A stretch of DNA of 64,000 nt from assembly GCF_003858635.1 (NCBI RefSeq), contig NZ_RQJO01000009.1, positions 186,001 through 250,000 on the forward strand, in the 5' to 3' direction. The position numbers were made by a program, and so were the translations under genes. Under the pieces are notes generated by a model. That model was given only the letters and a program-made list of their open reading frames with translations, was not told the origin of the DNA and ran no database searches. Source of the DNA: Larkinella rosea. GTDB lineage: Bacteria; Bacteroidota; Bacteroidia; Cytophagales; Spirosomataceae. How positions within the stretch are numbered: position 1 is the stretch's first letter; every line of letters starts with the position of its first letter. Of this stretch, positions 1 to 64,000 are shown piece after piece.

Positions 1-1158
1 CTGATCAAAGGCCCCAAAGGAACGACCGTCCGGATGCATATTCAGTCGCTGGACGCCATTGCCGGTGCTCCGCCGAAGGAAATCAGACTGGTCCGCGAAA
101 AAATCAAGCTGGAAGAACAACGCGCCAAAAAAGAAGTGATCGAAGTTACCCAGAACCAGAAAAAATACAAATTGGGTGTCATCACGATCCCGGTTTTCTA
201 CCGTGATTTTGAAGGTGCCCGCAAACGCGAAGAAGGATACGCCAGCACAACCGGCGACGTTCAGCGGTATTTGAATGAACTCAAAACCGAGAAAGTAGAC
301 GGCGTGGTGATCGATTTGCGTGACAACGGGGGTGGATCGCTCACCGAAGCCATTACGCTGACCGGTTTGTTCATCTCGCGCGGCCCGGTGGTTCAGGTGA
401 AAGAAGCGCAGGGTGATATCGAGGTGCAAACTGACCCGGATCCGTCGATTGTTTATGACGGTCCGCTGGCCGTGATGGTCAATCGGTTTAGTGCGTCGGC
501 ATCCGAAATTTTTGCCGCTGCCATTCAGGATTACAAACGCGGTTTGATTATCGGAAGCCAGACCTACGGCAAAGGAACCGTTCAGACGATGGTTGACCTG
601 AACACCTGGTTGAAGGAAGCGGATAAAGTAGGGCAGGTCAAGATGACAATTGCCAAATTCTACCGCATCAATGGCAGCAGCACGCAGCACAAAGGTGTTA
701 CACCGGATATTGAATTTCCATCGGCCTTCAGCGCGGAAGAATTTGGCGAAAGCTCGCAACCCAGCGCCTTGCCCTGGGACCAGATTGCTTCGGCACGCTT
801 TGAAGTTACCCGCAGTCTGGACGATAAAATTATCAATAAATTACGTGACCGGTATGAACAACGGCTGAAATCAGATTCCGACATGAAGCAGTTGATCGCC
901 GATTTTGCGGAACTGAAGAGGGCCAAAGAAAAAACCGTTGTATCACTCCAGGAATCGAAACGGAAGAAAGAACGCGACGACGCTGAAAAACGCCGGAAGT
1001 CGATCAGCGCTTCCGCCGGTGAGCCGGTAGCGACGAACGATTCGTCGACACCCGCCAAAGATCCGAAGGATGCTAAAGCCCCGAAAAAGGATTTATTCCT
1101 GGATGAGTGCGGTAAAGTACTGGCCGATTACATCGCCTTTACGAAGAATCCGCAGTAA
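1..1158 (+). CDS. prc: Carboxy-terminal processing (tail-specific) protease, S41 family, 3' part only
   Basis: The reading frame is open from the first base, so the true start lies upstream of the window. The visible part begins in the end of a PDZ domain (KGPKGTTVRM), continues through the S41 serine protease core and ends in a charged, Lys/Glu-rich tail. The probable nucleophile is the Ser in NRFSASASE and the general base the Lys in TYGKGTVQ, the Ser-Lys dyad of this family. The long helical C-terminal extension fits the Prc/Tsp type rather than the short CtpA type. Such enzymes act in the periplasm on C-terminal tails of envelope proteins. A strong terminator follows at 1172. The family call is firm; the substrate is unknown. 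Confidence 0.9.
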   Translation: MIKGPKGTTVRMHIQSLDAIAGAPPKEIRLVREKIKLEEQRAKKEVIEVTQNQKKYKLGVITIPVFYRDFEGARKREEGYASTTGDVQRYLNELKTEKVDGVVIDLRDNGGGSLTEAITLTGLFISRGPVVQVKEAQGDIEVQTDPDPSIVYDGPLAVMVNRFSASASEIFAAAIQDYKRGLIIGSQTYGKGTVQTMVDLNTWLKEADKVGQVKMTIAKFYRINGSSTQHKGVTPDIEFPSAFSAEEFGESSQPSALPWDQIASARFEVTRSLDDKIINKLRDRYEQRLKSDSDMKQLIADFAELKRAKEKTVVSLQESKRKKERDDAEKRRKSISASAGEPVATNDSSTPAKDPKDAKAPKKDLFLDECGKVLADYIAFTKNPQ

Positions 1159-1171
1159 GGCCTTTTTAGAT

Positions 1172-1217
1172 AAAAACAAAAAACCGTGTCGAGCAGCTCG
1201 ACACGGTTTTTTGTTTT
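1172..1217. terminator. Strong intrinsic terminator after the protease gene
   Basis: A near-perfect palindrome (arms around AAACCGTGTCGAGC and GCTCGACACGGTTT) is flanked by A-rich sequence on the left and T-rich sequence on the right. It forms a long GC-rich stem followed by a T tract and should work on the plus strand. It begins 14 nt after the stop codon. Confidence 0.85.
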
Positions 1218-1358
1218 TGTGCAACTGGCGAATTCCACTGGTCAATGAAAGCGTGCCGTTGAGCTATCGTTTCTTGCATATCGTCAATCTAATTTTCCTG
1301 CCAAAATTGATATCATTAATTTGAAGACTCGTTTGGCTCACGCTATTCTCTTTCTTCC

Positions 1359-1826
1359 ATGCCGAAATACACCTTATCGATCAACGGAAAAAAACACACG
1401 GTGGAAGCCGACGCCCAAATGCCCCTGCTTTGGGTCATTCGGGACCTGGTGGGCCTGACGGGAACCAAATACGGTTGCGGCATTGCCCAATGTGGTGCCT
1501 GTACCGTCCACTTCAACGGGGCACCGATCCGGTCCTGTTCGTTTCCGGTATCAGCCGCCACGGGTCAGCCGATCACCACCATTGAAGGGATCTCGAAGGA
1601 CAACTCGCATCCCGTGCAAAAAGCCTGGATTGCCGAGCAGGTGCCCCAATGCGGGTATTGCCAAAGCGGGCAGATTATGTCGGCTGTCGCCCTGCTAAAG
1701 ACCAATCCGCATCCCACCGATGCGGAAATTGATGCGGCCATGCAGGGAAATATCTGCCGTTGCGGCACCTACCAACGTATCCGAAAAGCGATCAAATCGG
1801 CTGCTGGTGCAACCAGCCTAAAATAA
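1359..1826 (+). CDS. (2Fe-2S)-binding subunit of a molybdenum hydroxylase (isoquinoline 1-oxidoreductase alpha type)
   Basis: This 155-residue protein carries the two [2Fe-2S] clusters that pass electrons from the molybdenum site of a xanthine dehydrogenase-family hydroxylase. The plant-type ferredoxin cluster is ligated by C40, C45, C48 and C60. The second cluster is ligated by C98, C101, C133 and C135 (CGYC and CRC motifs). The length is normal for IorA-like subunits. There is no signal peptide. The partner starts 6 nt downstream and has a Tat signal, so this subunit is probably carried across the membrane folded and bound to it. No FAD subunit is nearby, as expected for the IorAB type. The true substrate cannot be read from sequence. 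Confidence 0.93.
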
Positions 1827-1831
1827 TTCTG

Positions 1832-4003
1832 ATGAAAAACCGTAACCAGAAACGATCCCGACGGGATTTTATCCGTTCGGCCGGACTTTCCGGTATGACC
1901 CTGATGCTTGGGATTTCTGCACCGGTTCTGGGTAAGCCGACAACGGAAATCATCAATCTATTGTCGGCGGATGACCGGGGCACGGAGCTTATTGCCTGGA
2001 TTTCCATTCATCAGTCCGGGCAGGTTACCCTTCTGAACCACCGCTCGGAAATGGGGCAGGGAACCTTTCAGGTCATTCCCCAGATGATTGCGGAGGAACT
2101 GGAAGTCAATCTGGACCAGGTTACGGTTCTATTTGCCCCCGCGCACCCGAAAAAATATGGGCCTCAGCCGCAGGAAGGAAGCTTTTCGGTTCGGGGCTGG
2201 TATCAGCAGTTGTTGCAAATTGGCGCGACGGCCCGCCAAATGCTCATCGAAGCGGCCGGGAAACAATGGAATGTCCCGGTTTCAGAATGTTTCGCCGAAA
2301 ATGGGCAGGTCATTCACCGACCGACGGACCGAAAGCTCGGATATGGCGCACTCGTCGAAGATGCTGCTAAACTGACTCCACCGCCCAACGTCCCGTTAAA
2401 AAAACGCAAGGAGTATAAGATCATCGGAAAATCGCTGCCCCGGAAGGATATTCCGATGAAAACCAACGGAGCTGCGGTATTTGGGTTGGATAAAAAAGTA
2501 CCGGGCATGCTGTATGCCGTGGTGGAACGCAATCCCCGGTTTCGTGGAAAAGTAAAACGTTTTGACGATGCCAAAACCAGGGCAGTACCCGGCGTTAAAC
2601 AGGTTCTTACTGTCAAGCGTGCGGTTTTTGGTAATTTGTACGAGGGAGTTGCTGTCGTGGCTACTTCGCTCTGGGCCGCGATGCAGGGGCGTAGGGTATT
2701 AAAGGTTGAATGGAATGATAATGGTTTTGAACACCTCGATTCGGAACAGCTTTCGGATCGGATGCGGGAAAACCTGAAAAAACCAGCGTCCTCCGTACCG
2801 CTTGAAACGGCGCTGCAGACTGCCCCAAAACAGCTCGAAGCGGTTTATGAGACGCCTTACCAGTCGCACAGCTGCATGGAACCGCTCAACTGCATCGCAC
2901 ACGTGCAGGAAAACCGCATTGACATTTGGGGACCGATTCAGGAAGCAAACTGGATACAAGCCGATTTGAGTGAACGCTTTAGTGTTCCGAAAGAAAATGT
3001 TACTGTCAACATGACCTTTCTGGGGGGCGGTTTTGGACGAAAAGGATTCACCGATTATCCCTACGAAGCGGCCCTGATTTCCCAGGCCATAAAGGCACCC
3101 GTTCAGGTGGTCTGGACCCGGGAAGATGACATGAGTCTGGGCCCTTTTCGGACCGGTGCCTTTTATGGCTGCAAAGGCGGTATTGACGAAAAAGGAAACA
3201 TGGTGGCTTTCCAGACCGTTACGGCGGCTCAGTGGTTCTGGCAGGAGTGGACTGCTGAGCCGTATCCCGATCCTGAACCGCTTAAGGCTAACGACGGTAA
3301 CCTGGACGGACTATTGAGTCCTTATCTGAAAGCGATTCCCCACTACAGTTTCGGCGGTGTCGGCACGCGGGCACCCATCCCGGTGATGTGGTGGCGATCG
3401 GTTTATGCCTCCACGGGCGGTTTTGCCTGCGAAAGTTTTATCGACGAACTGGCGCAAGCCGCTGGAAAAGATCCGCTGGAATTCCGGAGAAACCACCTGC
3501 CGGATGCCCGTTATCAGGCCTTTATCGATCGACTCGAAACCGTTAGCCGGTGGAAATCGCGGAGTAAGAATGCAGGCTGGGGGGTGGCGATTACGGAAAG
3601 TTTTGGCAGTATTTGTGGTCACGTGGTCAACGTTTCGCGGAAAACCGACGGGAAACTGAAGATCGATAAAGTAATCGCGCTGATGGATTGCGGCTGGTAC
3701 GTAAACCCGGACATCATCCGGGCGCAGGTGGAAGGCAGCATCATTATGGGTCTGGGCGCGGCCATTACCCACGCAATTACTTTTAAAGACGGGAAAGCCG
3801 TGGAGCAGAATTTCAATACCTACCCCATGCCCCGAATCACCGATTCGCCGGAAATTGAAGTCCACATCATGGACAATGACGAAAAAGCCGGTGGGGTTGG
3901 CGAACCCGGTTTGCCACCCTTCGCGCCCGCTTTGTGCAATGCCATTTTCGATCTGACCGGAAAACGGATGCGGACGCTGCCGTTTAAACTGGACGATGTG
4001 TAG
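1832..4003 (+). CDS. Molybdopterin-binding subunit of molybdenum hydroxylase (isoquinoline 1-oxidoreductase beta type), Tat-exported
   Basis: A 723-residue large subunit of the aldehyde oxidase/xanthine dehydrogenase family. The ATG at 1832 is chosen because it places a Tat signal (SRRDFIRSAG then a hydrophobic stretch) at the N-terminus; an upstream in-frame ATG at 1760 lies inside the preceding gene. Glycine-rich cofactor loops are visible (GGGFGRKG), and the expected catalytic Glu is E691 in VGEPGLPP. With the 2Fe-2S protein upstream it should hydroxylate an aromatic heterocycle or aldehyde in the periplasm. A molybdenum cofactor chaperone is not in this window. An HxlR regulator converges on it 16 bp downstream. 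Confidence 0.92.
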   Translation: MKNRNQKRSRRDFIRSAGLSGMTLMLGISAPVLGKPTTEIINLLSADDRGTELIAWISIHQSGQVTLLNHRSEMGQGTFQVIPQMIAEELEVNLDQVTVLFAPAHPKKYGPQPQEGSFSVRGWYQQLLQIGATARQMLIEAAGKQWNVPVSECFAENGQVIHRPTDRKLGYGALVEDAAKLTPPPNVPLKKRKEYKIIGKSLPRKDIPMKTNGAAVFGLDKKVPGMLYAVVERNPRFRGKVKRFDDAKTRAVPGVKQVLTVKRAVFGNLYEGVAVVATSLWAAMQGRRVLKVEWNDNGFEHLDSEQLSDRMRENLKKPASSVPLETALQTAPKQLEAVYETPYQSHSCMEPLNCIAHVQENRIDIWGPIQEANWIQADLSERFSVPKENVTVNMTFLGGGFGRKGFTDYPYEAALISQAIKAPVQVVWTREDDMSLGPFRTGAFYGCKGGIDEKGNMVAFQTVTAAQWFWQEWTAEPYPDPEPLKANDGNLDGLLSPYLKAIPHYSFGGVGTRAPIPVMWWRSVYASTGGFACESFIDELAQAAGKDPLEFRRNHLPDARYQAFIDRLETVSRWKSRSKNAGWGVAITESFGSICGHVVNVSRKTDGKLKIDKVIALMDCGWYVNPDIIRAQVEGSIIMGLGAAITHAITFKDGKAVEQNFNTYPMPRITDSPEIEVHIMDNDEKAGGVGEPGLPPFAPALCNAIFDLTGKRMRTLPFKLDDV

Positions 4004-4019
4004 CGATCCAATCCAATAA

Positions 4020-4385
4020 CTAGTTTTCCAACGATCCTTTCAGGATCATTTCGCGGTGTAAAACGCCCCATTTCCGGAGTGATTCAATGACCTCGTCCAG
4101 CGATTTGCTGTGGGGCGTCAGGGCATACGTTACTTTTACCGGAAAACTATCAGTAACCGTTCGCTTCACCAGTCCGTTCATCGTCAAATCCTGCAATTCT
4201 TTGGAAAGCACCCGATCCGTAATGCCGTGAACTTCTTTAGCGATTTCGGTAAAACGCTTTTCCCCGAAGGTAAGCGCAACAATAATCGGGAGTTTCCACT
4301 TGCCGTTTAACACATCCAGCGCATCACGAATGGGCCGCAAAATTCCCATGCATTCCGAGTGTTGTAATTCCGTCCGGTTTTCCAT
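4020..4385 (-). CDS. HxlR/YodB-family winged-helix transcriptional regulator
   Basis: A 121-residue MarR-related HxlR protein. Cys12 in the N-terminal region (SECMG) sits at about the place of the redox-active Cys of YodB-type regulators, followed by the hallmark LNGKWKLPII and the wing helix region TDRVLSKELQDL. It is divergent from the pirin gene, and the 147-bp gap holds two tandem CTAT-N8-ATAG sites, the first of which also fits TACT-N7-AGTA, the operator pattern known for YodB-type proteins. It probably represses the pirin gene and itself in response to quinones, aldehydes or oxidants. The family is certain; the inducer is inference. Confidence 0.9.
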   Translation of the reverse strand: MENRTELQHSECMGILRPIRDALDVLNGKWKLPIIVALTFGEKRFTEIAKEVHGITDRVLSKELQDLTMNGLVKRTVTDSFPVKVTYALTPHSKSLDEVIESLRKWGVLHREMILKGSLEN

Positions 4386-4397
4386 TCTGTTTATGTT

Positions 4398-4433
4398 TAC
4401 TATCCTGAAGTATAGAGCTATTATAAAGTATAG
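4398..4433. promoter_or_regulatory. Tandem operator for the HxlR-family regulator
   Basis: Two inverted CTAT-N8-ATAG sites lie 18 bp apart, at 4400-4415 and 4418-4433, sharing the right half AAGTATAG. The first is also a TACT-N7-AGTA match at 4398-4412. Spacing of nearly two helical turns would put two dimers on the same face of the DNA. The site is upstream of the pirin -7 motif and next to the regulator start. Confidence 0.6.
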
Positions 4434-4460
4434 TGCTTACAAATTGATAGTAAATATACG

Positions 4461-4468
4461 TAAATTTG
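4461..4468 (+). promoter_or_regulatory. Bacteroidota -7 motif for the pirin gene
   Basis: TAAATTTG matches the TAnnTTTG element. A TTG is present upstream but closer than the usual 19 nt, so the -33 element is not convincing. The predicted transcript would start near 4475 with a leader of about 58 nt. Confidence 0.4.
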
Positions 4469-4532
4469 TTGTATAAAAAATAACGGGAGCGGTTTAATCA
4501 AAACCGGTTGAATCGCTTCCCTCACCAAAATC

Positions 4533-5435
4533 ATGGAAACTCAATTCACTGCGCAGCCCGAACTGGCGATCAAACGAAAACTGGCCAGCGTATATACACC
4601 GCCCGCACAACCGGGCTTTCTGGGCCCCGATCACACCGCCCGGCCCGTTATTCTCAACAACTTTTCGCAGAGTGATCCCTTCATTCTGTTGATGGACGAC
4701 TTTCTCGATAAAAAAGACAACGAGCCGGTGGGCGGGCCGCATCCCCATGCCGGATTTGAAACGGTTTCTTTGTTAATCGAGGGCGAAATGGGTGATGATG
4801 AACACCTGATGAAAGGCGGTGATTTTCAGATGATGACCGCCGGGAGCGGCATTGTTCACACGGAATCCATCGACCGGAAAACCCGGATGCGGCTTCTGCA
4901 ATTATGGTTGAATCTGCCCAAAAAAGACCGTTGGACAACGCCCCGTGTGCAGGACATCACGCTGGAGAAGGTGCCGAAAGTAACGCAACCGGGGTTGGAA
5001 ATCCGGCTTTACAGCGGTTCGCTGGCCGGGATAACGTCGCCTGTACAAAACTACGTGCCGGTGATCATTGCCGACATTCATTTACAACCCGGCGTTCAGA
5101 CGACCCAGTCGTTACCCGCTTCGTTTAACACCTTTCTGTACGTAATTGAAGGAAGCGTTGAGATTGGAGAGGAGCGTAAACCGTTGAAAACAAATCAGGT
5201 CGGCTGGCTCGACCGGTTTTCGGAAGATACGCAAAGCGAATTGCAATTAACCGCCGGAGCGTCCGGTGCCCGGGTGGTTTTGTACGCGGGCCAGCCCCAA
5301 AACGATCCGATTGTTTCGTACGGTCCGTTCATCGCCGACACCGAAAATGATATCAGAGGGTTATATCAGGCGTTTCGGCACGGTAAAATGGGGCACGTTA
5401 CCGAGCTGCCCGAAGCGCAGCGGCTGACGTATTGA
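4533..5435 (+). CDS. Pirin family protein
   Basis: A 300-residue bicupin. All four metal ligands of pirin are present: H70 and H72 in PHPHAGFETV, and H109 and E111 in GIVHTES. Characterised pirins are iron proteins, some with quercetin 2,3-dioxygenase activity. The gene is divergent from an HxlR/YodB-type regulator, and in other bacteria such pairs respond to quinones or electrophiles, so a detoxification or redox role is likely. It is followed by a GC-rich bidirectional hairpin. Function beyond the family is inferred. Confidence 0.9.
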   Translation: METQFTAQPELAIKRKLASVYTPPAQPGFLGPDHTARPVILNNFSQSDPFILLMDDFLDKKDNEPVGGPHPHAGFETVSLLIEGEMGDDEHLMKGGDFQMMTAGSGIVHTESIDRKTRMRLLQLWLNLPKKDRWTTPRVQDITLEKVPKVTQPGLEIRLYSGSLAGITSPVQNYVPVIIADIHLQPGVQTTQSLPASFNTFLYVIEGSVEIGEERKPLKTNQVGWLDRFSEDTQSELQLTAGASGARVVLYAGQPQNDPIVSYGPFIADTENDIRGLYQAFRHGKMGHVTELPEAQRLTY

Positions 5436-5492
5436 GCTGACCTGAGAAGCTCTTTTTCATCCTTTTATTACCTGGTCACAAACCGGTAAAAT

Positions 5493-5526
5493 GCCAGCGG
5501 CCCCGGAAAATTTCGGGGCCGCTGGC
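5493..5526. terminator. Bidirectional hairpin between convergent genes
   Basis: A perfect 13-bp GC-rich stem (GCCAGCGGCCCCG and its complement) with an 8-nt loop lies between the pirin stop and the stop of the minus-strand gene at 5557. Reading on the minus strand it is followed by a short T run, so termination of that gene is better supported than termination of pirin. Confidence 0.65.
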
Positions 5527-5556
5527 GTTCTGGTGTGGAGGACAGGTGGTTTTGGG

Positions 5557-5904
5557 TCAGATCAAACGGAACCGGACTTTGGCCAGATATTCCTGGTTTT
5601 CGTTCGAATTCGGTTCGGTCAGAAATACTTTTTTGCCCATCAGTTGTTTGATAAGCGTCGCATTCAGGGTTTTGTTGTCACCGCTCGAAATCCGCAGGTC
5701 GGCCAGCCGTTGTTCACCGTCAACCCGGAATTTGATAACCACAAAATCTTCGTTGTCGATTTGTTGTAATACGTCCGGATACAGGACATAGGAAGCAATT
5801 TGCTGTTCCAGTGTTTGTTTTAGCGTAATTTTTTTATGACCCGATGCCCGAAGTGTAATGGCAAGGGCGAGGCAAAGTGTACTGAAAATCAAGACCGTTT
5901 TCAT
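5557..5904 (-). CDS. Small TonB-C-like periplasmic protein
   Basis: A 115-residue protein with an N-terminal hydrophobic segment (signal peptide or anchor, about residues 3-20). The rest resembles the C-terminal domain of TonB-like energy transducers: a YPDVLQQ helix start, then a VVIKFRVDGEQRLADLRISSG strand pattern. It lacks the proline-rich spanning region of a true TonB, so it may be an accessory or degenerate member. A -7 motif is visible at 5961 on the minus strand. It is not linked to a TonB-dependent receptor here. Confidence 0.65.
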   Translation of the reverse strand: MKTVLIFSTLCLALAITLRASGHKKITLKQTLEQQIASYVLYPDVLQQIDNEDFVVIKFRVDGEQRLADLRISSGDNKTLNATLIKQLMGKKVFLTEPNSNENQEYLAKVRFRLI

Positions 5905-5960
5905 TAGTTTGTTGCAATTAGAATAGTATCAATGGTGTGGATATGTCAGATTCGACCCTA

Positions 5961-5968
5961 CAAAAGTA
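5961..5968 (-). promoter_or_regulatory. Bacteroidota -7 motif for the small TonB-C-like gene
   Basis: On the minus strand the sequence reads TACTTTTG, an exact TAnnTTTG match, placing a start site about 50 nt before the ATG. No well-spaced -33 element was found. The rest of the 305-bp gap to 6210 shows no other feature I can support. Confidence 0.35.
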
Positions 5969-6209
5969 CAGGATGGTCGACGGCGGTTTTAGCGCACAAG
6001 TACGCTTTTTGAAAAATGCGTAGTTTCCACGTATGGGTTGCCGGAAGTACGCGACATCCGAATTGGGTCGTTTAGACCGGAAAAGTCCGGTTGAAACGGA
6101 AGAAAAATTAGAAGTTTTAACTATTTGCTTCGCTATTATTTGGCGTATATAGCGTTGTGAAAATTTTATGATTACCTTGGGTACCAAACGCCATATTTCC
6201 TCCTGATCA

Positions 6210-7523
6210 ATGTCTACCCGCAGAACGTTCTTCCGCCAAATGGGCGCAGCGGCCGCTACGCCACTTGTTTTGCCCGATTTCCTGAACGAATCAACCCGTA
6301 CGGTTTTGCAGCGGCTCCAAAAAAACGGCAGTCCGCAGCAAATCGCGCAGGACGAAGATTTCTGGTCATTGATAAAAAGGGAATATACGGTTTCACCCAA
6401 CCTCCTGAATCTCAACAACGGCGGAGTGAGTCCGCAACCCAAGTCGGTGCAGGACGCGCACATCCGGTTTTACCAGTACTGCAACGAAGCCCCGAGTTAC
6501 TACATGTGGCGGATTCTGGATCAGGGCCGGGAATCGCTGCGGGCCAAACTAGCGGATTTGGGTGGTTGTTTGCCCGACGAACTGGCCATTAACCGGAATG
6601 CAACGGAAGGATTGAACACGATTATTTTCGGCCTGACCTTAAAACCGGGCGACGAGGTGGTGCTGGCAAAACAGGATTACCCCAACATGATGAATGCCTG
6701 GAAACAGCGGGAAAAACGCGACGGCATCAAACTCGTCTGGCTCGATCTGAAACTGCCTTCCGAAAACGAAGATGAACTGGTCCGGCAATACGTCGGGGCA
6801 ATGACCAGCAAAACTAAAATCGTTCACGTCACCCACCTTGTGAACTGGACGGGGCAGATCATGCCGGTACGGAAAATTGCCGATGCGGCTCATAAACAGG
6901 GCATTGAAGTGATTTGTGATGGCGCGCACAGCTTTGCCCACCTGGATTATAAAATTCCCGAACTGGGTTGCGATTACTACGCGACCAGCCTGCACAAATG
7001 GCTCAGTGCGCCGTTTGGCAGCGGGATGATGTACATTAAAAAAGAGAAAATCAAGAATGTCTGGGCGCTGCTGTCGAGTCCGGAGCCCGACGGCGCCGAC
7101 ATCCGGAAATTTGAATCGCTCGGAACGCGTTCGTTTGCGGCTGAGATGGCGATTGGCACGGCGGTCGATTTTCAACTGAGCATTGGGGCTGCCCGGAAAT
7201 TTGCCCGACTGCATTACCTCAAAAACTACTGGGCCGAAAAAGTAAAAGACGTTCCCGGCGTGAAACTCTTCACTTCGCTAAAACCGGAGTTTGCCGGGGC
7301 GCTGGCCGTGGTCGGAATTAGCGGTATGAGCAGTGCCGACCTGGAAAAGCAGCTTCTGGAAACCTACAAAATTCATACGGTACCCATTACTCTCGGGCCC
7401 ATCGATGGCGTCCGGGTGACGCCCCACGTATATACGACCCCGAAAGAACTGGATCGACTGGTGGTTGCGATGACGGAACTGGCCGGAAAACAGAATCTGG
7501 CCACGAAACAAAAGAAGAGTTGA
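6210..7523 (+). CDS. Tat-signal PLP-dependent aminotransferase class V-fold enzyme
   Basis: A 437-residue fold-type I PLP enzyme related to cysteine desulfurases, selenocysteine lyases and isopenicillin N epimerases. The Schiff-base lysine is K263 in SLHKWLSAPFG, and the phosphate/pyridine-binding stretch ICDGAHSFAHLDY precedes it. The N-terminus (STRRTFFRQMGAAAATPLVL) looks like a Tat signal, unusual but recurrent for this group in Bacteroidota. There is no SufE or IscU partner nearby and no obvious active-site Cys of a desulfurase, so an epimerase or lyase role is as likely. Substrate unknown. Confidence 0.85.
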   Translation: MSTRRTFFRQMGAAAATPLVLPDFLNESTRTVLQRLQKNGSPQQIAQDEDFWSLIKREYTVSPNLLNLNNGGVSPQPKSVQDAHIRFYQYCNEAPSYYMWRILDQGRESLRAKLADLGGCLPDELAINRNATEGLNTIIFGLTLKPGDEVVLAKQDYPNMMNAWKQREKRDGIKLVWLDLKLPSENEDELVRQYVGAMTSKTKIVHVTHLVNWTGQIMPVRKIADAAHKQGIEVICDGAHSFAHLDYKIPELGCDYYATSLHKWLSAPFGSGMMYIKKEKIKNVWALLSSPEPDGADIRKFESLGTRSFAAEMAIGTAVDFQLSIGAARKFARLHYLKNYWAEKVKDVPGVKLFTSLKPEFAGALAVVGISGMSSADLEKQLLETYKIHTVPITLGPIDGVRVTPHVYTTPKELDRLVVAMTELAGKQNLATKQKKS

Positions 7524-7577
7524 TCATTTATCTTGGTTTGCGGTTTTATAGCGTTATTGGTGGTAAAACCGCTACCT

Positions 7578-7949
7578 ATGAAACCAGTAATTATCCTTGT
7601 CTCTCTGTTTTGCCTACCAGTTGTCGCAAAAGCCCAACTAATCGTGAATCAGGTTGATATCAATGAGTTAGATATACAATACTGCCAGTTAATTTGTGAA
7701 TATGCTGCGCCGTTGAATGAGGCTCATGTATATGTCGATTACGGACAATCGGGTTTTCGGGAAAATAAGAATAACGAATTACATCGAATCGGCCCGGAAG
7801 GAAAACCGACTTTACGTTTCAGGACGGCGATGCAGGCTGTAAATTTCGCTGAGAAAAACGGCTGGGAAGTGGTCTCATTCCAGGTAACGCACACGGGTGG
7901 GGGTACGTCCAGCCAGTTCATTTATTTGATGCGCAAAAAGCAAAAGTAG
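7578..7949 (+). CDS. Small secreted hypothetical protein
   Basis: The ATG at 7578 gives a 123-residue product with a clean signal peptide (KPVIILVSLFCLPVVAKAQ); an upstream in-frame start at 7533 would bury it. The mature part is about 100 residues with no recognised motif apart from a Gly/Thr-rich VTHTGGGTSSQFIYLMRKK ending, a pattern often found in small Bacteroidota proteins that end in a single beta strand and a basic tail. It lies 54 nt after the PLP enzyme and may be co-transcribed. Function not recognised. Confidence 0.7.
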   Translation: MKPVIILVSLFCLPVVAKAQLIVNQVDINELDIQYCQLICEYAAPLNEAHVYVDYGQSGFRENKNNELHRIGPEGKPTLRFRTAMQAVNFAEKNGWEVVSFQVTHTGGGTSSQFIYLMRKKQK

Positions 7950-8031
7950 AGCGTTTTTTGTCCTTGTCGCTAATTCAGCCCATTTTTCCACAGGTTTGCC
8001 CCATTTCACCCATGGATGTGCTGCCCCCACG

Positions 8032-8039
8032 TAGCTTTG
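8032..8039 (+). promoter_or_regulatory. Bacteroidota -7 motif for the sensor kinase gene
   Basis: TAGCTTTG is an exact TAnnTTTG match 19 nt before the ATG at 8059, which implies a very short leader. It is identical to the -7 box of metK at 61669. A properly spaced -33 TTG was not seen. Confidence 0.45.
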
Positions 8040-8058
8040 TTCAAAAAACAAATTACCG

Positions 8059-9591
8059 ATGCGGGAATTAGCGGGTATCCGACGTGTTGAACTCTGGTTT
8101 GCGGTCAGTATTGCAACGATTTATGTCATTCGGCGGCTTTTGAATGAAGTCAGGGAGATTGACCGAATGGTTCAGTCACTCGGAGATGACATCCCTTCGG
8201 CCACCATCTGGCACGATCTGGCGGGCTACAACCACACGATCAACAACAATTTTCCGCTGATTGTCGGTGTGACGCATTTTCTGGCAGCCTGGTACGTTTT
8301 TCACTACCTCACCTTTCCGAACTGGATTAACAACAAAAATGATGAAAAAAACCGGTTATTAGCCGGACTGAGTGCCTTATTGGTCGTGAGCAGCGTCTCC
8401 TTTTATTACTTTTCCAAACAGCATGTTCATTACCGGCAGGACGATCTTGAGAATTATATTGGCCTGAAAGTCTATTCGTTATACAGTAAACGAAACATAC
8501 TGGCGGATTCCATCGGATTCGGAATCCTGATTTTTGCGTACGAATTACTCAGCCAACTGGCGTACTACCTCCATCGAAAAGTCCGGCAGGATTTCCGGTA
8601 CATCAGTTTGTTGATCTGGATTCCGCTGGCGATTTTTTTGATTGTCTTTGCGTTCAGTGCCAACCTGCCCGAAACACTCTGGCGCAGCCCGGTTCGCGAA
8701 GTATTGGCTTTTCTGGCCATTCCGCTCCAGATTTACTTGCTTCAGGGCTTTATCTATACGTCAATCCTACCGAATACATCGAATTTTCGTACTGCCGAAT
8801 TCCAACTGCGGATCATGGCAGGAGGGCTGTTCTGGGGATTGATGACGGTTATTTTCTGGGGCGCCCGGACCCATTTTGTGTATTATGACGCGGGAATCAA
8901 TTACGCCCTGGCTTTTCTGGTTCTTTTTGCCGCTGTGATTACGGCATTGATGCGCCGGGTGTTGAACAAAGAAAAAGTGCAGCTGCAAACCCAGGTTTCG
9001 CACACCTCTGCCGAACTGGCGGGGCTGCAATCCCAGATCAATCCGCACTTTCTGTTCAATGCCCTCAATAGTCTTTACGCGACGGCATTGAAAGAAAACA
9101 GCGAAAAAACCGCCGACGGGATTCAGAAACTGGGGGATATGATGCGGTTTATGTTGCATGAAAACAACCGGGACCGCATTCCGTTGCCGAAAGAAATCGA
9201 TTATTTGCAGAATTACATCGAACTCCAGCGGATGCGGCTGGACGAAACCCACGGCATCGAAATTCGGGTTACCATTCAGGAATCGAACCGCGACCTGTAT
9301 ATTGCGCCCATGATGTTGATTCCCTTCGTGGAAAATGCGTTCAAACACGGCATCAGTTTGCGAAATCCGTCCTGGATCTACATCACCCTGACGCTGGATT
9401 CCTCAACGATTTATTTTAAAGTCCATAATTCGCGGCACCCGGCGCCGGGCCATGATCCGGAGAAAGAGCATTCCGGTATTGGCCTGGAAAACGTGAAGAA
9501 ACGGCTGGAACTGATCTATCCCGGACGGTATACCTTAGCGATTCAGGAGTCGGAACAAGACTATTTTGTGGCACTCACCATTCGATATTAA
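8059..9591 (+). CDS. LytS/YehU-type sensor histidine kinase with polytopic membrane sensor
   Basis: A 510-residue kinase. The N-terminal 310 residues contain about seven or eight hydrophobic segments, including HFLAAWYVFHYLTF and IMAGGLFWGLMTVIFWG. The His_kinase domain follows, with phospho-acceptor H330 in QINPHFLFNALNSL and the ATP-binding GIGLENVKKRLEL. It is encoded 12 nt upstream of a LytTR response regulator and should form a two-component pair with it. The signal is unknown. No target gene can be assigned from the sequence, though the next gene downstream encodes an outer-membrane protein. Confidence 0.92.
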   Translation: MRELAGIRRVELWFAVSIATIYVIRRLLNEVREIDRMVQSLGDDIPSATIWHDLAGYNHTINNNFPLIVGVTHFLAAWYVFHYLTFPNWINNKNDEKNRLLAGLSALLVVSSVSFYYFSKQHVHYRQDDLENYIGLKVYSLYSKRNILADSIGFGILIFAYELLSQLAYYLHRKVRQDFRYISLLIWIPLAIFLIVFAFSANLPETLWRSPVREVLAFLAIPLQIYLLQGFIYTSILPNTSNFRTAEFQLRIMAGGLFWGLMTVIFWGARTHFVYYDAGINYALAFLVLFAAVITALMRRVLNKEKVQLQTQVSHTSAELAGLQSQINPHFLFNALNSLYATALKENSEKTADGIQKLGDMMRFMLHENNRDRIPLPKEIDYLQNYIELQRMRLDETHGIEIRVTIQESNRDLYIAPMMLIPFVENAFKHGISLRNPSWIYITLTLDSSTIYFKVHNSRHPAPGHDPEKEHSGIGLENVKKRLELIYPGRYTLAIQESEQDYFVALTIRY

Positions 9592-9603
9592 TCAAAACCG
9601 CCT

Positions 9604-10296
9604 ATGTTGACCGCCATTGCCATCGACGACGAACCGCAGGCTTTAGAAGTCGTGCGATTGCATGCTGCTAAAGTTCCGTTTCTCGACTTGAAAGCGGCTT
9701 TTACCGACGCGTTTGAAGCCATACCCTACTTGCAAAAAAACAAAATCGACCTGATTTTCCTGGATATAAAAATGCCGGATATTTCGGGAATCGAGTTTGT
9801 CAACTGCCTGCAAACCGTGCCGATGGTGGTGTTTACGACGGCCTATTCCGACTACGCCGTTCAGGGATTCGAACTGGACGCCATCGACTATTTACTGAAA
9901 CCGTTTCCGCTGGCCCGGTTTTTAAAATCGTGTAACAAAGCATTGGATTTCAAAAATTTACGGGAGAATAGTGACGAAGAGTTCATCTTTGTAAAAACCG
10001 GTTATGAAGAAGAAAAAGTCTGGCTGGACGATATTTTATACCTGGAAGCCGACGGCAATTATGTTACGTTCGTGCTGAAAAACCGCAAGCTGTTGAGCCG
10101 CCAGACCATGTCCGACAGTTTGCGAAATCTGCCCGAAAACCAGTTTATCCGGGTTCACCGTTCCTACAGCATTTCCTTCCGGAAAATTGAGAAAATTGCC
10201 CGGAGTGAGATTACCGTCGCCAGCGTTAAAATTCCGGTGGGCGCTTCCTACGAAGATCGGTTAACGGAAATCAAAGCCCGGCTTTCCAAAAGTTGA
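9604..10296 (+). CDS. LytTR-family response regulator
   Basis: A 230-residue regulator with a receiver domain (acidic pocket D8, D9; phospho-acceptor D54 in FLDIKMPD; conserved Lys in DYLLKPF) and a C-terminal LytTR DNA-binding domain (YLEADGNYVTFVLKNRK, then FIRVHRSYSI). It is the cognate partner of the kinase encoded immediately upstream. LytTR regulators bind direct repeats upstream of target genes; I could not identify a convincing pair in this window. Confidence 0.93.
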   Translation: MLTAIAIDDEPQALEVVRLHAAKVPFLDLKAAFTDAFEAIPYLQKNKIDLIFLDIKMPDISGIEFVNCLQTVPMVVFTTAYSDYAVQGFELDAIDYLLKPFPLARFLKSCNKALDFKNLRENSDEEFIFVKTGYEEEKVWLDDILYLEADGNYVTFVLKNRKLLSRQTMSDSLRNLPENQFIRVHRSYSISFRKIEKIARSEITVASVKIPVGASYEDRLTEIKARLSKS

Positions 10297-10541
10297 CCTT
10301 TTGTCCGTACGTCGCCTAAAGGCGTAGTTTGAATGACGAAAGTGGGGCCAGAAACTAAAAACCCGTTTGTGTAGGACTTTAAATAGAAAAATATAAATTG
10401 CTTGACGCAACCATCCAATGGGCCAGACCGTTACTCCTATGTGCGGGGAGTTCCAGATGATGGTTCGCAGACACGGGCGAGGATTTCGTAGTGTCAAAGT
10501 AATCTGTTATTTTTATCCTTATAAAGTTTTTCAACACGACC

Positions 10542-11285
10542 GTGTCACGAGTTTTACAGATAGTATCCATCCTGGGTTTGCTGCTGACAGTGCGCAGTGC
10601 GCATGCCCAAACCACCGACACCGACGAAGATAAGTACACCACCGTAACGACGTACGGTGTTACGACGAATACCAATTCCGGCATTTTGGGCGGTTTTGTT
10701 TTCCGGCATTCCAAGGCCTTACCGAATTTGTTCCAGGGCAAACGGCAGTTTCGCTACCTGGCGCTTGAAATCGTCAATGTAAAACATCCGAAAGAAGTAC
10801 AATCGCAGACGCCTTATTCCGGAGCCCGGTATGTATATAACAAGCAGAATTATCTGTTCGTCGTTCGTCCGCAATACGGTCGTGAAGTTTCGCTCTTCTC
10901 GCGTACGGCCGATGAAGGCATTGCCATCAATGGCATTCTGGCCGTAGGCCCGTCCATTGGGGTGATCAAACCGTATTATGTGCAGTATACGGCGCGGCCC
11001 GGTCAGGTCGATACCCGCCCGTTCGATCCGAGTTTGCAGCCCGAACTCATCGTTGGAGCCGGAAGCTTTTTTCAGGGCTTCGACAAATCGAAACTCACGC
11101 TGGGCCTGAACTTCAAAGCCGCCGTAGCGTTTGAACTGAGCGCTTTCCGCAACAACATGACCGGTTTGGAAATCGGTTTTCTGGCCGAAGCCTTCCCCAA
11201 AGAAGTAGTTATCATGAATGCGACCAATAACCGCAGCGTGTATACATCCGGTTTTGTAACGCTGTTTTTCGGGAATAAGAAATAG
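10542..11285 (+). CDS. Predicted outer-membrane beta-barrel protein, GTG start
   Basis: A 247-residue protein with a signal peptide (SRVLQIVSILGLLLTVRSAHAQ) that starts at GTG 10542; no ATG fits. The mature part alternates polar and hydrophobic residues with many aromatic residues and ends in SGFVTLFFGNKK, which suits a small beta-barrel. It is the first gene before lipA, with a purine-rich hairpin filling part of the gap. I do not recognise the family; the localisation is inferred from the signal peptide and strand pattern. Confidence 0.7.
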   Translation: MSRVLQIVSILGLLLTVRSAHAQTTDTDEDKYTTVTTYGVTTNTNSGILGGFVFRHSKALPNLFQGKRQFRYLALEIVNVKHPKEVQSQTPYSGARYVYNKQNYLFVVRPQYGREVSLFSRTADEGIAINGILAVGPSIGVIKPYYVQYTARPGQVDTRPFDPSLQPELIVGAGSFFQGFDKSKLTLGLNFKAAVAFELSAFRNNMTGLEIGFLAEAFPKEVVIMNATNNRSVYTSGFVTLFFGNKK

Positions 11286-11289
11286 ATTT

Positions 11290-11384
11290 AGGAGGAGAAA
11301 GGGAGGAAGGGAAGAGTGGAGGAAAGGGTATCGGGTGGTTCCGAATGCATCCTCCCTTCTTCCCTTCCTCCTTTTTCCTTTCCT
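11290..11384. repeat. Purine/pyrimidine inverted repeat between the OMP gene and lipA
   Basis: It begins 4 nt after the OMP stop. The left arm is almost pure purine (words GGAGGAGAAAGG, GGAGGAAGGGAAG), the right arm almost pure pyrimidine (CTTCCCTTCCTCC), and the arms pair imperfectly around a 23-nt centre. The same style of element follows lipA at 12326. Confidence 0.75.
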
Positions 11385-11446
11385 GCTTTTTCCCGAACTT
11401 TACTGCCCGAAAATCCATTGTGTAAAAAACTGGATTGAGGTTTGCT

Positions 11447-12325
11447 ATGATTGAACTTCCCGTAATACCCTCCGAACAGCAGCGTAAGAAACGCCCCGAT
11501 TGGCTGCGGGTGAAACTACCCATTGGCCCGGAATACGCCAAAGTCCGTAAATTAGTCGATACCTATAAGTTACATACCATTTGTGAAAGCGGCAATTGCC
11601 CGAACATGGGTGAGTGCTGGGGCGCCGGAACGGCCACGTTCATGATCCTGGGCAACGTCTGCACGCGCAGCTGTACCTTCTGCGCCGTCGCCACGGGCCG
11701 CCCGAACGAATATGATACCGACGAACCCCGCCGGGTGGCCGAAGCGATTCTGCTGATGAAAGTCAAACACGCCGTCATTACGTCCGTGAACCGCGACGAA
11801 CTGAAAGACCGGGGTGCCGAAATCTGGTACCAGACCGTTCGGGCCGTGAAAGATGTGTCGCCGACGACCACCATCGAAACGCTGATTCCCGATACCAAAG
11901 GCAATTGGGATGCGCTGACCCGGATGATCGAAGCCGGTCAGGAAGTGGTTTCACACAACATGGAAACCGTTGAACGGCTGTACCGACGCGTGCGTCCGCA
12001 GGCCCGGTATGAACGCAGTCTGGAACAGATCCGGCGGACGAAAGACTTCGGTCAGCGCACCAAATCGGGCATCATGCTGGGGTTGGGCGAAACCGTTGAT
12101 GAAGTGCTGAAAGCGATGGATGACCTGGTCGAGCACGGTCTAGACATTCTGACGTTGGGCCAATACCTGCAACCAACCAAGATGCACCACGAAGTGATCG
12201 AGTGGATTCACCCGGAAACGTTCGCGATGTACAAGGAAGAAGGCTTGAAACGCGGGTTGAAATACGTCGAATCCGGCCCGCTGGTGCGCTCGTCGTACCA
12301 TGCCGAACGCCATGTGAATGTCTGA
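11447..12325 (+). CDS. lipA: Lipoyl synthase
   Basis: A 292-residue radical SAM enzyme that inserts two sulfurs into octanoyl groups on 2-oxoacid dehydrogenase E2 subunits and GcvH. The auxiliary [4Fe-4S] cluster ligands C46, C51 and C57 and the radical SAM ligands C72, C76 and C79 (CTRSCTFC) are all present. The conserved RSSYHA near the C-terminus supplies the unusual Ser ligand. ATG 11447 is preferred over an in-frame TTG at 11435 that would add MRFA. Both flanking gaps are filled by purine-rich hairpins. No lipB is nearby. Confidence 0.97.
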
Positions 12326-12430
12326 GAAGAAGAAACGGAGGAAGGAGAAACGGAGAAAGGAGAAACGGAGGATAGGTTTTAAAGCCTTTTTCCATTTCTC
12401 CTTTCTCCTTTCCTCCTTTTTTCTTTTCTT
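12326..12430. repeat. Purine/pyrimidine inverted repeat between lipA and crtY
   Basis: It starts on the base after the lipA stop and ends 8 nt before the crtY start, so it fills the gap. The left arm repeats the word GGAGAAACGGAG about three times; the right arm carries the complement (TTTCTCCTTTCTCC). Arms are separated by a short TAGGTTTTAAAG centre. Confidence 0.8.
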
Positions 12431-12437
12431 GTTATGA

Positions 12438-13622
12438 ATGAAAAAATACGACTTCATCATCGCCGGGGGCGGAATGGCCGGATTAAGTCTGGCCTATTAC
12501 CTGAGCCTTTCGCCCCTGCGCGACCGTTCCATCCTGATTCTTGATAAAGAAACCAAAAGCCGCAATGACCGGACCTGGTGTTTCTGGGAGGATAAAGACG
12601 GCCCTTTTGAGTCGATATTGTTTCGGAAATGGAATACCGTCGAATTCTTTGGAACGACCTTCAACGGCTTGCTCGACATCGGCGATTACCAGTATAAAAT
12701 GCTGCGGGGCATTGATTTCTACGCGTTTATGAAGAATCACCTCGCCCAGTTCCCCTCCATCGAATTCCGGCAGGTTACCGTCAATCGCGTTAAAGATACA
12801 CCACAAGGCGGTTTTGTGATTGCTGACGACGAACCCTACATTGCTGATTTTGTGTTCGACAGCACGCACGCGCTGAAACTCAACCGGCCCGAAAACCACA
12901 ACCTCTGGCAACATTTCAAGGGCTGGACGATTTCCACCGAGAAACCGTGTTTTGATGTCGAAAAACCGTGTATGATGGACTTCCGGGTCGACCAGCAGGG
13001 GGATTGCCGGTTTTTGTACATTCTTCCTTTCGACGAACGGACGGCGCTGGTAGAATACACCATTTTCAACAACCAGCTCCTGTCGGATGAACAGTACGAA
13101 ACCGCTTTGCTAACCTATATTGACCGGTTTGTGGACACCGGTGGTTATTCGGTTCAGGAAACGGAATTTGGCATTATCCCGATGTCGGACGAACCCACCA
13201 ACGAACGTCCGGGCAAGCATGTGGTTCGGATTGGTACGGCGGGTGGGTACACAAAACCGTCAACCGGTTACACCTTCCAGCGAACGCAGCGGTACCTGCA
13301 GGAAATTGTTCAGAATCTGGTCGCCGAGGGCAAACCGAAACGCCATAAACCGTGGATTCGGCGGGTGTTCAAGCGGTTTCTGGACAGTGTACTGCTGAAT
13401 GTATTGGAATACCGCCGTCATCCCGCCGATGATATCTTCACGCGTTTGTACGAGCGAAATCCGCCGGTTCAGATTTTCCGGTTTCTGGACGAGGATACGA
13501 CGTTCGCCGAGGATCTGAAAATCATGACGACGGTTCCGCTGGGTGCTTTTACCATCGCAGCACTGGACGTGTTTCGCAAACGCATTTTCCCCGGTTTGGT
13601 CCGAAAACCGCCGGTCAGCTAG
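12438..13622 (+). CDS. crtY: Lycopene beta-cyclase
   Basis: A 394-residue flavoprotein of the CrtY/CrtL lineage that forms the beta-ionone rings of carotenoids. The dinucleotide-binding motif IIAGGGMAGLSLAYYL is at the N-terminus, followed by the family signatures NDRTWCFWE and GTAGGYTKPSTGYTF. The length is normal. It is read from the lipA transcript direction with a repeat-filled gap, away from any crtB/crtI cluster, so the other carotenoid genes must lie elsewhere. The product implies a pigmented organism. Confidence 0.93.
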   Translation: MKKYDFIIAGGGMAGLSLAYYLSLSPLRDRSILILDKETKSRNDRTWCFWEDKDGPFESILFRKWNTVEFFGTTFNGLLDIGDYQYKMLRGIDFYAFMKNHLAQFPSIEFRQVTVNRVKDTPQGGFVIADDEPYIADFVFDSTHALKLNRPENHNLWQHFKGWTISTEKPCFDVEKPCMMDFRVDQQGDCRFLYILPFDERTALVEYTIFNNQLLSDEQYETALLTYIDRFVDTGGYSVQETEFGIIPMSDEPTNERPGKHVVRIGTAGGYTKPSTGYTFQRTQRYLQEIVQNLVAEGKPKRHKPWIRRVFKRFLDSVLLNVLEYRRHPADDIFTRLYERNPPVQIFRFLDEDTTFAEDLKIMTTVPLGAFTIAALDVFRKRIFPGLVRKPPVS

Positions 13623-13747
13623 TGGGCTTAACTCTATTTTCTCCTAATTCATTCAGGAAATTTGCAAAATCCGTCAATACCGGCGAATTTCATGAGTAGT
13701 ATTTTACCAAAAAAACTTTATTATGTAATAATGACAAATTGAGCCTC

Positions 13748-16297
13748 ATGTTCAAGCGCGCTTATTCCATTTACCTGATTGGTGCCGGACTTTTAGGGCT
13801 GTTAAGCTTTAAAACCAGCTTCGTGACAACCGGGGACGAAGGTCCTTCTCCGGCCAAAACACCCGCCGAAGAACTGGCTACTTTTCAGATTGAACCGGGT
13901 TTGAAAGTGCAACTGGTGGCAGCTGAGCCGATGGTTCAGGACCCGGTTGTTATCACGTTCGATGAAGACGGGCGACTCTGGGTGGTCGAAATGCGGGGAT
14001 TCATGCCCAACATCGACGGAACCGGTGAGGATAAACCGGTAGGGCGCATTTCGGTACTGGAAGATACAAACGGCGACGGACAGATGGATGTCAGCAAGAT
14101 ATACCTGGATAGTCTGGTTATGCCGCGCGCGCTGGCCCTGGTTCCGGGTGGTGCGTTGGTGGTTGAAAACGGTGGACTGTGGCTGACCAAAGACACCAAC
14201 GGCGATCTGAAAGCGGATTCAAAAACGATGATCGACCCGTCGTACGCCGGGAGCGGCCTGCCCGAACACTCCGGAAATGGCCTCTGGCGCAGCATGGACA
14301 ACTGGTACTACAACGCCAAATCCCGCCTTCGCTATCGGCTGAACAACGGCAAATGGGAGCGTGACAGTACCGAATTTCGGGGGCAGTGGGGCATTAGCCA
14401 CGACGATAAAGGGCGGTTATACTACAACTACAACTGGTCGCAGCTCCACGCCGATCTGGTGCCACCCAATTACCTTTCCCGGAATAAAAACCATACCTCG
14501 ACAACCGGCATCGACCATGGTTTGACCATCGACCGGCGGGTGTATCCGATCCGGCCCAATCCGGCGGTCAACCGGGGCTATATTCCCGGGACGTTGGACA
14601 AAGAAGGGCGTTTGCTGGAATTTACGGCGGCCTGTTCACCGCTTTTTTACCGGGGAACCGCTTTGCCGAAGGAGTATTACGGCAATGTGTTCGTTTGCGA
14701 ACCTTCCGGGAATTTGATTAAACGCAATGTAGTCGAGGAAAGTGGGATCCTGATCAGTGCGAAAGATCCGCATCCGGGGCGCGAATTTTGGGCTTCGACC
14801 GATGAGCGGTTTCGACCGGTTCACCAGACAACGGGCCCCGACGGCGCCCTGTACGTGGCCGATATGTACCGGGGATTGATTCAGCACAAAGCCTATGTGA
14901 CGCCGTATTTACGCGAACAGTCGATCAATCGGCATCTCGTCACACCAGTGAATCGGGGGCGAATCTGGCGGGTTGTTCCGGCCGACTGGAAACCCGGAAA
15001 ACCGCTTAAACTTTCAACGGCTTCTTCCAAAGACCTGATTCAGGAATTGTCGAGTCCCGACGGCTGGCATCGCGACGTGGCGCAGCGGTTACTGGTGGAA
15101 CGAAACGACAAAACCGTTCGTCAGGCGCTGACCGATCTGGCGCTTAAAGGCGAAAATCAGTTCGGGCGGTTTCATGCGCTGTGGACGCTGGATGGGTTAA
15201 AACTGAGCAGTTCGAATGTTCTTTTAAGTTTGATCGCCGACCCCGATGCCCTCCTTAAAACCACTGCCCTGCGCTTACTGGAACCGATTGCCAAAACGGA
15301 TAAAACCGTTCGGGCGAAACTGGAGCAACAACTGCTGAAACAATGGGAAACCGCCCCGATTGAGCAGATTCTCCAGATGACGTTTACCGCCGGGCTTCTT
15401 GATCCGACCGTTTCGCACCAGCTGCTGGCCGGGATTGTGAATAAATACGGTTCCACAGCTTTGATCCGGGATGCTGCCCTCAGCAGCCTCCAAAATCAGG
15501 AATTCGCCTTTTTGCAAACGCTGTTGAAAGCACCGCAGTGGCAAACGCATGAGCCATCGAAAGAGATTTTTCTGGAAATGCTGACGACATCCATCGTTCG
15601 GAAGCGAAACCCGGCGGAACTGGCTGCAACGCTCACGTTACTGGAAAAAGAGCCGCTGGGCTGGCAGGAAAAGGCGGTTTTAACCAGCCTGGCCATTCAG
15701 GGCAGTACGACGAAGAAACCGATCAAACTGGCTTCGGCACCTAAATTACTGGCCCGGTCGAATTCGGGCATTGAACCGTCGCGGCTGGAGAATCTGGCAG
15801 CCTTGTTCGAGTGGCCCGGCCATACCGCCGTCAAGGTGAATACGACCCAAAAGAGTTTGTTAAGCGATGACGAGCAGAAATTGTTCGCTGCGGGGCGACA
15901 ACTTTACCTGAGTACTTGTTCCGGTTGCCACGGCACCGATGGCGCAGGATTGAACCGGTTTGGACCTCCGCTCATTGGCTCCGACTGGGTATTGGGCGAC
16001 GAAAAACGACTCGCCCTCGTTCTCCTGCATGGCATGGAAGGGCCGGTTGAAGTGGCGAAGAAGGTGTACGATGTGCCGGATATTCTGCCGGTGATGCCCT
16101 CGCATTCGACGATGGATGACAATTCGATTACGTCCATTCTGATGTACATCCGCAATGAGTGGGGCAACAACGCCGGTCCAATTGGAAAACGGACAGTGGC
16201 CATGACCCGTGTGACATCGCAGGGACGCGTGGTGCCCTGGACGGCCAAAGAACTGAATAATTACATGCTGGAAGCCAAAACCTCGGTCGGAAAGTAA
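13748..16297 (+). CDS. PVC-type heme-binding dehydrogenase: beta-propeller, HEAT-like region and cytochrome c
   Basis: An 849-residue exported protein. ATG 13748 is chosen over a TTG at 13739; it gives a signal-like N-terminus (FKRAYSIYLIGAGLLGLLSF). Residues about 45-410 resemble the propeller of PQQ-type sugar dehydrogenases (WVVEMRGFMPN; TGPDGALYVADMYRG). A helical HEAT-like part follows, then a C-terminal cytochrome c with C724, C727 and H728 (CSGCHG). The family is common in Planctomycetes and Cytophagales and is thought to oxidise sugars or alditols in the periplasm. A sugar isomerase-type gene follows 45 nt on. Substrate unproven. Confidence 0.85.
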   Translation: MFKRAYSIYLIGAGLLGLLSFKTSFVTTGDEGPSPAKTPAEELATFQIEPGLKVQLVAAEPMVQDPVVITFDEDGRLWVVEMRGFMPNIDGTGEDKPVGRISVLEDTNGDGQMDVSKIYLDSLVMPRALALVPGGALVVENGGLWLTKDTNGDLKADSKTMIDPSYAGSGLPEHSGNGLWRSMDNWYYNAKSRLRYRLNNGKWERDSTEFRGQWGISHDDKGRLYYNYNWSQLHADLVPPNYLSRNKNHTSTTGIDHGLTIDRRVYPIRPNPAVNRGYIPGTLDKEGRLLEFTAACSPLFYRGTALPKEYYGNVFVCEPSGNLIKRNVVEESGILISAKDPHPGREFWASTDERFRPVHQTTGPDGALYVADMYRGLIQHKAYVTPYLREQSINRHLVTPVNRGRIWRVVPADWKPGKPLKLSTASSKDLIQELSSPDGWHRDVAQRLLVERNDKTVRQALTDLALKGENQFGRFHALWTLDGLKLSSSNVLLSLIADPDALLKTTALRLLEPIAKTDKTVRAKLEQQLLKQWETAPIEQILQMTFTAGLLDPTVSHQLLAGIVNKYGSTALIRDAALSSLQNQEFAFLQTLLKAPQWQTHEPSKEIFLEMLTTSIVRKRNPAELAATLTLLEKEPLGWQEKAVLTSLAIQGSTTKKPIKLASAPKLLARSNSGIEPSRLENLAALFEWPGHTAVKVNTTQKSLLSDDEQKLFAAGRQLYLSTCSGCHGTDGAGLNRFGPPLIGSDWVLGDEKRLALVLLHGMEGPVEVAKKVYDVPDILPVMPSHSTMDDNSITSILMYIRNEWGNNAGPIGKRTVAMTRVTSQGRVVPWTAKELNNYMLEAKTSVGK

Positions 16298-16342
16298 ACC
16301 GGCTGAACTACATATCTGACTATTCCTAAACCCGTTGTAACC

Positions 16343-17401
16343 ATGTACAGACGTGAATTTATCCAGAAAGCAGCTGCCGGAGCCTTCGCGCTCTCGTTGC
16401 CTAAAATGCCTGCCTTTCTGAAAGACGTGCCGATGGGGGTGGTGGTGCATTCCTACGGATTTCGCTGGAATTCAAAGATTGAAAGCAGTAAGTTTCCCGG
16501 TTTTACGAACGCCATCGAACTGGTGGATCACTGCAAGGAAATTGGGGCGGGGGGCGTGCAAACCGTCGTGAAAGACTGGTCGGCGGATTTTGCCAGAAAG
16601 CTTCGGAACGAGCGCGAAAAAGTGGGGCTCTATCTGGAAGGTTCCATTGGATTGCCCAAAAGACCGGAACAGGTGGCGGCTTTTGAGCAGGAAGTGATTA
16701 ACGCCAAAGAAGCCGGAGCGACCATTTTGCGGACGGTTTGCTCGAGCGGGCGACGCTACGAAACCTACCACTCCAACGAGGAATGGCAGAACGTCAAGAA
16801 AAACGCGCTGGTGTCGTTGCAATTAGCCGAACCCGTTCTGCGGAAACACAAGGTCAAACTGGCGGTTGAAAACCACAAAGACTGGCGGGCAACGGAACTG
16901 GTTGCCGCGCTGAAACAGCTGAATAGCGAGTGGATTGGCGTCACGCTGGATTTTGGTAATAGTATTTCGTTGCTCGAAGATCCGATGACGGTGGTTGAAA
17001 CGCTGGCACCGTACGTCTTCACAACGCACGTCAAAGACATGGGCGTCGCTGAATACGCCGACGGTTTTCTGCTGTCCGAAGTGCCGCTAGGGAAAGGTAT
17101 TCTGGATCTGCCGAAGATGATTGCGCTCTGCAAAAAACACAATCCGGCGGTGACCTTCAACCTCGAAATGATCACCCGCGATCCGCTGGAAATTCCGTGT
17201 CAGAAAAAAGAATATTGGGAAACCTTCGGCGATATTCCCAAATCGGATCTGGACCGCACGCTGCGCATGGTCAAAGCACAGACCTATAAGGCGGGATTGC
17301 CCCGGGTTTCCCAGTTATCGGGTGATGAAAAACTGGCAGTTGAGGAGAAAAACATTGTCGAATGCCTTTCGTACAGTAATAAGAAGTTGGGGATTAAATA
17401 G
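16343..17401 (+). CDS. Tat-signal sugar phosphate isomerase/epimerase-like TIM barrel
   Basis: A 352-residue xylose isomerase-like (AP endonuclease 2 fold) protein with a Tat-type signal (YRREFIQKAAAGAFALSL). Metal-site residues typical of the fold are visible in LAVENHKDW, GVTLDFGN and TTHVKDM. It is probably periplasmic or Tat-processed and acts on a sugar or sugar acid. It is the first gene of a four-gene run with two SDRs and an MFS transporter, all separated by repeat-filled gaps. The specific reaction is unknown. Confidence 0.82.
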   Translation: MYRREFIQKAAAGAFALSLPKMPAFLKDVPMGVVVHSYGFRWNSKIESSKFPGFTNAIELVDHCKEIGAGGVQTVVKDWSADFARKLRNEREKVGLYLEGSIGLPKRPEQVAAFEQEVINAKEAGATILRTVCSSGRRYETYHSNEEWQNVKKNALVSLQLAEPVLRKHKVKLAVENHKDWRATELVAALKQLNSEWIGVTLDFGNSISLLEDPMTVVETLAPYVFTTHVKDMGVAEYADGFLLSEVPLGKGILDLPKMIALCKKHNPAVTFNLEMITRDPLEIPCQKKEYWETFGDIPKSDLDRTLRMVKAQTYKAGLPRVSQLSGDEKLAVEEKNIVECLSYSNKKLGIK

Positions 17402-17408
17402 TGGTATC

Positions 17409-17502
17409 CGGTTTTCAGTTTACGGTATTCGGTGGCTGACGCATGTTTGCTAGCGCACGAAGTATAATGCGTCAGCTACCGAATACCGTAAACTGAAAAC
17501 CG
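17409..17502. repeat. Family A inverted repeat, 36-bp arms, between the isomerase and SDR genes
   Basis: Arms at 17409-17444 and 17467-17502 match at 35 of 36 positions; key words are CAGTTTACGGTATTCGGT and GGCTGACGCAT. The loop is 22 nt. The element starts 8 nt after the upstream stop and ends 15 nt before the next start. Related copies lie at 18308 and 51698. Confidence 0.92.
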
Positions 17503-17516
17503 TAAACAAATGAATA

Positions 17517-18302
17517 ATGAGTAAAGACATACTACCTGGTATTAAGCAATTTGATTTGAGTGGGCGGGCGGCCATCATCACGGGCGGTTCCAAAGGGCTA
17601 GGGCTGGCCATGGCTGCCGGACTCGCTTCGGCGGGGGCCAATGTGATGCTGGTGAACCGGAATGCCGAAGAAGGCGCGAAAGCCGCTGAAGAACTGAGTC
17701 GGGATTTTGGCGTCAAAGCCATTGCGTTCAGGGCCGATATTACCGACCAGGCACAAACCGAAGCCATGGCGCAAGCCGCTATCGACGCCTTTGGCCGGAT
17801 CGATGTTCTGATCAACAGCGCGGGCATCAACATTCGCGGACCGATCGACGAGGTAACGCTGGAAGATTTTAATAAAGTAATGAATGCCAATGTCAACGGC
17901 ACCTGGCTGAGCTGCCGCGCCGTGACGCCCTTCATGAAACAGGCCGGCCGAGGCAGCATCATCAACCTGGCCAGCACGCTCGGCATTGTCGGACTGGCCA
18001 ATCGGACGCCCTACACGTCCAGTAAAGGAGCCGTGGTGCAGATGACCCGCGGACTCGCGCTCGAACTGGCTCCGTTTAACATCACCGTCAACGCCATTTG
18101 TCCCGGCCCTTTCCTGACGGATATGAATGTACCAATTGCCGACACCGAAGAAGGCAAAAAATTCGTCGTGGGTGCCACGGCGCTGGGTCGCTGGGGTTTG
18201 CTGCGTGAAATTCAGGGAGCCGCCATTTTCCTCGCCAGCGATGCCGCTACCTACATGGTTGGCTCCATGCTTACCGTCGATGGCGGCTGGACGGCGAGAT
18301 GA
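17517..18302 (+). CDS. SDR family oxidoreductase (gluconate 5-dehydrogenase-like)
   Basis: A 261-residue classical short-chain dehydrogenase. The NAD(P)-binding motif GGSKGLGLAMA, the structural NSAGIN and the catalytic YTSSKGA (Tyr and Lys) are all present. VDGGWTAR closes the protein as in gluconate 5-dehydrogenase and 2-deoxy-gluconate 3-dehydrogenase relatives. Its place between an isomerase-like gene and a hexuronate-type transporter supports a role in sugar-acid oxidation or reduction. The exact substrate is inference. Confidence 0.88.
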   Translation: MSKDILPGIKQFDLSGRAAIITGGSKGLGLAMAAGLASAGANVMLVNRNAEEGAKAAEELSRDFGVKAIAFRADITDQAQTEAMAQAAIDAFGRIDVLINSAGINIRGPIDEVTLEDFNKVMNANVNGTWLSCRAVTPFMKQAGRGSIINLASTLGIVGLANRTPYTSSKGAVVQMTRGLALELAPFNITVNAICPGPFLTDMNVPIADTEEGKKFVVGATALGRWGLLREIQGAAIFLASDAATYMVGSMLTVDGGWTAR

Positions 18303-18307
18303 TAGAC

Positions 18308-18417
18308 GGTTTACGGTTTTCAGTTTACGGTTTTCGCCAGGCCGACGCTTCGGTTGTCTAACGTGTGAGAAATGAATGCGTCAGCCTCCAAAAACCGTAA
18401 ACTGAAAACCGTAAACC
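18308..18417. repeat. Family A inverted repeat between SDR and MFS genes
   Basis: Arms at 18308-18334 and 18391-18417 are perfectly complementary over 27 bp (words TTTACGGTTTTCAG and CAGTTTACGG). They extend inward with GGCCGACGC facing GCGTCAGCC. The loop holds CTAACGTGTGAGA, related to the loop of the copy at 51698. It starts 6 nt after the SDR stop. Confidence 0.92.
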
Positions 18418-18449
18418 AAAACCCAAATTTCCCTAAACCGAAAACCCTA

Positions 18450-19757
18450 ATGGAGCAAGTCATTGGCAGGATGCCGAAAACCCGGGTGCGCTACGGAATG
18501 CTGGCGCTCGTTTTTGTCAACGTGGTGATCAATTACCTGGATCGCACGAATCTGGCCGTGGCGGCTTCCAACCTGAGTAAAGACCTGGACTTGTCGCCGG
18601 TCAGTATGGGGTATATTTTTTCGGCATTCGGCTGGAGTTATGCGGTTTTGCAGATTCCTGGCGGTCTGGTGGCCGACCGGTTTGGCCCCCGGATTCTATA
18701 CGCTTTTTGCCTGATTACCTGGTCGTTTGTAACCATGCTTCAGGGATTTGCCAGCGGATTTGCCAGCCTATTTGGCCTGCGGCTGGCGACCGGAGCTTTC
18801 GAAGCGCCTTCGTACCCGATCAATAACCGCATCGTAACCAGCTGGTTCCCCGACAACGAACGGGCGGCCGCGACGGCCATGTACGTGTCGGGACAATTCA
18901 TTGGTCTGGCCTTTCTGACGCCGATTTTGGTGACGGTCCAGTATTACACGGGCTGGAAAGGGCTGTTTCTGGTAACCGGTCTGGTCGGAATGATCTGGGG
19001 CGTTGTCTGGTATCTATTCTACCGCGATCCGCTGGATCACTCGACCGTCAATCAGGCCGAACTCGATTACATTGAAGAAGGGGGCGGTTTGTTCCGGAGA
19101 CAAAAGAAAGCCGGAACGCAAGCCAACGTCTGGACCTGGGCAAATCTCAAACTGGTTTTTAGTGGACGAACATTATGGGGCGTTTATTTTGCCCAGTTTG
19201 CCGTCAACGCCACACTCTGGTTTTTCCTGACCTGGTTTCCAACCTATCTCGTCAAATACCGAGGACTGGACTTCATCAAGTCCGGTTACCTGGCTTCGAT
19301 TCCGTTTCTGGCCGCTTGCGCTGGGGTGCTTCTGTCCGGTTTTGTGTCCGATAATCTCGTAAAAAAAGGCTGGTCGGTCAGTGCGGCCCGGAAAACACCG
19401 ATCATCATCGGCTTGATTTTATCCGTCTCGCTGATCGGAGCCAATTACACCAACGACACCGCCTTAGTCATTTTCTTCATGTCATTCTCGTTTTTCGGAG
19501 CCGGAATGGCGCTGATTTCCTGGGTTTTTGTTTCTTTGCTGGCTCCCAAACACCTCATAGGCTTAACGGGGGGCGTTTTTAATTTCATGGGCAATCTGGC
19601 GTCGATCATTGTTCCCATTGTGATTGGGTATCTGGCCAAAGACGGCGATTTTAAACCGGCGCTGGTATTTGTCGGAACTCTGGGTTTCCTGGGCGCCTGT
19701 TCCTACACCTTCCTGGTCGGTAAAATCGAGCGGAGAGGGGAGACGATTGACCATTGA
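18450..19757 (+). CDS. MFS transporter, hexuronate/anion:cation symporter type
   Basis: A 435-residue, about 12-segment permease. The start at ATG 18450 (MEQVIGRMPKTRVRYG) is preferred over ATG 18372, whose extra 26 codons are translated from the intergenic repeat. NYLDRTNLAVAASNL and the loop GGLVADRFGPR are typical of the anion:cation symporter family (ExuT-like). It should import a sugar acid for the neighbouring dehydrogenases. The last codons (about GETIDH) are written by the left arm of the next repeat element, so the C-terminus has been altered by it. Confidence 0.88.
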   Translation: MEQVIGRMPKTRVRYGMLALVFVNVVINYLDRTNLAVAASNLSKDLDLSPVSMGYIFSAFGWSYAVLQIPGGLVADRFGPRILYAFCLITWSFVTMLQGFASGFASLFGLRLATGAFEAPSYPINNRIVTSWFPDNERAAATAMYVSGQFIGLAFLTPILVTVQYYTGWKGLFLVTGLVGMIWGVVWYLFYRDPLDHSTVNQAELDYIEEGGGLFRRQKKAGTQANVWTWANLKLVFSGRTLWGVYFAQFAVNATLWFFLTWFPTYLVKYRGLDFIKSGYLASIPFLAACAGVLLSGFVSDNLVKKGWSVSAARKTPIIIGLILSVSLIGANYTNDTALVIFFMSFSFFGAGMALISWVFVSLLAPKHLIGLTGGVFNFMGNLASIIVPIVIGYLAKDGDFKPALVFVGTLGFLGACSYTFLVGKIERRGETIDH

Positions 19758-19867
19758 CGATGGACCATTGACCATTGTCAGGAGAGCAGCATACCTGGCG
19801 GTTTTTCTGTCAATGGTCCATCGTCAGCGGTCAATGGTCAACAATCCATCGTCAGCGGTCAATCGTC
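19742..19867. repeat. Family B repeat (ACCATTGACGATGG words) overlapping the MFS stop codon
   Basis: One left arm (19742-19771) faces two right arms (19810-19839 and 19837-19867) built from GGTCCATCGTCAGCGGTCAA-like words. It is the only element in the window that runs into a coding sequence: the left arm supplies the last five codons and stop of the MFS gene. It ends 23 nt before the next start. Confidence 0.85.
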
Positions 19868-19889
19868 ATTTTTCAAATCTTAACCAAAA

Positions 19890-20663
19890 ATGAACCATTC
19901 AAATTACTTTCCTGACCGCTACAAGGGTCAGGTAGCTATTGTTACCGGTGGCGCGGACGGGCTGGGAAAAGCCATTGCCAGTCGGCTGGGAGCGGAAGGC
20001 GCTTCGGTGGCCTTATTCGACCGGAATGCGGTTTTGCTGGAAAAAACCGCTCAGGAGTTGACGGCCCAAAAGAATTCCGTTCGGACCTATACCGTCGATA
20101 TTTCGCAGGAAGAGCAGGTGAAAAATGCGGTTGAACAAACCGTAGCGGATTTCGGGAAAATTGACGTAGTCGTTCATTCGGCGGGGATTGTCGGACCGAC
20201 GAGTACCAACATCACCAACTACGCGACCGCGGATTTTGAAAAATTACTCGCGATCAATCTCTTCGGAAGTTTTCTGATTACGAAGCATGTGGTCGGTCAT
20301 ATGGCAAGCCGGAAATACGGCCGGATTCTGCTGATTGCGTCCATTGCCGGGAAAGAAGGGAATCCGGGGATGGTGGGCTATTCGGTCAGTAAAGCGGGCG
20401 TGATCGGCCTGGTGAAAGCCATCGCCAAAGAATACGCCACCGCCGGTATTACGGTGAACGGCCTGGCTCCGGCCGTCATCAGAACCGCCATGAACGCCGA
20501 TACGGCCCCCGAACAACTGGCTTACATGACCGCCAAAATCCCGATGGGGCGGCTGGGCGAAACCGACGAAGTGGCGGCAATGGCCAGCTTTATCGTTTCG
20601 CCCGAAAACAGTTTTTCGACCGGTTTTATCTACGACATTTCCGGTGGGCGGGCCACGTATTGA
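19890..20663 (+). CDS. SDR family NAD(P)-dependent oxidoreductase
   Basis: A 257-residue classical SDR with VTGGADGLGKAIA, the catalytic YSVSKAGV and a C-terminal YDISGGRATY. It is not a recent duplicate of the SDR at 17517, since the two diverge outside the core motifs. It is the last gene of the putative sugar-acid operon, 132 nt after the transporter, with a repeat filling most of that gap. It probably carries out a second redox step on the imported substrate; this is inferred from context. Confidence 0.87.
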   Translation: MNHSNYFPDRYKGQVAIVTGGADGLGKAIASRLGAEGASVALFDRNAVLLEKTAQELTAQKNSVRTYTVDISQEEQVKNAVEQTVADFGKIDVVVHSAGIVGPTSTNITNYATADFEKLLAINLFGSFLITKHVVGHMASRKYGRILLIASIAGKEGNPGMVGYSVSKAGVIGLVKAIAKEYATAGITVNGLAPAVIRTAMNADTAPEQLAYMTAKIPMGRLGETDEVAAMASFIVSPENSFSTGFIYDISGGRATY

Positions 20664-20707
20664 CGCAATCGGGTTGAAAAATATAACCGCTTATTTGTTA
20701 CCGAAGC

Positions 20708-20728
20708 GCAACATATGGTTGCTTTTTT
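20708..20728 (+). terminator. Weak candidate terminator after the sugar-acid operon
   Basis: A 5-bp stem (GCAAC/GTTGC) with a 5-nt loop is followed by six T residues, 44 nt after the SDR stop. The stem is short. The rest of the 278-bp gap to 20942 shows no other feature I can name. Confidence 0.35.
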
Positions 20729-20941
20729 ACGTAATGGTAAGTAGAGCTCCTGAATCTCCGAATGCTCGATAACGGGTATTTTGGGGTATGATCATCAGCC
20801 CGGATGGATCGAAACCGCCATCTATCAAACTGTTAAAAAAGACTAAAAAACAACCTTACCCTAAAAACCGAACATTCTATGACGGAACTGTACGTTACTT
20901 TTTAAACGTGAGTCAGTAATAACCTGAATCATCCCCAGACC

Positions 20942-21226
20942 ATGAAACGTACATCCGTCATTCTACCGGCCAATCAGCCGCAAGCCGCATCGTATTCAGC
21001 GTTGCACGTGTTATTGTCTCAGTCCGAAGATGAGTTCTATGGCAGTCTCCAGCGTATCTGGAACAACGTGCTGCACCTCGAAGATATGGGAATTATTCAG
21101 CAGGAAAACGATAAGTTTATGTATGCTTACCGGTTTGCGGAAGCCGAACTCAAACGTGCTTATTCAACCCAGGCAACGCTGGGTGTAACCGCTCAATCCA
21201 ATCAACCGGCCTCACTGCGGTCGTGA
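20942..21226 (+). CDS. Hypothetical protein, coupled to the next gene
   Basis: A 94-residue protein with no signal peptide or membrane segment. The middle (LLSQSEDEFYGSLQRIWNNVLHLEDMGIIQQEN) is likely helical and looks like a small helical adapter. Its stop TGA overlaps the ATG of the next gene (ATG at 21226), so the two are translationally coupled and their products may interact. I do not recognise the family. Confidence 0.6.
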   Translation: MKRTSVILPANQPQAASYSALHVLLSQSEDEFYGSLQRIWNNVLHLEDMGIIQQENDKFMYAYRFAEAELKRAYSTQATLGVTAQSNQPASLRS

Positions 21227-21642
21227 TGAAAACCTATCAGAATGAGCACGTTGGGGTAGAAGTTGATTGCAGTATTCACCTGTTGCAGCAAACCTGGCGG
21301 GGCTTGCCGACCAGCGAAAGTTTTCGGGAAGGCTCGCTGGCAATTCTGGCGCTGGCCAAACGATACCAGGTCAAACGCTGGCTGATTGATTTGCGTACCT
21401 TGCGGATGTTCAATCCGATCGATTTGCACTGGTACATTCAGCACTGGCTTCCCCAGGCCGACCTGGGACAAAAATTACCCCGGCCGGCGCGGGTGGCCAT
21501 CGTTCTGAAGGACCTGAACCAGTTCGGTAAACTTGGGTCCGACCTAGTCTTACGCGCTTCCGGCAGTCTGAATGAATCACTGACGAGCCGGTATTTCATT
21601 GGCGATGAAGACGCCCGGCAGTGGCTACTGGTAAAACCGTAA
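21226..21642 (+). CDS. STAS/SpoIIAA-like hypothetical protein
   Basis: A 138-residue soluble protein. The pattern of an N-terminal strand, a helix, then KRWLIDLRTLRMFNPIDLHWYIQHWL suggests a SpoIIAA/STAS-like alpha/beta fold, a group common in Cytophagales. ATG 21226 overlaps the preceding stop; a GTG at 21223 would add a single residue. Together with the preceding gene it forms a two-gene unit of unknown job. The fold assignment is tentative. Confidence 0.6.
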   Translation: MKTYQNEHVGVEVDCSIHLLQQTWRGLPTSESFREGSLAILALAKRYQVKRWLIDLRTLRMFNPIDLHWYIQHWLPQADLGQKLPRPARVAIVLKDLNQFGKLGSDLVLRASGSLNESLTSRYFIGDEDARQWLLVKP

Positions 21643-21716
21643 ATGGCTACCGTGCCACTGCCAGCTCAAAATAAGACCGGTTTTTATCGGTGAAACGGCT
21701 CTATGATCGCACCGCA

Positions 21717-22706
21717 TTAAAGCACGTTCTCCACTACTGTAGGCTTGAGCTTTTCGCACAAAGCATTTAATTTATCTTCATCATTATTCAATATTTGGTT
21801 CGCTTCATCAAGAAGGGCATCAATATTTTCCTGAGACGCATCATCCATATCGTCGTTACCTAAATCCAGCGGTGTTTGAAACCGGTAGTAATTATCTTTT
21901 AATCCAAAAGCCTGCATCATTTGCCGAACCTGATAGTCGACTGTAACGCTGGCGCCCTGGAACATAATGCTAATGATCGGATTAATCCAATCCAGTTTCC
22001 CCCAGTTCTTCGCCTGGTTGTATTCAAATCGCCGGACCAGATCGCCGGTTCCCAGCGATACAATCATCACCGGTTCCTGCGGACCAAATAATCGAAGGTG
22101 TTCGGCCAGCGCACACATCGTTGGATTGTTGGCAAACAAACCCCCATCCACCAGGGCAAACGCCCCATTGGTCGGCTCGGATTTTAACCGAATGGGTTCG
22201 AAATAAGTAGGAGCGGCACTCGTGGCCCGGCTGATGGATTTCAGGGGGAAATCCGGTTCACTACCGTCTTCTGCCAGCCAGCTTTTGAAAATAACCGGCA
22301 TTCGTGAGTGAATATCATAGCTCGTCACCATGGTATTCGTTACACAACTGCTCAGGTTGGCGTTAAAAAAGTAATCATCTAACACTTTTTCAAGGTGTTG
22401 CTTGTCGTAGAGCTCTTCAAAAATGCCGTACGGATTGGTGAATTTTTGGAGTTTACCTTTGGCGAAGATTTCTTTCCCTCGTTCCGTGTATATTTTTAGG
22501 ACATCTTCCGCTTTGTATTTAGGGGCGGATTTATCCGAACTGGGCATCGTAAGCGCCAATGCTATTAAACCGCCGGTGCTGGTTCCGGCAATCAAGTCAA
22601 ATAAAGCAGCAATTGGTTTGCCGGTCTTTTGCTCGATTTCACAAAGGATTTTAGCCGGAATGATTCCTCTAATTCCTCCACCATCGATAGATAATATTCT
22701 TTTCAT
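21717..22706 (-). CDS. Patatin-like phospholipase
   Basis: A 329-residue patatin with the full catalytic set: oxyanion loop DGGGIRG (residues 8-14), nucleophile S43 in GTSTG, and D187 in DGGLFANNP. It has no signal peptide or extra domain. This length and layout match stand-alone patatins, including CapV-type effectors of anti-phage systems, but no cyclic-nucleotide synthase is beside it. It is divergent from two AT-rich genes of unknown function across a 210-bp gap with a 12-bp inverted repeat. It may degrade membrane phospholipids; a defence role is only suggested by context. Confidence 0.88.
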   Translation of the reverse strand: MKRILSIDGGGIRGIIPAKILCEIEQKTGKPIAALFDLIAGTSTGGLIALALTMPSSDKSAPKYKAEDVLKIYTERGKEIFAKGKLQKFTNPYGIFEELYDKQHLEKVLDDYFFNANLSSCVTNTMVTSYDIHSRMPVIFKSWLAEDGSEPDFPLKSISRATSAAPTYFEPIRLKSEPTNGAFALVDGGLFANNPTMCALAEHLRLFGPQEPVMIVSLGTGDLVRRFEYNQAKNWGKLDWINPIISIMFQGASVTVDYQVRQMMQAFGLKDNYYRFQTPLDLGNDDMDDASQENIDALLDEANQILNNDEDKLNALCEKLKPTVVENVL

Positions 22707-22788
22707 ATAAATATTTATTAGTATTTTAATTTATTCGATTGGCAAGAATATTTAGAAATACTATAGAATCATAAAAGTTAGGTTTCTA

Positions 22789-22833
22789 TTTATTTAACGG
22801 CAATTTAAGTTACTTTTTTGACCGTTAAATAAA
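22789..22833. promoter_or_regulatory. Perfect 12-bp inverted repeat in the patatin divergent gap
   Basis: Arms TTTATTTAACGG (22789-22800) and CCGTTAAATAAA (22822-22833) flank 21 nt that include a T-rich run. It is centred between the divergent patatin and the AT-rich gene pair, so it could be an operator for both directions or an RNA hairpin. Confidence 0.5.
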
Positions 22834-22916
22834 ACGTAAAGATATTCCGGATTTTCAACAGGTAAATGCCTTACTATTACTGAATTTCCACCTCACTTAC
22901 CTTTCTTTTTGCAGCC

Positions 22917-23666
22917 ATGAACAGTTTTATCTATTCGTTTCAATGCTTGACAACTGCCTATCCTTTTCACGAAGATTTTGATAAAGAGTATTTAGAAAAA
23001 AAAGATGACTTCGATAATGAATTAAAAGAGTATGAACTTTTACCAGAATCAAATCATGAGAAGAAAGAAAAGATTAAAAAGCTTAAAAATTATCTAACAA
23101 AAAATGGCGAGCATCTTAGAATCTTAAATAGTTTAAATGCAGCGGAAGATTCCATTGTAAAATCACTTGAAAAAGAGGTAAGATTTCTTTTACCTCCTGG
23201 ACTTCTGGTGAAAGCAGATGTAACGTTTAGCGAGGGAAGCCTGGTCATGTACGGGACCGTTACATTGATCAGCTGGGCAGGAACGCTGGTATTTGATACC
23301 ATCAAAGAAGAAGTTACCGACATTCTAAAAGGTTGTGTAAAGCGGTCATTCAAATCCGCTCTTGCCAGAGCTGGATTGGCAATAGGAAGCAATCTCGAAT
23401 TTCAAGATAATCAGCCTTTGACGCAGCGTCAAGCACCCATTTCCCAGACTCAGAGCGATGAACCCCGTTCCGTTCCCGCAGTTCAGCCAAAACCTTTGCT
23501 AGCAGAGGGACGAACTCAATTGTTGCTTTTAACTCTGATTCTATTCTTGCAATTGATCTTTTTAATAGATCGTTTTTTTTTAATAAATATTTCACTGGAA
23601 TCACGAGAATCTGGTAGAACCGAAAAATCAGGAACTATCCTTCCGAGCGATACCTTGAAAAAATAA
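22917..23666 (+). CDS. AT-rich gene of unknown function with C-terminal membrane segment
   Basis: A 249-residue protein. Residues about 20-65 are highly charged and probably coiled coil. Residues about 90-155 contain LLPPGLLVKADVTFSEGSLV followed by a hydrophobic stretch and ILKGCVKRSFKSALARAG. A strong single membrane segment lies near residue 202-224 (LLLLTLILFLQLIFLIDRFF), with a short polar tail. It reads as a tail-anchored membrane protein. Base composition is clearly lower in GC than the neighbourhood, suggesting acquisition. The next gene starts 6 nt downstream. I do not recognise the family. Confidence 0.7.
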   Translation: MNSFIYSFQCLTTAYPFHEDFDKEYLEKKDDFDNELKEYELLPESNHEKKEKIKKLKNYLTKNGEHLRILNSLNAAEDSIVKSLEKEVRFLLPPGLLVKADVTFSEGSLVMYGTVTLISWAGTLVFDTIKEEVTDILKGCVKRSFKSALARAGLAIGSNLEFQDNQPLTQRQAPISQTQSDEPRSVPAVQPKPLLAEGRTQLLLLTLILFLQLIFLIDRFFLINISLESRESGRTEKSGTILPSDTLKK

Positions 23667-23672
23667 GAACTT

Positions 23673-24176
23673 ATGATCTTTGACTTTGAAGGTGGGTTAT
23701 TTGTTTTTACGAAATTAACTAATAAAAACAGGTCTTACAGTATCTATTCTACGAAATTGATTATTGATAAAGCTAATAGTTTCGGTGTCTTTTATTTGAA
23801 TTGTATTGTTAAGGAAATAAATCATTATCTATCTCCCTTTTTCGGAACTTCAGGAAGGTTGCTATTTTTAACAGATCCCGATAAAGAAACAATTTCCAAG
23901 GAAGAAAGAACATTCGAAAGAATACGGTTTGAAGGCTCGTTTTTTTTAGAGTGCGAATCTAACTCCTTTTTGTTGACACCGTTTCTCGAACAACAGCTTA
24001 TTGCTGTTTTTGAAACAGCAGTTAAAAGAGGATTTGAATATATTCTAAGGCATTTATTTACCAGCGTAGAAATCCAATTGCTCGAAGAACAAAAACAACC
24101 TATGATGAACTCCTTCGGGAATCTGCAATGGGATTTCAGGAAAGTTGGGAGAATTTCCGTGTTTCAGCACAAATAA
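23673..24176 (+). CDS. AT-rich gene of unknown function, partner of the preceding gene
   Basis: A 167-residue protein with no clear signal peptide or membrane segment. It begins 6 nt after the previous stop, so the two are one transcript. The part RIRFEGSFFLEC...AVKRGFEYILRHLF echoes the VTFSEGSLV...CVKRSFKSALA region of the upstream protein, which may mean the two share a domain or arose by duplication. That similarity is weak and seen by eye. GC content is low. Family not recognised. Confidence 0.65.
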   Translation: MIFDFEGGLFVFTKLTNKNRSYSIYSTKLIIDKANSFGVFYLNCIVKEINHYLSPFFGTSGRLLFLTDPDKETISKEERTFERIRFEGSFFLECESNSFLLTPFLEQQLIAVFETAVKRGFEYILRHLFTSVEIQLLEEQKQPMMNSFGNLQWDFRKVGRISVFQHK

Positions 24177-24205
24177 CCTTTTGCCCTTTTATTGATTCCA
24201 GAACT

Positions 24206-24640
24206 TTATCGATTTATCCTGAAATTTACCGGCAGATTATACCGGCAAGCGACCGGCTGGCCAGCCTGTTTGGCCGGTGTCCAGGTGGGCATACTTTTAA
24301 TGAGTCGCAGGGCTTCGGCATCCAGTTCCGGATCAAGATTTTTCAAAACGTGAGCGTCCTCAATCTTGCCCTGTTCGGTGACAATAAAGGATACGAATAC
24401 CCGGCCTTCCAGACCGGTTTTTCGGGCAGCTTCCGGATATCGCAAATTTTTAGTGATATAACCATCCAATCGGCGCATACCACCCGGAAATTCGGGTGGT
24501 AGTTCGGTAACGGTGAATACCGGTCGATTGGCTCTCGATGTTGAATCCTGTATTTCTACTTTCACCGTCGCCTGCTGAGCGTGAGCGGACCGGCAGCAGG
24601 AAATCATCAGCATTACGAACAGGAAGGCATAGTGTTTCAT
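24206..24640 (-). CDS. Secreted TonB-C-domain protein
   Basis: A 144-residue protein with a signal peptide (KHYAFLFVMLMISCCRSAHAQ; the Cys pair could make it a lipoprotein). The remainder is a TonB C-terminal domain: PPEFPGGMRRLDGYITKNLRYP, GLEGRVFVSFIV, then DAEALRLIKSMPTWTPAKQAGQPV, the common Bacteroidota form. It lacks a membrane anchor and Pro-rich spacer, so it is an accessory rather than a canonical energy transducer. GC content is back to the genome norm here, marking the end of the AT-rich patch. Confidence 0.85.
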   Translation of the reverse strand: MKHYAFLFVMLMISCCRSAHAQQATVKVEIQDSTSRANRPVFTVTELPPEFPGGMRRLDGYITKNLRYPEAARKTGLEGRVFVSFIVTEQGKIEDAHVLKNLDPELDAEALRLIKSMPTWTPAKQAGQPVACRYNLPVNFRINR

Positions 24641-24804
24641 GGCTGTTTCAGCCTACCGATTTATAAAATAGTAGGATCAGTAGTGAACTTAGGATATTTC
24701 ACTGAAAGCCCCCATTTTACTTTTAGGGAGCGGTCAAGAAATTTGATGAAGCGGCCCTTTTGATGGAAACAAAGTCAGCGTAAAAGCTGCGTGAAGTGGT
24801 TCCA

Positions 24805-27771
24805 TCAATTACTCCCCAATTCACTCAGATACCGGATTAAATCCCGTACGTCTTCCTCCGAATACGTGTCCATCAATCCAGTCGGCATCAGCGAACCGTT
24901 CTCGGTCTGGCTCGTCAGTTCCTTTTTATCGATGACCCGGTTTTTGGTGGCAGCGGTCGTTTTGATGTGAATGACATCGGCGGTTTCAAAAACCTTGATG
25001 CCCTGAATGATCTCGCCCTTTTTCGTTTCCACCCGCACCTGGTTGTACCCTTCCTTGATGTTCTGATTGGGCCAGAGAACTTCCGTAATGATTTCGCGCG
25101 ACGACAATCCCCGGCCAATGGCCGACAGATTCGGGCCAATCGTGCCCCCTTTTCCGTTCAGCGTGTGGCAGGCCGAACAGCTTGGGTTTGCCTGATAAAT
25201 CAGCTCGCCCCGTTTGGCGTCGCCCTGCTCTTTGACGGCTTTGGCCAGTTTCTCGACGTAATCCGGGCTGTATTTCCGGGCGCTGATCGTTCGTTCTTCA
25301 GCCAGCTGATTCAGTCGGGCGCTGAGTTCGGGCGCGTTGATGCCTTTCGTGGCCAGCGCTTCCAATGCCAGCCGGGCCTGTGATTTGGAAAGTACGGTTT
25401 TGGCCAATGCCGCAACCAACGCTTTGATGCCCGACCGCTGATCGATCACGGGTGCAATGGCATCCCGCATGTCGTTCACCGAACCGCCCGAACGCTGCAT
25501 TTCCTTCACCGTTGCGTTGGCGGCTAGTGTAACGTCCAGTTCACTGATGCCTTTCAGCGACGCCAGCCGAATAATACGGGGTGTTTCGGAAGAAACCGCC
25601 AGTTTTTGCAACAACGGCAAAACCGCCCCGCCGTTCAGTTCGACCAACGCTTTCAGTCCCTCCGCCCGGACCCGCTGATCGATCTGGTTGTTCGTCGCCA
25701 GTAGGTTAATGGTAGCTGCTACCGGTTTGATTTTCCAGGCTCTCGCCAGTTGAATGGCGGCAATATTCAACTCGGCGGTTTTCGTTGGCGCCAGGCTGGT
25801 TTTTAAATTCGCAGCCGCAAGCGCCGAAACCGGTTTGGCATCCAGCTTACTCAGATTTTCCAGCAAAACCGCATCTGTTTGCGCTGAGGACTGCCCCAAA
25901 ACAAACTCAATATCAGGAGCTTTACCGGTTTTGGCCAGACTCAGCAGCAAACTCCGCCGAACCTCCGGCGATCGACTTTCGGTCTGAATCAGCTTTCGAT
26001 ATTGTTCGGGAGTATACCACGAAGGCGGCAAAACACTGACAAGCCACGCCAGATGAGCCGGTTTTTTGAAAGCAAGCTGATCGGCTTTCAAAGCCGGTTC
26101 CCAGGCTTCCTGCAACGCATAGGCGGTTTTTTCCAACGCATACCGAAGAAATTTGTCCATCGGTTGATCCAGCACCTGAGTCGCCAGCACCATCGCTTCG
26201 GGGCGGTGAACCGTGCTGACCGCCACCAGTGCTTCTAATCGAACGCGAGAATTTTGGTCATTAACCAGTGGTTCCAGAATCGCGAGCGCATTCGGTAGCC
26301 GGTCGGACCAGCGACCGGCCACGTGGGCCGCATACGCCCGCGCACCCAGTTCTTTTCCGGTCGCCAATTGCTTGAGTAAAGCTTCATTGACGACTTCGTG
26401 GCTTTCAAAAACGCCGGTTATTTCCATCAAATGATGTTCGTAGTGCGAATCTTTTGGGTCCAGTTTTTCCACCCATTCCGTTAAATCCGGTCGAACCTCT
26501 TTCAGCGATTTTTCGGCCAACAGTCGTTTGACCTGATAGCGCACCCAATGTTCATCGGATTTCAACTGATCCAGCAAAACCGGAACGGGCTGATCGGCGA
26601 GTTTGGGAGGCTGGACGAGCGGTCGGTTGGTGGCCGTAATCCGCCAGATCCGTCCGTGGGTTTTGTCGCGGTCCGGGTGCCGCATGGAAGCCTGGTAGTG
26701 TCCGATAATGGGGTTGTACCAATCCAGCACATAGAGCGCACCGTCGGGGCCCACCTTGACGTCGATGGGCCGGAAACTGCGGCTGCTCGAACTCAGAATC
26801 GGGTCGAGCAGTCGGGCCTTGTAGCCGGATGAATCATCGGTTACCCGCATCCGCTCGATCTTGTTGTTGTAATAACCGGCAATCACAAAATCGCCTTTCA
26901 GGTCGTCCGGGAGGTGTTTCGTTCGGATAATTTCGATGATCGAGCCTTTGATGACCAGCTTACCAATGGGCGGAAGCAGGGCCCGGTGGGCGGTTTTGAC
27001 CAGGCCCGGAACCGTGTAAAACAATTCGGGATCATTGGCTTTGTGGAACATTTCCCCCCATTCGCCGAAGTTCATACCCCACGGATTGACGCTGGCCATG
27101 GAGCCATCCAGAAAATTATCGAGCTGACGGCGCAGCGGACGATACCGCCAAATGGCCGCCCGATCGGCTTTTTCGATGCCCCAGGCGGTTTCGACCCGGC
27201 TGTAGATGCTGTGTCCCTGCGAAAAAAACAGCTCTCCGCCCGGACTCCACAGAAACGAATTGATCGTCTGGTGCGAATCGTGCGTACCAAAACCGGCCAT
27301 CAGTACTTCGCGTTTGTCGGCTTTTCCGTCGCCATCCGTGTCTTTCAGAAAGACCAGTTCGGTTTGCTCACCCAGGTAAACCCCACCGTGGCCGAGTTCA
27401 AAACCCAGTGGCATCATCAGCCCGTCGGCAAAAACGTAGGAGGTGTCGGCTTTGCCGTCGTGGTTGCGGTCTTCCAGAATCGTCAGTTTATCGACCGGTT
27501 TTTTGCCCGCTTCCAATTGCGGATACGACGGAATGGTCAGCACCCATAACCGGCCTTTTTCGTCCCACCGCATGGCGCAGGGATCGGCAATGCCGAGTTC
27601 TTCGGAAGCAAACAATTCAATTTTATACCCATTGGCCAACTGAAACGATTTGAGTTCGGCCGCTACCGAATTGTCCGCTTCGGCCGGCGAAACCGACATC
27701 GGATTGATCTGTCCCAAACAGAGGTTAATCTGGCTGAAAATGAGTGCAATCAGTAACGGTATTTTAAACAT
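24805..27771 (-). CDS. PVC-type heme-binding dehydrogenase with HEAT repeats and C-terminal cytochrome c
   Basis: A 988-residue exported protein; the ATG at 27771 is chosen because it gives a compact signal peptide (FKIPLLIALIFSQINLCLGQ), though ATG 27795 is possible. A propeller part (WVLTIPSYPQLEAG; VGPDGALYVLDWYNPIIGHY) is followed by a long alpha-helical HEAT-like region and a cytochrome c domain with C865, C868 and H869 (CSACH). It is the same architecture as the protein at 13748 but longer and only distantly similar. Its neighbours (DUF1080/SGNH protein, SusD, SusC) point to oxidation of a sugar released in the periplasm. Confidence 0.85.
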   Translation of the reverse strand: MFKIPLLIALIFSQINLCLGQINPMSVSPAEADNSVAAELKSFQLANGYKIELFASEELGIADPCAMRWDEKGRLWVLTIPSYPQLEAGKKPVDKLTILEDRNHDGKADTSYVFADGLMMPLGFELGHGGVYLGEQTELVFLKDTDGDGKADKREVLMAGFGTHDSHQTINSFLWSPGGELFFSQGHSIYSRVETAWGIEKADRAAIWRYRPLRRQLDNFLDGSMASVNPWGMNFGEWGEMFHKANDPELFYTVPGLVKTAHRALLPPIGKLVIKGSIIEIIRTKHLPDDLKGDFVIAGYYNNKIERMRVTDDSSGYKARLLDPILSSSSRSFRPIDVKVGPDGALYVLDWYNPIIGHYQASMRHPDRDKTHGRIWRITATNRPLVQPPKLADQPVPVLLDQLKSDEHWVRYQVKRLLAEKSLKEVRPDLTEWVEKLDPKDSHYEHHLMEITGVFESHEVVNEALLKQLATGKELGARAYAAHVAGRWSDRLPNALAILEPLVNDQNSRVRLEALVAVSTVHRPEAMVLATQVLDQPMDKFLRYALEKTAYALQEAWEPALKADQLAFKKPAHLAWLVSVLPPSWYTPEQYRKLIQTESRSPEVRRSLLLSLAKTGKAPDIEFVLGQSSAQTDAVLLENLSKLDAKPVSALAAANLKTSLAPTKTAELNIAAIQLARAWKIKPVAATINLLATNNQIDQRVRAEGLKALVELNGGAVLPLLQKLAVSSETPRIIRLASLKGISELDVTLAANATVKEMQRSGGSVNDMRDAIAPVIDQRSGIKALVAALAKTVLSKSQARLALEALATKGINAPELSARLNQLAEERTISARKYSPDYVEKLAKAVKEQGDAKRGELIYQANPSCSACHTLNGKGGTIGPNLSAIGRGLSSREIITEVLWPNQNIKEGYNQVRVETKKGEIIQGIKVFETADVIHIKTTAATKNRVIDKKELTSQTENGSLMPTGLMDTYSEEDVRDLIRYLSELGSN

Positions 27772-27835
27772 AATGGCTTTTTGGATAAGTACCATTTGGA
27801 AGGAAATTCAGGTTTTTAGGAAGTGATTTAGGAGT

Positions 27836-29386
27836 TTACCGAACCGGAACCAGTTTACGTTGTTCGCTCTCAATCCGCTGTTCAGCTTCCCGAATCAGCG
27901 GTTCAAAAGCTTTCATTTCTTCGGGAAAAATCCGGCGGGTTTTGTCTTTCCAGTCGTGGCTGAAGGGCTGCGTAATCCGGTCGCCGTTCAGAAACGCCCA
28001 GTTGCTTGGCCGCCAGTAATTGAACCACAGGACATTTTTCGTTAGAATTTCCTCACGTAGCGGGGTCAGATTCCCGGAAAAAGCACCGGGAAGATTCAAG
28101 CCTTTCAGGATCAATTCCGCCACCAGCCGTTGCCCATCCGGATTCAGGTGCAGGCCGTTGGTGGTCAGCGATCCGAACGAAGCCGACGACCGAACCGGGT
28201 GGAACAAATCGACAAAACCGTATCCTTCTGATTCTGCTAGCTTTTTAATGGCGTCCGCATACGCTTCCACGGGTGCGGTTTTCAGCAAATTGTCCGACTT
28301 TCCTTCCGGTGTCAGATACGAACGATCAGGTTCAAACGGAATCGGCGAAAGCAGAACAATGCTCCGACCGGTTTTCCGAATACCGTCCAGCAAGGTCTGA
28401 TAAGCCGCAATAAACCGGGGAATTTCGTTGGTGCCCTCCAAGGATTCCATCTGACCGAACTGCGCAAAAACGACATTCGCACCCAGACTGTCGAGGTTGC
28501 GGCCCCATTTTCCGAAACCGACATCCCGGAATTGTTCAAAAGCCGTGTCGCCGTCCCAACCCAGGTTCCAGACGTGGAGCTTGGTGGTCGGGTGAGCCGC
28601 CATGATCAGCGTTTCCAGAATGCCGTCTTTCCGCATCGTGGCAATGTTGGTTCCTCCGGTAAAAACCACCACGTCTTCCGGTTTGAACAGTAGCGAAGTG
28701 CTGCTCTGGCGTTTGTCTTGCGGCAGTTTCAACTCCTTATCCAGTTGCGATTCGGTCAAACCGGCGAGTTCTACTTTGGGGTTGTGTACCAGCCTGTTGA
28801 TTTTATACGTAACGGTCTGTGGATCACCGCTGTGAATCTGGAGCGCGATGTACCCCGACGCATCTCCGCCGGGGTCTTTGACCGCGACGGCCAGTTTTCC
28901 ATTAATTGCCGTCCAGATCCGGTCGCCGACGGCCAGAATTTCGTAGTGATTCCACTGCCCGCGCTTGACGGCTTTTTCGCCCCGATCCGACCAGTCCAGT
29001 TTCTGGCGGCCGTGTTCGTGGTACAGCCGTCCCCAAACGTCTTTGCCCATGTCGGCCTGATACCCCAGCGCCTGCCCGCTGGCGTCGGCTTTTTGGGAAC
29101 GGAACTGAATCCCGGCATTGCGGTCGTCCGGTTCGAGTTTGACGTCGATACTGAGGTAAAAATCAGCCACTTTGACGGACGACCAGAGGAACCGGTTTTT
29201 CTCGACCGGCTGAACGGCCCGGCCCACAATGGCTCCGTTTTTTACCGACCAGTATTTCATGTCCGTTGCCGACCAGCCCGCCAAATTCGTCCCGTTAAAG
29301 AAGGTCTTATCGGTTTGGGCTTGCACGAAACTGGCTGAGAAGGGTATCCAGATAAGTATAACCACGAAAATCCTTAGTACGATCAT
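27836..29386 (-). CDS. DUF1080 (3-keto-disaccharide hydrolase-like) domain fused to SGNH-like domain
   Basis: A 516-residue secreted protein with a signal peptide ending near VQAQ. Residues about 28-205 form a DUF1080 concanavalin-like domain (FNGTNLAGWSATDMKYW; WNHYEILAVGDRIWTAINGK). Residues about 240-470 look like an SGNH hydrolase: block V is clear (GLHLNPDGQRL), but block I reads FTGGTNIA without the usual nucleophilic Ser. The second half may therefore bind rather than cleave. DUF1080 proteins include hydrolases for 3-keto-glycosides, which fits the adjacent sugar dehydrogenase. Confidence 0.83.
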   Translation of the reverse strand: MIVLRIFVVILIWIPFSASFVQAQTDKTFFNGTNLAGWSATDMKYWSVKNGAIVGRAVQPVEKNRFLWSSVKVADFYLSIDVKLEPDDRNAGIQFRSQKADASGQALGYQADMGKDVWGRLYHEHGRQKLDWSDRGEKAVKRGQWNHYEILAVGDRIWTAINGKLAVAVKDPGGDASGYIALQIHSGDPQTVTYKINRLVHNPKVELAGLTESQLDKELKLPQDKRQSSTSLLFKPEDVVVFTGGTNIATMRKDGILETLIMAAHPTTKLHVWNLGWDGDTAFEQFRDVGFGKWGRNLDSLGANVVFAQFGQMESLEGTNEIPRFIAAYQTLLDGIRKTGRSIVLLSPIPFEPDRSYLTPEGKSDNLLKTAPVEAYADAIKKLAESEGYGFVDLFHPVRSSASFGSLTTNGLHLNPDGQRLVAELILKGLNLPGAFSGNLTPLREEILTKNVLWFNYWRPSNWAFLNGDRITQPFSHDWKDKTRRIFPEEMKAFEPLIREAEQRIESEQRKLVPVR

Positions 29387-29424
29387 ACGTTTGTCTCTTG
29401 AATGTATAAGCGATTAATCTTTAG

Positions 29425-29436
29425 CCCCTTTAGGGG
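29425..29436. repeat. Short CCCCTTTAGGGG palindrome
   Basis: A 5-bp stem with a 2-nt loop, just before the larger inverted repeat at 29440. It resembles in style the ACGGACTTTAGTCCGT core of the family C elements. Confidence 0.5.
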
Positions 29437-29439
29437 ATA

Positions 29440-29562
29440 AATGTTTGTAGAAAATGCAAGTTTTTGAACGTTTCGGGCGTGCCATAGGTACGCAACCTGT
29501 ATTCCTGTTGCGTACCTACGGCACGTCTGAAAATCTCATTTGAACTTTTTGCTACAAACATT
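29440..29562. repeat. Nested inverted repeat between the SusD gene and the DUF1080/SGNH gene
   Basis: Outer arms AATGTTTGTAG (29440-29450) and CTACAAACATT (29552-29562) enclose inner arms at 29471-29496 and 29507-29532 (CGTGCC, GGTACGCAAC words) that pair with few mismatches around a 10-nt loop. It fills much of the 221-bp gap between two minus-strand genes. Confidence 0.85.
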
Positions 29563-29607
29563 TTGTGCCGATGGCACTAAAACAATTCCAATGATTCAAG
29601 TCATCAC

Positions 29608-31116
29608 TCAGTACCCCGGATTTTGTTTCATGTCCGGGTTGATGATGATTTCGCCGATGGGAATCGGGTACAGCAAATCCCGGTCGGTGACGTTAAAAGC
29701 AGCCGCTGCGGGCGCACTACCCACCGGGTAATAGTATTTCTGCGGATTGGCTTTGATTCGGGCGCCGTACTCGCTCATCGTCTTGACGGCCAGTCCACTA
29801 CGGACCAGATCATGCCAGCGTTTGTTCTCGAATGCCAGCTCGATTCGGCGTTCGCGCCAGATGGCCTCGCGCAGCGCGGTTTGGGTGGTGGCAGTCGTAT
29901 TGGCGAGCCCCGCCCGTGCCCGAACCTGATTCAGAAAACCGCCTGCATCTGCCGAACGGCCCTGTTCGTTGGCTGCTTCGGCCAGCAACAGCAAGACTTC
30001 CGCATACCGATAAACCGGCCAGTTGACCCCGGTTTCGCCGTAACGGGCGTGCGGAAACTGGTATTTTTTGATGTAGGGCGTGTTTTTATACGTCACACCC
30101 ACCAACGGCGAAACACCGGAATAGAAGCCAATGGACGCTTTATACCTTTTATCTCTGAGCGTATCCTCGTAGGCCGCCAGCAAATCCGGCGTCGGCGTAT
30201 TGTAGCAGCCATCCGTATTCGACGACGACGGTTTGACACCCGTAATAACCGATGGATCAGCTAATACCGGTAAAAATTTATAGGGCATGTAGTTGCTGAC
30301 GGCCTGCGAAGTGCCTTCGGCGTACTGGACATCAAAAACCGTTTCGGTATTTCCCTTGTTCGTCGGTTTGAAAATATCGGCATATTCCGCCAGCAGCGTA
30401 TACCCCTGCGTGGTTACCGATTTCAAAGCGGTTTCGGCTTCGGGCCAGCGTTTCAGGTTGATGTAGACGTCGCCCAGCAAGGTATAAGCCGATCCCGAAC
30501 TCGCCCGGCCGATGGTCTGGGTGGCGCGGTTGGGCAGTAGTTTGGCGGCCTGTTCGGCGTCGGCGATGATTTGCTTATACACCTCCGCAACATCGGTGCG
30601 CGACTTGAAGGTATCTTTGTACGAACTGGCGGGTTCCAGAAAAACCGGTACACCGCCGAAGTTTTTCACCAGATCGAAGTACGCAAAAGCCCGCAAAAAA
30701 TACGTCTGGCCTTTCAGATTATCCTTCACGGCCTGCGTAAAATCGACTTTATCAATTGTGCTCAACACCTGATTGGCGCGCGAAATAATGAGGTAATCGT
30801 TGGTCCACTTGCCAGCGGTATTGCGGTTGTTGTTTTCGATGGTAAACGTCGACGGATCTTCTTCCGGTTTGGGGCCGCGCTGGGCGATGTTGAACACAAA
30901 ATGGGTGTTGTCGGAACGCATTTCGTTCAGCACCCAATCCTGATTATAAAGCGGTTGCAGGGGTGCATAGATACCGCCGGCGGCCTGTTCAAAATCCGCC
31001 TGCGACTGGTAAAAACTGGCCGGAGTCAGCACGGTTTCGGGAACGACATCCAGAAAATCCTGGCAGGCGGTAACGGTCAACAGCAGGATTCCCGCGAGTA
31101 TAAATCGAGTTTTCAT
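29608..31116 (-). CDS. SusD/RagB family nutrient-binding outer membrane lipoprotein
   Basis: A 502-residue SusD homologue. The lipoprotein signal (FILAGILLLTVTAC) puts the lipidated Cys at residue 18, and DFLDVVPETVLTPASFYQS is the classic SusD N-terminal region. TPR-like helices follow and the C-terminus ends in YPIPIGEIIINPDMKQNPGY, a standard ending. It caps the SusC transporter encoded immediately upstream on the same strand (22 nt apart) and binds an oligosaccharide at the cell surface. The glycan is not identifiable from this protein alone. Confidence 0.96.
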   Translation of the reverse strand: MKTRFILAGILLLTVTACQDFLDVVPETVLTPASFYQSQADFEQAAGGIYAPLQPLYNQDWVLNEMRSDNTHFVFNIAQRGPKPEEDPSTFTIENNNRNTAGKWTNDYLIISRANQVLSTIDKVDFTQAVKDNLKGQTYFLRAFAYFDLVKNFGGVPVFLEPASSYKDTFKSRTDVAEVYKQIIADAEQAAKLLPNRATQTIGRASSGSAYTLLGDVYINLKRWPEAETALKSVTTQGYTLLAEYADIFKPTNKGNTETVFDVQYAEGTSQAVSNYMPYKFLPVLADPSVITGVKPSSSNTDGCYNTPTPDLLAAYEDTLRDKRYKASIGFYSGVSPLVGVTYKNTPYIKKYQFPHARYGETGVNWPVYRYAEVLLLLAEAANEQGRSADAGGFLNQVRARAGLANTTATTQTALREAIWRERRIELAFENKRWHDLVRSGLAVKTMSEYGARIKANPQKYYYPVGSAPAAAAFNVTDRDLLYPIPIGEIIINPDMKQNPGY

Positions 31117-31137
31117 GGTAAATCGGGTTTGAAGTTT

Positions 31138-34100
31138 TTAAAAACCGACATTGACGCCAAAACTGACCGTGCGCGGCACGGGATAGGAGTTTTCGTCGAT
31201 GCCCGGCGAACTGCCACTGGCCGAATTGCGCGTATTGACCTCCGGATTCGGGCCGGGATACTTCGTGATGATGAACGCATTCTGAACACTGCCATACACC
31301 CGCAACCGCCGGATGGGACCGCTCGCTTTCAACGGGATTGCATACCCGATGGTGATGTTTTTGAACGACAGGTAACTTCCGTCCTTGATGTAGCGCGTGT
31401 GCCAGCGGTCGCGCTCGAGGTAGGTGGTGCCCTGTTGCGTGCTGCCGTATTTGCCCGCGCCCGGATTTTCCGGCGATTTCCAGCGGTCTTTTACCTCCTG
31501 AAGGACGTTGAAAACACCGTCCAGATTGGTCGTCCAGTTTTCATACTGCGTCAGAATCTGGTTGCCGTAGGTGCCGGTGAGGGTCAGCGATCCGTCAAAA
31601 TTTCCGTAGGTAAACGTGTTGGTCATCCCGAAAATGAAGTCCGGCCAGGGGTTGCCAATGTCGGTGTAATCTTCCGGGAACGTAATTTTTCCGTCGCCGT
31701 TTAAATCCCGAAACTTGATCGTTCCGACTTGTGAATCAGCGTATTTGGGCGAGCTGTCGAAATCCTGCTGGTTTTTATAAACGCCCTCCTGAACGGCGCC
31801 GTAGAACATGCCGACGGGGTGGCCGACCTGTGAGCGGTGGCTGTAAAAACCGTAGCTCAGAATGCCGTGGAAAAGGGCCGTGGTTTCTTTCGTCGTCAGG
31901 CTGACGGTTTTGTTGCGGTCGAACGAGATATTGAAATTGGTGTTCCACGAAAACCGCCGGGTGTTGATATTGTAGGTGTTGATTCCGATTTCGTGGCCCC
32001 AGAGTTTCAGTTCGCCGATGTTGGTTTGAATGTTACTGAAACCGGAGGATTGGGGTACTGCAACGTTAAAAAGCAGGTCGCTGGATTTCGTCGAATAATA
32101 ATTGTACGTCAGCTGGATGCGATCGTTCAGAAAATAGATGTCGGCACCCAGGTTAAATTGCTTTTTGCGTTCCCAGCCTAAGTTGCTATCCCCCAGGTTG
32201 TTGGTGGCCCGGCCCTGAAACAGCGTGTTGCCAAACGCGTAGAAAACCGGGCTGACGGTGGAGCGAAAGGTGTAGTTCCCGATGTCGAAATTACCGGTTG
32301 TGCCGTAGCTGGCGCGGATTTTCAGGAACGAAACCGGCTTGACTTTCCAGAAATCTTCCTTCGACACAATCCAGCCCACGGAGGCCGAAGGGAAGTTTCC
32401 CCAGCGGTTGTCGGGCCCAAACCGCGACGAGCCATCCCGGCGAACTGAAGCCGTGAAGAGGTATTTGCTTTTGTAATTGTAGTTCAATCGCGCCAGGTAG
32501 GAGAGGAGCGCCCACTCCTGCACCCCACTGGTGACGACCACCCGACCGGCGGCACTGACGGCCTGAATCTTGTCATCGGCGTAGTTGGTGGCCGTGACGA
32601 GTGTGCTTTCGCCCCGGTAGCGCTGCGCCGTAAAATCGACCAGCGCGTCGAGGCTGTGGCCGTTGAAATCGGTCTGGTACGTGAGCGAATTTTCGTTGAT
32701 CCAGTTGTACGAGCGGGCGGTATTGTCGGAGCCAAACGGAATGCGGGGCGGGGGCGTGAACATCACCCCAATCGTTGACGGGTTGAACTGAAACGTGCTG
32801 GAATTGCTCAATTGCACATTCACGGTCGTTTTGGCCGTCAGCCCTTTCCGGATTTTGTATTCGACAAAGGCATTCGACAGCAGTTGGAGGTTTTTGCCCT
32901 CATACACCTTCTCTTTGGCCACCCGCAGCCAGTTCGGATTGCCAAACGTGGCGGGGTCCGAAGCCGTTAGCGTCAGGCTGCCGTCGGGGTTGTACGGACT
33001 GGCGAGGGGCGTGGTGGCCAGGGCCGCCGAAACAATGTTTTCGGAACCGTACGGGCCGCCGTCGGTCGCAAAGTTGGTGTTGGTCGCGTAGTTCGGAGCG
33101 ACATTAAAACCGATTCTTACTTTGTCGCTGGGGGTGAAAACCGAATTGACACGCAGCGAAAGCCGCTGATACCCCGTGCCGACAATGACGCCCTGCTGGT
33201 TGAAATAACCGCCCGTAACGGAGGTCGTAAAGTTTTTCATGCCTGCGTTGACGGTCAGGTTGTAGCTCTGGATGGGAGCGGTTCGGGTGATGGCGTCGTA
33301 CCAATCCGTGCCCTTTCCGGCATATTGGGCGGGATTTTGAAAAACCGTATTGACCGGACGGCCATTCTGCTCGGCAATTTCTTTCTGGAATTGCGCGTAT
33401 TCTTCCGCGTTCATCATCGTCAGCCGACGCGATTTCGGGATTTGCTCAAAACCGTAGTAGGCATTGAAATCGATCAGCGTTTTTCCGGCAACAGCGGTTT
33501 TGGTCTGAATCAGCACCACGCCGTTGGCCGCCCGGGAACCGTACAGCGACGACGCGGCCGCGTCTTTCAGAATGGTAATGCTCTCAATTTCAGCGGGATT
33601 GATGGTGTTGATATTGCCGGAAATCGGCATGCCATCCACCACGTACAGCGGGTCAGCCCCGGCAGTGATCGAAACCGCTCCCCGGATCTTGATGTTCATG
33701 CCCTCGCCGGGACGACCGGAAGTCTGATCAATGCGTACTCCGCTCAGTTTTCCCTGCAGCAATTGTCCCACCTGCGCTACGGGCGCGTCTTTCATCTGCT
33801 TGTCCGAAATCGTGGCAATGGCGCCGGTAATGTCTTCTTTCTGCTGCGTTCCGTAGCCCACCACCACCACTTCCGCCAACGCTTTGGTATCCGTTTTCAG
33901 GGAAATATCGACCGCTGACCGGTTTCCAACGACGGTTTCCTGCGGCAAATAACCGACAAACGAGAATACCAGCGTGGCATTGGCGTCTGGTACCGCGAGC
34001 GTGTATCGACCCTCGGCATTGGTCGTGGTGCCGCGTTGCGATCCTTTCATGACCACACTGACGCCCGGCAACGGTTCATTTTTTTCATCGGTTACCTTTC

Positions 34101-34548
34101 CCGAAATCGACAGATCGGCCTCGGGTTGGATCTGAATCGGCGTGATTTCCCGCATGAAACCACTGATATTCAGGAACGAAGTCTTTTTCCGGTTTCGCTT
34201 GAGCACAATCTGCTCGTTGGTGGACTTGTACTCGATTTGCAGGGGCGACAACAGCCGGTCGAGCACCTCGGCCAGGGGTTCGTTGAGTGCCGTAATGCTC
34301 ACTTTTTCATCGACCGGAATCATGTTCCGGCTGTACGCAAACCGCACTTTGGCCTTGCTCTCGATTTCGGCAAGCGCTTTTTGTAACGGTATATTTTCAG
34401 CCTTCAGGCTAACATTTCGTTTGAGAAGGTCCTGGGCGTCGGTTTCGCGGGCATTGGCAACGGCCGTAATAAAACCGATCAGCAGGAGTTGGAGTACCGA
34501 TAACCGCATAAGGGCATAGGCTGTCTTGCTTTTTAGAAAAAAATGCAT
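31138..34548 (-). CDS. SusC/RagA family TonB-linked outer membrane transporter with N-terminal STN domain
   Basis: A 1136-residue transporter. After the signal peptide come a secretin/TonB N-terminal domain (about residues 45-120), a carboxypeptidase-regulatory-like domain (ISGKVTDEKNEPLPGVSVVMKG), the TonB box region VVVVGYGTQ, the plug, and a long barrel ending in SFGVNVGF. The STN domain is the part that in FecA-like systems signals to a FecR anti-sigma factor, and a fecR and an ECF sigma gene lie directly upstream. It imports an oligosaccharide with its SusD partner. Confidence 0.96.
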   Translation of the reverse strand: MHFFLKSKTAYALMRLSVLQLLLIGFITAVANARETDAQDLLKRNVSLKAENIPLQKALAEIESKAKVRFAYSRNMIPVDEKVSITALNEPLAEVLDRLLSPLQIEYKSTNEQIVLKRNRKKTSFLNISGFMREITPIQIQPEADLSISGKVTDEKNEPLPGVSVVMKGSQRGTTTNAEGRYTLAVPDANATLVFSFVGYLPQETVVGNRSAVDISLKTDTKALAEVVVVGYGTQQKEDITGAIATISDKQMKDAPVAQVGQLLQGKLSGVRIDQTSGRPGEGMNIKIRGAVSITAGADPLYVVDGMPISGNINTINPAEIESITILKDAAASSLYGSRAANGVVLIQTKTAVAGKTLIDFNAYYGFEQIPKSRRLTMMNAEEYAQFQKEIAEQNGRPVNTVFQNPAQYAGKGTDWYDAITRTAPIQSYNLTVNAGMKNFTTSVTGGYFNQQGVIVGTGYQRLSLRVNSVFTPSDKVRIGFNVAPNYATNTNFATDGGPYGSENIVSAALATTPLASPYNPDGSLTLTASDPATFGNPNWLRVAKEKVYEGKNLQLLSNAFVEYKIRKGLTAKTTVNVQLSNSSTFQFNPSTIGVMFTPPPRIPFGSDNTARSYNWINENSLTYQTDFNGHSLDALVDFTAQRYRGESTLVTATNYADDKIQAVSAAGRVVVTSGVQEWALLSYLARLNYNYKSKYLFTASVRRDGSSRFGPDNRWGNFPSASVGWIVSKEDFWKVKPVSFLKIRASYGTTGNFDIGNYTFRSTVSPVFYAFGNTLFQGRATNNLGDSNLGWERKKQFNLGADIYFLNDRIQLTYNYYSTKSSDLLFNVAVPQSSGFSNIQTNIGELKLWGHEIGINTYNINTRRFSWNTNFNISFDRNKTVSLTTKETTALFHGILSYGFYSHRSQVGHPVGMFYGAVQEGVYKNQQDFDSSPKYADSQVGTIKFRDLNGDGKITFPEDYTDIGNPWPDFIFGMTNTFTYGNFDGSLTLTGTYGNQILTQYENWTTNLDGVFNVLQEVKDRWKSPENPGAGKYGSTQQGTTYLERDRWHTRYIKDGSYLSFKNITIGYAIPLKASGPIRRLRVYGSVQNAFIITKYPGPNPEVNTRNSASGSSPGIDENSYPVPRTVSFGVNVGF

Positions 34549-34625
34549 AGGTTTGGGTGGTTAAATTGAACAATAAAAGCCCATCATCACCTTCCGAGTG
34601 ATGGTAATTAGAGAGCTTGTTCAGA

Positions 34626-34652
34626 ATCAGGAGTGCCGCAATCACTCCTGAT
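34626..34652. repeat. Hairpin between fecR and susC
   Basis: An approximately 10-bp stem (ATCAGGAGTG and its complement) with a 7-nt loop lies in the 196-bp gap between the fecR and susC genes. No T run follows on the minus strand, so it may act in the leader rather than as a terminator. A smaller ATCAC/GTGAT hairpin lies next to it. Confidence 0.45.
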
Positions 34653-34744
34653 TTCCTTTAAAAGCTTAAAACGAGCGTTGGCTTTTGTTTTGGCATAGAA
34701 GGGGGTTAAAGGGTTGGGTAGTCGATTCTCTTCTGATTTTTGTT

Positions 34745-35761
34745 TTACTCCGCATTCCGGCAACCTTCGCCGTCGATCACAATACTATCTCCGCGCATTT
34801 CGTACGTTGCTTCCACCATTTGCGTTGTTATTTCCAGAATTTCCGCCAGCCGATTGTGGTCGAACGTCGCTTTCAGGCGGCAATTTGCCAGATTGGGATT
34901 CGCCAGTTTGATTTTGATGCCGTATTTCTTTTGTAACCGCACCGCAATTTCCGACAGCTTTTCGTCCTCAAACGTGAGCGAAATGGGTTGCCAGGGATCG
35001 ACCCGTTCCCGGGAATTCGAGAGTTCCGTCGAGGTCAGCAGCCCCGAAGACACCTCAAAAACCGCCTGCTGACGGGGCAATAACAGCACCGATTTTTCCT
35101 GCCCTTGGCCATCGGGTGCCGACACCGACACTTTGCCGGTCACCACCGAGACTTCATACCGCGATTGATCGGAATTGGATTTGACGTTGAAACTCGTTCC
35201 CAATACCTTCACCAGCAGTGAGTTACTTTTTACGAAAAAGGGTCGAGCCGGATCTTTCGTCACTTCAAAAAATGCTTCTCCTTCGATACTGACCGTGCGC
35301 GAGGTTTCAGAAAACGCGTTGTCGGCATACCGAATCGCTGCGTTGGGGTTCAGCCACACCTTGCTGCCATCCGGCAATTGATGGCGAATGACCTGTTTCT
35401 GCGTGTTGACAATTGACGTTGCCTGAGCTGCCAGTTCCTGAGCCGGTTTTGCAGTATGGCGATAGAAATAAAATCCTAAACCGCTCACGATCAAAAGAAT
35501 GGCAGCCGCAACATAGCGCCAGAAGCCGGGCACGAAGTAACGGACGTTGTCGGGCAACTCCGGTTGCATTTCGGCTCCGGTTTTGAGGTTGACAATTTCC
35601 TGCACTTTTTTCAAATGGCGGTTCTGATCGAATTCGCGGGGGTTGGCATCACCGGCGTTCAGGGCCGCGTACCACTGCTCCACCTGTTCAACTTCTTCCG
35701 CGTTGCAATTTCCCTCCAGGTATTTTTTCAGCAGTTCGGGTGAAATGGCATTTTTGCTCAT
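34745..35761 (-). CDS. FecR family anti-sigma factor
   Basis: A 338-residue protein; ATG 35761 (MSKNAISPELLKKYLEGNC) is chosen because the 52 residues that an upstream ATG would add do not resemble the family. Domains in order are the cytoplasmic anti-sigma part, one membrane segment (YVAAAILLIVSGLGFYFY), the FecR domain (LPDGSKVWLNPNAAIRYADN) and a C-terminal DUF4974 domain (LTFEDEKLSEIAVRLQKKYGIKI). It links the SusC STN domain to the divergent ECF sigma factor. Confidence 0.95.
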   Translation of the reverse strand: MSKNAISPELLKKYLEGNCNAEEVEQVEQWYAALNAGDANPREFDQNRHLKKVQEIVNLKTGAEMQPELPDNVRYFVPGFWRYVAAAILLIVSGLGFYFYRHTAKPAQELAAQATSIVNTQKQVIRHQLPDGSKVWLNPNAAIRYADNAFSETSRTVSIEGEAFFEVTKDPARPFFVKSNSLLVKVLGTSFNVKSNSDQSRYEVSVVTGKVSVSAPDGQGQEKSVLLLPRQQAVFEVSSGLLTSTELSNSRERVDPWQPISLTFEDEKLSEIAVRLQKKYGIKIKLANPNLANCRLKATFDHNRLAEILEITTQMVEATYEMRGDSIVIDGEGCRNAE

Positions 35762-35909
35762 AGGTTCGATCGGTCGGCTTCCCATTTGGTGGCCTCTCTG
35801 GAGATAAGACGCACGAAAACCCGGCAACCCTGGTGGGATTTGAAGAAAGTTTATAACAAATGCTATCTGAAAGCTTAGTATACTTGCAGTCAGCATGTTT
35901 TGAAAGTGG

Positions 35910-36506
35910 ATGCACAACCCGTACCGCGATCGTGACGCCCAGGCATTGTGGCAATTGGTGAAGCTGGAGGCTGATGCAACAGCCTTCGCGGAACTGCATG
36001 CCCGTTTTTCGGCGAAACTCTACGCACTGGCGTACCGCAAAACCGGTGACAGTGACGTATCCGAAGACCTGGTGCAGGATTTATTTGTGACGCTCTGGGT
36101 CCAGAAAGAGACGCTGACCATCGACAAAACCATCAATGTCTATCTCTTTTCGGCGCTGAAAAACCGCATCCTTTCGCATTTTCGAAAACAACTGCTCCGC
36201 AATTTGGTGCCGCTCGACGACGTCTATCCGGAAGTGCTGGTTTCCCATTCGGCCAACGTGGTGCAGGACTGGATTCAACTCCGGGAAGTGCAGGACGTAT
36301 ACCTTCGCGAATTGAACAATTTGCCCGAAAAAAGCCGTGAAGTTTTTGAACTGAGCCGCAGTGGTTTAGCCAATAAGGAAATTGCCGAACAACTCGGGCT
36401 CGCCGAAAAAACCATCGAATTTCACATCAGCAAATGCCTGCGCGTATTGCGGGTCAAGTTGTTGTATATGGTCGGGCTGGTGTCGGCGTTGTTGCTGCTT
36501 CATTGA
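35910..36506 (+). CDS. ECF RNA polymerase sigma factor
   Basis: A 198-residue sigma-70 factor of the FecI-like Bacteroidota group. Region 2 (YALAYRKTGDSDVSEDLVQDLF) and region 4 with its helix-turn-helix (NKEIAEQLGLAEKTIEFHIS) are clear. It is divergent from fecR across 148 bp and should direct transcription of the susC-susD genes when the transporter signals. The C-terminus is unusually hydrophobic (LLYMVGLVSALLLLH) and might associate with the membrane. A near-consensus -7 box TATACTTG lies upstream. Confidence 0.93.
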   Translation: MHNPYRDRDAQALWQLVKLEADATAFAELHARFSAKLYALAYRKTGDSDVSEDLVQDLFVTLWVQKETLTIDKTINVYLFSALKNRILSHFRKQLLRNLVPLDDVYPEVLVSHSANVVQDWIQLREVQDVYLRELNNLPEKSREVFELSRSGLANKEIAEQLGLAEKTIEFHISKCLRVLRVKLLYMVGLVSALLLLH

Positions 36507-36565
36507 CAAACGCGGGTTGGAAACCATTTTAACGGTTTTGGGAAATGGCAATGACGGTCGGTAAC

Positions 36566-36583
36566 CCACGGTTAAAACCGTGG
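36566..36583. terminator. Palindromic hairpin between convergent genes
   Basis: CCACGGTT-AA-AACCGTGG, a perfect 8-bp stem, lies between the ECF sigma stop and the stop of the BNR gene. It is short of a T tract, so termination is plausible rather than certain. Confidence 0.4.
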
Positions 36584-36591
36584 CCTGGTTC

Positions 36592-38478
36592 TTACGGTTT
36601 TCTTTTCGAGGCATTATAATTCCCGATCACTTCCGAAACCGTCAACGCCCGGTTGTAGATGGAAACCTGGCTAATCTGTCCATTCCCCGGCGCGCCAATT
36701 CGGAGCTTTGAATCCCCACCGGCTGATTTCAGATACGGATTAAACCGCCCCCAGCCGAATTGACGGGTGTCGCCCCCGTCGTTCAGGTTGCCATCAACCA
36801 CGAAGGAAATAATGTGCGGTCCGCCATCGACGATAATGCTGACGTGGTGATTTTGATTCGGTTTTAACAGGCCTTCGTCGCAGGGCCAGGAGGATTGCGT
36901 TCGCCCGTCGTTCATCGAAAATTCGACGGTTTTTGCATCGGTCGTGCGTACAAACCAGCCCTTGCCGGTCGGGTCGCGGGCGTCGAGCAGGAGCTGATTA
37001 CCGGACAGGCTCGCCAGATTAAAACCGAAATCAATCGTAAAACCGTTCGGCACATTCATGCCCGGCTGTTCGAGTTTTTTCGTGTCCCGTTTGTAAAATT
37101 CGGGCAGGATTGGCGCCGATACGGTTTGCGGAAATTTCCCCGATTGATACGACCAATCCGTTACCAGACCGTCCGTCGTTTTCTTTGGATTGTCGAACTG
37201 ATTCCACAGGTTGGTGAGCAGACTTGTGTTGATTTTGTGGACGCGGGCGATGTCTTTCTGCGTTTCCGTGATGAAATAGGCACCTTTGTCCTCGACCAGA
37301 TCGGGATAACTCATGCGAATGAGCGGATCTTCGTCGTACAGCAAAATTTCCGGCTGCGTCCATTTGATGATCCTTCCCCTGGGCGAATCGATTTCCACAC
37401 CACCCGAAACCCAGGCCGGATTCCGGTCTTCATACGCCATGTTACGCCGGTTGGGATGCTCCCGGATAAACCGTCCGCCGTGGTTGTGAAACCAGTAGAG
37501 GTACTTGCCGTTTTCACATTTCCAGACAAAATTGGCCGCTCGCGGATGCTTCACCAACTGGCCATTCCCATACCGCATGTACTGGGGCGGTTCCCAGGTA
37601 TGCCCGGCATCACGGCTGTAGGTATACGCCGGATGACCGTCGATCGTGCGGTAAACGCAGTAAAAAGAACCGTCGCTCAGCACCACGAAGTTTTGCTCCT
37701 CGGCAATCGGGCCACCGTCTTTGGACGGCGTTCGCAAGCCAATTTCCCCGTCGGGCAGCGTGTTCCAGCGGGCTTTCGCCGGATCGTTTGCGGTCAATAA
37801 ATCCGGACTTTGCAGCAAGGCGCCTTCGCTCGACGTGAAAAAACCGTCGCCAAAACCGCCGACTTTGTGAATGGGCACGTACGCGGATTCCTTGTGCGTG
37901 AACGCCCGCCCGACGTTCCAGAAATATTGGATTTTGCCCTGATAGGGGTTCTTTTTGTCGATTTCGAAATTCCGGATCGGAATCGTAATCCGGTTGGGCG
38001 ACCAGGTTATGCCGTTGTCGTCGGAGTATTTAAAGACAAAATAGCCCTGGCTATCCACCCGTTTCACCAGACCATCTTTGTACGGCGGATTGTCGGCCCT
38101 GACTGCCCGGATGTTGTCGGTATTGTGGTTGTAAAAAACGAAAATCCGGCCCGAAGGTGCTTTCAGCAGCACGGCATACGACGCTTCCGGCCCGTCGCCG
38201 GGCTCGACGTCCCGTTTGTCGATCCAGGTTTTGCCCTGATCGAGACTCCGCTGCGAGATGATGTGCTGACCGGAAGCGCCCTCGTGCCCGGTTCCGGTGG
38301 TCAGCACGCACAGCCACGCGCCGTCGTTGGTTTTGACGATATAGGGTTGATCGCTGTACGTTTCGTCGGGGATGACGGTTCCGGTTTTTAAATCGCGGGC
38401 ATCCTGCGCAAACAACCAATTGTTCAGCACAAAACACAGGCTTACGCAGCTAAGGGTTCTTTTCAGGTTTAGGGGCAT
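36592..38478 (-). CDS. Secreted BNR-repeat (sialidase-like) protein with C-terminal LamG domain
   Basis: A 628-residue protein with a signal peptide (to about residue 25). The N-terminal 430 residues form a six-bladed propeller of the sialidase type with Asp-boxes SLDQGKTW, SDDNGITW and SRDAGHTW. The last 170 residues are a LamG/concanavalin-like domain. Such proteins include exo-sialidases and other exo-glycosidases or lyases; I cannot verify the arginine triad of a true sialidase. It is next to the ECF sigma gene and probably part of the same glycan locus. Confidence 0.85.
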   Translation of the reverse strand: MPLNLKRTLSCVSLCFVLNNWLFAQDARDLKTGTVIPDETYSDQPYIVKTNDGAWLCVLTTGTGHEGASGQHIISQRSLDQGKTWIDKRDVEPGDGPEASYAVLLKAPSGRIFVFYNHNTDNIRAVRADNPPYKDGLVKRVDSQGYFVFKYSDDNGITWSPNRITIPIRNFEIDKKNPYQGKIQYFWNVGRAFTHKESAYVPIHKVGGFGDGFFTSSEGALLQSPDLLTANDPAKARWNTLPDGEIGLRTPSKDGGPIAEEQNFVVLSDGSFYCVYRTIDGHPAYTYSRDAGHTWEPPQYMRYGNGQLVKHPRAANFVWKCENGKYLYWFHNHGGRFIREHPNRRNMAYEDRNPAWVSGGVEIDSPRGRIIKWTQPEILLYDEDPLIRMSYPDLVEDKGAYFITETQKDIARVHKINTSLLTNLWNQFDNPKKTTDGLVTDWSYQSGKFPQTVSAPILPEFYKRDTKKLEQPGMNVPNGFTIDFGFNLASLSGNQLLLDARDPTGKGWFVRTTDAKTVEFSMNDGRTQSSWPCDEGLLKPNQNHHVSIIVDGGPHIISFVVDGNLNDGGDTRQFGWGRFNPYLKSAGGDSKLRIGAPGNGQISQVSIYNRALTVSEVIGNYNASKRKP

Positions 38479-38586
38479 CGTATCGAATAGCTTGTCTGAA
38501 AAAGCCGTCGTCGCATTCAGACTACTGATGCGCAGCCGGATGGAGCGGAAGTTTTGAGTTGAATCTTGTTAAAGTGACCCGGCGGC

Positions 38587-38616
38587 TTTGCTTCTGTTTC
38601 AGGAATAATATCTTTG
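38587..38616 (+). promoter_or_regulatory. Bacteroidota promoter for the Tat alpha/beta hydrolase gene
   Basis: TTTG at 38587-38590 and TATCTTTG at 38609-38616 are separated by 18 nt, close to the usual spacing. The start site would be about 38623, 24 nt before the ATG. Confidence 0.6.
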
Positions 38617-38646
38617 GTCAATGGAAAAGAGATTGCGTCCATCACT

Positions 38647-39945
38647 ATGAAATCCAACCAGACTCGTCGTCAATTTATCAGGTCGTCGGCACTGACCGGT
38701 ACCCTTCCTTTTTTATCTTCCCACTTTGATTTTGGCGGAGAATGGCCCGGCCAATACAATCCAGTACAACCCGAAATGGCAGCAGAAATGAAGAGTATTA
38801 TTGGCTCCTACGGGCCCTGGGCGGCTTCGCTCCAACGGCAGGGGGCGCTTTCTTTCCGAAACGACCGCTGGAAACCCGAGCAACTGGCTCGCTGGAAAAA
38901 AGAGGCCCTGACCAAGACCCGTGAATTAGTAGCGGCTCCACCCCAACCAGCAACACCTAGCGTCCGGGTCGACCGCACCTTCGAGTATGATGGCCTCCAG
39001 ATTGAAGAACTGACGTGGCAGCTTCCGTATGGCCGCCCCACGAAAGCGGTGGTCTTGAAGCCCAAAGGAGTGACAGGGCGTTTGCCGGCTATTCTGGCGC
39101 TCCACGACCACGGCGGGAAAAAATATTTTGGTTACCGAAAAATTGTCAAAACCGGTGATGACCAGCATCCGTTACTTACCGAGCACCAACTGGAAGATTA
39201 CGAAGGAAGGGCCTGGGCCAACGAGATCGCCAGGAAAGGATACGTGGTTTTGGTGCACGATACCTTTACGTTTGGCAGCAGACGGGTTCTGTATCAGGAT
39301 GTTGAGGGATTGAATTACGGAGTTTTGAATACGAAGGATAAAACCGATGCCGATCCTGAAAAGACGGAGCACATCGAAGCCTACAACCAATGGGCCGCCG
39401 AGCACGAACACGTGCTGTCGAAGTCCCTTTTTTGCGCCGGAACCACCTGGCCGGGCGTTTTTTTGAGCGAAGATCAGGTTGCCCTGTCGATCTTGTGCGC
39501 CCGATCCGATGTGGATCCGCAACGGGTGGGTTGTGGCGGATTATCTGGTGGAGGTCTAAGAACCGTGTACCTGGCGGGGCTGGATTCCCGAATCAAATGC
39601 TGTGTCTGCGTCGGTTTCATGACCACCTGGGATGACCTGACCCTGCATAAATCCTTCACGCACACCTGGATGACTTATACGCCCTTATTGTCCCGATACC
39701 TCGATTTTCCGGAACTGTTAGGCCTGCGGGTGCCCCTTCCCACGATGGTTCAAAACAACAACCAGGACGAGTTGTATACGCTCCCAGAAATGCAGACTGC
39801 CGATAAAATACTGGCCGGGGTATTTAAAAAGGCGGGAGCTGCGGATCGCTATTCGGGCCGGTTTTACGACGGAGCCCACAAGTTCGATAAAACCATGCAA
39901 ACCGATGCCTTTGACTGGTTTGACCGATGGCTGAAAGGAAAATAG
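38647..39945 (+). CDS. Tat-signal alpha/beta hydrolase (acetyl-esterase/dienelactone hydrolase-like)
   Basis: A 432-residue exported hydrolase. ATG 38647 is chosen because it exposes the Tat signal TRRQFIRSSALTGTLPFL; an upstream start at 38614 would displace it. The nucleophile is the Ser of GGLSGGG, the probable acid the Asp in NNNQDELYT, and the base the His in DGAHKFD. The family includes xylan and pectin acetyl-esterases and related enzymes. Its promoter and neighbours (BNR/LamG protein, beta-helix protein) suggest deacylation of the target polysaccharide. Substrate not established. Confidence 0.85.
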   Translation: MKSNQTRRQFIRSSALTGTLPFLSSHFDFGGEWPGQYNPVQPEMAAEMKSIIGSYGPWAASLQRQGALSFRNDRWKPEQLARWKKEALTKTRELVAAPPQPATPSVRVDRTFEYDGLQIEELTWQLPYGRPTKAVVLKPKGVTGRLPAILALHDHGGKKYFGYRKIVKTGDDQHPLLTEHQLEDYEGRAWANEIARKGYVVLVHDTFTFGSRRVLYQDVEGLNYGVLNTKDKTDADPEKTEHIEAYNQWAAEHEHVLSKSLFCAGTTWPGVFLSEDQVALSILCARSDVDPQRVGCGGLSGGGLRTVYLAGLDSRIKCCVCVGFMTTWDDLTLHKSFTHTWMTYTPLLSRYLDFPELLGLRVPLPTMVQNNNQDELYTLPEMQTADKILAGVFKKAGAADRYSGRFYDGAHKFDKTMQTDAFDWFDRWLKGK

Positions 39946-40020
39946 AAGTTGGTATTTGACGTTTGTAGGGTAGTATAAGGCGACTTCGGGCGGCTTTTGT
40001 GTCTGATATATCCCTGAATT

Positions 40021-42129
40021 ATGCGAAAAACCGTTCCCCATTTTCTGCTTTCCTGCCTGTGTTTGCTGGCAGTTGAATCGTATTCCCAGACGATTTATGT
40101 GACTCCTTTGGGCAATGATCAAAATCCCGGAACCCTCCAGAAACCGCTGGCAACACTTACCGGTGCCCGCAACCGCGCCCGACTGCTACGACGGCAGAAA
40201 ACGCTCACCAAACCGATTGAAATTGTGGTTCGGAAAGGCGAATATATGATGACCGAGCCGTTGGTGTTGTCGGCAGAGGACTCCGGATCAGAAACCGCTC
40301 CGCTCGTTTTCAAGGGCGAAGCGGGCAGTACACCGGTTTTTTACGGCGGAATGCGTCTGGGCAAGTTTGAAAAAGTGCAAAATTGGCTCTGGAAAGTCGA
40401 TATTCCGGAAGTTCGCCGGTACGGGTATCAGTTCGAACAGTTGTACGTCAACGGGCAACGGGCCACCCGCGCTCAGGCACCCAACGACGGGTTTTACCAA
40501 CCCAAAGCCGTCACCGAAACGGTTTTGAACAAGGGAACCGGCCGGTCACCCGAATTTGCCGCCCAGAAAATCACGGTTCCGGTCGAAAGCATGGCCTGGC
40601 TTTCCAAACTTTCCGATGCTGAATTGAATAAAACAGTGGTGACGTTTTATCACAACTGGGACAATACCCGGAAACCGATCCTTTCGGTGAGCCCGGCCGA
40701 TACGGCCATCTACATTGCCGGTGAGGGCATGAAGCCGTGGAATAAAATTACCAATCAGTCGTTGTTCGTCATTGAAAACCTGCAAGCGGCCATGGATGCG
40801 CCGGGCGAGTGGTTCTTAGATAAATCCGGTACGCTGTATTACCGCCCCCGGCCCGGCGAAACCATTGCCAATACCACGTGTTTTGCGCCCGGCAACGAAA
40901 AATTTGTAATCATTAAGGGGGACGAAAAAACCGGTAAACGCGTATCGAATGTCCGGTTTGAAAACCTGTCGTTTCAGATCGCGGGTTATCGAATGTCGCC
41001 GTTTGGCGTTGAACCCGAGCAGGCAGCCGCGCGGGTCGACGCCACGATTCAACTGGATTTTGCGGATAACGTGAGCATTGTTAACTGTGAAATTGCGCAT
41101 ACCGGCGGCAGCGGCATCTGGTTCCGGCGAGCCTGCGCCAACGGGAAAGTCCAGCAGTGTTATCTGCACGATCTGGGGGCGAGTGGCGTCAAAATTGGCG
41201 AAACCATCATCCGTCCCGATTCGTCGGAACTGACGCACCACATTACCGTCGACAACAACATCATGCGGTCGGGCGGCCATGTTTTTCCGTGTGCGGTGGC
41301 CTTGATTATTTTTAATGGTCGCGATAATGCACTGACTCATAACGAGATTGCCGACTTTCGGTATTCCGGCATTTCCGTTGGCTGGGTTTGGGGCTATGCG
41401 TTCAGCCCGTCGAAGCGAAACCGGGTCGAATTCAATCACATTCACCACTTGGGTTGGGGAGTTCTGAGCGACATGGGCGGAGTGTATACGCTCGGCGTGT
41501 CGGAAGGAACCGTGGTCTCGAACAACGTCATTCACCACATTTATGCTTTCGATTACGGCGGATGGGGATTATATACCGACGAAGGTTCGACGGATATTGT
41601 GATGGAAAACAACCTCGTGTATGCCTGCAAAAGCTCCGGTTTTCACCAGCATTACGGCAAGGATAATGTCATTCGGAACAACATTTTTGCCGACAACATC
41701 AAGGCGCAGCTTCAGGCCACCCGCGTCGAACCGCACCGCTCGTTTTCGTTTACCAACAATATCGTTTACTTCAACAGTGGCACGCTGTTGAGCAGTCGTT
41801 GGGATCAGGTCGATCTGGTGTCGGATCAGAATTGCTATTGGGACACCCGTGCCCGGCAAGGGCTGACGTTTGGGAAACAGGCCGCGCCGGACTGGCAACA
41901 GAAAGGCAAGGATCAACATTCGATTGTGGCCGATCCGGGATTTGTGAATCCGGAAGCCTTTGATTTCCGGCTTGCGAACACCGAGGTGGCCCAAAAGATT
42001 GGTTTCAAACCGTTCGATTACAGCCAGGCCGGTGTTTATGGTACGCTGGCCTGGAAAAACAAGGCCCGGCTTGATTCAGCGGTGGCGCAGGAGTTCGACG
42101 AAATGGTGGCTCAGCATGAGAAAAAATAA
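40021..42129 (+). CDS. Secreted right-handed parallel beta-helix protein
   Basis: A 702-residue protein with a signal peptide (to about residue 22) and the start TIYVTPLGNDQNPGTLQKPLATL typical of polysaccharide lyase or glycosidase beta-helices. Repeating short strands with HNxI and NNxx patterns run from about residue 300 to 600 (for example NCEIAHTGGSGIWF, NNVIHHIYAFDYGG). Such proteins cleave pectin-like or other uronate polymers, or act as epimerases. No family-specific catalytic residues are identified here. It is part of the glycan locus. Confidence 0.83.
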   Translation: MRKTVPHFLLSCLCLLAVESYSQTIYVTPLGNDQNPGTLQKPLATLTGARNRARLLRRQKTLTKPIEIVVRKGEYMMTEPLVLSAEDSGSETAPLVFKGEAGSTPVFYGGMRLGKFEKVQNWLWKVDIPEVRRYGYQFEQLYVNGQRATRAQAPNDGFYQPKAVTETVLNKGTGRSPEFAAQKITVPVESMAWLSKLSDAELNKTVVTFYHNWDNTRKPILSVSPADTAIYIAGEGMKPWNKITNQSLFVIENLQAAMDAPGEWFLDKSGTLYYRPRPGETIANTTCFAPGNEKFVIIKGDEKTGKRVSNVRFENLSFQIAGYRMSPFGVEPEQAAARVDATIQLDFADNVSIVNCEIAHTGGSGIWFRRACANGKVQQCYLHDLGASGVKIGETIIRPDSSELTHHITVDNNIMRSGGHVFPCAVALIIFNGRDNALTHNEIADFRYSGISVGWVWGYAFSPSKRNRVEFNHIHHLGWGVLSDMGGVYTLGVSEGTVVSNNVIHHIYAFDYGGWGLYTDEGSTDIVMENNLVYACKSSGFHQHYGKDNVIRNNIFADNIKAQLQATRVEPHRSFSFTNNIVYFNSGTLLSSRWDQVDLVSDQNCYWDTRARQGLTFGKQAAPDWQQKGKDQHSIVADPGFVNPEAFDFRLANTEVAQKIGFKPFDYSQAGVYGTLAWKNKARLDSAVAQEFDEMVAQHEKK

Positions 42130-42193
42130 TCTAAATCTTCGGGCTGACGAACCCTGAAGAGGTGAATTGGTAATCCACAATGGCATAGCTCCG

Positions 42194-42625
42194 ATGAGTA
42201 TACCAGAACAAATCGAAACGTATATCACCAGCCAGCCTGAACCCAAACGCAGCGATATGCAAGCGTTGCACCACATCATTTTGCAACTCATGCCCGCCTG
42301 TCAAGTATGGTTTCTGGATGGCAAAAACAGTGAAAATAAAACGGTTTCCAATCCTAATATCGGCTATGGATGTTACACCATGCGATATGCCGATGGAAAA
42401 ACCAGGGAGTTTTATCAGATTGGTATGAGCGCAAACACAAGCGGAATCTCCGTCTATATCCTTGGTATGGAAGATAAGAAATACTTAGCGAGGACTTATG
42501 AAGAACAACTGGGCAGGGCGAGCATAAGCGGCTATTGCATTAAGTTCAAAACACTAAGCGACATAAACATGGATGTACTTGAATCAGCAATCCGGTATGG
42601 GGTTGAGGTGACAAGTAGAAATTAA
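42194..42625 (+). CDS. DUF1801 domain-containing protein
   Basis: A 143-residue cytoplasmic protein. ATG 42194 (MSIPEQIETYITSQPEPKRS) fits the family; the TTG at 42167 adds nothing conserved. The YdhG-like start and the pattern CQVWFLDGKN then YYTMRYADGK-like segments match DUF1801, a family without known biochemical role. It sits between the beta-helix and SGNH genes in a glycan locus but looks unrelated to it, so it may simply have been inserted there. Confidence 0.78.
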   Translation: MSIPEQIETYITSQPEPKRSDMQALHHIILQLMPACQVWFLDGKNSENKTVSNPNIGYGCYTMRYADGKTREFYQIGMSANTSGISVYILGMEDKKYLARTYEEQLGRASISGYCIKFKTLSDINMDVLESAIRYGVEVTSRN

Positions 42626-42651
42626 ACTTTAAACAGAGGCACGACCTGACT

Positions 42652-43914
42652 ATGCGGTTTTTCATATTCGTACTTTTTTTAATTTCATTCGTTACGTATT
42701 CTGCTCAGGCACAGACGGATACTTTATCGGAAAACCGGGAGTTTCTGGTTCGGGATGGGTTGCCCAATTTCTTTCAGAAGCTGCAAAAAGGCGGCCCGGT
42801 TTCGATTGCCTATTTTGGTGGCAGCATCACCGAAGCGGGTAACGGCTGGCGGGAACAATCGTTGAAGTGGTTTCAACAGCAGTATCCGAAAACCAATCTG
42901 ACGCACATCAACGCAGCCATCGGCGGAACCGGTTCTGATCTGGGCGTTTTTCGGCTGCAACAACAGGTGCTGGTTCATAAACCGGATCTGATTTTTGTTG
43001 AATTTGCGGTCAACGATGGCAGTCAGCAACCGGCCCGAATTCACAAAGCAATGGAAGGCATTGTTCGGCAAATCTGGCGGCAAAACCGGCGAACGGACAT
43101 TTGTTTCGTTTATACCCTGAACGCGTCGATGGCGCCGTCCCTGCTTGCCCACCGGATGCCCAACTCGGTTCGGGCGATGGAAGAGATTGCGAACCATTAC
43201 GGAATTCCGTCGGTTCATATGGGCCTGGAAGTGATCCGGTTAGACCGACAGGGAAAGCTGGTTTGGGGCGGTAAAAAAGAAGAGTTTCCGGATAAAATCG
43301 TTTTCTCGCCCGACAAAACGCACCCGTATTCCGACACCGGCCACCGCTTGTATACCGAAGCCTTAAGCCGCGCCATGCAGCAGATTAAAACCGCAGGTCG
43401 GCCCGGATCGCACCCGGTTCCGAAACCGTTTGTGTCCGACAACTGGGAGGATGCGCAGATGATTTCCGTCCAATCGTTAACCCGTCAGGGCGACTGGCAG
43501 GAACTGACGCCGACCAACGATACCGTCGCCCGGCAGCTCCGAAACCGGTTTTCGTACCTGATCAAATCGAACCAGCCCGGCGCGTCGATTCAGTTCAAAT
43601 TCAGGGGAACGATGGCGGGAATCTACGACGTGATCGGCCCCGGCTGCGGTCAATATGCCGTTACCATCGATGATAAGACCGGTACGTTATATCCCCGTTT
43701 CGACAGTTACGCCACCTATTACCGGTCGCATTATTTCTTCCTGCCGACGCTGGACGAAGGAACGCACACCATTACACTAACGGTTTCGCCGGAACTCCTG
43801 GACAAAGCCGCCATTCTGAAAAACCGCAACCAGACCATCACCGATCCGCATCGGTACTCGGAAAATGCCGGTTATGCCAGCCAGCTATTGATCATCGGAA
43901 AGCTGGAAAAATGA
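42652..43914 (+). CDS. Secreted SGNH/GDSL hydrolase
   Basis: A 420-residue esterase with a signal peptide (to about AQAQ). All four SGNH blocks are present: S58 in GGSITEAG, the Gly of IGGTGS, the Asn of FAVNDG, and D221-x-x-H224 in DKTHPY. The C-terminal third is a beta-rich extra domain. In this locus it is likely an O-acetyl esterase that unmasks a polysaccharide. A 12-bp hairpin follows at 43932. Unlike the SGNH-like half of the gene at 27836, this one keeps its catalytic residues. Confidence 0.9.
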   Translation: MRFFIFVLFLISFVTYSAQAQTDTLSENREFLVRDGLPNFFQKLQKGGPVSIAYFGGSITEAGNGWREQSLKWFQQQYPKTNLTHINAAIGGTGSDLGVFRLQQQVLVHKPDLIFVEFAVNDGSQQPARIHKAMEGIVRQIWRQNRRTDICFVYTLNASMAPSLLAHRMPNSVRAMEEIANHYGIPSVHMGLEVIRLDRQGKLVWGGKKEEFPDKIVFSPDKTHPYSDTGHRLYTEALSRAMQQIKTAGRPGSHPVPKPFVSDNWEDAQMISVQSLTRQGDWQELTPTNDTVARQLRNRFSYLIKSNQPGASIQFKFRGTMAGIYDVIGPGCGQYAVTIDDKTGTLYPRFDSYATYYRSHYFFLPTLDEGTHTITLTVSPELLDKAAILKNRNQTITDPHRYSENAGYASQLLIIGKLEK

Positions 43915-43931
43915 AAATTTGATGGCATGCG

Positions 43932-43988
43932 GATGGAACGGATAGGTCCGGATAAAATCAGTTGTAATCCGTTCCATCTTTTCAATCC
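43932..43988. repeat. Inverted repeat after the SGNH gene
   Basis: Perfect 12-bp arms GATGGAACGGAT (43932-43943) and ATCCGTTCCATC (43977-43988) with a 33-nt loop, then TTTTC. It starts 18 nt after the stop and may terminate the transcript. Confidence 0.6.
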
Positions 43989-44047
43989 GTGTTCCTATCC
44001 AGAATCCGATTGAAATAGAACCCCGTTTTTGGCCTTTTAGGGATTTT

Positions 44048-44104
44048 TGATCATTTTCGTGATCATTACTTCTCTATTATGTAAGGCAATTGATCTAAAT
44101 TGCC
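44048..44104. promoter_or_regulatory. Two short palindromic sites upstream of the first tldD-like gene
   Basis: TGATCA-N6-TGATCA (44048-44065) and GGCAATT-N6-AATTGCC (44085-44104) lie in the 256-bp gap before 44171. They could be operators. No matching regulator or clear promoter box was found. Confidence 0.35.
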
Positions 44105-44170
44105 GAAATCAGGTTTCAAATCTATTGTCAATTCCGAATTTGACCGTTTTATCTATTCATCAACAAACCC

Positions 44171-45814
44171 ATGAGAAGAAGAGATTTTATCCAGCTCTCC
44201 GGTTTGGGAATGAGCGCCCTCATGGGCAGTTCCATCCCCGTTCTGGGCAGTACGGTTCCGTTGTCACAACTGCTCGAACCACGCGCTGACGCAGCCGCGA
44301 AAAAAAAACTGGCTGATGTGGCTCTGAATGCAGCCAGAAGCAAAGGTGCAACGTATGCGGACGTTCGGATCGGGCGGTATTTGCAGCAGTTTCTGTTCAC
44401 GCGGGAAATGAAGGTGCAGAACATCACCAACGCGGAGTCGTACGGGGTGGGCATTCGGGTGATTGCCAACGGAACCTGGGGTTTTTCGGCTACCAGCGAC
44501 GTTCGGCCGGAAGCCATTGCCAAATGCGCGGAAACCGCCGTTGCCATCGCCAAAGCCAATTCCAAACTGCAGAAAGAACCGGTCGATCTGGCTCCGCAAA
44601 AGGGTGTCGGTGACGTAAGCTGGAAAACGCCCCTGAAGAAAAATGCCTTCGAAGTGCCGGTTCAGGAAAAAATCGATTTGCTGATGAAGGTGAACGGCGA
44701 AGCGATGAAAAACGGAGCCGGTTTTGTGACGTCTAACCTGTTCTTTATCAACGAACAAAAATACTTTGCCTCCACGGACGGTTCCTACATCGATCAAGAT
44801 GTTCACCGCATCTGGCCGACCTTTACCGTGACGGCCGTCGACCGCCAGGCCGGTAAATTCAAAACCCGCGACGCGCTCAGTTCGCCAATGGGCATGGGTT
44901 ACGAGTATCTCGACGGCTCAGCAGCCGACAAAATTCCCGGTCCGAACGGGCTGATCAGCTACCGCAATTCCTACGACATGGTGGAAGACGCGACCGTTGC
45001 GGCCCGGCAGGCGAAGGAAAAGCTCACGGCCAAATCGATTCAATCCGGAAAATACGATCTGGTGCTCGATCCGAATCACCTCGGGTTGACCATCCACGAA
45101 TCGGTCGGACACGCCACGGAACTCGACCGCGTGTTGGGCTACGAAGCCAATTATGCCGGAACAAGCTTCGCGACGCTCGATAAATGGAAATCGAAAAACT
45201 TTCAATACGGCAGTAAACTGGTCAATATTGTGGCCGACAAAACCCAGCCGCACACGCTCGGAACCGTGGGCTACGACGACGAAGGTGTTCCGGGGAAAGA
45301 ATGGGATTTGATCAAAGACGGTATTCTGGTGAATTACCAGGCCATTCGCGATCAGGTCAAAATGTTGGGCGGTACCGAATCGAACGGCTGTTGCTACGCC
45401 GACAACTGGGATTCGATCCAGTTTCAGCGGATGCCGAACGTTTCGCTCAAACCGTCGGCGGAAAAACGCAGCGTTTCCGACATGATCAAAGGTGTCGACA
45501 AAGGCATTTACATCATGGGTCGTGGTTCTTATTCCATTGATCAACAACGGTATAACTTTCAGTTTGGCGGGCAATTGTTCTACGAAATCAAGAACGGACA
45601 GATTGTCGGGATGCTCGACGATGTGGCCTACCAGTCGAACACGCAGGAATTCTGGAACTCCTGCGTACAGCTTTGCGACAAGGACGATTACCGGACATTC
45701 GGTTCTTTTTTCGACGGAAAAGGCCAGCCTTCGCAAGTGAGCGCCGTCTCGCACGGTTGCCCCACCACCCGCTTCAACGGCGTCAATGTGATCAATACCG
45801 GGCGGAAGATATAA
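44171..45814 (+). CDS. TldD-type metalloprotease, Tat-exported (pair 1)
   Basis: A 547-residue TldD/PmbA-family protein. The start MRRRDFIQLSGLGMSAL is a Tat signal, whereas characterised TldD proteins are cytosolic. The zinc motif H309-E310-x3-H314 (HESVGH) is present. The third ligand in known TldD is a C-terminal Cys; candidates here are the two Cys in FWNSCVQLC and the Cys in SHGCPTTRF. The TldE-type partner gene follows after a repeat-filled 119-nt gap. It probably cleaves unfolded or modified peptides in the periplasm. A close paralogue lies at 50054. Confidence 0.88.
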   Translation: MRRRDFIQLSGLGMSALMGSSIPVLGSTVPLSQLLEPRADAAAKKKLADVALNAARSKGATYADVRIGRYLQQFLFTREMKVQNITNAESYGVGIRVIANGTWGFSATSDVRPEAIAKCAETAVAIAKANSKLQKEPVDLAPQKGVGDVSWKTPLKKNAFEVPVQEKIDLLMKVNGEAMKNGAGFVTSNLFFINEQKYFASTDGSYIDQDVHRIWPTFTVTAVDRQAGKFKTRDALSSPMGMGYEYLDGSAADKIPGPNGLISYRNSYDMVEDATVAARQAKEKLTAKSIQSGKYDLVLDPNHLGLTIHESVGHATELDRVLGYEANYAGTSFATLDKWKSKNFQYGSKLVNIVADKTQPHTLGTVGYDDEGVPGKEWDLIKDGILVNYQAIRDQVKMLGGTESNGCCYADNWDSIQFQRMPNVSLKPSAEKRSVSDMIKGVDKGIYIMGRGSYSIDQQRYNFQFGGQLFYEIKNGQIVGMLDDVAYQSNTQEFWNSCVQLCDKDDYRTFGSFFDGKGQPSQVSAVSHGCPTTRFNGVNVINTGRKI

Positions 45815-45817
45815 AAT

Positions 45818-45914
45818 CAGTATTCGGTGAGAACGTACCCACGGACTTTAGTCCGTGTTCATTATCGGGTCTAAAAACACGGACTAAAGTCCGTGGGTAC
45901 GTTTTACCGAATAC
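45818..45914. repeat. Nested inverted repeat (family C inside family A remnant) between tldD-like and tldE-like genes, pair 1
   Basis: Outer arms GTATTCGGT and ACCGAATAC (45820-45828, 45906-45914) match family A. Inside them sit perfect 27-bp arms at 45832-45858 and 45877-45903 carrying ACGGACTTTAGTCCGT, each itself a small hairpin. A second family C copy is at 62961. The element starts 4 nt after the stop. Confidence 0.93.
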
Positions 45915-45933
45915 CGTAAACCTCTCTAAAAAC

Positions 45934-47283
45934 ATGGCGATCTTAACGAAAGAAGAAGCGAAAAAGATAATCGATAAGGTTTTGGGCTATTCCAAAGCCG
46001 ACGAGACAAGTGTGAGCCTGAACGGAAACCGGACCGGTAACATTCGCTACGCCCGAAATACGGTTTCGACGAGTGGCGAAACCGATAACCTGGCGCTGGC
46101 CGTTACGGCGGTTTTTGGTAAAAAAGTCGGTTCGGCAACCATCAACGAATTTGACGATCAGTCGCTGGAAAAAACCGTTCGAAGAGCGGAGGAAGTAGCG
46201 CGGCTGGCGCCCGAAAATCCGGAATATGTACCGATGCTGGGTCCGCAGAAATACATCGAAACCGCATCTTACGCCGAAAGCACGGCCAAAATCAATCCGG
46301 AATTCCGGGCGCAGGCGGCTTTCGACAGCATTGAACCCTGCAACAAGAAGAATCTGACCGCAGCCGGTTACCTGGAAGATACGACCGGTTTTTCGGCCAT
46401 TGGAAACAGCAAGGGACTCTTCGGCTACAATCCGGTTACATCGGCCGTTTTTTCAGTAACGACCCGAACGGCTGACGGCACCGGTTCCGGCTATGCGTCC
46501 CGCGATGTTAATGATGTGTCGAAACTGAGCACCAAAGAAGCCACCGAAGTGGCCATGAACAAGGCGCTGGCGTCCGTCAATGCCAAAGCGCTGGAACCGG
46601 GGAAATACACGGTGATCCTGGAGCCGACGGCGGCTGGTGACCTCATCAATCTGATGATGAATAGTTTAGATGCCCGCAATGCCGAAGAAGGCCGGAGTTT
46701 TCTGAGCCGGAAAGGCGGAGGAACGCGGCTGGGCGAAAAATTCTTTGACGAACGCATCACGATTTTTTCCGATCCGGCGAACGTTGAAATTCCGGGTTCG
46801 CCCTTTACCGGGGGTGGGGGAGGCCGGTTTGGTGGGGGTGGCGTCGACGGTCGTCCGCAGGAAAAAACGCTGTGGGTCGAAAACGGCATTGTCAAAAACA
46901 TGAGTTATTCGCGGTATTGGGCGCAGAAAAATAATGTCAAAGCCGTGCCTCCTGCCGGCGGCTTTATTGTGCAGGGCGGAAATCAATCACTGCTGGATTT
47001 AATTAAAAGTACCCAAAAAGGAATTCTGGTTACCCGGTTTTGGTACATCCGCGCCGTCGATCCGCAAACGCTGTTGTATACCGGTTTGACCCGCGACGGA
47101 ACCTTTTTGATTGAAAACGGACAGATCAAATACCCGGTCAAAAACTTCCGGTTCAACGAAAGTCCGGTGATTATGCTGAACAACATCGAAGCACTGGGGA
47201 AAGCCGTCCGGTCGGGCGGCAATCTGATTCCGCCGATGAAAATCCGCGATTTTACGTTCAGTAGTTTGTCGGATGCGGTGTAG
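45934..47283 (+). CDS. TldE/PmbA-type partner protein (pair 1)
   Basis: A 449-residue member of the same superfamily without a HExxxH motif, the usual TldE state in the TldD/TldE heterodimer. ATG 45934 is chosen; the frame is open upstream but that part overlaps the tldD gene and the repeat. It has no signal peptide although its partner has one, so export would need transport bound to the partner. Around residue 290 there is a glycine-rich insertion (GGGGGRFGGGG) missing from the paralogue at 51813. Confidence 0.86.
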   Translation: MAILTKEEAKKIIDKVLGYSKADETSVSLNGNRTGNIRYARNTVSTSGETDNLALAVTAVFGKKVGSATINEFDDQSLEKTVRRAEEVARLAPENPEYVPMLGPQKYIETASYAESTAKINPEFRAQAAFDSIEPCNKKNLTAAGYLEDTTGFSAIGNSKGLFGYNPVTSAVFSVTTRTADGTGSGYASRDVNDVSKLSTKEATEVAMNKALASVNAKALEPGKYTVILEPTAAGDLINLMMNSLDARNAEEGRSFLSRKGGGTRLGEKFFDERITIFSDPANVEIPGSPFTGGGGGRFGGGGVDGRPQEKTLWVENGIVKNMSYSRYWAQKNNVKAVPPAGGFIVQGGNQSLLDLIKSTQKGILVTRFWYIRAVDPQTLLYTGLTRDGTFLIENGQIKYPVKNFRFNESPVIMLNNIEALGKAVRSGGNLIPPMKIRDFTFSSLSDAV

Positions 47284-47360
47284 CGGTTTTCCGCCGTTGG
47301 CCAAAACGGCCGGTGCGTGAAATAAACTCGTATTTTGCGCACCGACCCATTTTCATTCCC

Positions 47361-49826
47361 ATGCACGTCCTGTTCCCGAATTATTTCCGAAGTATGGTTG
47401 GCCTGATCCTGCTGGCCGGTTTTTCAGCATGGCGTCCACCGGTTTCAACGACTTTTGCCACCGATTATCTCCGGTTCAGTTTCGACCAGTCCGGTAATCT
47501 GTACAGCCTGATCGATAAAGCGACTTCCAACGAGTATGTGCCCACCGGCGAAAAGGCTCCGTTGCTTTCGCTGATGCAGGATTCGGTGGTGATCAAACCG
47601 CTGTCGATGACGTACAATGCCGCCAAAAAGCGACTGGTTTTGCGGTATCCCAACGGGTATTCGGCAACGATTGCGGCCGAAAACAAAGGAAGTTACCTGC
47701 GTTTCGAACTGCTTTCGCTGACACCCCGTAACGACATCAAGCTGGTGGTTTGGGGACCGTATCCGACCACGATCAACCAGCAGATCGGCGAAACCGTTGG
47801 CGTGGTGCACAACGGAACGTTCGGCATCGGAATTCAGGCGCTGAACGTCAAAACGCTGGGCGGTTATCCAACCTACGACAACGACATCGACCCGGCTTAC
47901 GACATTTTCCAGACTAATTCACTGGTGGATATTGCCAGCGATCAGAAAGTGCTTTACCGGGGTCAAACCGCCAAACCCACGTCGTCGGGCAGTGTTTTGC
48001 AGGCCTATTGCCGAAACCGGTTTGCCGACCGGATTATTTCTAACTGGGAACATAAAAGCTACCTGGCTCCGGCCTTCAGAGATGGCGGTGTGATTGGTTC
48101 CAAAATTGCGCTGTGGGGCGCCCCCGAAGCGCAGCTTTTGCCGGTTATTGAAAAAATAGAACTGGGTGAAGGCTTGCCGCATCCGCTGCTCGATGGCGTA
48201 TGGGCCAAGCGGAATCCGCTGGCGACGGCGTCGTACCTCATTCTGAATTTTGGCGAAAACAACGTCGAGGACGTGATCAGCCTGACCAAGAAAGCCGGTT
48301 TGCAGTACTTTTACCACGGTGGCCCGTTCGACACCTGGGGTCATTTTAAGCTGAACACCAAGGAGTTTCCGAACAATTGGGCCAGTCTGCGGGCGTGTGT
48401 TGCGAAAGCCGAAGCCGCCGGGCTGAAGGTGGGTGTGCATACCTTGTCCAACTTTATTACTACCAATGATCCCTACGTAACGCCGGTTCCGGACGGGCGT
48501 CTGGCCAAAGTCGGAAAAAGCGTGCTGACGACTTCGGTCGACGAAAAGGCCACGCAGATCGTGATTCAATCGCCGGTATTTTTCGATCAGATGAAGAACA
48601 ATACGCTCAAAGCCGTGGTGGTGGGCAATGAGATTATCCGGTATCGGGCGGTGTCGGCCACGGCTCCGTGGACGTTGCTGGATTGTGTGCGTGGCGCGTT
48701 CAAAACCACTCCCCAGAGCCATCCGGCAGGCGCGGAGATCGGCAAACTGATGGACCACGGCTACCAGGTTTTTCTGGCCGATTATCCGTTGCAGGAAGAA
48801 ATGGCCGGTACGCTGGCGAAACTGTACAACGAAACCGGGTTGCGTCAGATTTCGTTTGACGGGCTGGAGGGCACCTGGGCCACCGGCATGGGCCAGTACG
48901 GGATTCAGTTGTTTGTTAAAACCTGGTATGACCAGTTGAAACCGGGGCTGAAAGGTGCCGTTATCACCGATGCCAGCACGCCGGGGCATTATTTCTGGCA
49001 TTCGTTCACGCGCATGAACTGGGGCGAACCCTGGTATGCGGGTTTTCGGGAGAGCCAGACGCAGTACCGGCTGAAAAATCAGGATTATTTCCGGCGCAAT
49101 CTCATGCCGGGCATGTTGGGCTGGTTCAGTATCAAGCCGGAAACCAGTCTCGAAGACCTGGAGTGGATGCTCGCCCGGGCCGCCGGTTTCGACGCCGGTT
49201 TTGGGCTGGCTACGTCGATTGACGATCTGCGGAAACACGGTTTTAGCGATGTTCTGCTGAATACCATCAATGTCTGGGAAACCGCCCGGCTGTCCGGTGC
49301 GTTTTCGGCGGAACAAAAACAGCAACTGCGTGACATCGGCCGGGAGTTTCATCTGGAAAGCGCGGGCGATGGCGTCTGGCGGTTAGCGCCGGTTCATCAG
49401 GCTTACCTGGTTCATGAACAGAAAGTCCGGCAGCCCGGCGAACCAGTCGCTTCGACCTTCGCATTCACGAATCCGAATGATGAGCAACCGCTGCGGTTTA
49501 CGCTGCAACTGACGGCGGGCGAAAAAGGAACGACTTCCGGGCTGGAAAATCCGGTGATCGAAATCAACAACTACAGCCGGATCGAACTCCCGTTTACGCT
49601 CGAAGAAAACCAGCTGGTTCAGTGCGACGGCAAATCCCTCAATCTGCTGGATCGCCAGTGGCATGTCCTGAAAACGATTACCTTACCTGCCGGTATTCCC
49701 AAACTGATGCATGGTAACAACACGGTTCGGATCGACGGGGCTTTTCAGGGATCGAAAGCCGCCACGGCCAAAATGGAAATCCGGTCGATGGGCGAGCCGC
49801 TATTGATCCGGAAAGGTACCCGGTAA
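47361..49826 (+). CDS. Secreted glycosidase-like protein between the two tldD/tldE pairs
   Basis: An 821-residue protein. ATG 47361 is chosen over an in-frame GTG at 47313 because it yields a signal-like N-terminus (FRSMVGLILLAGFSAW). The central 400 residues look like a TIM-barrel glycosidase (YFYHGGPFDTWGHF; KVGVHTLSNFITTNDPY; ISFDGLEGTWATGMG with plausible catalytic acids). A beta-sandwich C-terminal domain follows. I do not recognise a numbered glycoside hydrolase family. It sits between two protease gene pairs, which suggests a glycoprotein or glycopeptide target, but that is speculation. Confidence 0.7.
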   Translation: MHVLFPNYFRSMVGLILLAGFSAWRPPVSTTFATDYLRFSFDQSGNLYSLIDKATSNEYVPTGEKAPLLSLMQDSVVIKPLSMTYNAAKKRLVLRYPNGYSATIAAENKGSYLRFELLSLTPRNDIKLVVWGPYPTTINQQIGETVGVVHNGTFGIGIQALNVKTLGGYPTYDNDIDPAYDIFQTNSLVDIASDQKVLYRGQTAKPTSSGSVLQAYCRNRFADRIISNWEHKSYLAPAFRDGGVIGSKIALWGAPEAQLLPVIEKIELGEGLPHPLLDGVWAKRNPLATASYLILNFGENNVEDVISLTKKAGLQYFYHGGPFDTWGHFKLNTKEFPNNWASLRACVAKAEAAGLKVGVHTLSNFITTNDPYVTPVPDGRLAKVGKSVLTTSVDEKATQIVIQSPVFFDQMKNNTLKAVVVGNEIIRYRAVSATAPWTLLDCVRGAFKTTPQSHPAGAEIGKLMDHGYQVFLADYPLQEEMAGTLAKLYNETGLRQISFDGLEGTWATGMGQYGIQLFVKTWYDQLKPGLKGAVITDASTPGHYFWHSFTRMNWGEPWYAGFRESQTQYRLKNQDYFRRNLMPGMLGWFSIKPETSLEDLEWMLARAAGFDAGFGLATSIDDLRKHGFSDVLLNTINVWETARLSGAFSAEQKQQLRDIGREFHLESAGDGVWRLAPVHQAYLVHEQKVRQPGEPVASTFAFTNPNDEQPLRFTLQLTAGEKGTTSGLENPVIEINNYSRIELPFTLEENQLVQCDGKSLNLLDRQWHVLKTITLPAGIPKLMHGNNTVRIDGAFQGSKAATAKMEIRSMGEPLLIRKGTR

Positions 49827-49925
49827 ATGCTTTCCTGAAGTGGCCAATATCCTCCAATCCGGGGTATGGTTTCAATGGAGTAAAGTTGCATTTTAGCCGG
49901 AAGTCAACTGGTTTTTGACGAAGCT

Positions 49926-49943
49926 CCGGCGCACTGACGCCGG
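49926..49943. repeat. GC-rich hairpin after the glycosidase-like gene
   Basis: CCGGCG-N6-CGCCGG, a perfect 6-bp stem, in the 227-bp gap before the second tldD-like gene. No T run follows directly. A near-consensus -7 box TAACTTTA lies at 50033. Confidence 0.4.
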
Positions 49944-50053
49944 TTAGATTAAAGGAGGATTTACTATTACTTATTCCTTTTTTGAAATAAATTCATTCGA
50001 TTGGGACTGAATTTCGTTTAAATTGAACAACCTAACTTTATCAAAAACTGATT

Positions 50054-51694
50054 TTGAACCGTCGAGATTTTCTTCAGCTGACCGGGTTGGGCACCGGCGC
50101 TTTCCTCTTGCCCAACAGCACGGTTTTCGGCCGCTCGGTTGCGCCGGAAGCGTTGCTGGAACCCGGGTTAGACGTGGCCGTTAAGAAACGCCTGGCCGAT
50201 GCCGCCCTGAATGCGGCCAAAGCCAAAGGAGCCAGTTACACCGATATTCGGATTGGCCGGTATTTGCGGCAATTTGTAACCACGCGCGAAGACAAAGTAC
50301 AGAATATTGTCAATACCGAGTCTTTCGGTGTCGGGGTACGTGTGATTGTCGATGGCTGCTGGGGCTTTGCTTCCGTGGTCGATGCCAAGAGCGAAGCCCA
50401 AACCGCCAAAGCCGCCGAGGATGCCGTGGCAATTGCCAAAGCCAATGCCCGGTTGATGAAACAACCCGTACAACTCGCTCCGCAAAAAGGGTTTGGCGAG
50501 GTAAGCTGGAAAGCACCGATCAAGAAAAATGCCTTTGAAGTGCCCATCAAAGAGAAGGTTGACCTGCTGTTGACAGTCAACGATGCGGCCCTGAAAAATG
50601 GGGCTAACTACGTCAATTCGGTCTTGTTCATGGTCAACGAGCAGAAGTACTTTGCATCGTCGGACGGTTCGTACATCGATCAGGACATTCACCGGATGTG
50701 GCCCACGTTTAATGTAACGGCCATCGATCCGAAAACCGGTAAATTTGAGACGCGGGGCGAATTGAGCGCGCCGATGGGCATGGGGTACGATTACCTTCAA
50801 GCGAATCCGAGCGACAAAATAACCGGGATTACAACCCGCTACAACAGAGGCTACGACATGCTGGAAGACGTGACGGCGGCCGCTAAACAGGCGAAGCAAA
50901 AGCTCACGGCGAAGTCGGTTGAAGCCGGAAAATATGACCTTGTGCTGGACCCATCGCACCTCTGGTTGACCATCCACGAATCGGTGGGCCACCCGCTGGA
51001 GCTGGACCGCGTGCTGGGCTACGAAGCCAATTTTGCCGGAACCTCCTTTGCCACCCTCGATAAATGGAAGTCGAAAACCTTCAATTACGGCAGCAAGCAG
51101 GTGAATCTGTTTGCCGATAAAACACAGGTGGGTTCGCTGGGCGCCGTGGGTTGGGACGACGAAGGCGTGGCCTGCAAAAAGTGGGATCTGGTAAAAGAAG
51201 GCACGCTGGTAAACTACCAGGCCATTCGCGATCAGGTGCACATCCTCGGCGAAAACGAATCGCAGGGCTGCTGCTACGCCGATAGTTGGGGTTCGGTGCA
51301 GTTTCAGCGGATGGCGAATGTGTCGCTGGCGGCTGGCAAAACGCCCTTGTCGGTGGAGCAGATGATCAAGGACGTCAAGAAAGGCATTTACATCATCGGC
51401 GATGGCTCGTTTTCGATTGATCAACAGCGGTATAACTTCCAGTTCGGCGGTCAGTTGTTCTACGAAATCAAGAACGGACAGATTGCTGGAATGCTGAAAG
51501 ACGTGGCGTATCAATCGAATACGCAGGAATTCTGGAACTCCTGCACCCAGATTTGCGACGAGCGGGATTACCGTCTGGGCGGTTCGTTCTTCGACGGAAA
51601 AGGCCAGCCCATGCAGGTAAGCGCTGTCTCGCACGGCAGTTCGACCACCCGTTTCAACGGGGTCAATGTGATCAATACAGCACGGAAAATATAA
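50054..51694 (+). CDS. TldD-type metalloprotease, Tat-exported (pair 2), TTG start
   Basis: A 546-residue paralogue of the protein at 44171, similar along the whole length. Translation must begin at TTG 50054: an in-frame stop lies at 50033, no ATG is in between, and the Tat signal NRRDFLQLTG begins at once. The zinc motif HESVGH is kept. The C-terminal Cys of the paralogue (SHGCPTTRF) is Ser here, while FWNSCTQIC is conserved, which favours the latter as the source of the third zinc ligand. Its TldE-type partner follows after a repeat-filled gap. Confidence 0.88.
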   Translation: MNRRDFLQLTGLGTGAFLLPNSTVFGRSVAPEALLEPGLDVAVKKRLADAALNAAKAKGASYTDIRIGRYLRQFVTTREDKVQNIVNTESFGVGVRVIVDGCWGFASVVDAKSEAQTAKAAEDAVAIAKANARLMKQPVQLAPQKGFGEVSWKAPIKKNAFEVPIKEKVDLLLTVNDAALKNGANYVNSVLFMVNEQKYFASSDGSYIDQDIHRMWPTFNVTAIDPKTGKFETRGELSAPMGMGYDYLQANPSDKITGITTRYNRGYDMLEDVTAAAKQAKQKLTAKSVEAGKYDLVLDPSHLWLTIHESVGHPLELDRVLGYEANFAGTSFATLDKWKSKTFNYGSKQVNLFADKTQVGSLGAVGWDDEGVACKKWDLVKEGTLVNYQAIRDQVHILGENESQGCCYADSWGSVQFQRMANVSLAAGKTPLSVEQMIKDVKKGIYIIGDGSFSIDQQRYNFQFGGQLFYEIKNGQIAGMLKDVAYQSNTQEFWNSCTQICDERDYRLGGSFFDGKGQPMQVSAVSHGSSTTRFNGVNVINTARKI

Positions 51695-51697
51695 GTT

Positions 51698-51792
51698 CAG
51701 TTTACAGTTTTCAGTGTTCGGTTTTCGGTCGGCTAACGCGAGCTATACGAATGCGTCAACCAGCCGAAAACTGTAAATCGAAAACCTTAAAC
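51698..51792. repeat. Family A inverted repeat between tldD-like and tldE-like genes, pair 2
   Basis: Arms run from about 51698-51739 and 51752-51792 with words CAGTTTACAGTTTTCAG and CAGCCGAAAACTGTAAAT. It is less perfect than the copies at 17409 and 18308, but the loop GGCTAACGCGAGCTATACG is related to theirs. It starts 4 nt after the stop and ends 21 nt before the next start. Confidence 0.85.
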
Positions 51793-51812
51793 CCATAACC
51801 GATCTTAAAAAT

Positions 51813-53147
51813 ATGGTTCTTCTAACCGAAGCGGAAGCGAAGGCGTTGCTTCAGAAGGTGTTAAGTTATTCAAAGGCGGACGAATGCGTGGTGAATTTGT
51901 CGGGCGGGGAGAGCGGCAATATCCGCTATGCCCGGAACGAGGTGTCGACCAGTGGGTCCACCATTAACCAGAATTTGCAGGTGCAGTCGGCCTTCGGGAA
52001 AAAAGTTGGTGTGGCCACCATCGACGAGTTTGATGATGCTTCGCTGGAAAAAGTGGTGCGCCGGGCCGAAGAACTGGCACACCTGGCCCCCGAAAATCCT
52101 GAATATGTCAGCGTTCTTGGACCGCAGCAATACCTGAAATCGACCGGTTTTTTTGAATCGACAGCCAAAATTACCCCCGCAACCCGCGCTGAAGCGATTG
52201 CCAAAAGCTTAGATGTATCGGGGAATCAAAAGCTGGCGGCTGCCGGTTTTCTGGAGGATTATCGCGGTTATTCGGCCATGATGAACTCCAAAGGACTGTT
52301 TGCGTATTACCCCAGCACGAACGTGAATTTTTCGCTGACGGTTCGCACGGACGACGGCACGGGTTCGGGATACGTGACGCGTGGCTACAGTGATTTTTCG
52401 AAACTGGACACCAGTTCGGCCACCAAAATTGCGGTCGAAAAATGCCTGGGTTCGGTGGGCGCACGGGCGCTGGAACCGGGAAAATACACGGTGATTCTGG
52501 AGCCGACGGCGGGCGTGGTGCTGCTCGAAAATATCTTTTTTGGGATGGACGCCCGCAGCGCCGACGAAGGACGGTCGTTTCTGAGCAAACCGGGAGGCAA
52601 AACCAAGCTGGGTGAAAAGATTGTGGATGAGCGGGTTACGATTTTCTCCGATCCGACCAATCCGGAATTGCCGGCTTCTCCTTGGGCGGGCGATGGTCAG
52701 CCGCGGGAGAAGATCAACTGGATCGAGAAAGGCGTTGTGAAAAACATGGCCTACTCGCGTTTCTGGGCGCAGAAGAAAGGGGTAAAACCGGTTCCGTTTC
52801 CGAGTAACGTGATTATGGCGGGGGGCACAGCCTCGCTTGATGACATGATCAAGAGCACGCAGCGCGGCATTCTGGTGACCAAACTCTGGTACATCCGCAC
52901 CGTCGATCCGCAAACGTTGTTGCTGACCGGTTTGACGCGCGACGGTACGTTTTACATCGAAAACGGCAAGATCAAGCACCCAATCAAGAATTTCCGGTTT
53001 AACGAAAGCCCGGTCATTATGTTAAATAATCTGGAAGCATTGGGAAAACCGGAGCGGGTGGTCAGCACCGAATCGAATTCAAACTACCTGATTCCGCCGA
53101 TGAAAATCCGGGAGTTTACATTTAGTAGTCTTTCAGACGCGGTATAG
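51813..53147 (+). CDS. TldE/PmbA-type partner protein (pair 2)
   Basis: A 444-residue paralogue of the protein at 45934. It has no HExxxH motif and no signal peptide. GNIRYARNEVSTSGS near residue 30-45 and ENGKIKHPIKNFRFNESP near the C-terminus are shared with the first copy. It lacks the glycine-rich insertion of the first copy and has a short PWAGDGQPREK loop there. It should pair with the TldD-type protein encoded upstream. A family D repeat follows its stop codon. Confidence 0.86.
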   Translation: MVLLTEAEAKALLQKVLSYSKADECVVNLSGGESGNIRYARNEVSTSGSTINQNLQVQSAFGKKVGVATIDEFDDASLEKVVRRAEELAHLAPENPEYVSVLGPQQYLKSTGFFESTAKITPATRAEAIAKSLDVSGNQKLAAAGFLEDYRGYSAMMNSKGLFAYYPSTNVNFSLTVRTDDGTGSGYVTRGYSDFSKLDTSSATKIAVEKCLGSVGARALEPGKYTVILEPTAGVVLLENIFFGMDARSADEGRSFLSKPGGKTKLGEKIVDERVTIFSDPTNPELPASPWAGDGQPREKINWIEKGVVKNMAYSRFWAQKKGVKPVPFPSNVIMAGGTASLDDMIKSTQRGILVTKLWYIRTVDPQTLLLTGLTRDGTFYIENGKIKHPIKNFRFNESPVIMLNNLEALGKPERVVSTESNSNYLIPPMKIREFTFSSLSDAV

Positions 53148-53151
53148 ATAC

Positions 53152-53253
53152 AAGGTGTTACACAGAGTTTATCAGGGAACATCAGAGGTAATCAGAGGAG
53201 TTCTCTGATAAACCCACATAATCTCTGATTAACCCTGCGTAACAATCTTTATC
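53152..53253. repeat. Family D inverted repeat between tldE-like gene and toxin-antitoxin module
   Basis: The left end AAGGTGTTACACAGAGTTT starts 5 nt after the stop. Internal words ATCAGAGG repeat in direct order, then return inverted (CTCTGATAA, CTCTGATT). It ends in GCGTAACAATCTTTATC at 53237-53253, almost identical to the end of the element at 55541. Confidence 0.85.
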
Positions 53254-53289
53254 TGAAGAATTTTGTTAATTCGCTAAAACAATGCGGCT

Positions 53290-53496
53290 ATGAGCAGAAC
53301 AGAAGTAATTATTCAGGAAATAAACACGCTAAATTCGGATGAATTAGAGGTCGTTTATCGTGAACTTCTTAAACGACTGAACCGAATTGGCCGAATCAAA
53401 ACAACCCTGACTAAATTCCGGGGAAAAGGCGAAAACGTATGGGCGCAGGATGCGCAGGAACATATAAATAAATTACGGGAAGATGACCGTTTCTAG
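53290..53496 (+). CDS. Antitoxin of a VapBC-type module
   Basis: A 68-residue, highly charged protein (helical N-terminal part, then KFRGKGENVWAQDAQEHINKL). Its end overlaps the PIN-domain gene by 14 bp, the usual arrangement of a type II antitoxin and toxin. It does not match a classic AbrB or RHH antitoxin closely, but the repeated acidic helices fit the small Cytophagales/cyanobacterial antitoxins found before PIN proteins. It should bind and neutralise the toxin and repress the pair. Confidence 0.75.
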   Translation: MSRTEVIIQEINTLNSDELEVVYRELLKRLNRIGRIKTTLTKFRGKGENVWAQDAQEHINKLREDDRF

Positions 53497-53902
53497 AATT
53501 TTTATTGATACGGCACCGCTGATTTATCTACTACAAAATCATACTGAATTCTACCCAAAAGTGGCTGAATATCTGTCTCAGGCCGTTGAAAACAACGTTG
53601 AATTTGAAACCAGTGTGCTGACTGTCAGCGAATTTTGTGTTAAGCCCGAACAGACTGGACGGTATGATTTAATCGAAGATTTCGATATTTTTCTAAAAGA
53701 GCTTGACTGCCGGTTAGTTGATGTAACCTTGGAAATTGCAAAAACCGCATCGAAACTCAGAGCCAAATACTTGTTTTTAAAAGCTGTCGATTCGTTACAG
53801 ATTGCCACTGCAATTGAGAATCAATGTGACAGGTTTCTGACGAATGATAAAAAGCTTAAAGGCATACAGGAAATCGAAATAATTGTGATTGCTGAGCTTT
53901 AA
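53483..53902 (+). CDS. PIN-domain ribonuclease toxin (VapC-like)
   Basis: A 139-residue PIN-domain protein. The four acidic metal ligands can be placed: D9 (FIDTAPLIYLL), E50 (TVSEF), D103 (KAVDSLQIATAI) and D122 (FLTNDKKL). VapC toxins cleave specific RNAs, often tRNA. The ATG is within the antitoxin gene. The gene's end runs into the upstream frame of the DUF4159 gene, so the module is tightly packed before the operon. Confidence 0.88.
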   Translation: MTVSRIFIDTAPLIYLLQNHTEFYPKVAEYLSQAVENNVEFETSVLTVSEFCVKPEQTGRYDLIEDFDIFLKELDCRLVDVTLEIAKTASKLRAKYLFLKAVDSLQIATAIENQCDRFLTNDKKLKGIQEIEIIVIAEL

Positions 53903-53945
53903 CCAGGTTCGCGATCAGGTAAATAGTATATTTCATCAACGCATT

Positions 53946-54563
53946 TTGAAACCGTTCTTTTTCACGCGCATCCAGTATACTTCCGGCGATTGGGATACGG
54001 ACCAGCGAATGCCGTCGAATCTGCTGCATTCCCTGGTCGAGTATACCACCATTCCGGTCGATGAGAAAGAGAAAGTGGTGCCATTGACGAGTAATGAGCT
54101 TTTTAAAAGCCCGTTCTGCTACCTGAGCGGCCATAAGCTGGTCGAGTTTTCGACGCAGGAACGCGATCACTTCAAACGCTACGTCCAGAACGGCGGTTTT
54201 GTGTTTGTCGACGACTGCAACCACGACATCGACGGTCTTTTTGCCAAGTCGTTCGAGCAGGAAATGGCCCGCACGTTCGGCCCGAAAGCATTGCAGAAAA
54301 TTCCGAATACCCACCCGATTTACAATTGCTTCTTTCATTTTGACGAAGGCCCGCCCACTACAACGTTCGAGTTGAACGGCTGGGGCGATGACCTCGTCCA
54401 CGATTACCTCAAAGCCGTTCTGATCAATGGACGCATTGGGGTGCTTTACAGCAATAAAGATTACGGTTGCGAATGGGATTATGACTTCCGCAACAAACGA
54501 TTTCTGGCCGAGGATAATACCAAATTTGGGGTGAATATTGTCACGTACGCATTAACCGCCTGA
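53946..54563 (+). CDS. DUF4159 domain protein, TTG start
   Basis: A 205-residue protein that heads a MoxR-DUF58-BatA-like operon. The TTG at 53946 is preferred because translation then begins KPFFFTRIQYTSGDWDTDQR, the usual start of this family; a TTG at 53889 would add 19 unlike residues that overlap the toxin gene. Conserved segments are FCYLSGHKLVEF, VFVDDCNHDIDGLFA and LNGWGDDLVHDYLKA. DUF4159 resembles glutamine amidotransferase-like folds found with aerotolerance operons. No signal peptide is visible. Function unknown. Confidence 0.82.
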   Translation: MKPFFFTRIQYTSGDWDTDQRMPSNLLHSLVEYTTIPVDEKEKVVPLTSNELFKSPFCYLSGHKLVEFSTQERDHFKRYVQNGGFVFVDDCNHDIDGLFAKSFEQEMARTFGPKALQKIPNTHPIYNCFFHFDEGPPTTTFELNGWGDDLVHDYLKAVLINGRIGVLYSNKDYGCEWDYDFRNKRFLAEDNTKFGVNIVTYALTA

Positions 54564-54566
54564 TCA

Positions 54567-55541
54567 TTGGAAACAAAGGAACTGACGCATTATAAAACCG
54601 TAGTAGCCAAACTTCCGCAGCTGAAAAAAGAAATCGGCAAGGTGATTGTCGGACAGCAGGAAGCCATCGATGAAATCCTGATTTCGCTGCTGGCGGGCGG
54701 TCATTGTCTGCTGGAGGGTGTGCCGGGATTGGCGAAAACGCTGATGGTGAAAACAATGGCGGAGGCTTTGGAGATGAATTTTAAACGGATTCAGTTTACG
54801 CCAGATCTCATGCCGGGCGATATTATCGGTACGGAAATTCTGGAAGAAGATCACAATTCCGGTAAGAAATTCTTCAAATTCAACCGGGGGCCGATCTTCG
54901 CCAATGTGGTGCTGGCCGACGAAATTAACCGGACGCCCCCCAAAACGCAGGCAGCTTTGCTGGAAGCCATGCAGGAATACAAAGTGACCTATGGCGGAAC
55001 TGACTACGAATTGCCCCGACCATTTTTGATCATTGCAACCCAGAATCCGATTGAACAGGCCGGAACCTATCCGCTGCCGGAAGCCCAGCTTGACCGGTTT
55101 TTACTCTACATCCGCTTGCGTTACCCGTCCGAACAGGAAGAATTGAACGTGTTGAAAAGCACCACCGGAACCAGCCGACCGGAACTGAAAACCGTATTGA
55201 CCGATCAGGAAATTATTGATTTGCAATACCTTACCCGGCAGGTTCACATCGGTGATGAACTGATCGGATCCATTAATAAACTTGTTCGTTCAACGCGCCC
55301 GGAAAGCAGTTCGTCAGCCTTTGTCAAGCAATGGTGCGACTGGGGGGCGGGGCCGCGCGCCGGACAGGCCCTGGTGTTGTGCTCGAAAGCGAGAGCGGTT
55401 TTGAATGAGCGGTTTTCAGTGATTCCGGAAGATATTCAGACATTGGCATACCCGATTCTGCGCCACCGCATCGCTCTGAATTTCAGGGCCGAAGCGGAGA
55501 ATATTACGACGGATCAGGTGATTCGGGAGTTATTAAAGTGA
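54567..55541 (+). CDS. MoxR-type AAA+ ATPase, TTG start
   Basis: A 324-residue AAA+ ATPase. Walker A is GVPGLAKT, Walker B VVLADEINR, with sensor ATQNPIEQAG and the C-terminal lid. It starts at TTG 54567, 3 nt after the stop of the DUF4159 gene, with no ATG nearby. MoxR proteins act as chaperone-like ATPases that assemble or activate cofactor-containing or vWA-type proteins; the downstream DUF58 protein is the expected partner. The gap to the next gene is filled by a family E repeat. Confidence 0.95.
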   Translation: METKELTHYKTVVAKLPQLKKEIGKVIVGQQEAIDEILISLLAGGHCLLEGVPGLAKTLMVKTMAEALEMNFKRIQFTPDLMPGDIIGTEILEEDHNSGKKFFKFNRGPIFANVVLADEINRTPPKTQAALLEAMQEYKVTYGGTDYELPRPFLIIATQNPIEQAGTYPLPEAQLDRFLLYIRLRYPSEQEELNVLKSTTGTSRPELKTVLTDQEIIDLQYLTRQVHIGDELIGSINKLVRSTRPESSSSAFVKQWCDWGAGPRAGQALVLCSKARAVLNERFSVIPEDIQTLAYPILRHRIALNFRAEAENITTDQVIRELLK

Positions 55542-55653
55542 AGTTATTTCGCAGAGTTGAGCGGAGTTAAAAAGAGTTCAGCGAAGAAATACTATTTAGA
55601 ACTCTGCTTAACTCATTTTTTACTCCGCTCAACTTCGCGAAACAATCTTTATC
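55541..55653. repeat. Family E inverted repeat between the MoxR and DUF58 genes
   Basis: Starts on the last base of the MoxR stop and ends on the base before the DUF58 ATG. The left end AAGTTATTTCGCAGAGTTG and the right end GCGAAACAATCTTTATC match the ends of the element at 53152. Internal words AGCGGAGT and AGAGTTCAGCGAAG return inverted as TACTCCGCT and AACTCTGC. Confidence 0.9.
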
Positions 55654-56514
55654 ATGCTAGCAACAGATCTCATCAAACTCAACAACCTCCAACTCGCCGG
55701 GAAACTGGTGAGCGACGAGTTGTTGCTGGGGATTCATGCCAGTAAGCGGTCGGGTTCGGGGACGGAGTTTGAACAATACCGCCATTATGAACCCGGCGAC
55801 GATCCCCGGCGCATTGACTGGAAACTGTATGCCCGGACGGACAGGCATTTAGTGCGGGAATCGGCGACGGAAAGCAATTTGCAAATCCGGTTTTTGCTGG
55901 ACTTATCCGGTTCCATGAATTACAGCGAACAGAGCGTTAGCCGACTCGAATACGCAAAAATACTGCTGGCTTCGCTGGCTTATTTAGGCTATCGGCAAAG
56001 CGACCAGATGAGTTTATACGCGCTGCAAAACGGAGCATTACAAACGTTGGTACCGACCGGTAAACAGGCGTTTCAACGGATTTTATTTGCCTTGCAAAAG
56101 GCCGAAGCTTCCGGGCAATGGTTGCCGCAACAGGCTCGCTTTCCGGAGTTTCAGCAGAAACAAAAAGAACTGCTGGTGATGGTTACGGATTTCCTGCAAG
56201 CGGATAACGAATGGCTGGAACTGATTAAAACCGTAGCCAGTCCGCGCCGGGAAATTGTGATCTTTCAACTGCTGGGTGATCAGGAAACGGATTTTAACCT
56301 GAGCGGTTTTTACCGGTTTAAAGATTTGGAAACCGATCAGGAAATTGAAGTTCAGGCAGAAACTATTCAGGGAACTTTTCGTCAGGCGGTTTCTGATTAT
56401 TTTAAAAAAATAGAGGAAGAATTGTTGCTGCCGCACGTTCATTTGATTCGTACAAAACTCAATGAACCTGTTGCGAGGGCATTGAAGGGTTTTCTGACCA
56501 GACGGAGGATTTAA
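55654..56514 (+). CDS. DUF58 domain protein (vWA-like)
   Basis: A 286-residue protein with the DUF58 signature RSGSGTEFEQYRHYEPGDDPRRIDWKL-type block (about residues 31-60) and a vWA-like fold whose MIDAS motif reads DLSGSM. It is the usual partner of a MoxR ATPase. Its stop overlaps the start of the next gene (TAATG). It has no signal peptide. The ATG immediately follows the right end of the repeat element, so that element is the leader of this gene. Confidence 0.92.
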   Translation: MLATDLIKLNNLQLAGKLVSDELLLGIHASKRSGSGTEFEQYRHYEPGDDPRRIDWKLYARTDRHLVRESATESNLQIRFLLDLSGSMNYSEQSVSRLEYAKILLASLAYLGYRQSDQMSLYALQNGALQTLVPTGKQAFQRILFALQKAEASGQWLPQQARFPEFQQKQKELLVMVTDFLQADNEWLELIKTVASPRREIVIFQLLGDQETDFNLSGFYRFKDLETDQEIEVQAETIQGTFRQAVSDYFKKIEEELLLPHVHLIRTKLNEPVARALKGFLTRRRI

Positions 56515-57707
56515 TGGAGTTTCTACAACCGGTATTGCTGTGGGGAATCGGGGCCATTGGTATTCCGATAGCCATTCATTTCTGGCACCAGAAAAGGGGT
56601 AAACCCATGGCGTGGGCGGCTACCCGTTGGTTACAGGAAAAGAACCAGCAACCGCAGCGGGGAGCAAAGCTGGATAAAGTTTTATTGTTGATTATCAGGT
56701 GTTTGCTGCTTATTGCGCTGGCCGTTTTGTTAAGTCGGCCCGTTGTTACCTGGTTCGCTAAATCAGCAGCTGTTCCGAAAATTCACCTGGTTCAGCCTGA
56801 AAAACGGGTGGTTGATAATTTTCGATTTGAATTGGAAGAAGCGATCAAAAAAGGCGAAACCGTTTACTGGGTTAATTCCGCAACGGAGTTAGTAAAAAAA
56901 ACGGATCAATTACCTGAAGAACGGTTTTTTAACCCGATACAATTGCAATCATCGATTAACAAGGTAATCGGCAATCGGTCGGAACTTCATCTGTATCTGA
57001 TGAATAACCAGCAGTTGGCAACCGTACCGTTTATTCGGGTTCCGGCCCGGTATAAATTGCATACGGTTAGTGATTCTTCCAGCAAACCGAATAGGAATTA
57101 CCTGGAGTTAACAGCTACTAAAAAAGTATTTGTAAACCAATTCAATCAGTTGGCAAATCGCCCGGTTTTAGAATCGCCCGGTCGATTTCAAACAGTTCCG
57201 GTGCATACCGGCTCATTAACGGTGTTTGTTAATTACCAAAATAAACTGGAAGAAAAAACCGTACTCGCGGCACTCAATGCACTTTCGGAAGTGTATGCGC
57301 TCGATTTAGTCATTGATTTCCGGGCAAATCCGGCTCGAAAATACGACTGGATTTTAACCGATCAGGAGGTTCATAAACCGCTGCCGGAAATACTTTACGT
57401 TGTGTCAGGAAAACTTAAAATTCCGATCCGATCCAATGTGATTTATACAGAAGAAAAACTCAGTCCGAAAACCGCCGAGATCGCCAGGAACGGGCAATTG
57501 CCGGAATGGTTGGGTGAGTTGTTAATCCGGCATTTTAAACTCAATCCGAGTTCGATGTCACTCACTCAGGAGCAATTAAATGCCCTGTTTATTCCCGTAA
57601 ATCAAATGGATCAGAAGCAGCCGGAACGTATCCGCAACTGGATTTTGCTGGCATTCGTTTGCTTGGTTGGCGCAGAGCGTTGGATGGCTTTGACGAAGAA
57701 CGCATGA
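56514..57707 (+). CDS. BatA-domain membrane protein
   Basis: A 397-residue protein whose first 80 residues are a BatA/N-terminal aerotolerance domain with two membrane segments around HFWHQKRGKPMAWAATRWL and VLLLIIRCLLLIALAVLL. A long periplasmic part follows with no recognised motif and a final membrane segment (WILLAFVCLVGAERW). It is part of the MoxR operon. In Bacteroidota such proteins form a membrane complex thought to aid envelope stress or oxygen tolerance. The start overlaps the preceding stop. Confidence 0.85.
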   Translation: MEFLQPVLLWGIGAIGIPIAIHFWHQKRGKPMAWAATRWLQEKNQQPQRGAKLDKVLLLIIRCLLLIALAVLLSRPVVTWFAKSAAVPKIHLVQPEKRVVDNFRFELEEAIKKGETVYWVNSATELVKKTDQLPEERFFNPIQLQSSINKVIGNRSELHLYLMNNQQLATVPFIRVPARYKLHTVSDSSSKPNRNYLELTATKKVFVNQFNQLANRPVLESPGRFQTVPVHTGSLTVFVNYQNKLEEKTVLAALNALSEVYALDLVIDFRANPARKYDWILTDQEVHKPLPEILYVVSGKLKIPIRSNVIYTEEKLSPKTAEIARNGQLPEWLGELLIRHFKLNPSSMSLTQEQLNALFIPVNQMDQKQPERIRNWILLAFVCLVGAERWMALTKNA

Positions 57708-59980
57708 ACGAACTGAAACGCACGGTATCGGCCCTTGTTTATCAACTCATTGCCAATGCGTTGCTGAAGAGTATTTTGCTGGGTATCGCGGTCGGTTTTG
57801 GTTCCCGGATTTTCCGTTTTTCGTTCGAAATGACCGCTTTTTTTGGCATTCTGGGGTTTGGTTTGGGAGCCTGGTTATCCCGGCTTTTTCAGAACAAAAA
57901 ACCGCAGGCAATCGCCATTATTCACCGAACGATTGGTGATGCGGAATATAGTTTGCCGTTGCTGGATAAAGACGAGTTGAATGTCGCCGAACGGCTTCAA
58001 CTGGAGCGATTAAATGACCGAATTCAGACCATCCGGATTCCGGTTCGGCAGCTCTTTTCGGTCGTGTTTTCCAAAACCGGTTTGTACGTTTTGCTGGTTT
58101 TTATTTCCGTGGTTATTTCTTACGGTTTTACTGATTTTAAACCGTCCAATCCGGTTCATAAATGCTTATCCGAATCCAATTTTTCAAGTCAGAAAGAAAA
58201 CCGCCCGGTTATTCCTGTTTTTCAAACCGCTTTGGTGCACACTCACCCGCCGGATTATACCGGTTTGCCCGACAAAGAATCGTCCGACCTGAACGTTACG
58301 GCTATCAGTGGGTCACGTCTGACCTGGCAAGTACGATACAGCAATCAGAAGAATGTATCTGTTCGATTGATCAATGGCCGCGGTGAAGAACTGGTATTTA
58401 GAAAGACAGCGAATTATTTTGAATACCGCGACCAACTGGTGAGTTCAGGGGTTTATGCCATCAAAGCTTACTGGAATTCTCCGTCGAAAAAAGATTCGTT
58501 GATTTATCAATCCGACTTCTACCGACTGGAAGTTCAACCTGATCTGGCGCCTAGAATTCAGCCGGATTCCAAAGAGTTATACCGTTTTCATTTCCTGAAC
58601 GATGATAAAAATCTGCGTATTTCGGCCCGGGTTTCGGATGATTTTAAAGTCAGGCAGTCGTTTATTGTAGCAACCTTAGCGCGTGGTTCCGGAGAGAATG
58701 TCAAGTTTCGGGAAGTAAAATTTCCGGTGCGGCAATCAAATTTTAAAGATGCCCATCTAACCAAAACAATTGATTTGAAAGCGCTCCATTTCGCGCCGGG
58801 CGATGAATTATATTATTACTGGGCCGCTATCGATAATAAAGAACCGGAGGCCAATTTCGCCAAATCGGAAACGTATTTTGTCGTGTATAAAGACACGTCG
58901 AAAGTAGAAGAAGCTGAATTGGCTACGATGGCGGTTAACATCATGCCGGAGTATTTTCGGAGTCAGCGGCAGATTATTATCGACACGGAAAAACTGATCG
59001 CTAAACGTAAAAAACTCGCAGCCAGGGATTTTAAAAGCACGTCGAACGAAATCGGTTTTGACCAGAAAGTGTTGCGGTTGCGCTACGGACAGTATTTGGG
59101 TGAAGAGTTTGAAAATTCGATTGGCGGACATGACCTGGCGGCTGAAGGGAATGTGCTGGAAGGATTTATCCACAAACACGACACGGAAGAAGAGAAAAAC
59201 GCGCCGAAATCCTTCGCCTTCAAATCCATCGAAAAAGCTGAAAACGAGCAGAAAAAGACGTTGCCTGCACCGGATGAACATGGTCATGACCACGGCAAGA
59301 GCGAGTCCATGGGTGGAAAGGACGACCCGGTGGCGGCTTTACTGGAACAATATATTCATTCGCACGACGATGGTGAAGTCAATACGTTTTATGAGCAATC
59401 GACCCGAAGTTTACTGAAGATGGCGCTGGAACAGATGTGGCAATCGGAGTTACACCTACGTTTATATGAACCGGAAAAGGCGTTGCCGTTTGAGAATAAA
59501 GCGTTGATTTATTTAAAGGCAGCCCAACATAAAGCCCGGACTTTTGTAAAGAAAAGTGGTTATGATCCGCCCCCAATTAAAGAGAAGGAAACCCGCTTAA
59601 CCGGTGAATTAAACAAAGTCAATACCAGCTATAGCCAGGAACGAATGTATAATCAAATTCAGATTGAAAAACTGGTAAGTAACGTATTGGGTTATCTGGA
59701 CTTGAATGCATTGACGCCCCAACAGCGATTAAGGGTTCAGCAATTGAGCGCAGCACTCACTTCTGAAGTCGTCAATAGCAATTTATCAAATTGGTCAATC
59801 ATTACGGTTTTGCAAAAATTGGGTGCAGGCAAACCGCTTTCGGAAAAAGAGAAAACAGGATTAAAGACAAAATTATATCCCCTCGCCGGAGCCACAACCC
59901 GAAACGGACAGCGATCCACGATCGGATCGTATTCGAGCGAACGGAGACTTGAACAGTCGTTCTGGCGCCATTTGAAATGA
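57704..59980 (+). CDS. Large DUF4175-like membrane protein of the MoxR operon
   Basis: A 758-residue protein. ATG 57704 overlaps the previous stop (ATGA), and an earlier ATG at 57659 lies in the upstream gene. Three N-terminal membrane segments are followed by a large periplasmic region beginning with HTHPPDYTGLPDKESSDLN, which is typical of DUF4175-like proteins, then a mostly helical second half. A His-rich stretch (DEHGHDHGKSES, about residue 525) could bind metal. The next gene overlaps its stop. Function unknown; its place suggests a membrane complex with the BatA-like proteins. Confidence 0.82.
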   Translation: MNELKRTVSALVYQLIANALLKSILLGIAVGFGSRIFRFSFEMTAFFGILGFGLGAWLSRLFQNKKPQAIAIIHRTIGDAEYSLPLLDKDELNVAERLQLERLNDRIQTIRIPVRQLFSVVFSKTGLYVLLVFISVVISYGFTDFKPSNPVHKCLSESNFSSQKENRPVIPVFQTALVHTHPPDYTGLPDKESSDLNVTAISGSRLTWQVRYSNQKNVSVRLINGRGEELVFRKTANYFEYRDQLVSSGVYAIKAYWNSPSKKDSLIYQSDFYRLEVQPDLAPRIQPDSKELYRFHFLNDDKNLRISARVSDDFKVRQSFIVATLARGSGENVKFREVKFPVRQSNFKDAHLTKTIDLKALHFAPGDELYYYWAAIDNKEPEANFAKSETYFVVYKDTSKVEEAELATMAVNIMPEYFRSQRQIIIDTEKLIAKRKKLAARDFKSTSNEIGFDQKVLRLRYGQYLGEEFENSIGGHDLAAEGNVLEGFIHKHDTEEEKNAPKSFAFKSIEKAENEQKKTLPAPDEHGHDHGKSESMGGKDDPVAALLEQYIHSHDDGEVNTFYEQSTRSLLKMALEQMWQSELHLRLYEPEKALPFENKALIYLKAAQHKARTFVKKSGYDPPPIKEKETRLTGELNKVNTSYSQERMYNQIQIEKLVSNVLGYLDLNALTPQQRLRVQQLSAALTSEVVNSNLSNWSIITVLQKLGAGKPLSEKEKTGLKTKLYPLAGATTRNGQRSTIGSYSSERRLEQSFWRHLK

Positions 59981-61650
59981 GATTATTCGATTCTTTTACC
60001 ATCACGTTTAATCCCTCTGAACCAATTAGCTGGGTCATTCTGGCCCTATTGGTACTGTTATTTATTGTAAAAGTTTGGTTAATCGTCAGAAGCAAATCAC
60101 TTTCGATTCAGCGAAGATGGATTCGATTTGGTTTAAACGGGTTATTGTGGATTCTTCTGGTTGGATACTTTTTGCAATTGGAATGGGTGATACCGGCGAA
60201 TTCAAACCCGGTTTTAATTGCCGATGCAAATGTGCCCGCTACCTATTTAAACAAGCTGAAAGATAGCCTGAAAATTGCCGACGTTGTTCGGGTTAATGCG
60301 TTAAATACCGCATTGTTTCGTTCGCGTCTTTTTGATGGGATGATCGATTCGGTTACGTTAATTGGTACCGGTTTTGCACCCGATGTGCTGGGGCAATTGA
60401 GTCGTCAGACTGTGCAATGGATTCCGTATGATCCACCCGATCAACTACAACTTATCAGGTGGAAAGGAATGATTCGGAAAGGCGAGATGCAGCGCGTGAG
60501 CGGTTCGATTTATTCCTCGCAGAAACAGGTACTTAAAATACAGTTTGGCAACCAGACGTTGGACAGTTTATCGTTGCGCGCCGGGCTGAATGATTTCACA
60601 CTGGAGTTTCCCACTTTTGTGCAGGGCCGTACTGAAGTGGAGTTGGTTCTGAATCAAAAACCGCTCGATACGCTTCGCTTTTTTGCCCGAAATCCGGAGC
60701 CGGTTTCCTACCAGTTTATTCTTGACAGCCCCGATTTTGAAAGTAAAACGCTCGCCGATTGGCTGGGCAAACAGGGGCATTCCGTTCAGTTGATTGCTAC
60801 CATTTCGAAGGATATCCGCAACCGCGTTAACATCAACCGGGGGGATGTCGCGGACGTGCTTATTACCGATCCTGCTAATGCCACCAATCCGGTTGTAAAG
60901 AAAGCCGTTGCGCAGGGTAAACCCGTTCTGATCATGAATGTATCGGATGCCGAAACGGAGTGTAAAACCGTCAATCAGGCATTGGGAACGAACTGGAAAC
61001 TCAGGAAAACCGCCAACGAAACCACCGTTTCAGTCGGAAACGGAGTTCGGGCACTGCCTTACCAATTGCTGGATGCGGTCAACCAGTTTCCGGTTCCCGG
61101 TTTTCCGGTGGCTGTTCAGAAAACCCCTGCGAAAATCGGACTGAGCTTGCTCAGTGAAACTTTCCCCTTGAAATTGAGTGGCGACAGCATTGCGTACGGG
61201 CGCATCTGGACAGCTATTCTGACGCTTTTGCAACCCGTCCACACGAATAATGTGGAGATTGAAGCACCGGTTTTTAAAGGAATCCGTTCCCGAATCCAGT
61301 TGAATCATTTAACCGGTAAACCCACTGCGGTTCGCATCGGAAAAGATGCGGTTAAGCTGGATTATTCGGCCATCAATGGCTTGTCGGCGGAGGCTTCGTA
61401 TTTGTTTGGGCAGGCTGGCTGGCAGTGGTTTCAGGATTCCTTGGCGATTTATGTGGATAAACCGGACAACAAAACCGGATTTGACAACCGCCTGATGAGC
61501 GATTATTTGCGGAGCCGTTCAATGGAATTTTCCGTTCAGAAAACCGCTTCACTCCATGTTCTTCACGTTAAAATCCCAGATTGGGTTTGGATACTGCTAT
61601 TCATCTGCACTTTAACGATGCTTTGGATTGAACCGAAACTTAGCATTTGA
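59977..61650 (+). CDS. Membrane protein of the MoxR/BatA operon
   Basis: A 557-residue protein with two N-terminal membrane segments (SWVILALLVLLFIVKVWLIV; NGLLWILLVGYFLQL) and one at the C-terminus (WVWILLFICTLTMLWI). The periplasmic centre is beta-rich and contains a possible class I glutamine amidotransferase-like fold, as in other BatA-operon proteins, without catalytic residues I can confirm. It overlaps the previous gene by 4 bp (ATGA) and ends the operon; metK follows with its own promoter, whose -33 box lies across this gene's stop. Confidence 0.8.
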   Translation: MRLFDSFTITFNPSEPISWVILALLVLLFIVKVWLIVRSKSLSIQRRWIRFGLNGLLWILLVGYFLQLEWVIPANSNPVLIADANVPATYLNKLKDSLKIADVVRVNALNTALFRSRLFDGMIDSVTLIGTGFAPDVLGQLSRQTVQWIPYDPPDQLQLIRWKGMIRKGEMQRVSGSIYSSQKQVLKIQFGNQTLDSLSLRAGLNDFTLEFPTFVQGRTEVELVLNQKPLDTLRFFARNPEPVSYQFILDSPDFESKTLADWLGKQGHSVQLIATISKDIRNRVNINRGDVADVLITDPANATNPVVKKAVAQGKPVLIMNVSDAETECKTVNQALGTNWKLRKTANETTVSVGNGVRALPYQLLDAVNQFPVPGFPVAVQKTPAKIGLSLLSETFPLKLSGDSIAYGRIWTAILTLLQPVHTNNVEIEAPVFKGIRSRIQLNHLTGKPTAVRIGKDAVKLDYSAINGLSAEASYLFGQAGWQWFQDSLAIYVDKPDNKTGFDNRLMSDYLRSRSMEFSVQKTASLHVLHVKIPDWVWILLFICTLTMLWIEPKLSI

Positions 61651-61676
61651 CCTGTCGTAAAATTCCAGTAGCTTTG
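61646..61676 (+). promoter_or_regulatory. Bacteroidota promoter of metK
   Basis: TTTG at 61646-61649, exactly 19 nt, then TAGCTTTG at 61669-61676. This is the best consensus match in the window. The start site would be about 61683, giving a leader of only some 25 nt, too short for a SAM riboswitch. The -33 box overlaps the end of the upstream operon. Confidence 0.75.
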
Positions 61677-61707
61677 TGGCTGTTTTTAGTCTTAAATCTT
61701 ACGTACG

Positions 61708-62961
61708 ATGCCCTATCTATTTACCTCAGAGTCAGTCTCTGAAGGACATCCCGACAAAGTTGCGGATCAGATTTCCGATGCATTGATCGACCATTTTCTG
61801 GCTTATGATCCTTCCAGCAAGGTTGCCTGCGAGACACTCGTTACAACCGGACAGGTAGTTTTGGCCGGGGAGGTAAAAACGACAACATACCTCGACGTTC
61901 AGAAAATTACCCGGGAAGTGATCCGACGCATTGGGTATACCAAAAGCGAATACATGTTTGAAGCCGATTCCTGCGGCATTCTTTCGGCCATTCACGACCA
62001 GTCGGCCGACATCAATCAGGGCGTTGAACGTTCGAATCCGGAAGACCAGGGCGCGGGCGATCAGGGCATGATGTTCGGGTACGCAACCAACGAAACGGAC
62101 AACTTTATGCCGTTGCCGCTCGATCTGGCCCACAAGATTTTGCAGGAAATGTCGTACATCCGGAACAACGATTCGAGCATCCTGCCGTATCTCCGCCCGG
62201 ATGCCAAATCGCAGGTAACGATTGAATACAGCGATGATCACAAGCCCGTACGGATCGATACGATCGTGGTTTCGACGCAGCACGACGATTTTGGCAGCGA
62301 CGAAGCGATGCTTGCCCGGATTCGCGAAGATGTGATCAATATTGTCATTCCGCGCGTGAAAGCCGCCCTGAAACCGGAATTACAAGACCTGTTTACGGAT
62401 GATATTACGTATTATATCAACCCAACGGGCAAATTTGTCATTGGCGGACCGCACGGGGATACGGGTCTGACGGGCCGTAAAATCATTGTCGATACCTACG
62501 GCGGAAAAGGCGCCCACGGTGGGGGGGCATTCTCCGGCAAAGATCCCTCGAAAGTAGATCGATCGGCGGCTTATGCTACCCGGCACATTGCCAAAAACCT
62601 GGTAGCGGCCGGTCTTTGCGATCAGATTCTGGTTCAGGTTTCGTACGCCATTGGGGTGGCAAAACCGTGCGGATTGTACGTCAATACGTATAATTCCGCG
62701 AAAGTTGACCTGACCGACGGTGAAATTGCGACCAAAATCGAAGAGCTTTTCGATATGCGTCCGTACGCCATCGAGCAACGCCTGAAACTGCGGAATCCGA
62801 TTTATTCCGAAACGGCAGCTTACGGCCACATGGGTCGGAAGAATGAAGTCGTTATGAAGACATTTGGAATGAATGGCAACTCGAAAGAAGTAGAAGTTGA
62901 GCTGTTTACGTGGGAAAAACTCGATTACGTCGATAAAATAAAAACCGCATTTGGATTATAA
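61708..62961 (+). CDS. metK: S-adenosylmethionine synthetase
   Basis: A 417-residue enzyme that makes S-adenosylmethionine from methionine and ATP. Family signatures are clear: [14 protein letters not shown] at the N-terminus, the [12 protein letters not shown] hexapeptide region and [19 protein letters not shown]. The length is that of Bacteroidota MetK. The gene has its own promoter. A family C inverted repeat begins at the last base of its stop codon, followed by a strong terminator. Confidence 0.98.
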
Positions 62962-63020
62962 CGTACCTACGGACTTTAGTCCGTGTATATAATCTTACGG
63001 ACTAAAGTCCGTGGGTACAT
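62961..63020. repeat. Family C inverted repeat after metK
   Basis: Arms 62961-62985 and 62996-63020 carry ACGGACTTTAGTCCGT and its partner, pairing at all but three of 25 positions. It starts on the last base of the metK stop. It is the same family as the inner arms at 45832. Confidence 0.9.
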
Positions 63021-63023
63021 ACG

Positions 63024-63055
63024 AAAAAAGCCGCCTTTTTAAGGGCGGCTTTTTT
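63024..63055. terminator. Bidirectional intrinsic terminator between metK and the hibernation factor gene
   Basis: AAAAAAGCCGCC and GGCGGCTTTTTT flank a short loop. The stem is GC-rich with an A tract on one side and a T tract on the other, so it can serve both convergent genes. Confidence 0.9.
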
Positions 63056-63072
63056 GTTGAAAAACTCAGCAA

Positions 63073-63447
63073 CTAATACTCGATGTCTTCATTTACGACA
63101 TCTGCTTCGACTAAATCCTTTGATTCATTGATCTGCTGGGCAGAAATATTTCGATGTTTATCTTTATGACGCTTCAACTTGTTTTTGAGCATATCGATCA
63201 CCACGTCGGTTGATTCTTCGAACGTAGTGCCCTGCTGGCGGACGAAAATGGAGTCGCCCGGCAAAAACAGTTTTACTTCGACGATTTTCTGTTTGACTTT
63301 ACTGGTATCACTTCCTTCTAACCTCAAATACACCTCACCACTAATAATCTGGTTGTTGAAGGTGTCTAATTTGTCAAGCTTCTTCTGAATGAAGTCCAGC
63401 AACTTTTGGTCTGCCGTAAAATGGACGCAATGAATCTGAATTCTCAT
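63073..63447 (-). CDS. hpf: Ribosome hibernation promoting factor, RaiA/HPF family
   Basis: A 124-residue protein with the HPF/S30AE fold: IQIHCVHFTADQKLLDFIQKKLDKLD, then VEVKLFLPGDSIFVRQQG and a helix EESTDVVIDMLKNKLKRHKDKHR. It binds the 30S decoding centre in stationary phase. It is a short form without the dimerisation domain of long HPF, but has a charged tail. ATG 63447 is chosen over GTG 63456, which would add three residues. Confidence 0.9.
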   Translation of the reverse strand: MRIQIHCVHFTADQKLLDFIQKKLDKLDTFNNQIISGEVYLRLEGSDTSKVKQKIVEVKLFLPGDSIFVRQQGTTFEESTDVVIDMLKNKLKRHKDKHRNISAQQINESKDLVEADVVNEDIEY

Positions 63448-63698
63448 ACGTGTCACATGGTTTTAAGTTAAACAAGGAACCCACGGACTACCTAAGTTTG
63501 GAAAACCATTTGACAGAGTCAATAGGCTGAAAGAAATGTCCAACTTAGGATATTGTCCCAATTGATGCGAATGCTACCTTACGGCTCATAACCAACACTT
63601 ATCGTACCAATCACAAACCGGGTTGGTGTAAAAATTCTTTTTATTATCTAATTATTGAATCTGAAAAATACGGTTTTATGGCCTCTTTTTCCGGTAAT

Positions 63699-64000
63699 TC
63701 AGGAATTAACAACCTCGCCACCGTTGACGTGCATGACCTGGCCCGTAATGTAGGAAGCGTCTTCGGAAGCCAGAAAAACGTAGGCCGGAGCCACTTCTGC
63801 TGGTTGTCCGACGCGTTCCAAAGGAGTATCTTTCCCAAACTCAGCCACTTCTTTTTCTGTTTTGGTCGATACGATTAAGGGCGTCCAGATGGGGCCGGGC
63901 GCTACGGCGTTGACCCGGATACTGCGCTCCACCAGATGTTGTGATAAGGAACGGGTAAAAGCCGTCACGGCGCCTTTGGTTGAGGCATAATCGATCAATG
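63699..64000 (-). CDS. SDR family oxidoreductase, N-terminal part beyond the window
   Basis: The frame is open to the end of the window, so only the last 100 or so residues are seen. They contain the catalytic YASTKGAV (Tyr and Lys), VNAVAPGPIWTPL and the C-terminal HVNGGEVVNS, the pattern of classical SDRs of the YghA type. The 242-bp gap to the hpf gene shows nothing else that I can support. Confidence 0.85.
   Translation of the reverse strand, partial: LIDYASTKGAVTAFTRSLSQHLVERSIRVNAVAPGPIWTPLIVSTKTEKEVAEFGKDTPLERVGQPAEVAPAYVFLASEDASYITGQVMHVNGGEVVNS

What the first reader, a model, noticed from the sequence alone, without database searches (positions are those of the whole stretch)
11290..63020. 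Long inverted repeats fill gaps between genes and start at the stop codon
Ten intergenic elements follow one positional rule: the left arm begins from 15 nt inside to 8 nt after the upstream stop (for example on the first base after the stop at 12326, on the last stop base at 55541 and 62961, 4 nt after it at 45818 and 51698). Most end 0-37 nt before the next start. Sequence families are unrelated, so position and fold, not sequence, is shared. They may be mRNA-processing or stability elements that separate genes of one transcript, or a family of small mobile palindromes that target the 3' ends of genes. I know of no named class that combines these properties, though short repeated words between genes are known in Bacteroidota and cyanobacteria.
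Basis: partly seen in the sequence, partly recalled or inferred. Interest (0 to 1): 0.85.

Follow-up and report, generated by a model that had tools for sequence, protein, structure and literature searches.

The report
Repeat-armed hairpins at gene ends
In this soil bacterium many gaps behind genes hold long hairpins whose two arms are built of short, often seven-base repeats; comparison with sister species suggests that DNA copying errors, not an RNA job, keep the two arms matched, in a pattern partly known from other bacteria.

Summary
In a 1.744 Mb sample of this Larkinella genome, 182 long inverted repeats lie in gaps: 130 in 699 same-direction gaps, 45 in 157 convergent, 7 in 160 divergent; where there is room, 29 of 43 start within 20 nt of the stop (8.0 expected). 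The position rule is not new: REPs and Xanthomonas heptamer repeats follow it (PMC3733652, PMC4692102). The 7-nt signal is in the arms (z 12.4), not in loops (0.9) or hairpin-free gaps (-2.2); 0 of 115 Proteobacterial long-loop palindromes have significantly periodic arms. In sister species the same gap may hold a different hairpin or none; loops are inverted in 5 of 17 decidable gaps; arm changes are often mirrored (100 double against 293 one-sided); some inserts sit in both arms. One-sided changes give as many A-C as G-U mismatches (76 against 79), which speaks against upkeep through RNA pairing. I favour replication template switching as upkeep, with gene 3' ends as tolerated sites. New variant of a known kind.

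The parts
11298..11375 (+). GA-rich inverted repeat after the stop at 11285
   Evidence: arms 26 nt, 88%; +12 from stop
12327..12433 (+). GA-rich inverted repeat (GGAGAAAC/GGAGAAA units by eye) filling the gap 12326-12437
   Evidence: arms 43 nt, 81%; period not significant in the test; an inverted repeat scoring 12 or more in all 7 Larkinella genomes where the gap was compared, own included
17393..17518 (+). 7-nt periodic hairpin, GGTTTTC/AGTTTAC units, inner GGCTGACGCAT core
   Evidence: strict arms 17409-17444 and 17467-17502, period 7; gap of 8 nt without hairpin in G001 and G005
18308..18417 (+). 7-nt periodic hairpin, GGTTTAC/GGTTTTC units
   Evidence: 27 nt perfect arms, period 7; no inverted repeat scoring 12 in G004, probably L. 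terrae
19742..19867 (+). 7-nt periodic hairpin, TTGACCA/TTGACGA units; the stop codon 19755-19757 lies inside the left arm
   Evidence: in G004 the stop lies before the element
29471..29532 (-). palindrome GTGCCGTAGGTACGCAAC, 75 nt after a minus-strand stop: exception to the rule
45818..45916 (+). outer heptad arms CAGTATTCGGT/ACCGAATACCG around an inner palindrome pair: nested
   Evidence: read from sequence; G003 and G006 have a heptad hairpin here, G001, G002, G005 a 21-23 nt gap
45832..45903 (+). REPIN-like pair of CACGGACTTTAGTCCGTG palindromes
   Evidence: 28 nt perfect arms; 96 genome sites of the palindrome
51700..51792 (+). heptad hairpin with GGCTAACGC core
   Evidence: score 12.5, below the threshold used elsewhere; hairpins in G004, G007, G002, G003, G006, gaps of 14-15 nt in G001 and G005
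55544..55645 (+). hairpin with about 10-nt units (GCAGAGTTGA GCGGAGTTAA, by eye)
   Evidence: arms 30 nt, 87%; hairpin in all 8 Larkinella genomes compared, in G002 of the GGTTTAC kind instead; the period of this copy was not significant in the test
62963..63018 (+). REPIN-like ACGGACTTTAGTCCGT pair, followed by a terminator-like hairpin

Best explanation
The gaps hold at least two kinds of palindrome. One is REPIN-like: two inverted copies of a short palindrome. The other is a hairpin whose arms are degenerate tandem repeats, mostly of 7 nt (some 8-10), read G-rich and C-poor from the outside towards the loop. The second kind is best explained as a DNA-level product of replication: when a polymerase stalls in the palindrome it switches template to the other arm and back. 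That makes both arms copies of one arm (mirrored substitutions, mirrored inserts) and can flip the loop. Loss or gain of single units by slippage changes arm length. Such DNA is tolerated just behind stop codons and between convergent genes, and not between divergent genes where promoters lie; the position rule then follows from selection on where it may stay. An effect on mRNA may exist but is not needed. Shown here: periodicity confined to the arms, position, turnover between species, loop inversion, mirrored changes, no G-U excess in the larger sets. Inferred: template switching as the cause, slippage as the growth step, tolerance as the cause of the position.
For: 7-nt autocorrelation of 124 long-loop arms z 12.4, 11.1 and 6.3 at lags 7, 14, 21; loops lag 7 z 0.9; 423 hairpin-free gaps lag 7 z -2.2; 111 Pseudomonas arms lag 7 z -13.8. 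66 of 129 long-loop elements individually periodic, 44 at 7 nt, against 2 of 129 after shuffling. Loop orientation, 80 orthologous hairpin pairs: 36 same, 8 inverted, 36 undecided; among G002, G003, G007 (90-91% identical over aligned DNA) 23 distinct gaps: 5 with an inversion, 12 the same only, 6 undecided; shuffle p 0.0002-0.001 for the five. Mirrored changes: 2396 scored pairs, 100 changed on both sides and still paired, 38 changed on both sides and unpaired, 293 on one side; worked by hand from the marginals, independence gives about 34 double changes, about 11 of them paired. Mirrored inserts: G007 against G003 in one convergent gap; L065 and L066 in the own genome; a second module in both arms in 8 of 8 occurrences, that is four hairpins. 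G-U against A-C: 79 to 76, 70 to 64. Exact unit steps: 7 nt between G003 and G006, 14 nt between own and G004. Mechanism precedent: arm homogenisation and spacer inversion by template switching in yeast (PMC8604942: abstract, introduction, section 6), creation and upkeep of stems (PMC8794818: abstract and opening).
Against: Slippage in 7-nt steps is not significant overall: 7 of 49 indels of 3 nt or more in hairpin gaps are multiples of 7, 2 of 30 in gaps without. The first, smaller sample of periodic arms leaned to G-U (23 to 15 own, 32 to 18 relatives). Register shifts in repeats can mimic mirrored changes, and species pairs were scored in both directions and over all long-loop hairpins, not periodic ones alone. 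Module A is mirrored in 6 of 14 occurrences (three hairpins), single in 8; module C in 0 of 3. Two of the eight inverted pairs are weak (p 0.005 and 0.008, loops partly palindromic), and one of the five inverted gaps has a loop of only 11 nt. Loop inversion is also common in Pseudomonas palindromes (104 same, 78 inverted, 101 undecided, not independent), so it does not mark this class. Arms of different loci resemble each other far beyond chance (94 of 129 against 2 shuffled), which local template switching alone does not explain. Hairpin-free gaps, without signal at lags 7 and 14, have z 4.9 at lag 21, unexplained.
Confidence: 0.58

Rival explanations
1. RNA-level function: the hairpin at the stop protects or separates the mRNAs of neighbouring genes, and selection for RNA pairing keeps arms complementary.
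For: 3' position in same-direction and convergent gaps; the gap at 55541 has a hairpin in 8 of 8 Larkinella genomes compared although one has another sequence family; mirrored changes; early G-U lean in periodic arms.
Against: G-U not above A-C in the larger sets; hairpin absent in some species at 45814, 17401, 18302; 7-nt units in the arms have no obvious RNA reason; loops flip and change.
Confidence: 0.2
2. All are non-autonomous mobile palindromes moved as units by RAYT-like transposases.
For: Presence/absence between species; REPIN-like family with 96 palindrome sites; two RAYT-like genes in the genome, both beside palindromic words; arm families shared between loci.
Against: 5 of 129 long-loop elements have another element in the sample matching over at least 80% of their length; the palindromes beside the two genes are not those of the window (words of two window families absent from both 3 kb loci), one is confined to its locus with 6 sites and words like the other's occur twice in 1.744 Mb; periodic arms form a class apart from arms that are palindromic in themselves.
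Confidence: 0.12
3. Tandem heptamers spread as direct repeats, and hairpins are just two arrays that happen to lie head to head.
For: Heptamer direct repeats are known in Bacteroidetes and cyanobacteria (PMC4679880, section 10) and in Xanthomonas, where many are paired (PMC4692102, section 10).
Against: No 7-nt signal at lags 7 and 14 in gaps without hairpins or in loops; mirrored inserts and mirrored changes.
Confidence: 0.08

Closest known systems
GGGAATC heptameric repeats of Xanthomonas (PMC4692102; passages and sections 10, 13 read)
   Same: 7-nt units, intergenic, near the upstream stop on the sense strand (average 28 nt against 160 nt to the downstream ORF), few between divergent ORFs, G-rich strand orientation, inverted pairs in 70 and 75 cases, long repeats at different genes in the two species.
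   Different: One unit sequence there, many here; discussed there as G-quadruplex formers; in the passages I read no loop inversion or mirrored change is reported.
REP / REPIN palindromes (PMC3733652 abstract and section 15; PMC3116915 passages; PMC2817692 abstract)
   Same: Extragenic hairpins close to the 3' ends of genes, between same-direction and convergent ORFs, may supply the stop codon; inverted doublets with a spacer. Fits the ACGGACTTTAGTCCGT elements in layout.
   Different: Repeat-armed hairpins are not doublets of one conserved palindrome, have periodic arms, and whole copies are rare.
TAACTGA heptamer direct repeats of Beggiatoaceae, cyanobacteria, some Bacteroidetes (PMC4679880; abstract, sections 3, 10)
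   Same: 7-nt intergenic repeats, partly in the same phylum; indels mostly in 7-nt steps noted in Cyanothece.
   Different: Direct repeats, in the Maribeggiatoa genome mostly just upstream of start codons, one unit sequence.
Template-switch inverted repeats (PMC8604942 abstract, introduction, section 6; PMC8794818 abstract and opening)
   Same: Arm homogenisation, spacer inversion, one-step double changes.
   Different: Described in yeast coding genes and in RNA genes; the inverted yeast spacers are 2-5 bp with arms of 10-16, against arms of 23-55 nt and loops of 11-40 nt in the inverted cases here.

Membership tests
REP/REPIN | two inverted copies of a short imperfect palindrome with spacer | tested here: met
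   for the ACGGACTTTAGTCCGT elements at 45832 and 62963; REPIN-like by self-palindromic arm: 7 of 93 own elements
REP/REPIN | arm itself palindromic, in the repeat-armed hairpins | tested here: not met
   of 93 own elements the script terminator-like, 7 REPIN-like, then 39 periodic and 30 other; an element that is both palindromic-armed and periodic would be counted as REPIN-like
REP/REPIN | cognate RAYT gene flanked by the same palindrome | tested here: inconclusive
   two Y1_Tnp matches in the genome; L032 is flanked by CCGGAGC palindrome pairs, L031 by GGGCGATGCCC-like words; words of the window's ACGGACT and GTACGCAAC palindromes are in neither locus; a RAYT too diverged for the model could have been missed
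REP/REPIN | location next to gene 3' ends, avoidance of divergent gaps | tested here: met
   rule taken from PMC3733652
Xanthomonas-type heptamer repeats | 7-nt tandem units near stop codons, often in inverted pairs | tested here: met
Xanthomonas-type heptamer repeats | one conserved unit sequence | tested here: not met
   by inspection several unit sequences in one genome
Xanthomonas-type heptamer repeats | G-quadruplex formation | not tested
   no quadruplex scan was made
Intrinsic terminator | short-loop stem followed by a T run | tested here: inconclusive
   the class discussed has loops over 12 nt by definition; 14 of 129 have 5 or more T in the 8 nt after the right arm, but so do only 4 of 53 short-loop ones, so this count does not separate the two
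Template-switch products | arm homogenisation and spacer inversion between close relatives | tested here: met
   the event itself was not observed
MITE | near-identical whole copies | tested here: not met
   5 of 129 long-loop elements have a partner covering at least 80%; target duplication not tested
Integron attC site | conserved R and L boxes and a cassette integrase | not tested
   considered because attC sites also lie behind stop codons (recalled); no search for an integrase was made

The most novel reading that the evidence does not exclude
These are a self-perpetuating class of palindromic minisatellite with no transposase and no RNA function: short unit arrays fold, and replication template switching both grows and polishes them, so that new hairpins of changing sequence 'language' keep arising at gene 3' ends across the genus. 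The same process would underlie the Xanthomonas heptamer pairs.
Probability: 0.3. Interest if true: 0.7.

Novelty: new variant of a known kind. Interest (0 to 1): 0.5.

Why it matters
It offers a dense natural record of template switching in a bacterium: on the order of 900 long inverted repeats per genome by extrapolation from 199 in 1.744 Mb, with loop flips between species 9-10% apart over aligned DNA. It warns that hairpins behind genes with apparent compensatory changes need not be functional RNAs, and it gives a simple test (G-U against A-C mismatches on the transcript strand) to tell DNA-level from RNA-level upkeep. It also links two literatures, REPs and heptamer repeats, that report the same position rule.

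Tried and rejected
Rfam: no match at gathering score in the window. tRNA: none. Intrinsic terminators: set aside for the long-loop class on loop length; the T-run count did not separate classes. RAYT mobilisation of the window's families: no RAYT-like gene with matching flanks found. Phylum-wide spread of one strict heptad pattern: 3 of 296 genomes, but the pattern hits the own genome only once, so it says little. Plasmid searches with two elements: no match; a protein search of plasmids was uninformative. All-frame stop codons as the reason for units of 7 and 10: left arms have stops in 1.55 frames against 1.29 shuffled, right arms 0.87 against 0.89; some left arms contain the gene's own stop, so this is biased and not used. 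Placement test over all gaps: no signal because elements fill gaps. Multiples of 7 among indels: not clearly enriched. Literature: the listings (open-licence library) showed no title or abstract opening on repeat-armed hairpins in Larkinella or Spirosoma; papers outside that library were not searched.

Limits: genes were called by my own codon-usage script, not a standard caller. Rows dropped: 57 of 147 hairpin comparisons were skipped for poor alignment; own gaps over 600 nt, and gaps with fewer than three relatives were not printed; gaps over about 800 nt; pairs with dissimilar arms; the orthologous hairpins are eight hand-picked gaps.
Full report
What was checked. The window lies in an 8.17 Mb genome whose nearest named relatives are Larkinella terrae and L. 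punicea. All ten elements of the finding exist. Nine begin from 16 nt inside to 12 nt after the upstream stop; 29471-29532 is the exception at 75 nt. To ask whether this is a rule I took 1.744 Mb of the genome in 20 kb stretches, including the surroundings of the window, called genes with a codon-usage script and found inverted repeats with a seed-and-extend script.

Position. Of 199 inverted repeats scoring 15 or more, 182 fall in gaps: 130 in 699 same-direction gaps, 45 in 157 convergent, 7 in 160 divergent; 2 of the other 17 lie inside called genes. One dinucleotide shuffle of an 864 kb subset gave none against 89 found. For the 129 with loops over 12 nt, the 102 in same-direction gaps begin at a median of 6.5 nt from the stop (quartiles 1 and 14); 19 of 102 begin on or before the last stop base, 44 at 0-10, 20 at 11-20, 19 beyond 20 nt. 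Where at least 80 nt are spare, 29 of 43 begin within 20 nt of the stop (8.0 expected) and 2 of 43 end within 20 nt of the next start. The same rule is published for REPs (PMC3733652, section 15 read) and for heptamer repeats in Xanthomonas (PMC4692102, sections 10 and 13 read).

Two kinds at least. Some elements are pairs of a short palindrome (ACGGACTTTAGTCCGT, 96 sites of its 18-mer form in the genome; many of the listed ones in pairs 38-66 nt apart) and are REPIN-like in layout. No RAYT gene with matching flanks was found: of two Y1_Tnp matches, one (L032) is flanked by CCGGAGC...GCTCCGG, which has only six sites, all at that locus, the other (L031) by GGGCGATGCCC-like words. The other kind has arms of degenerate tandem units. 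Over 124 long-loop arms the match at lag 7 is 0.427 against 0.318 expected (z 12.4), at 14 z 11.1, at 21 z 6.3. Loops, 423 hairpin-free gaps and 111 Pseudomonas palindrome arms do not show it at lag 7 (z 0.9, -2.2, -13.8); short-loop arms show a little (z 3.1); hairpin-free gaps have an unexplained z 4.9 at lag 21. Singly, 66 of 129 long-loop elements are periodic (44 at 7 nt, 7 at 8, 7 at 10, 5 at 9, 3 other) against 2 of 129 shuffled; 63 are not. Among control loci, 0 of 115 Proteobacterial long-loop palindromes are periodic, and 2 of 12 in Spirosoma. Periodic arms read from outside inwards are G-rich: G above C in 57 of 66, C above G in 5, equal in 4, the strand sense also reported in Xanthomonas.

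Turnover. Orthologous gaps in seven other same-genus genomes (G001-G007; an eighth, G008, for a few gaps) and in other genera were compared. The gap at 55541 has a hairpin in all eight same-genus genomes where it was found, own included: seven of the GCGGAG kind and one (G002) of the GGTTTAC kind. The gap at 45814 has hairpins, most of different sequence, in own, G004, G007, G003 and G006 (the last two nearly alike), and only 21-23 nt in G001, G002 and G005. The gap at 17401 is 8 nt in G001 and G005. In the own genome 45818 is nested: heptad outer arms around a REPIN-like pair. Whole copies are rare: 5 of 129 long-loop elements have a partner in the sample covering at least 80% of their length, while arms resemble other arms (94 of 129 with nearest-neighbour score 16 or more, 2 when shuffled) and loops only slightly exceed chance (63 of 116 at 12 or more, 34 shuffled).

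How the arms stay matched. Three results point to the DNA level. First, loops flip: of 80 orthologous hairpin pairs 36 have the loop the same way, 8 inverted, 36 undecided. Within G002, G003 and G007 (90-91% identical over aligned DNA), 23 distinct gaps were compared: five show an inversion (G003 coordinates 26064, 45863, 99659, 109794; G002 21611; p 0.0002-0.001 by shuffling), twelve do not and six are undecided (its list of 24 holds one gap twice). In the gap at G003 26064, G002 and G007 agree and G003 is flipped. Second, arm changes are mirrored: of 2396 pairs, 1965 unchanged, 293 changed on one side, 100 on both with pairing kept, 38 on both without; from the marginals I expect about 34 double changes, 11 of them paired. 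Some inserts are mirrored too: G007 carries a GC-rich module in both arms of a hairpin that G003 has without it; L065 and L066 show the same in the own genome; a second module is in both arms of four hairpins. But module A is single in 8 of 14 occurrences, and module C is never paired (0 of 3). Third, one-sided changes make as many A-C as G-U mismatches on the strand of the upstream gene (76 to 79, convergent and divergent gaps included; 64 to 70 in same-direction gaps of the own genome, p 0.67). Selection for RNA pairing should favour G-U. An earlier, smaller periodic subset leaned to G-U (55 to 33 over own and relatives), so a weak RNA effect is not excluded.

Template switching gives arm homogenisation and spacer inversion (PMC8604942: abstract, introduction, section 6 read; PMC8794818: abstract and opening read). 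It is my preferred mechanism, not a shown one: RecA-type recombination between arms could also flip loops. Loop inversion is also frequent among Pseudomonas palindromes at orthologous sites (78 inverted, 104 same, 101 undecided; pairs not independent, and interchangeable REPIN copies could mimic it). So it is probably a general property of such palindromes. Growth by 7-nt slippage rests on single cases (7 nt between G003 and G006, 14 nt between own and G004) and is not clear overall (7 of 49 against 2 of 30). What remains unexplained is why arms at distant loci share the same 'languages', and why 7.

Verdict. The finding is real. Its position rule is known. What it adds is a many-sequence class of repeat-armed hairpins with periodicity confined to the arms and with loop flips and mirrored changes between sister species. 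I rate it a new variant of a known kind, between Xanthomonas-type heptamer repeats and REPs.

Noticed in passing
G000:C13:33443-34854 (L032): RAYT-like gene (190 aa, weak Y1_Tnp match) beside three inverted pairs of CCGGAGC..GCTCCGG palindromes that, as this pattern, occur nowhere else in the genome.
   Followed up: partly
L031:1302-2005 (G000:C11 near 866000): Second RAYT-like gene (Y1_Tnp 91.9 bits) with GGGCGATGCCC/GGGCATCGCCC words before it and GGGCGTTGCCC after it.
   Followed up: partly
window 44210-45814, 45934-47283, 50087-51694, 51813-53147: Four PmbA/TldD metallopeptidase genes (three by Pfam; 45934-47283 by similarity); the first and third are followed at once by hairpins of different make.
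   Followed up: partly
L065:11004, L066:16499, L064:4470, G007:C27 near 44990, others: A small dispersed GC-rich repeat (CCGCGCGGGCGGCCCCG-like) inserted in hairpins, sometimes in one arm or loop, sometimes in both arms.
   Followed up: partly
inner part of hairpins, e.g. window 17393, 18308, L067, L257, L274: A core TGACGC/GCGTCA recurs inside hairpins with different arm families: 13 of 129 against 2.4 in shuffles.
   Followed up: partly
L073 start; G004:C7 end at 364315: The L. terrae contig ends inside or beside the element orthologous to 17393 (alignment begins at 17409), as if the hairpin broke the assembly.
   Followed up: no
window 63024-63055: Terminator-like hairpin AAAAAAGCCGCC..GGCGGCTTTTTT directly behind the REPIN-like element at 62963.
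   Followed up: no
window 19755-19757: The MFS gene's stop codon is supplied by the heptad array; in G004 (probably L. terrae) the gene stops before the element.
   Followed up: yes
window 1172-1218: Perfect short-loop hairpin 13 nt after the stop at 1158, ordinary terminator shape.
   Followed up: no
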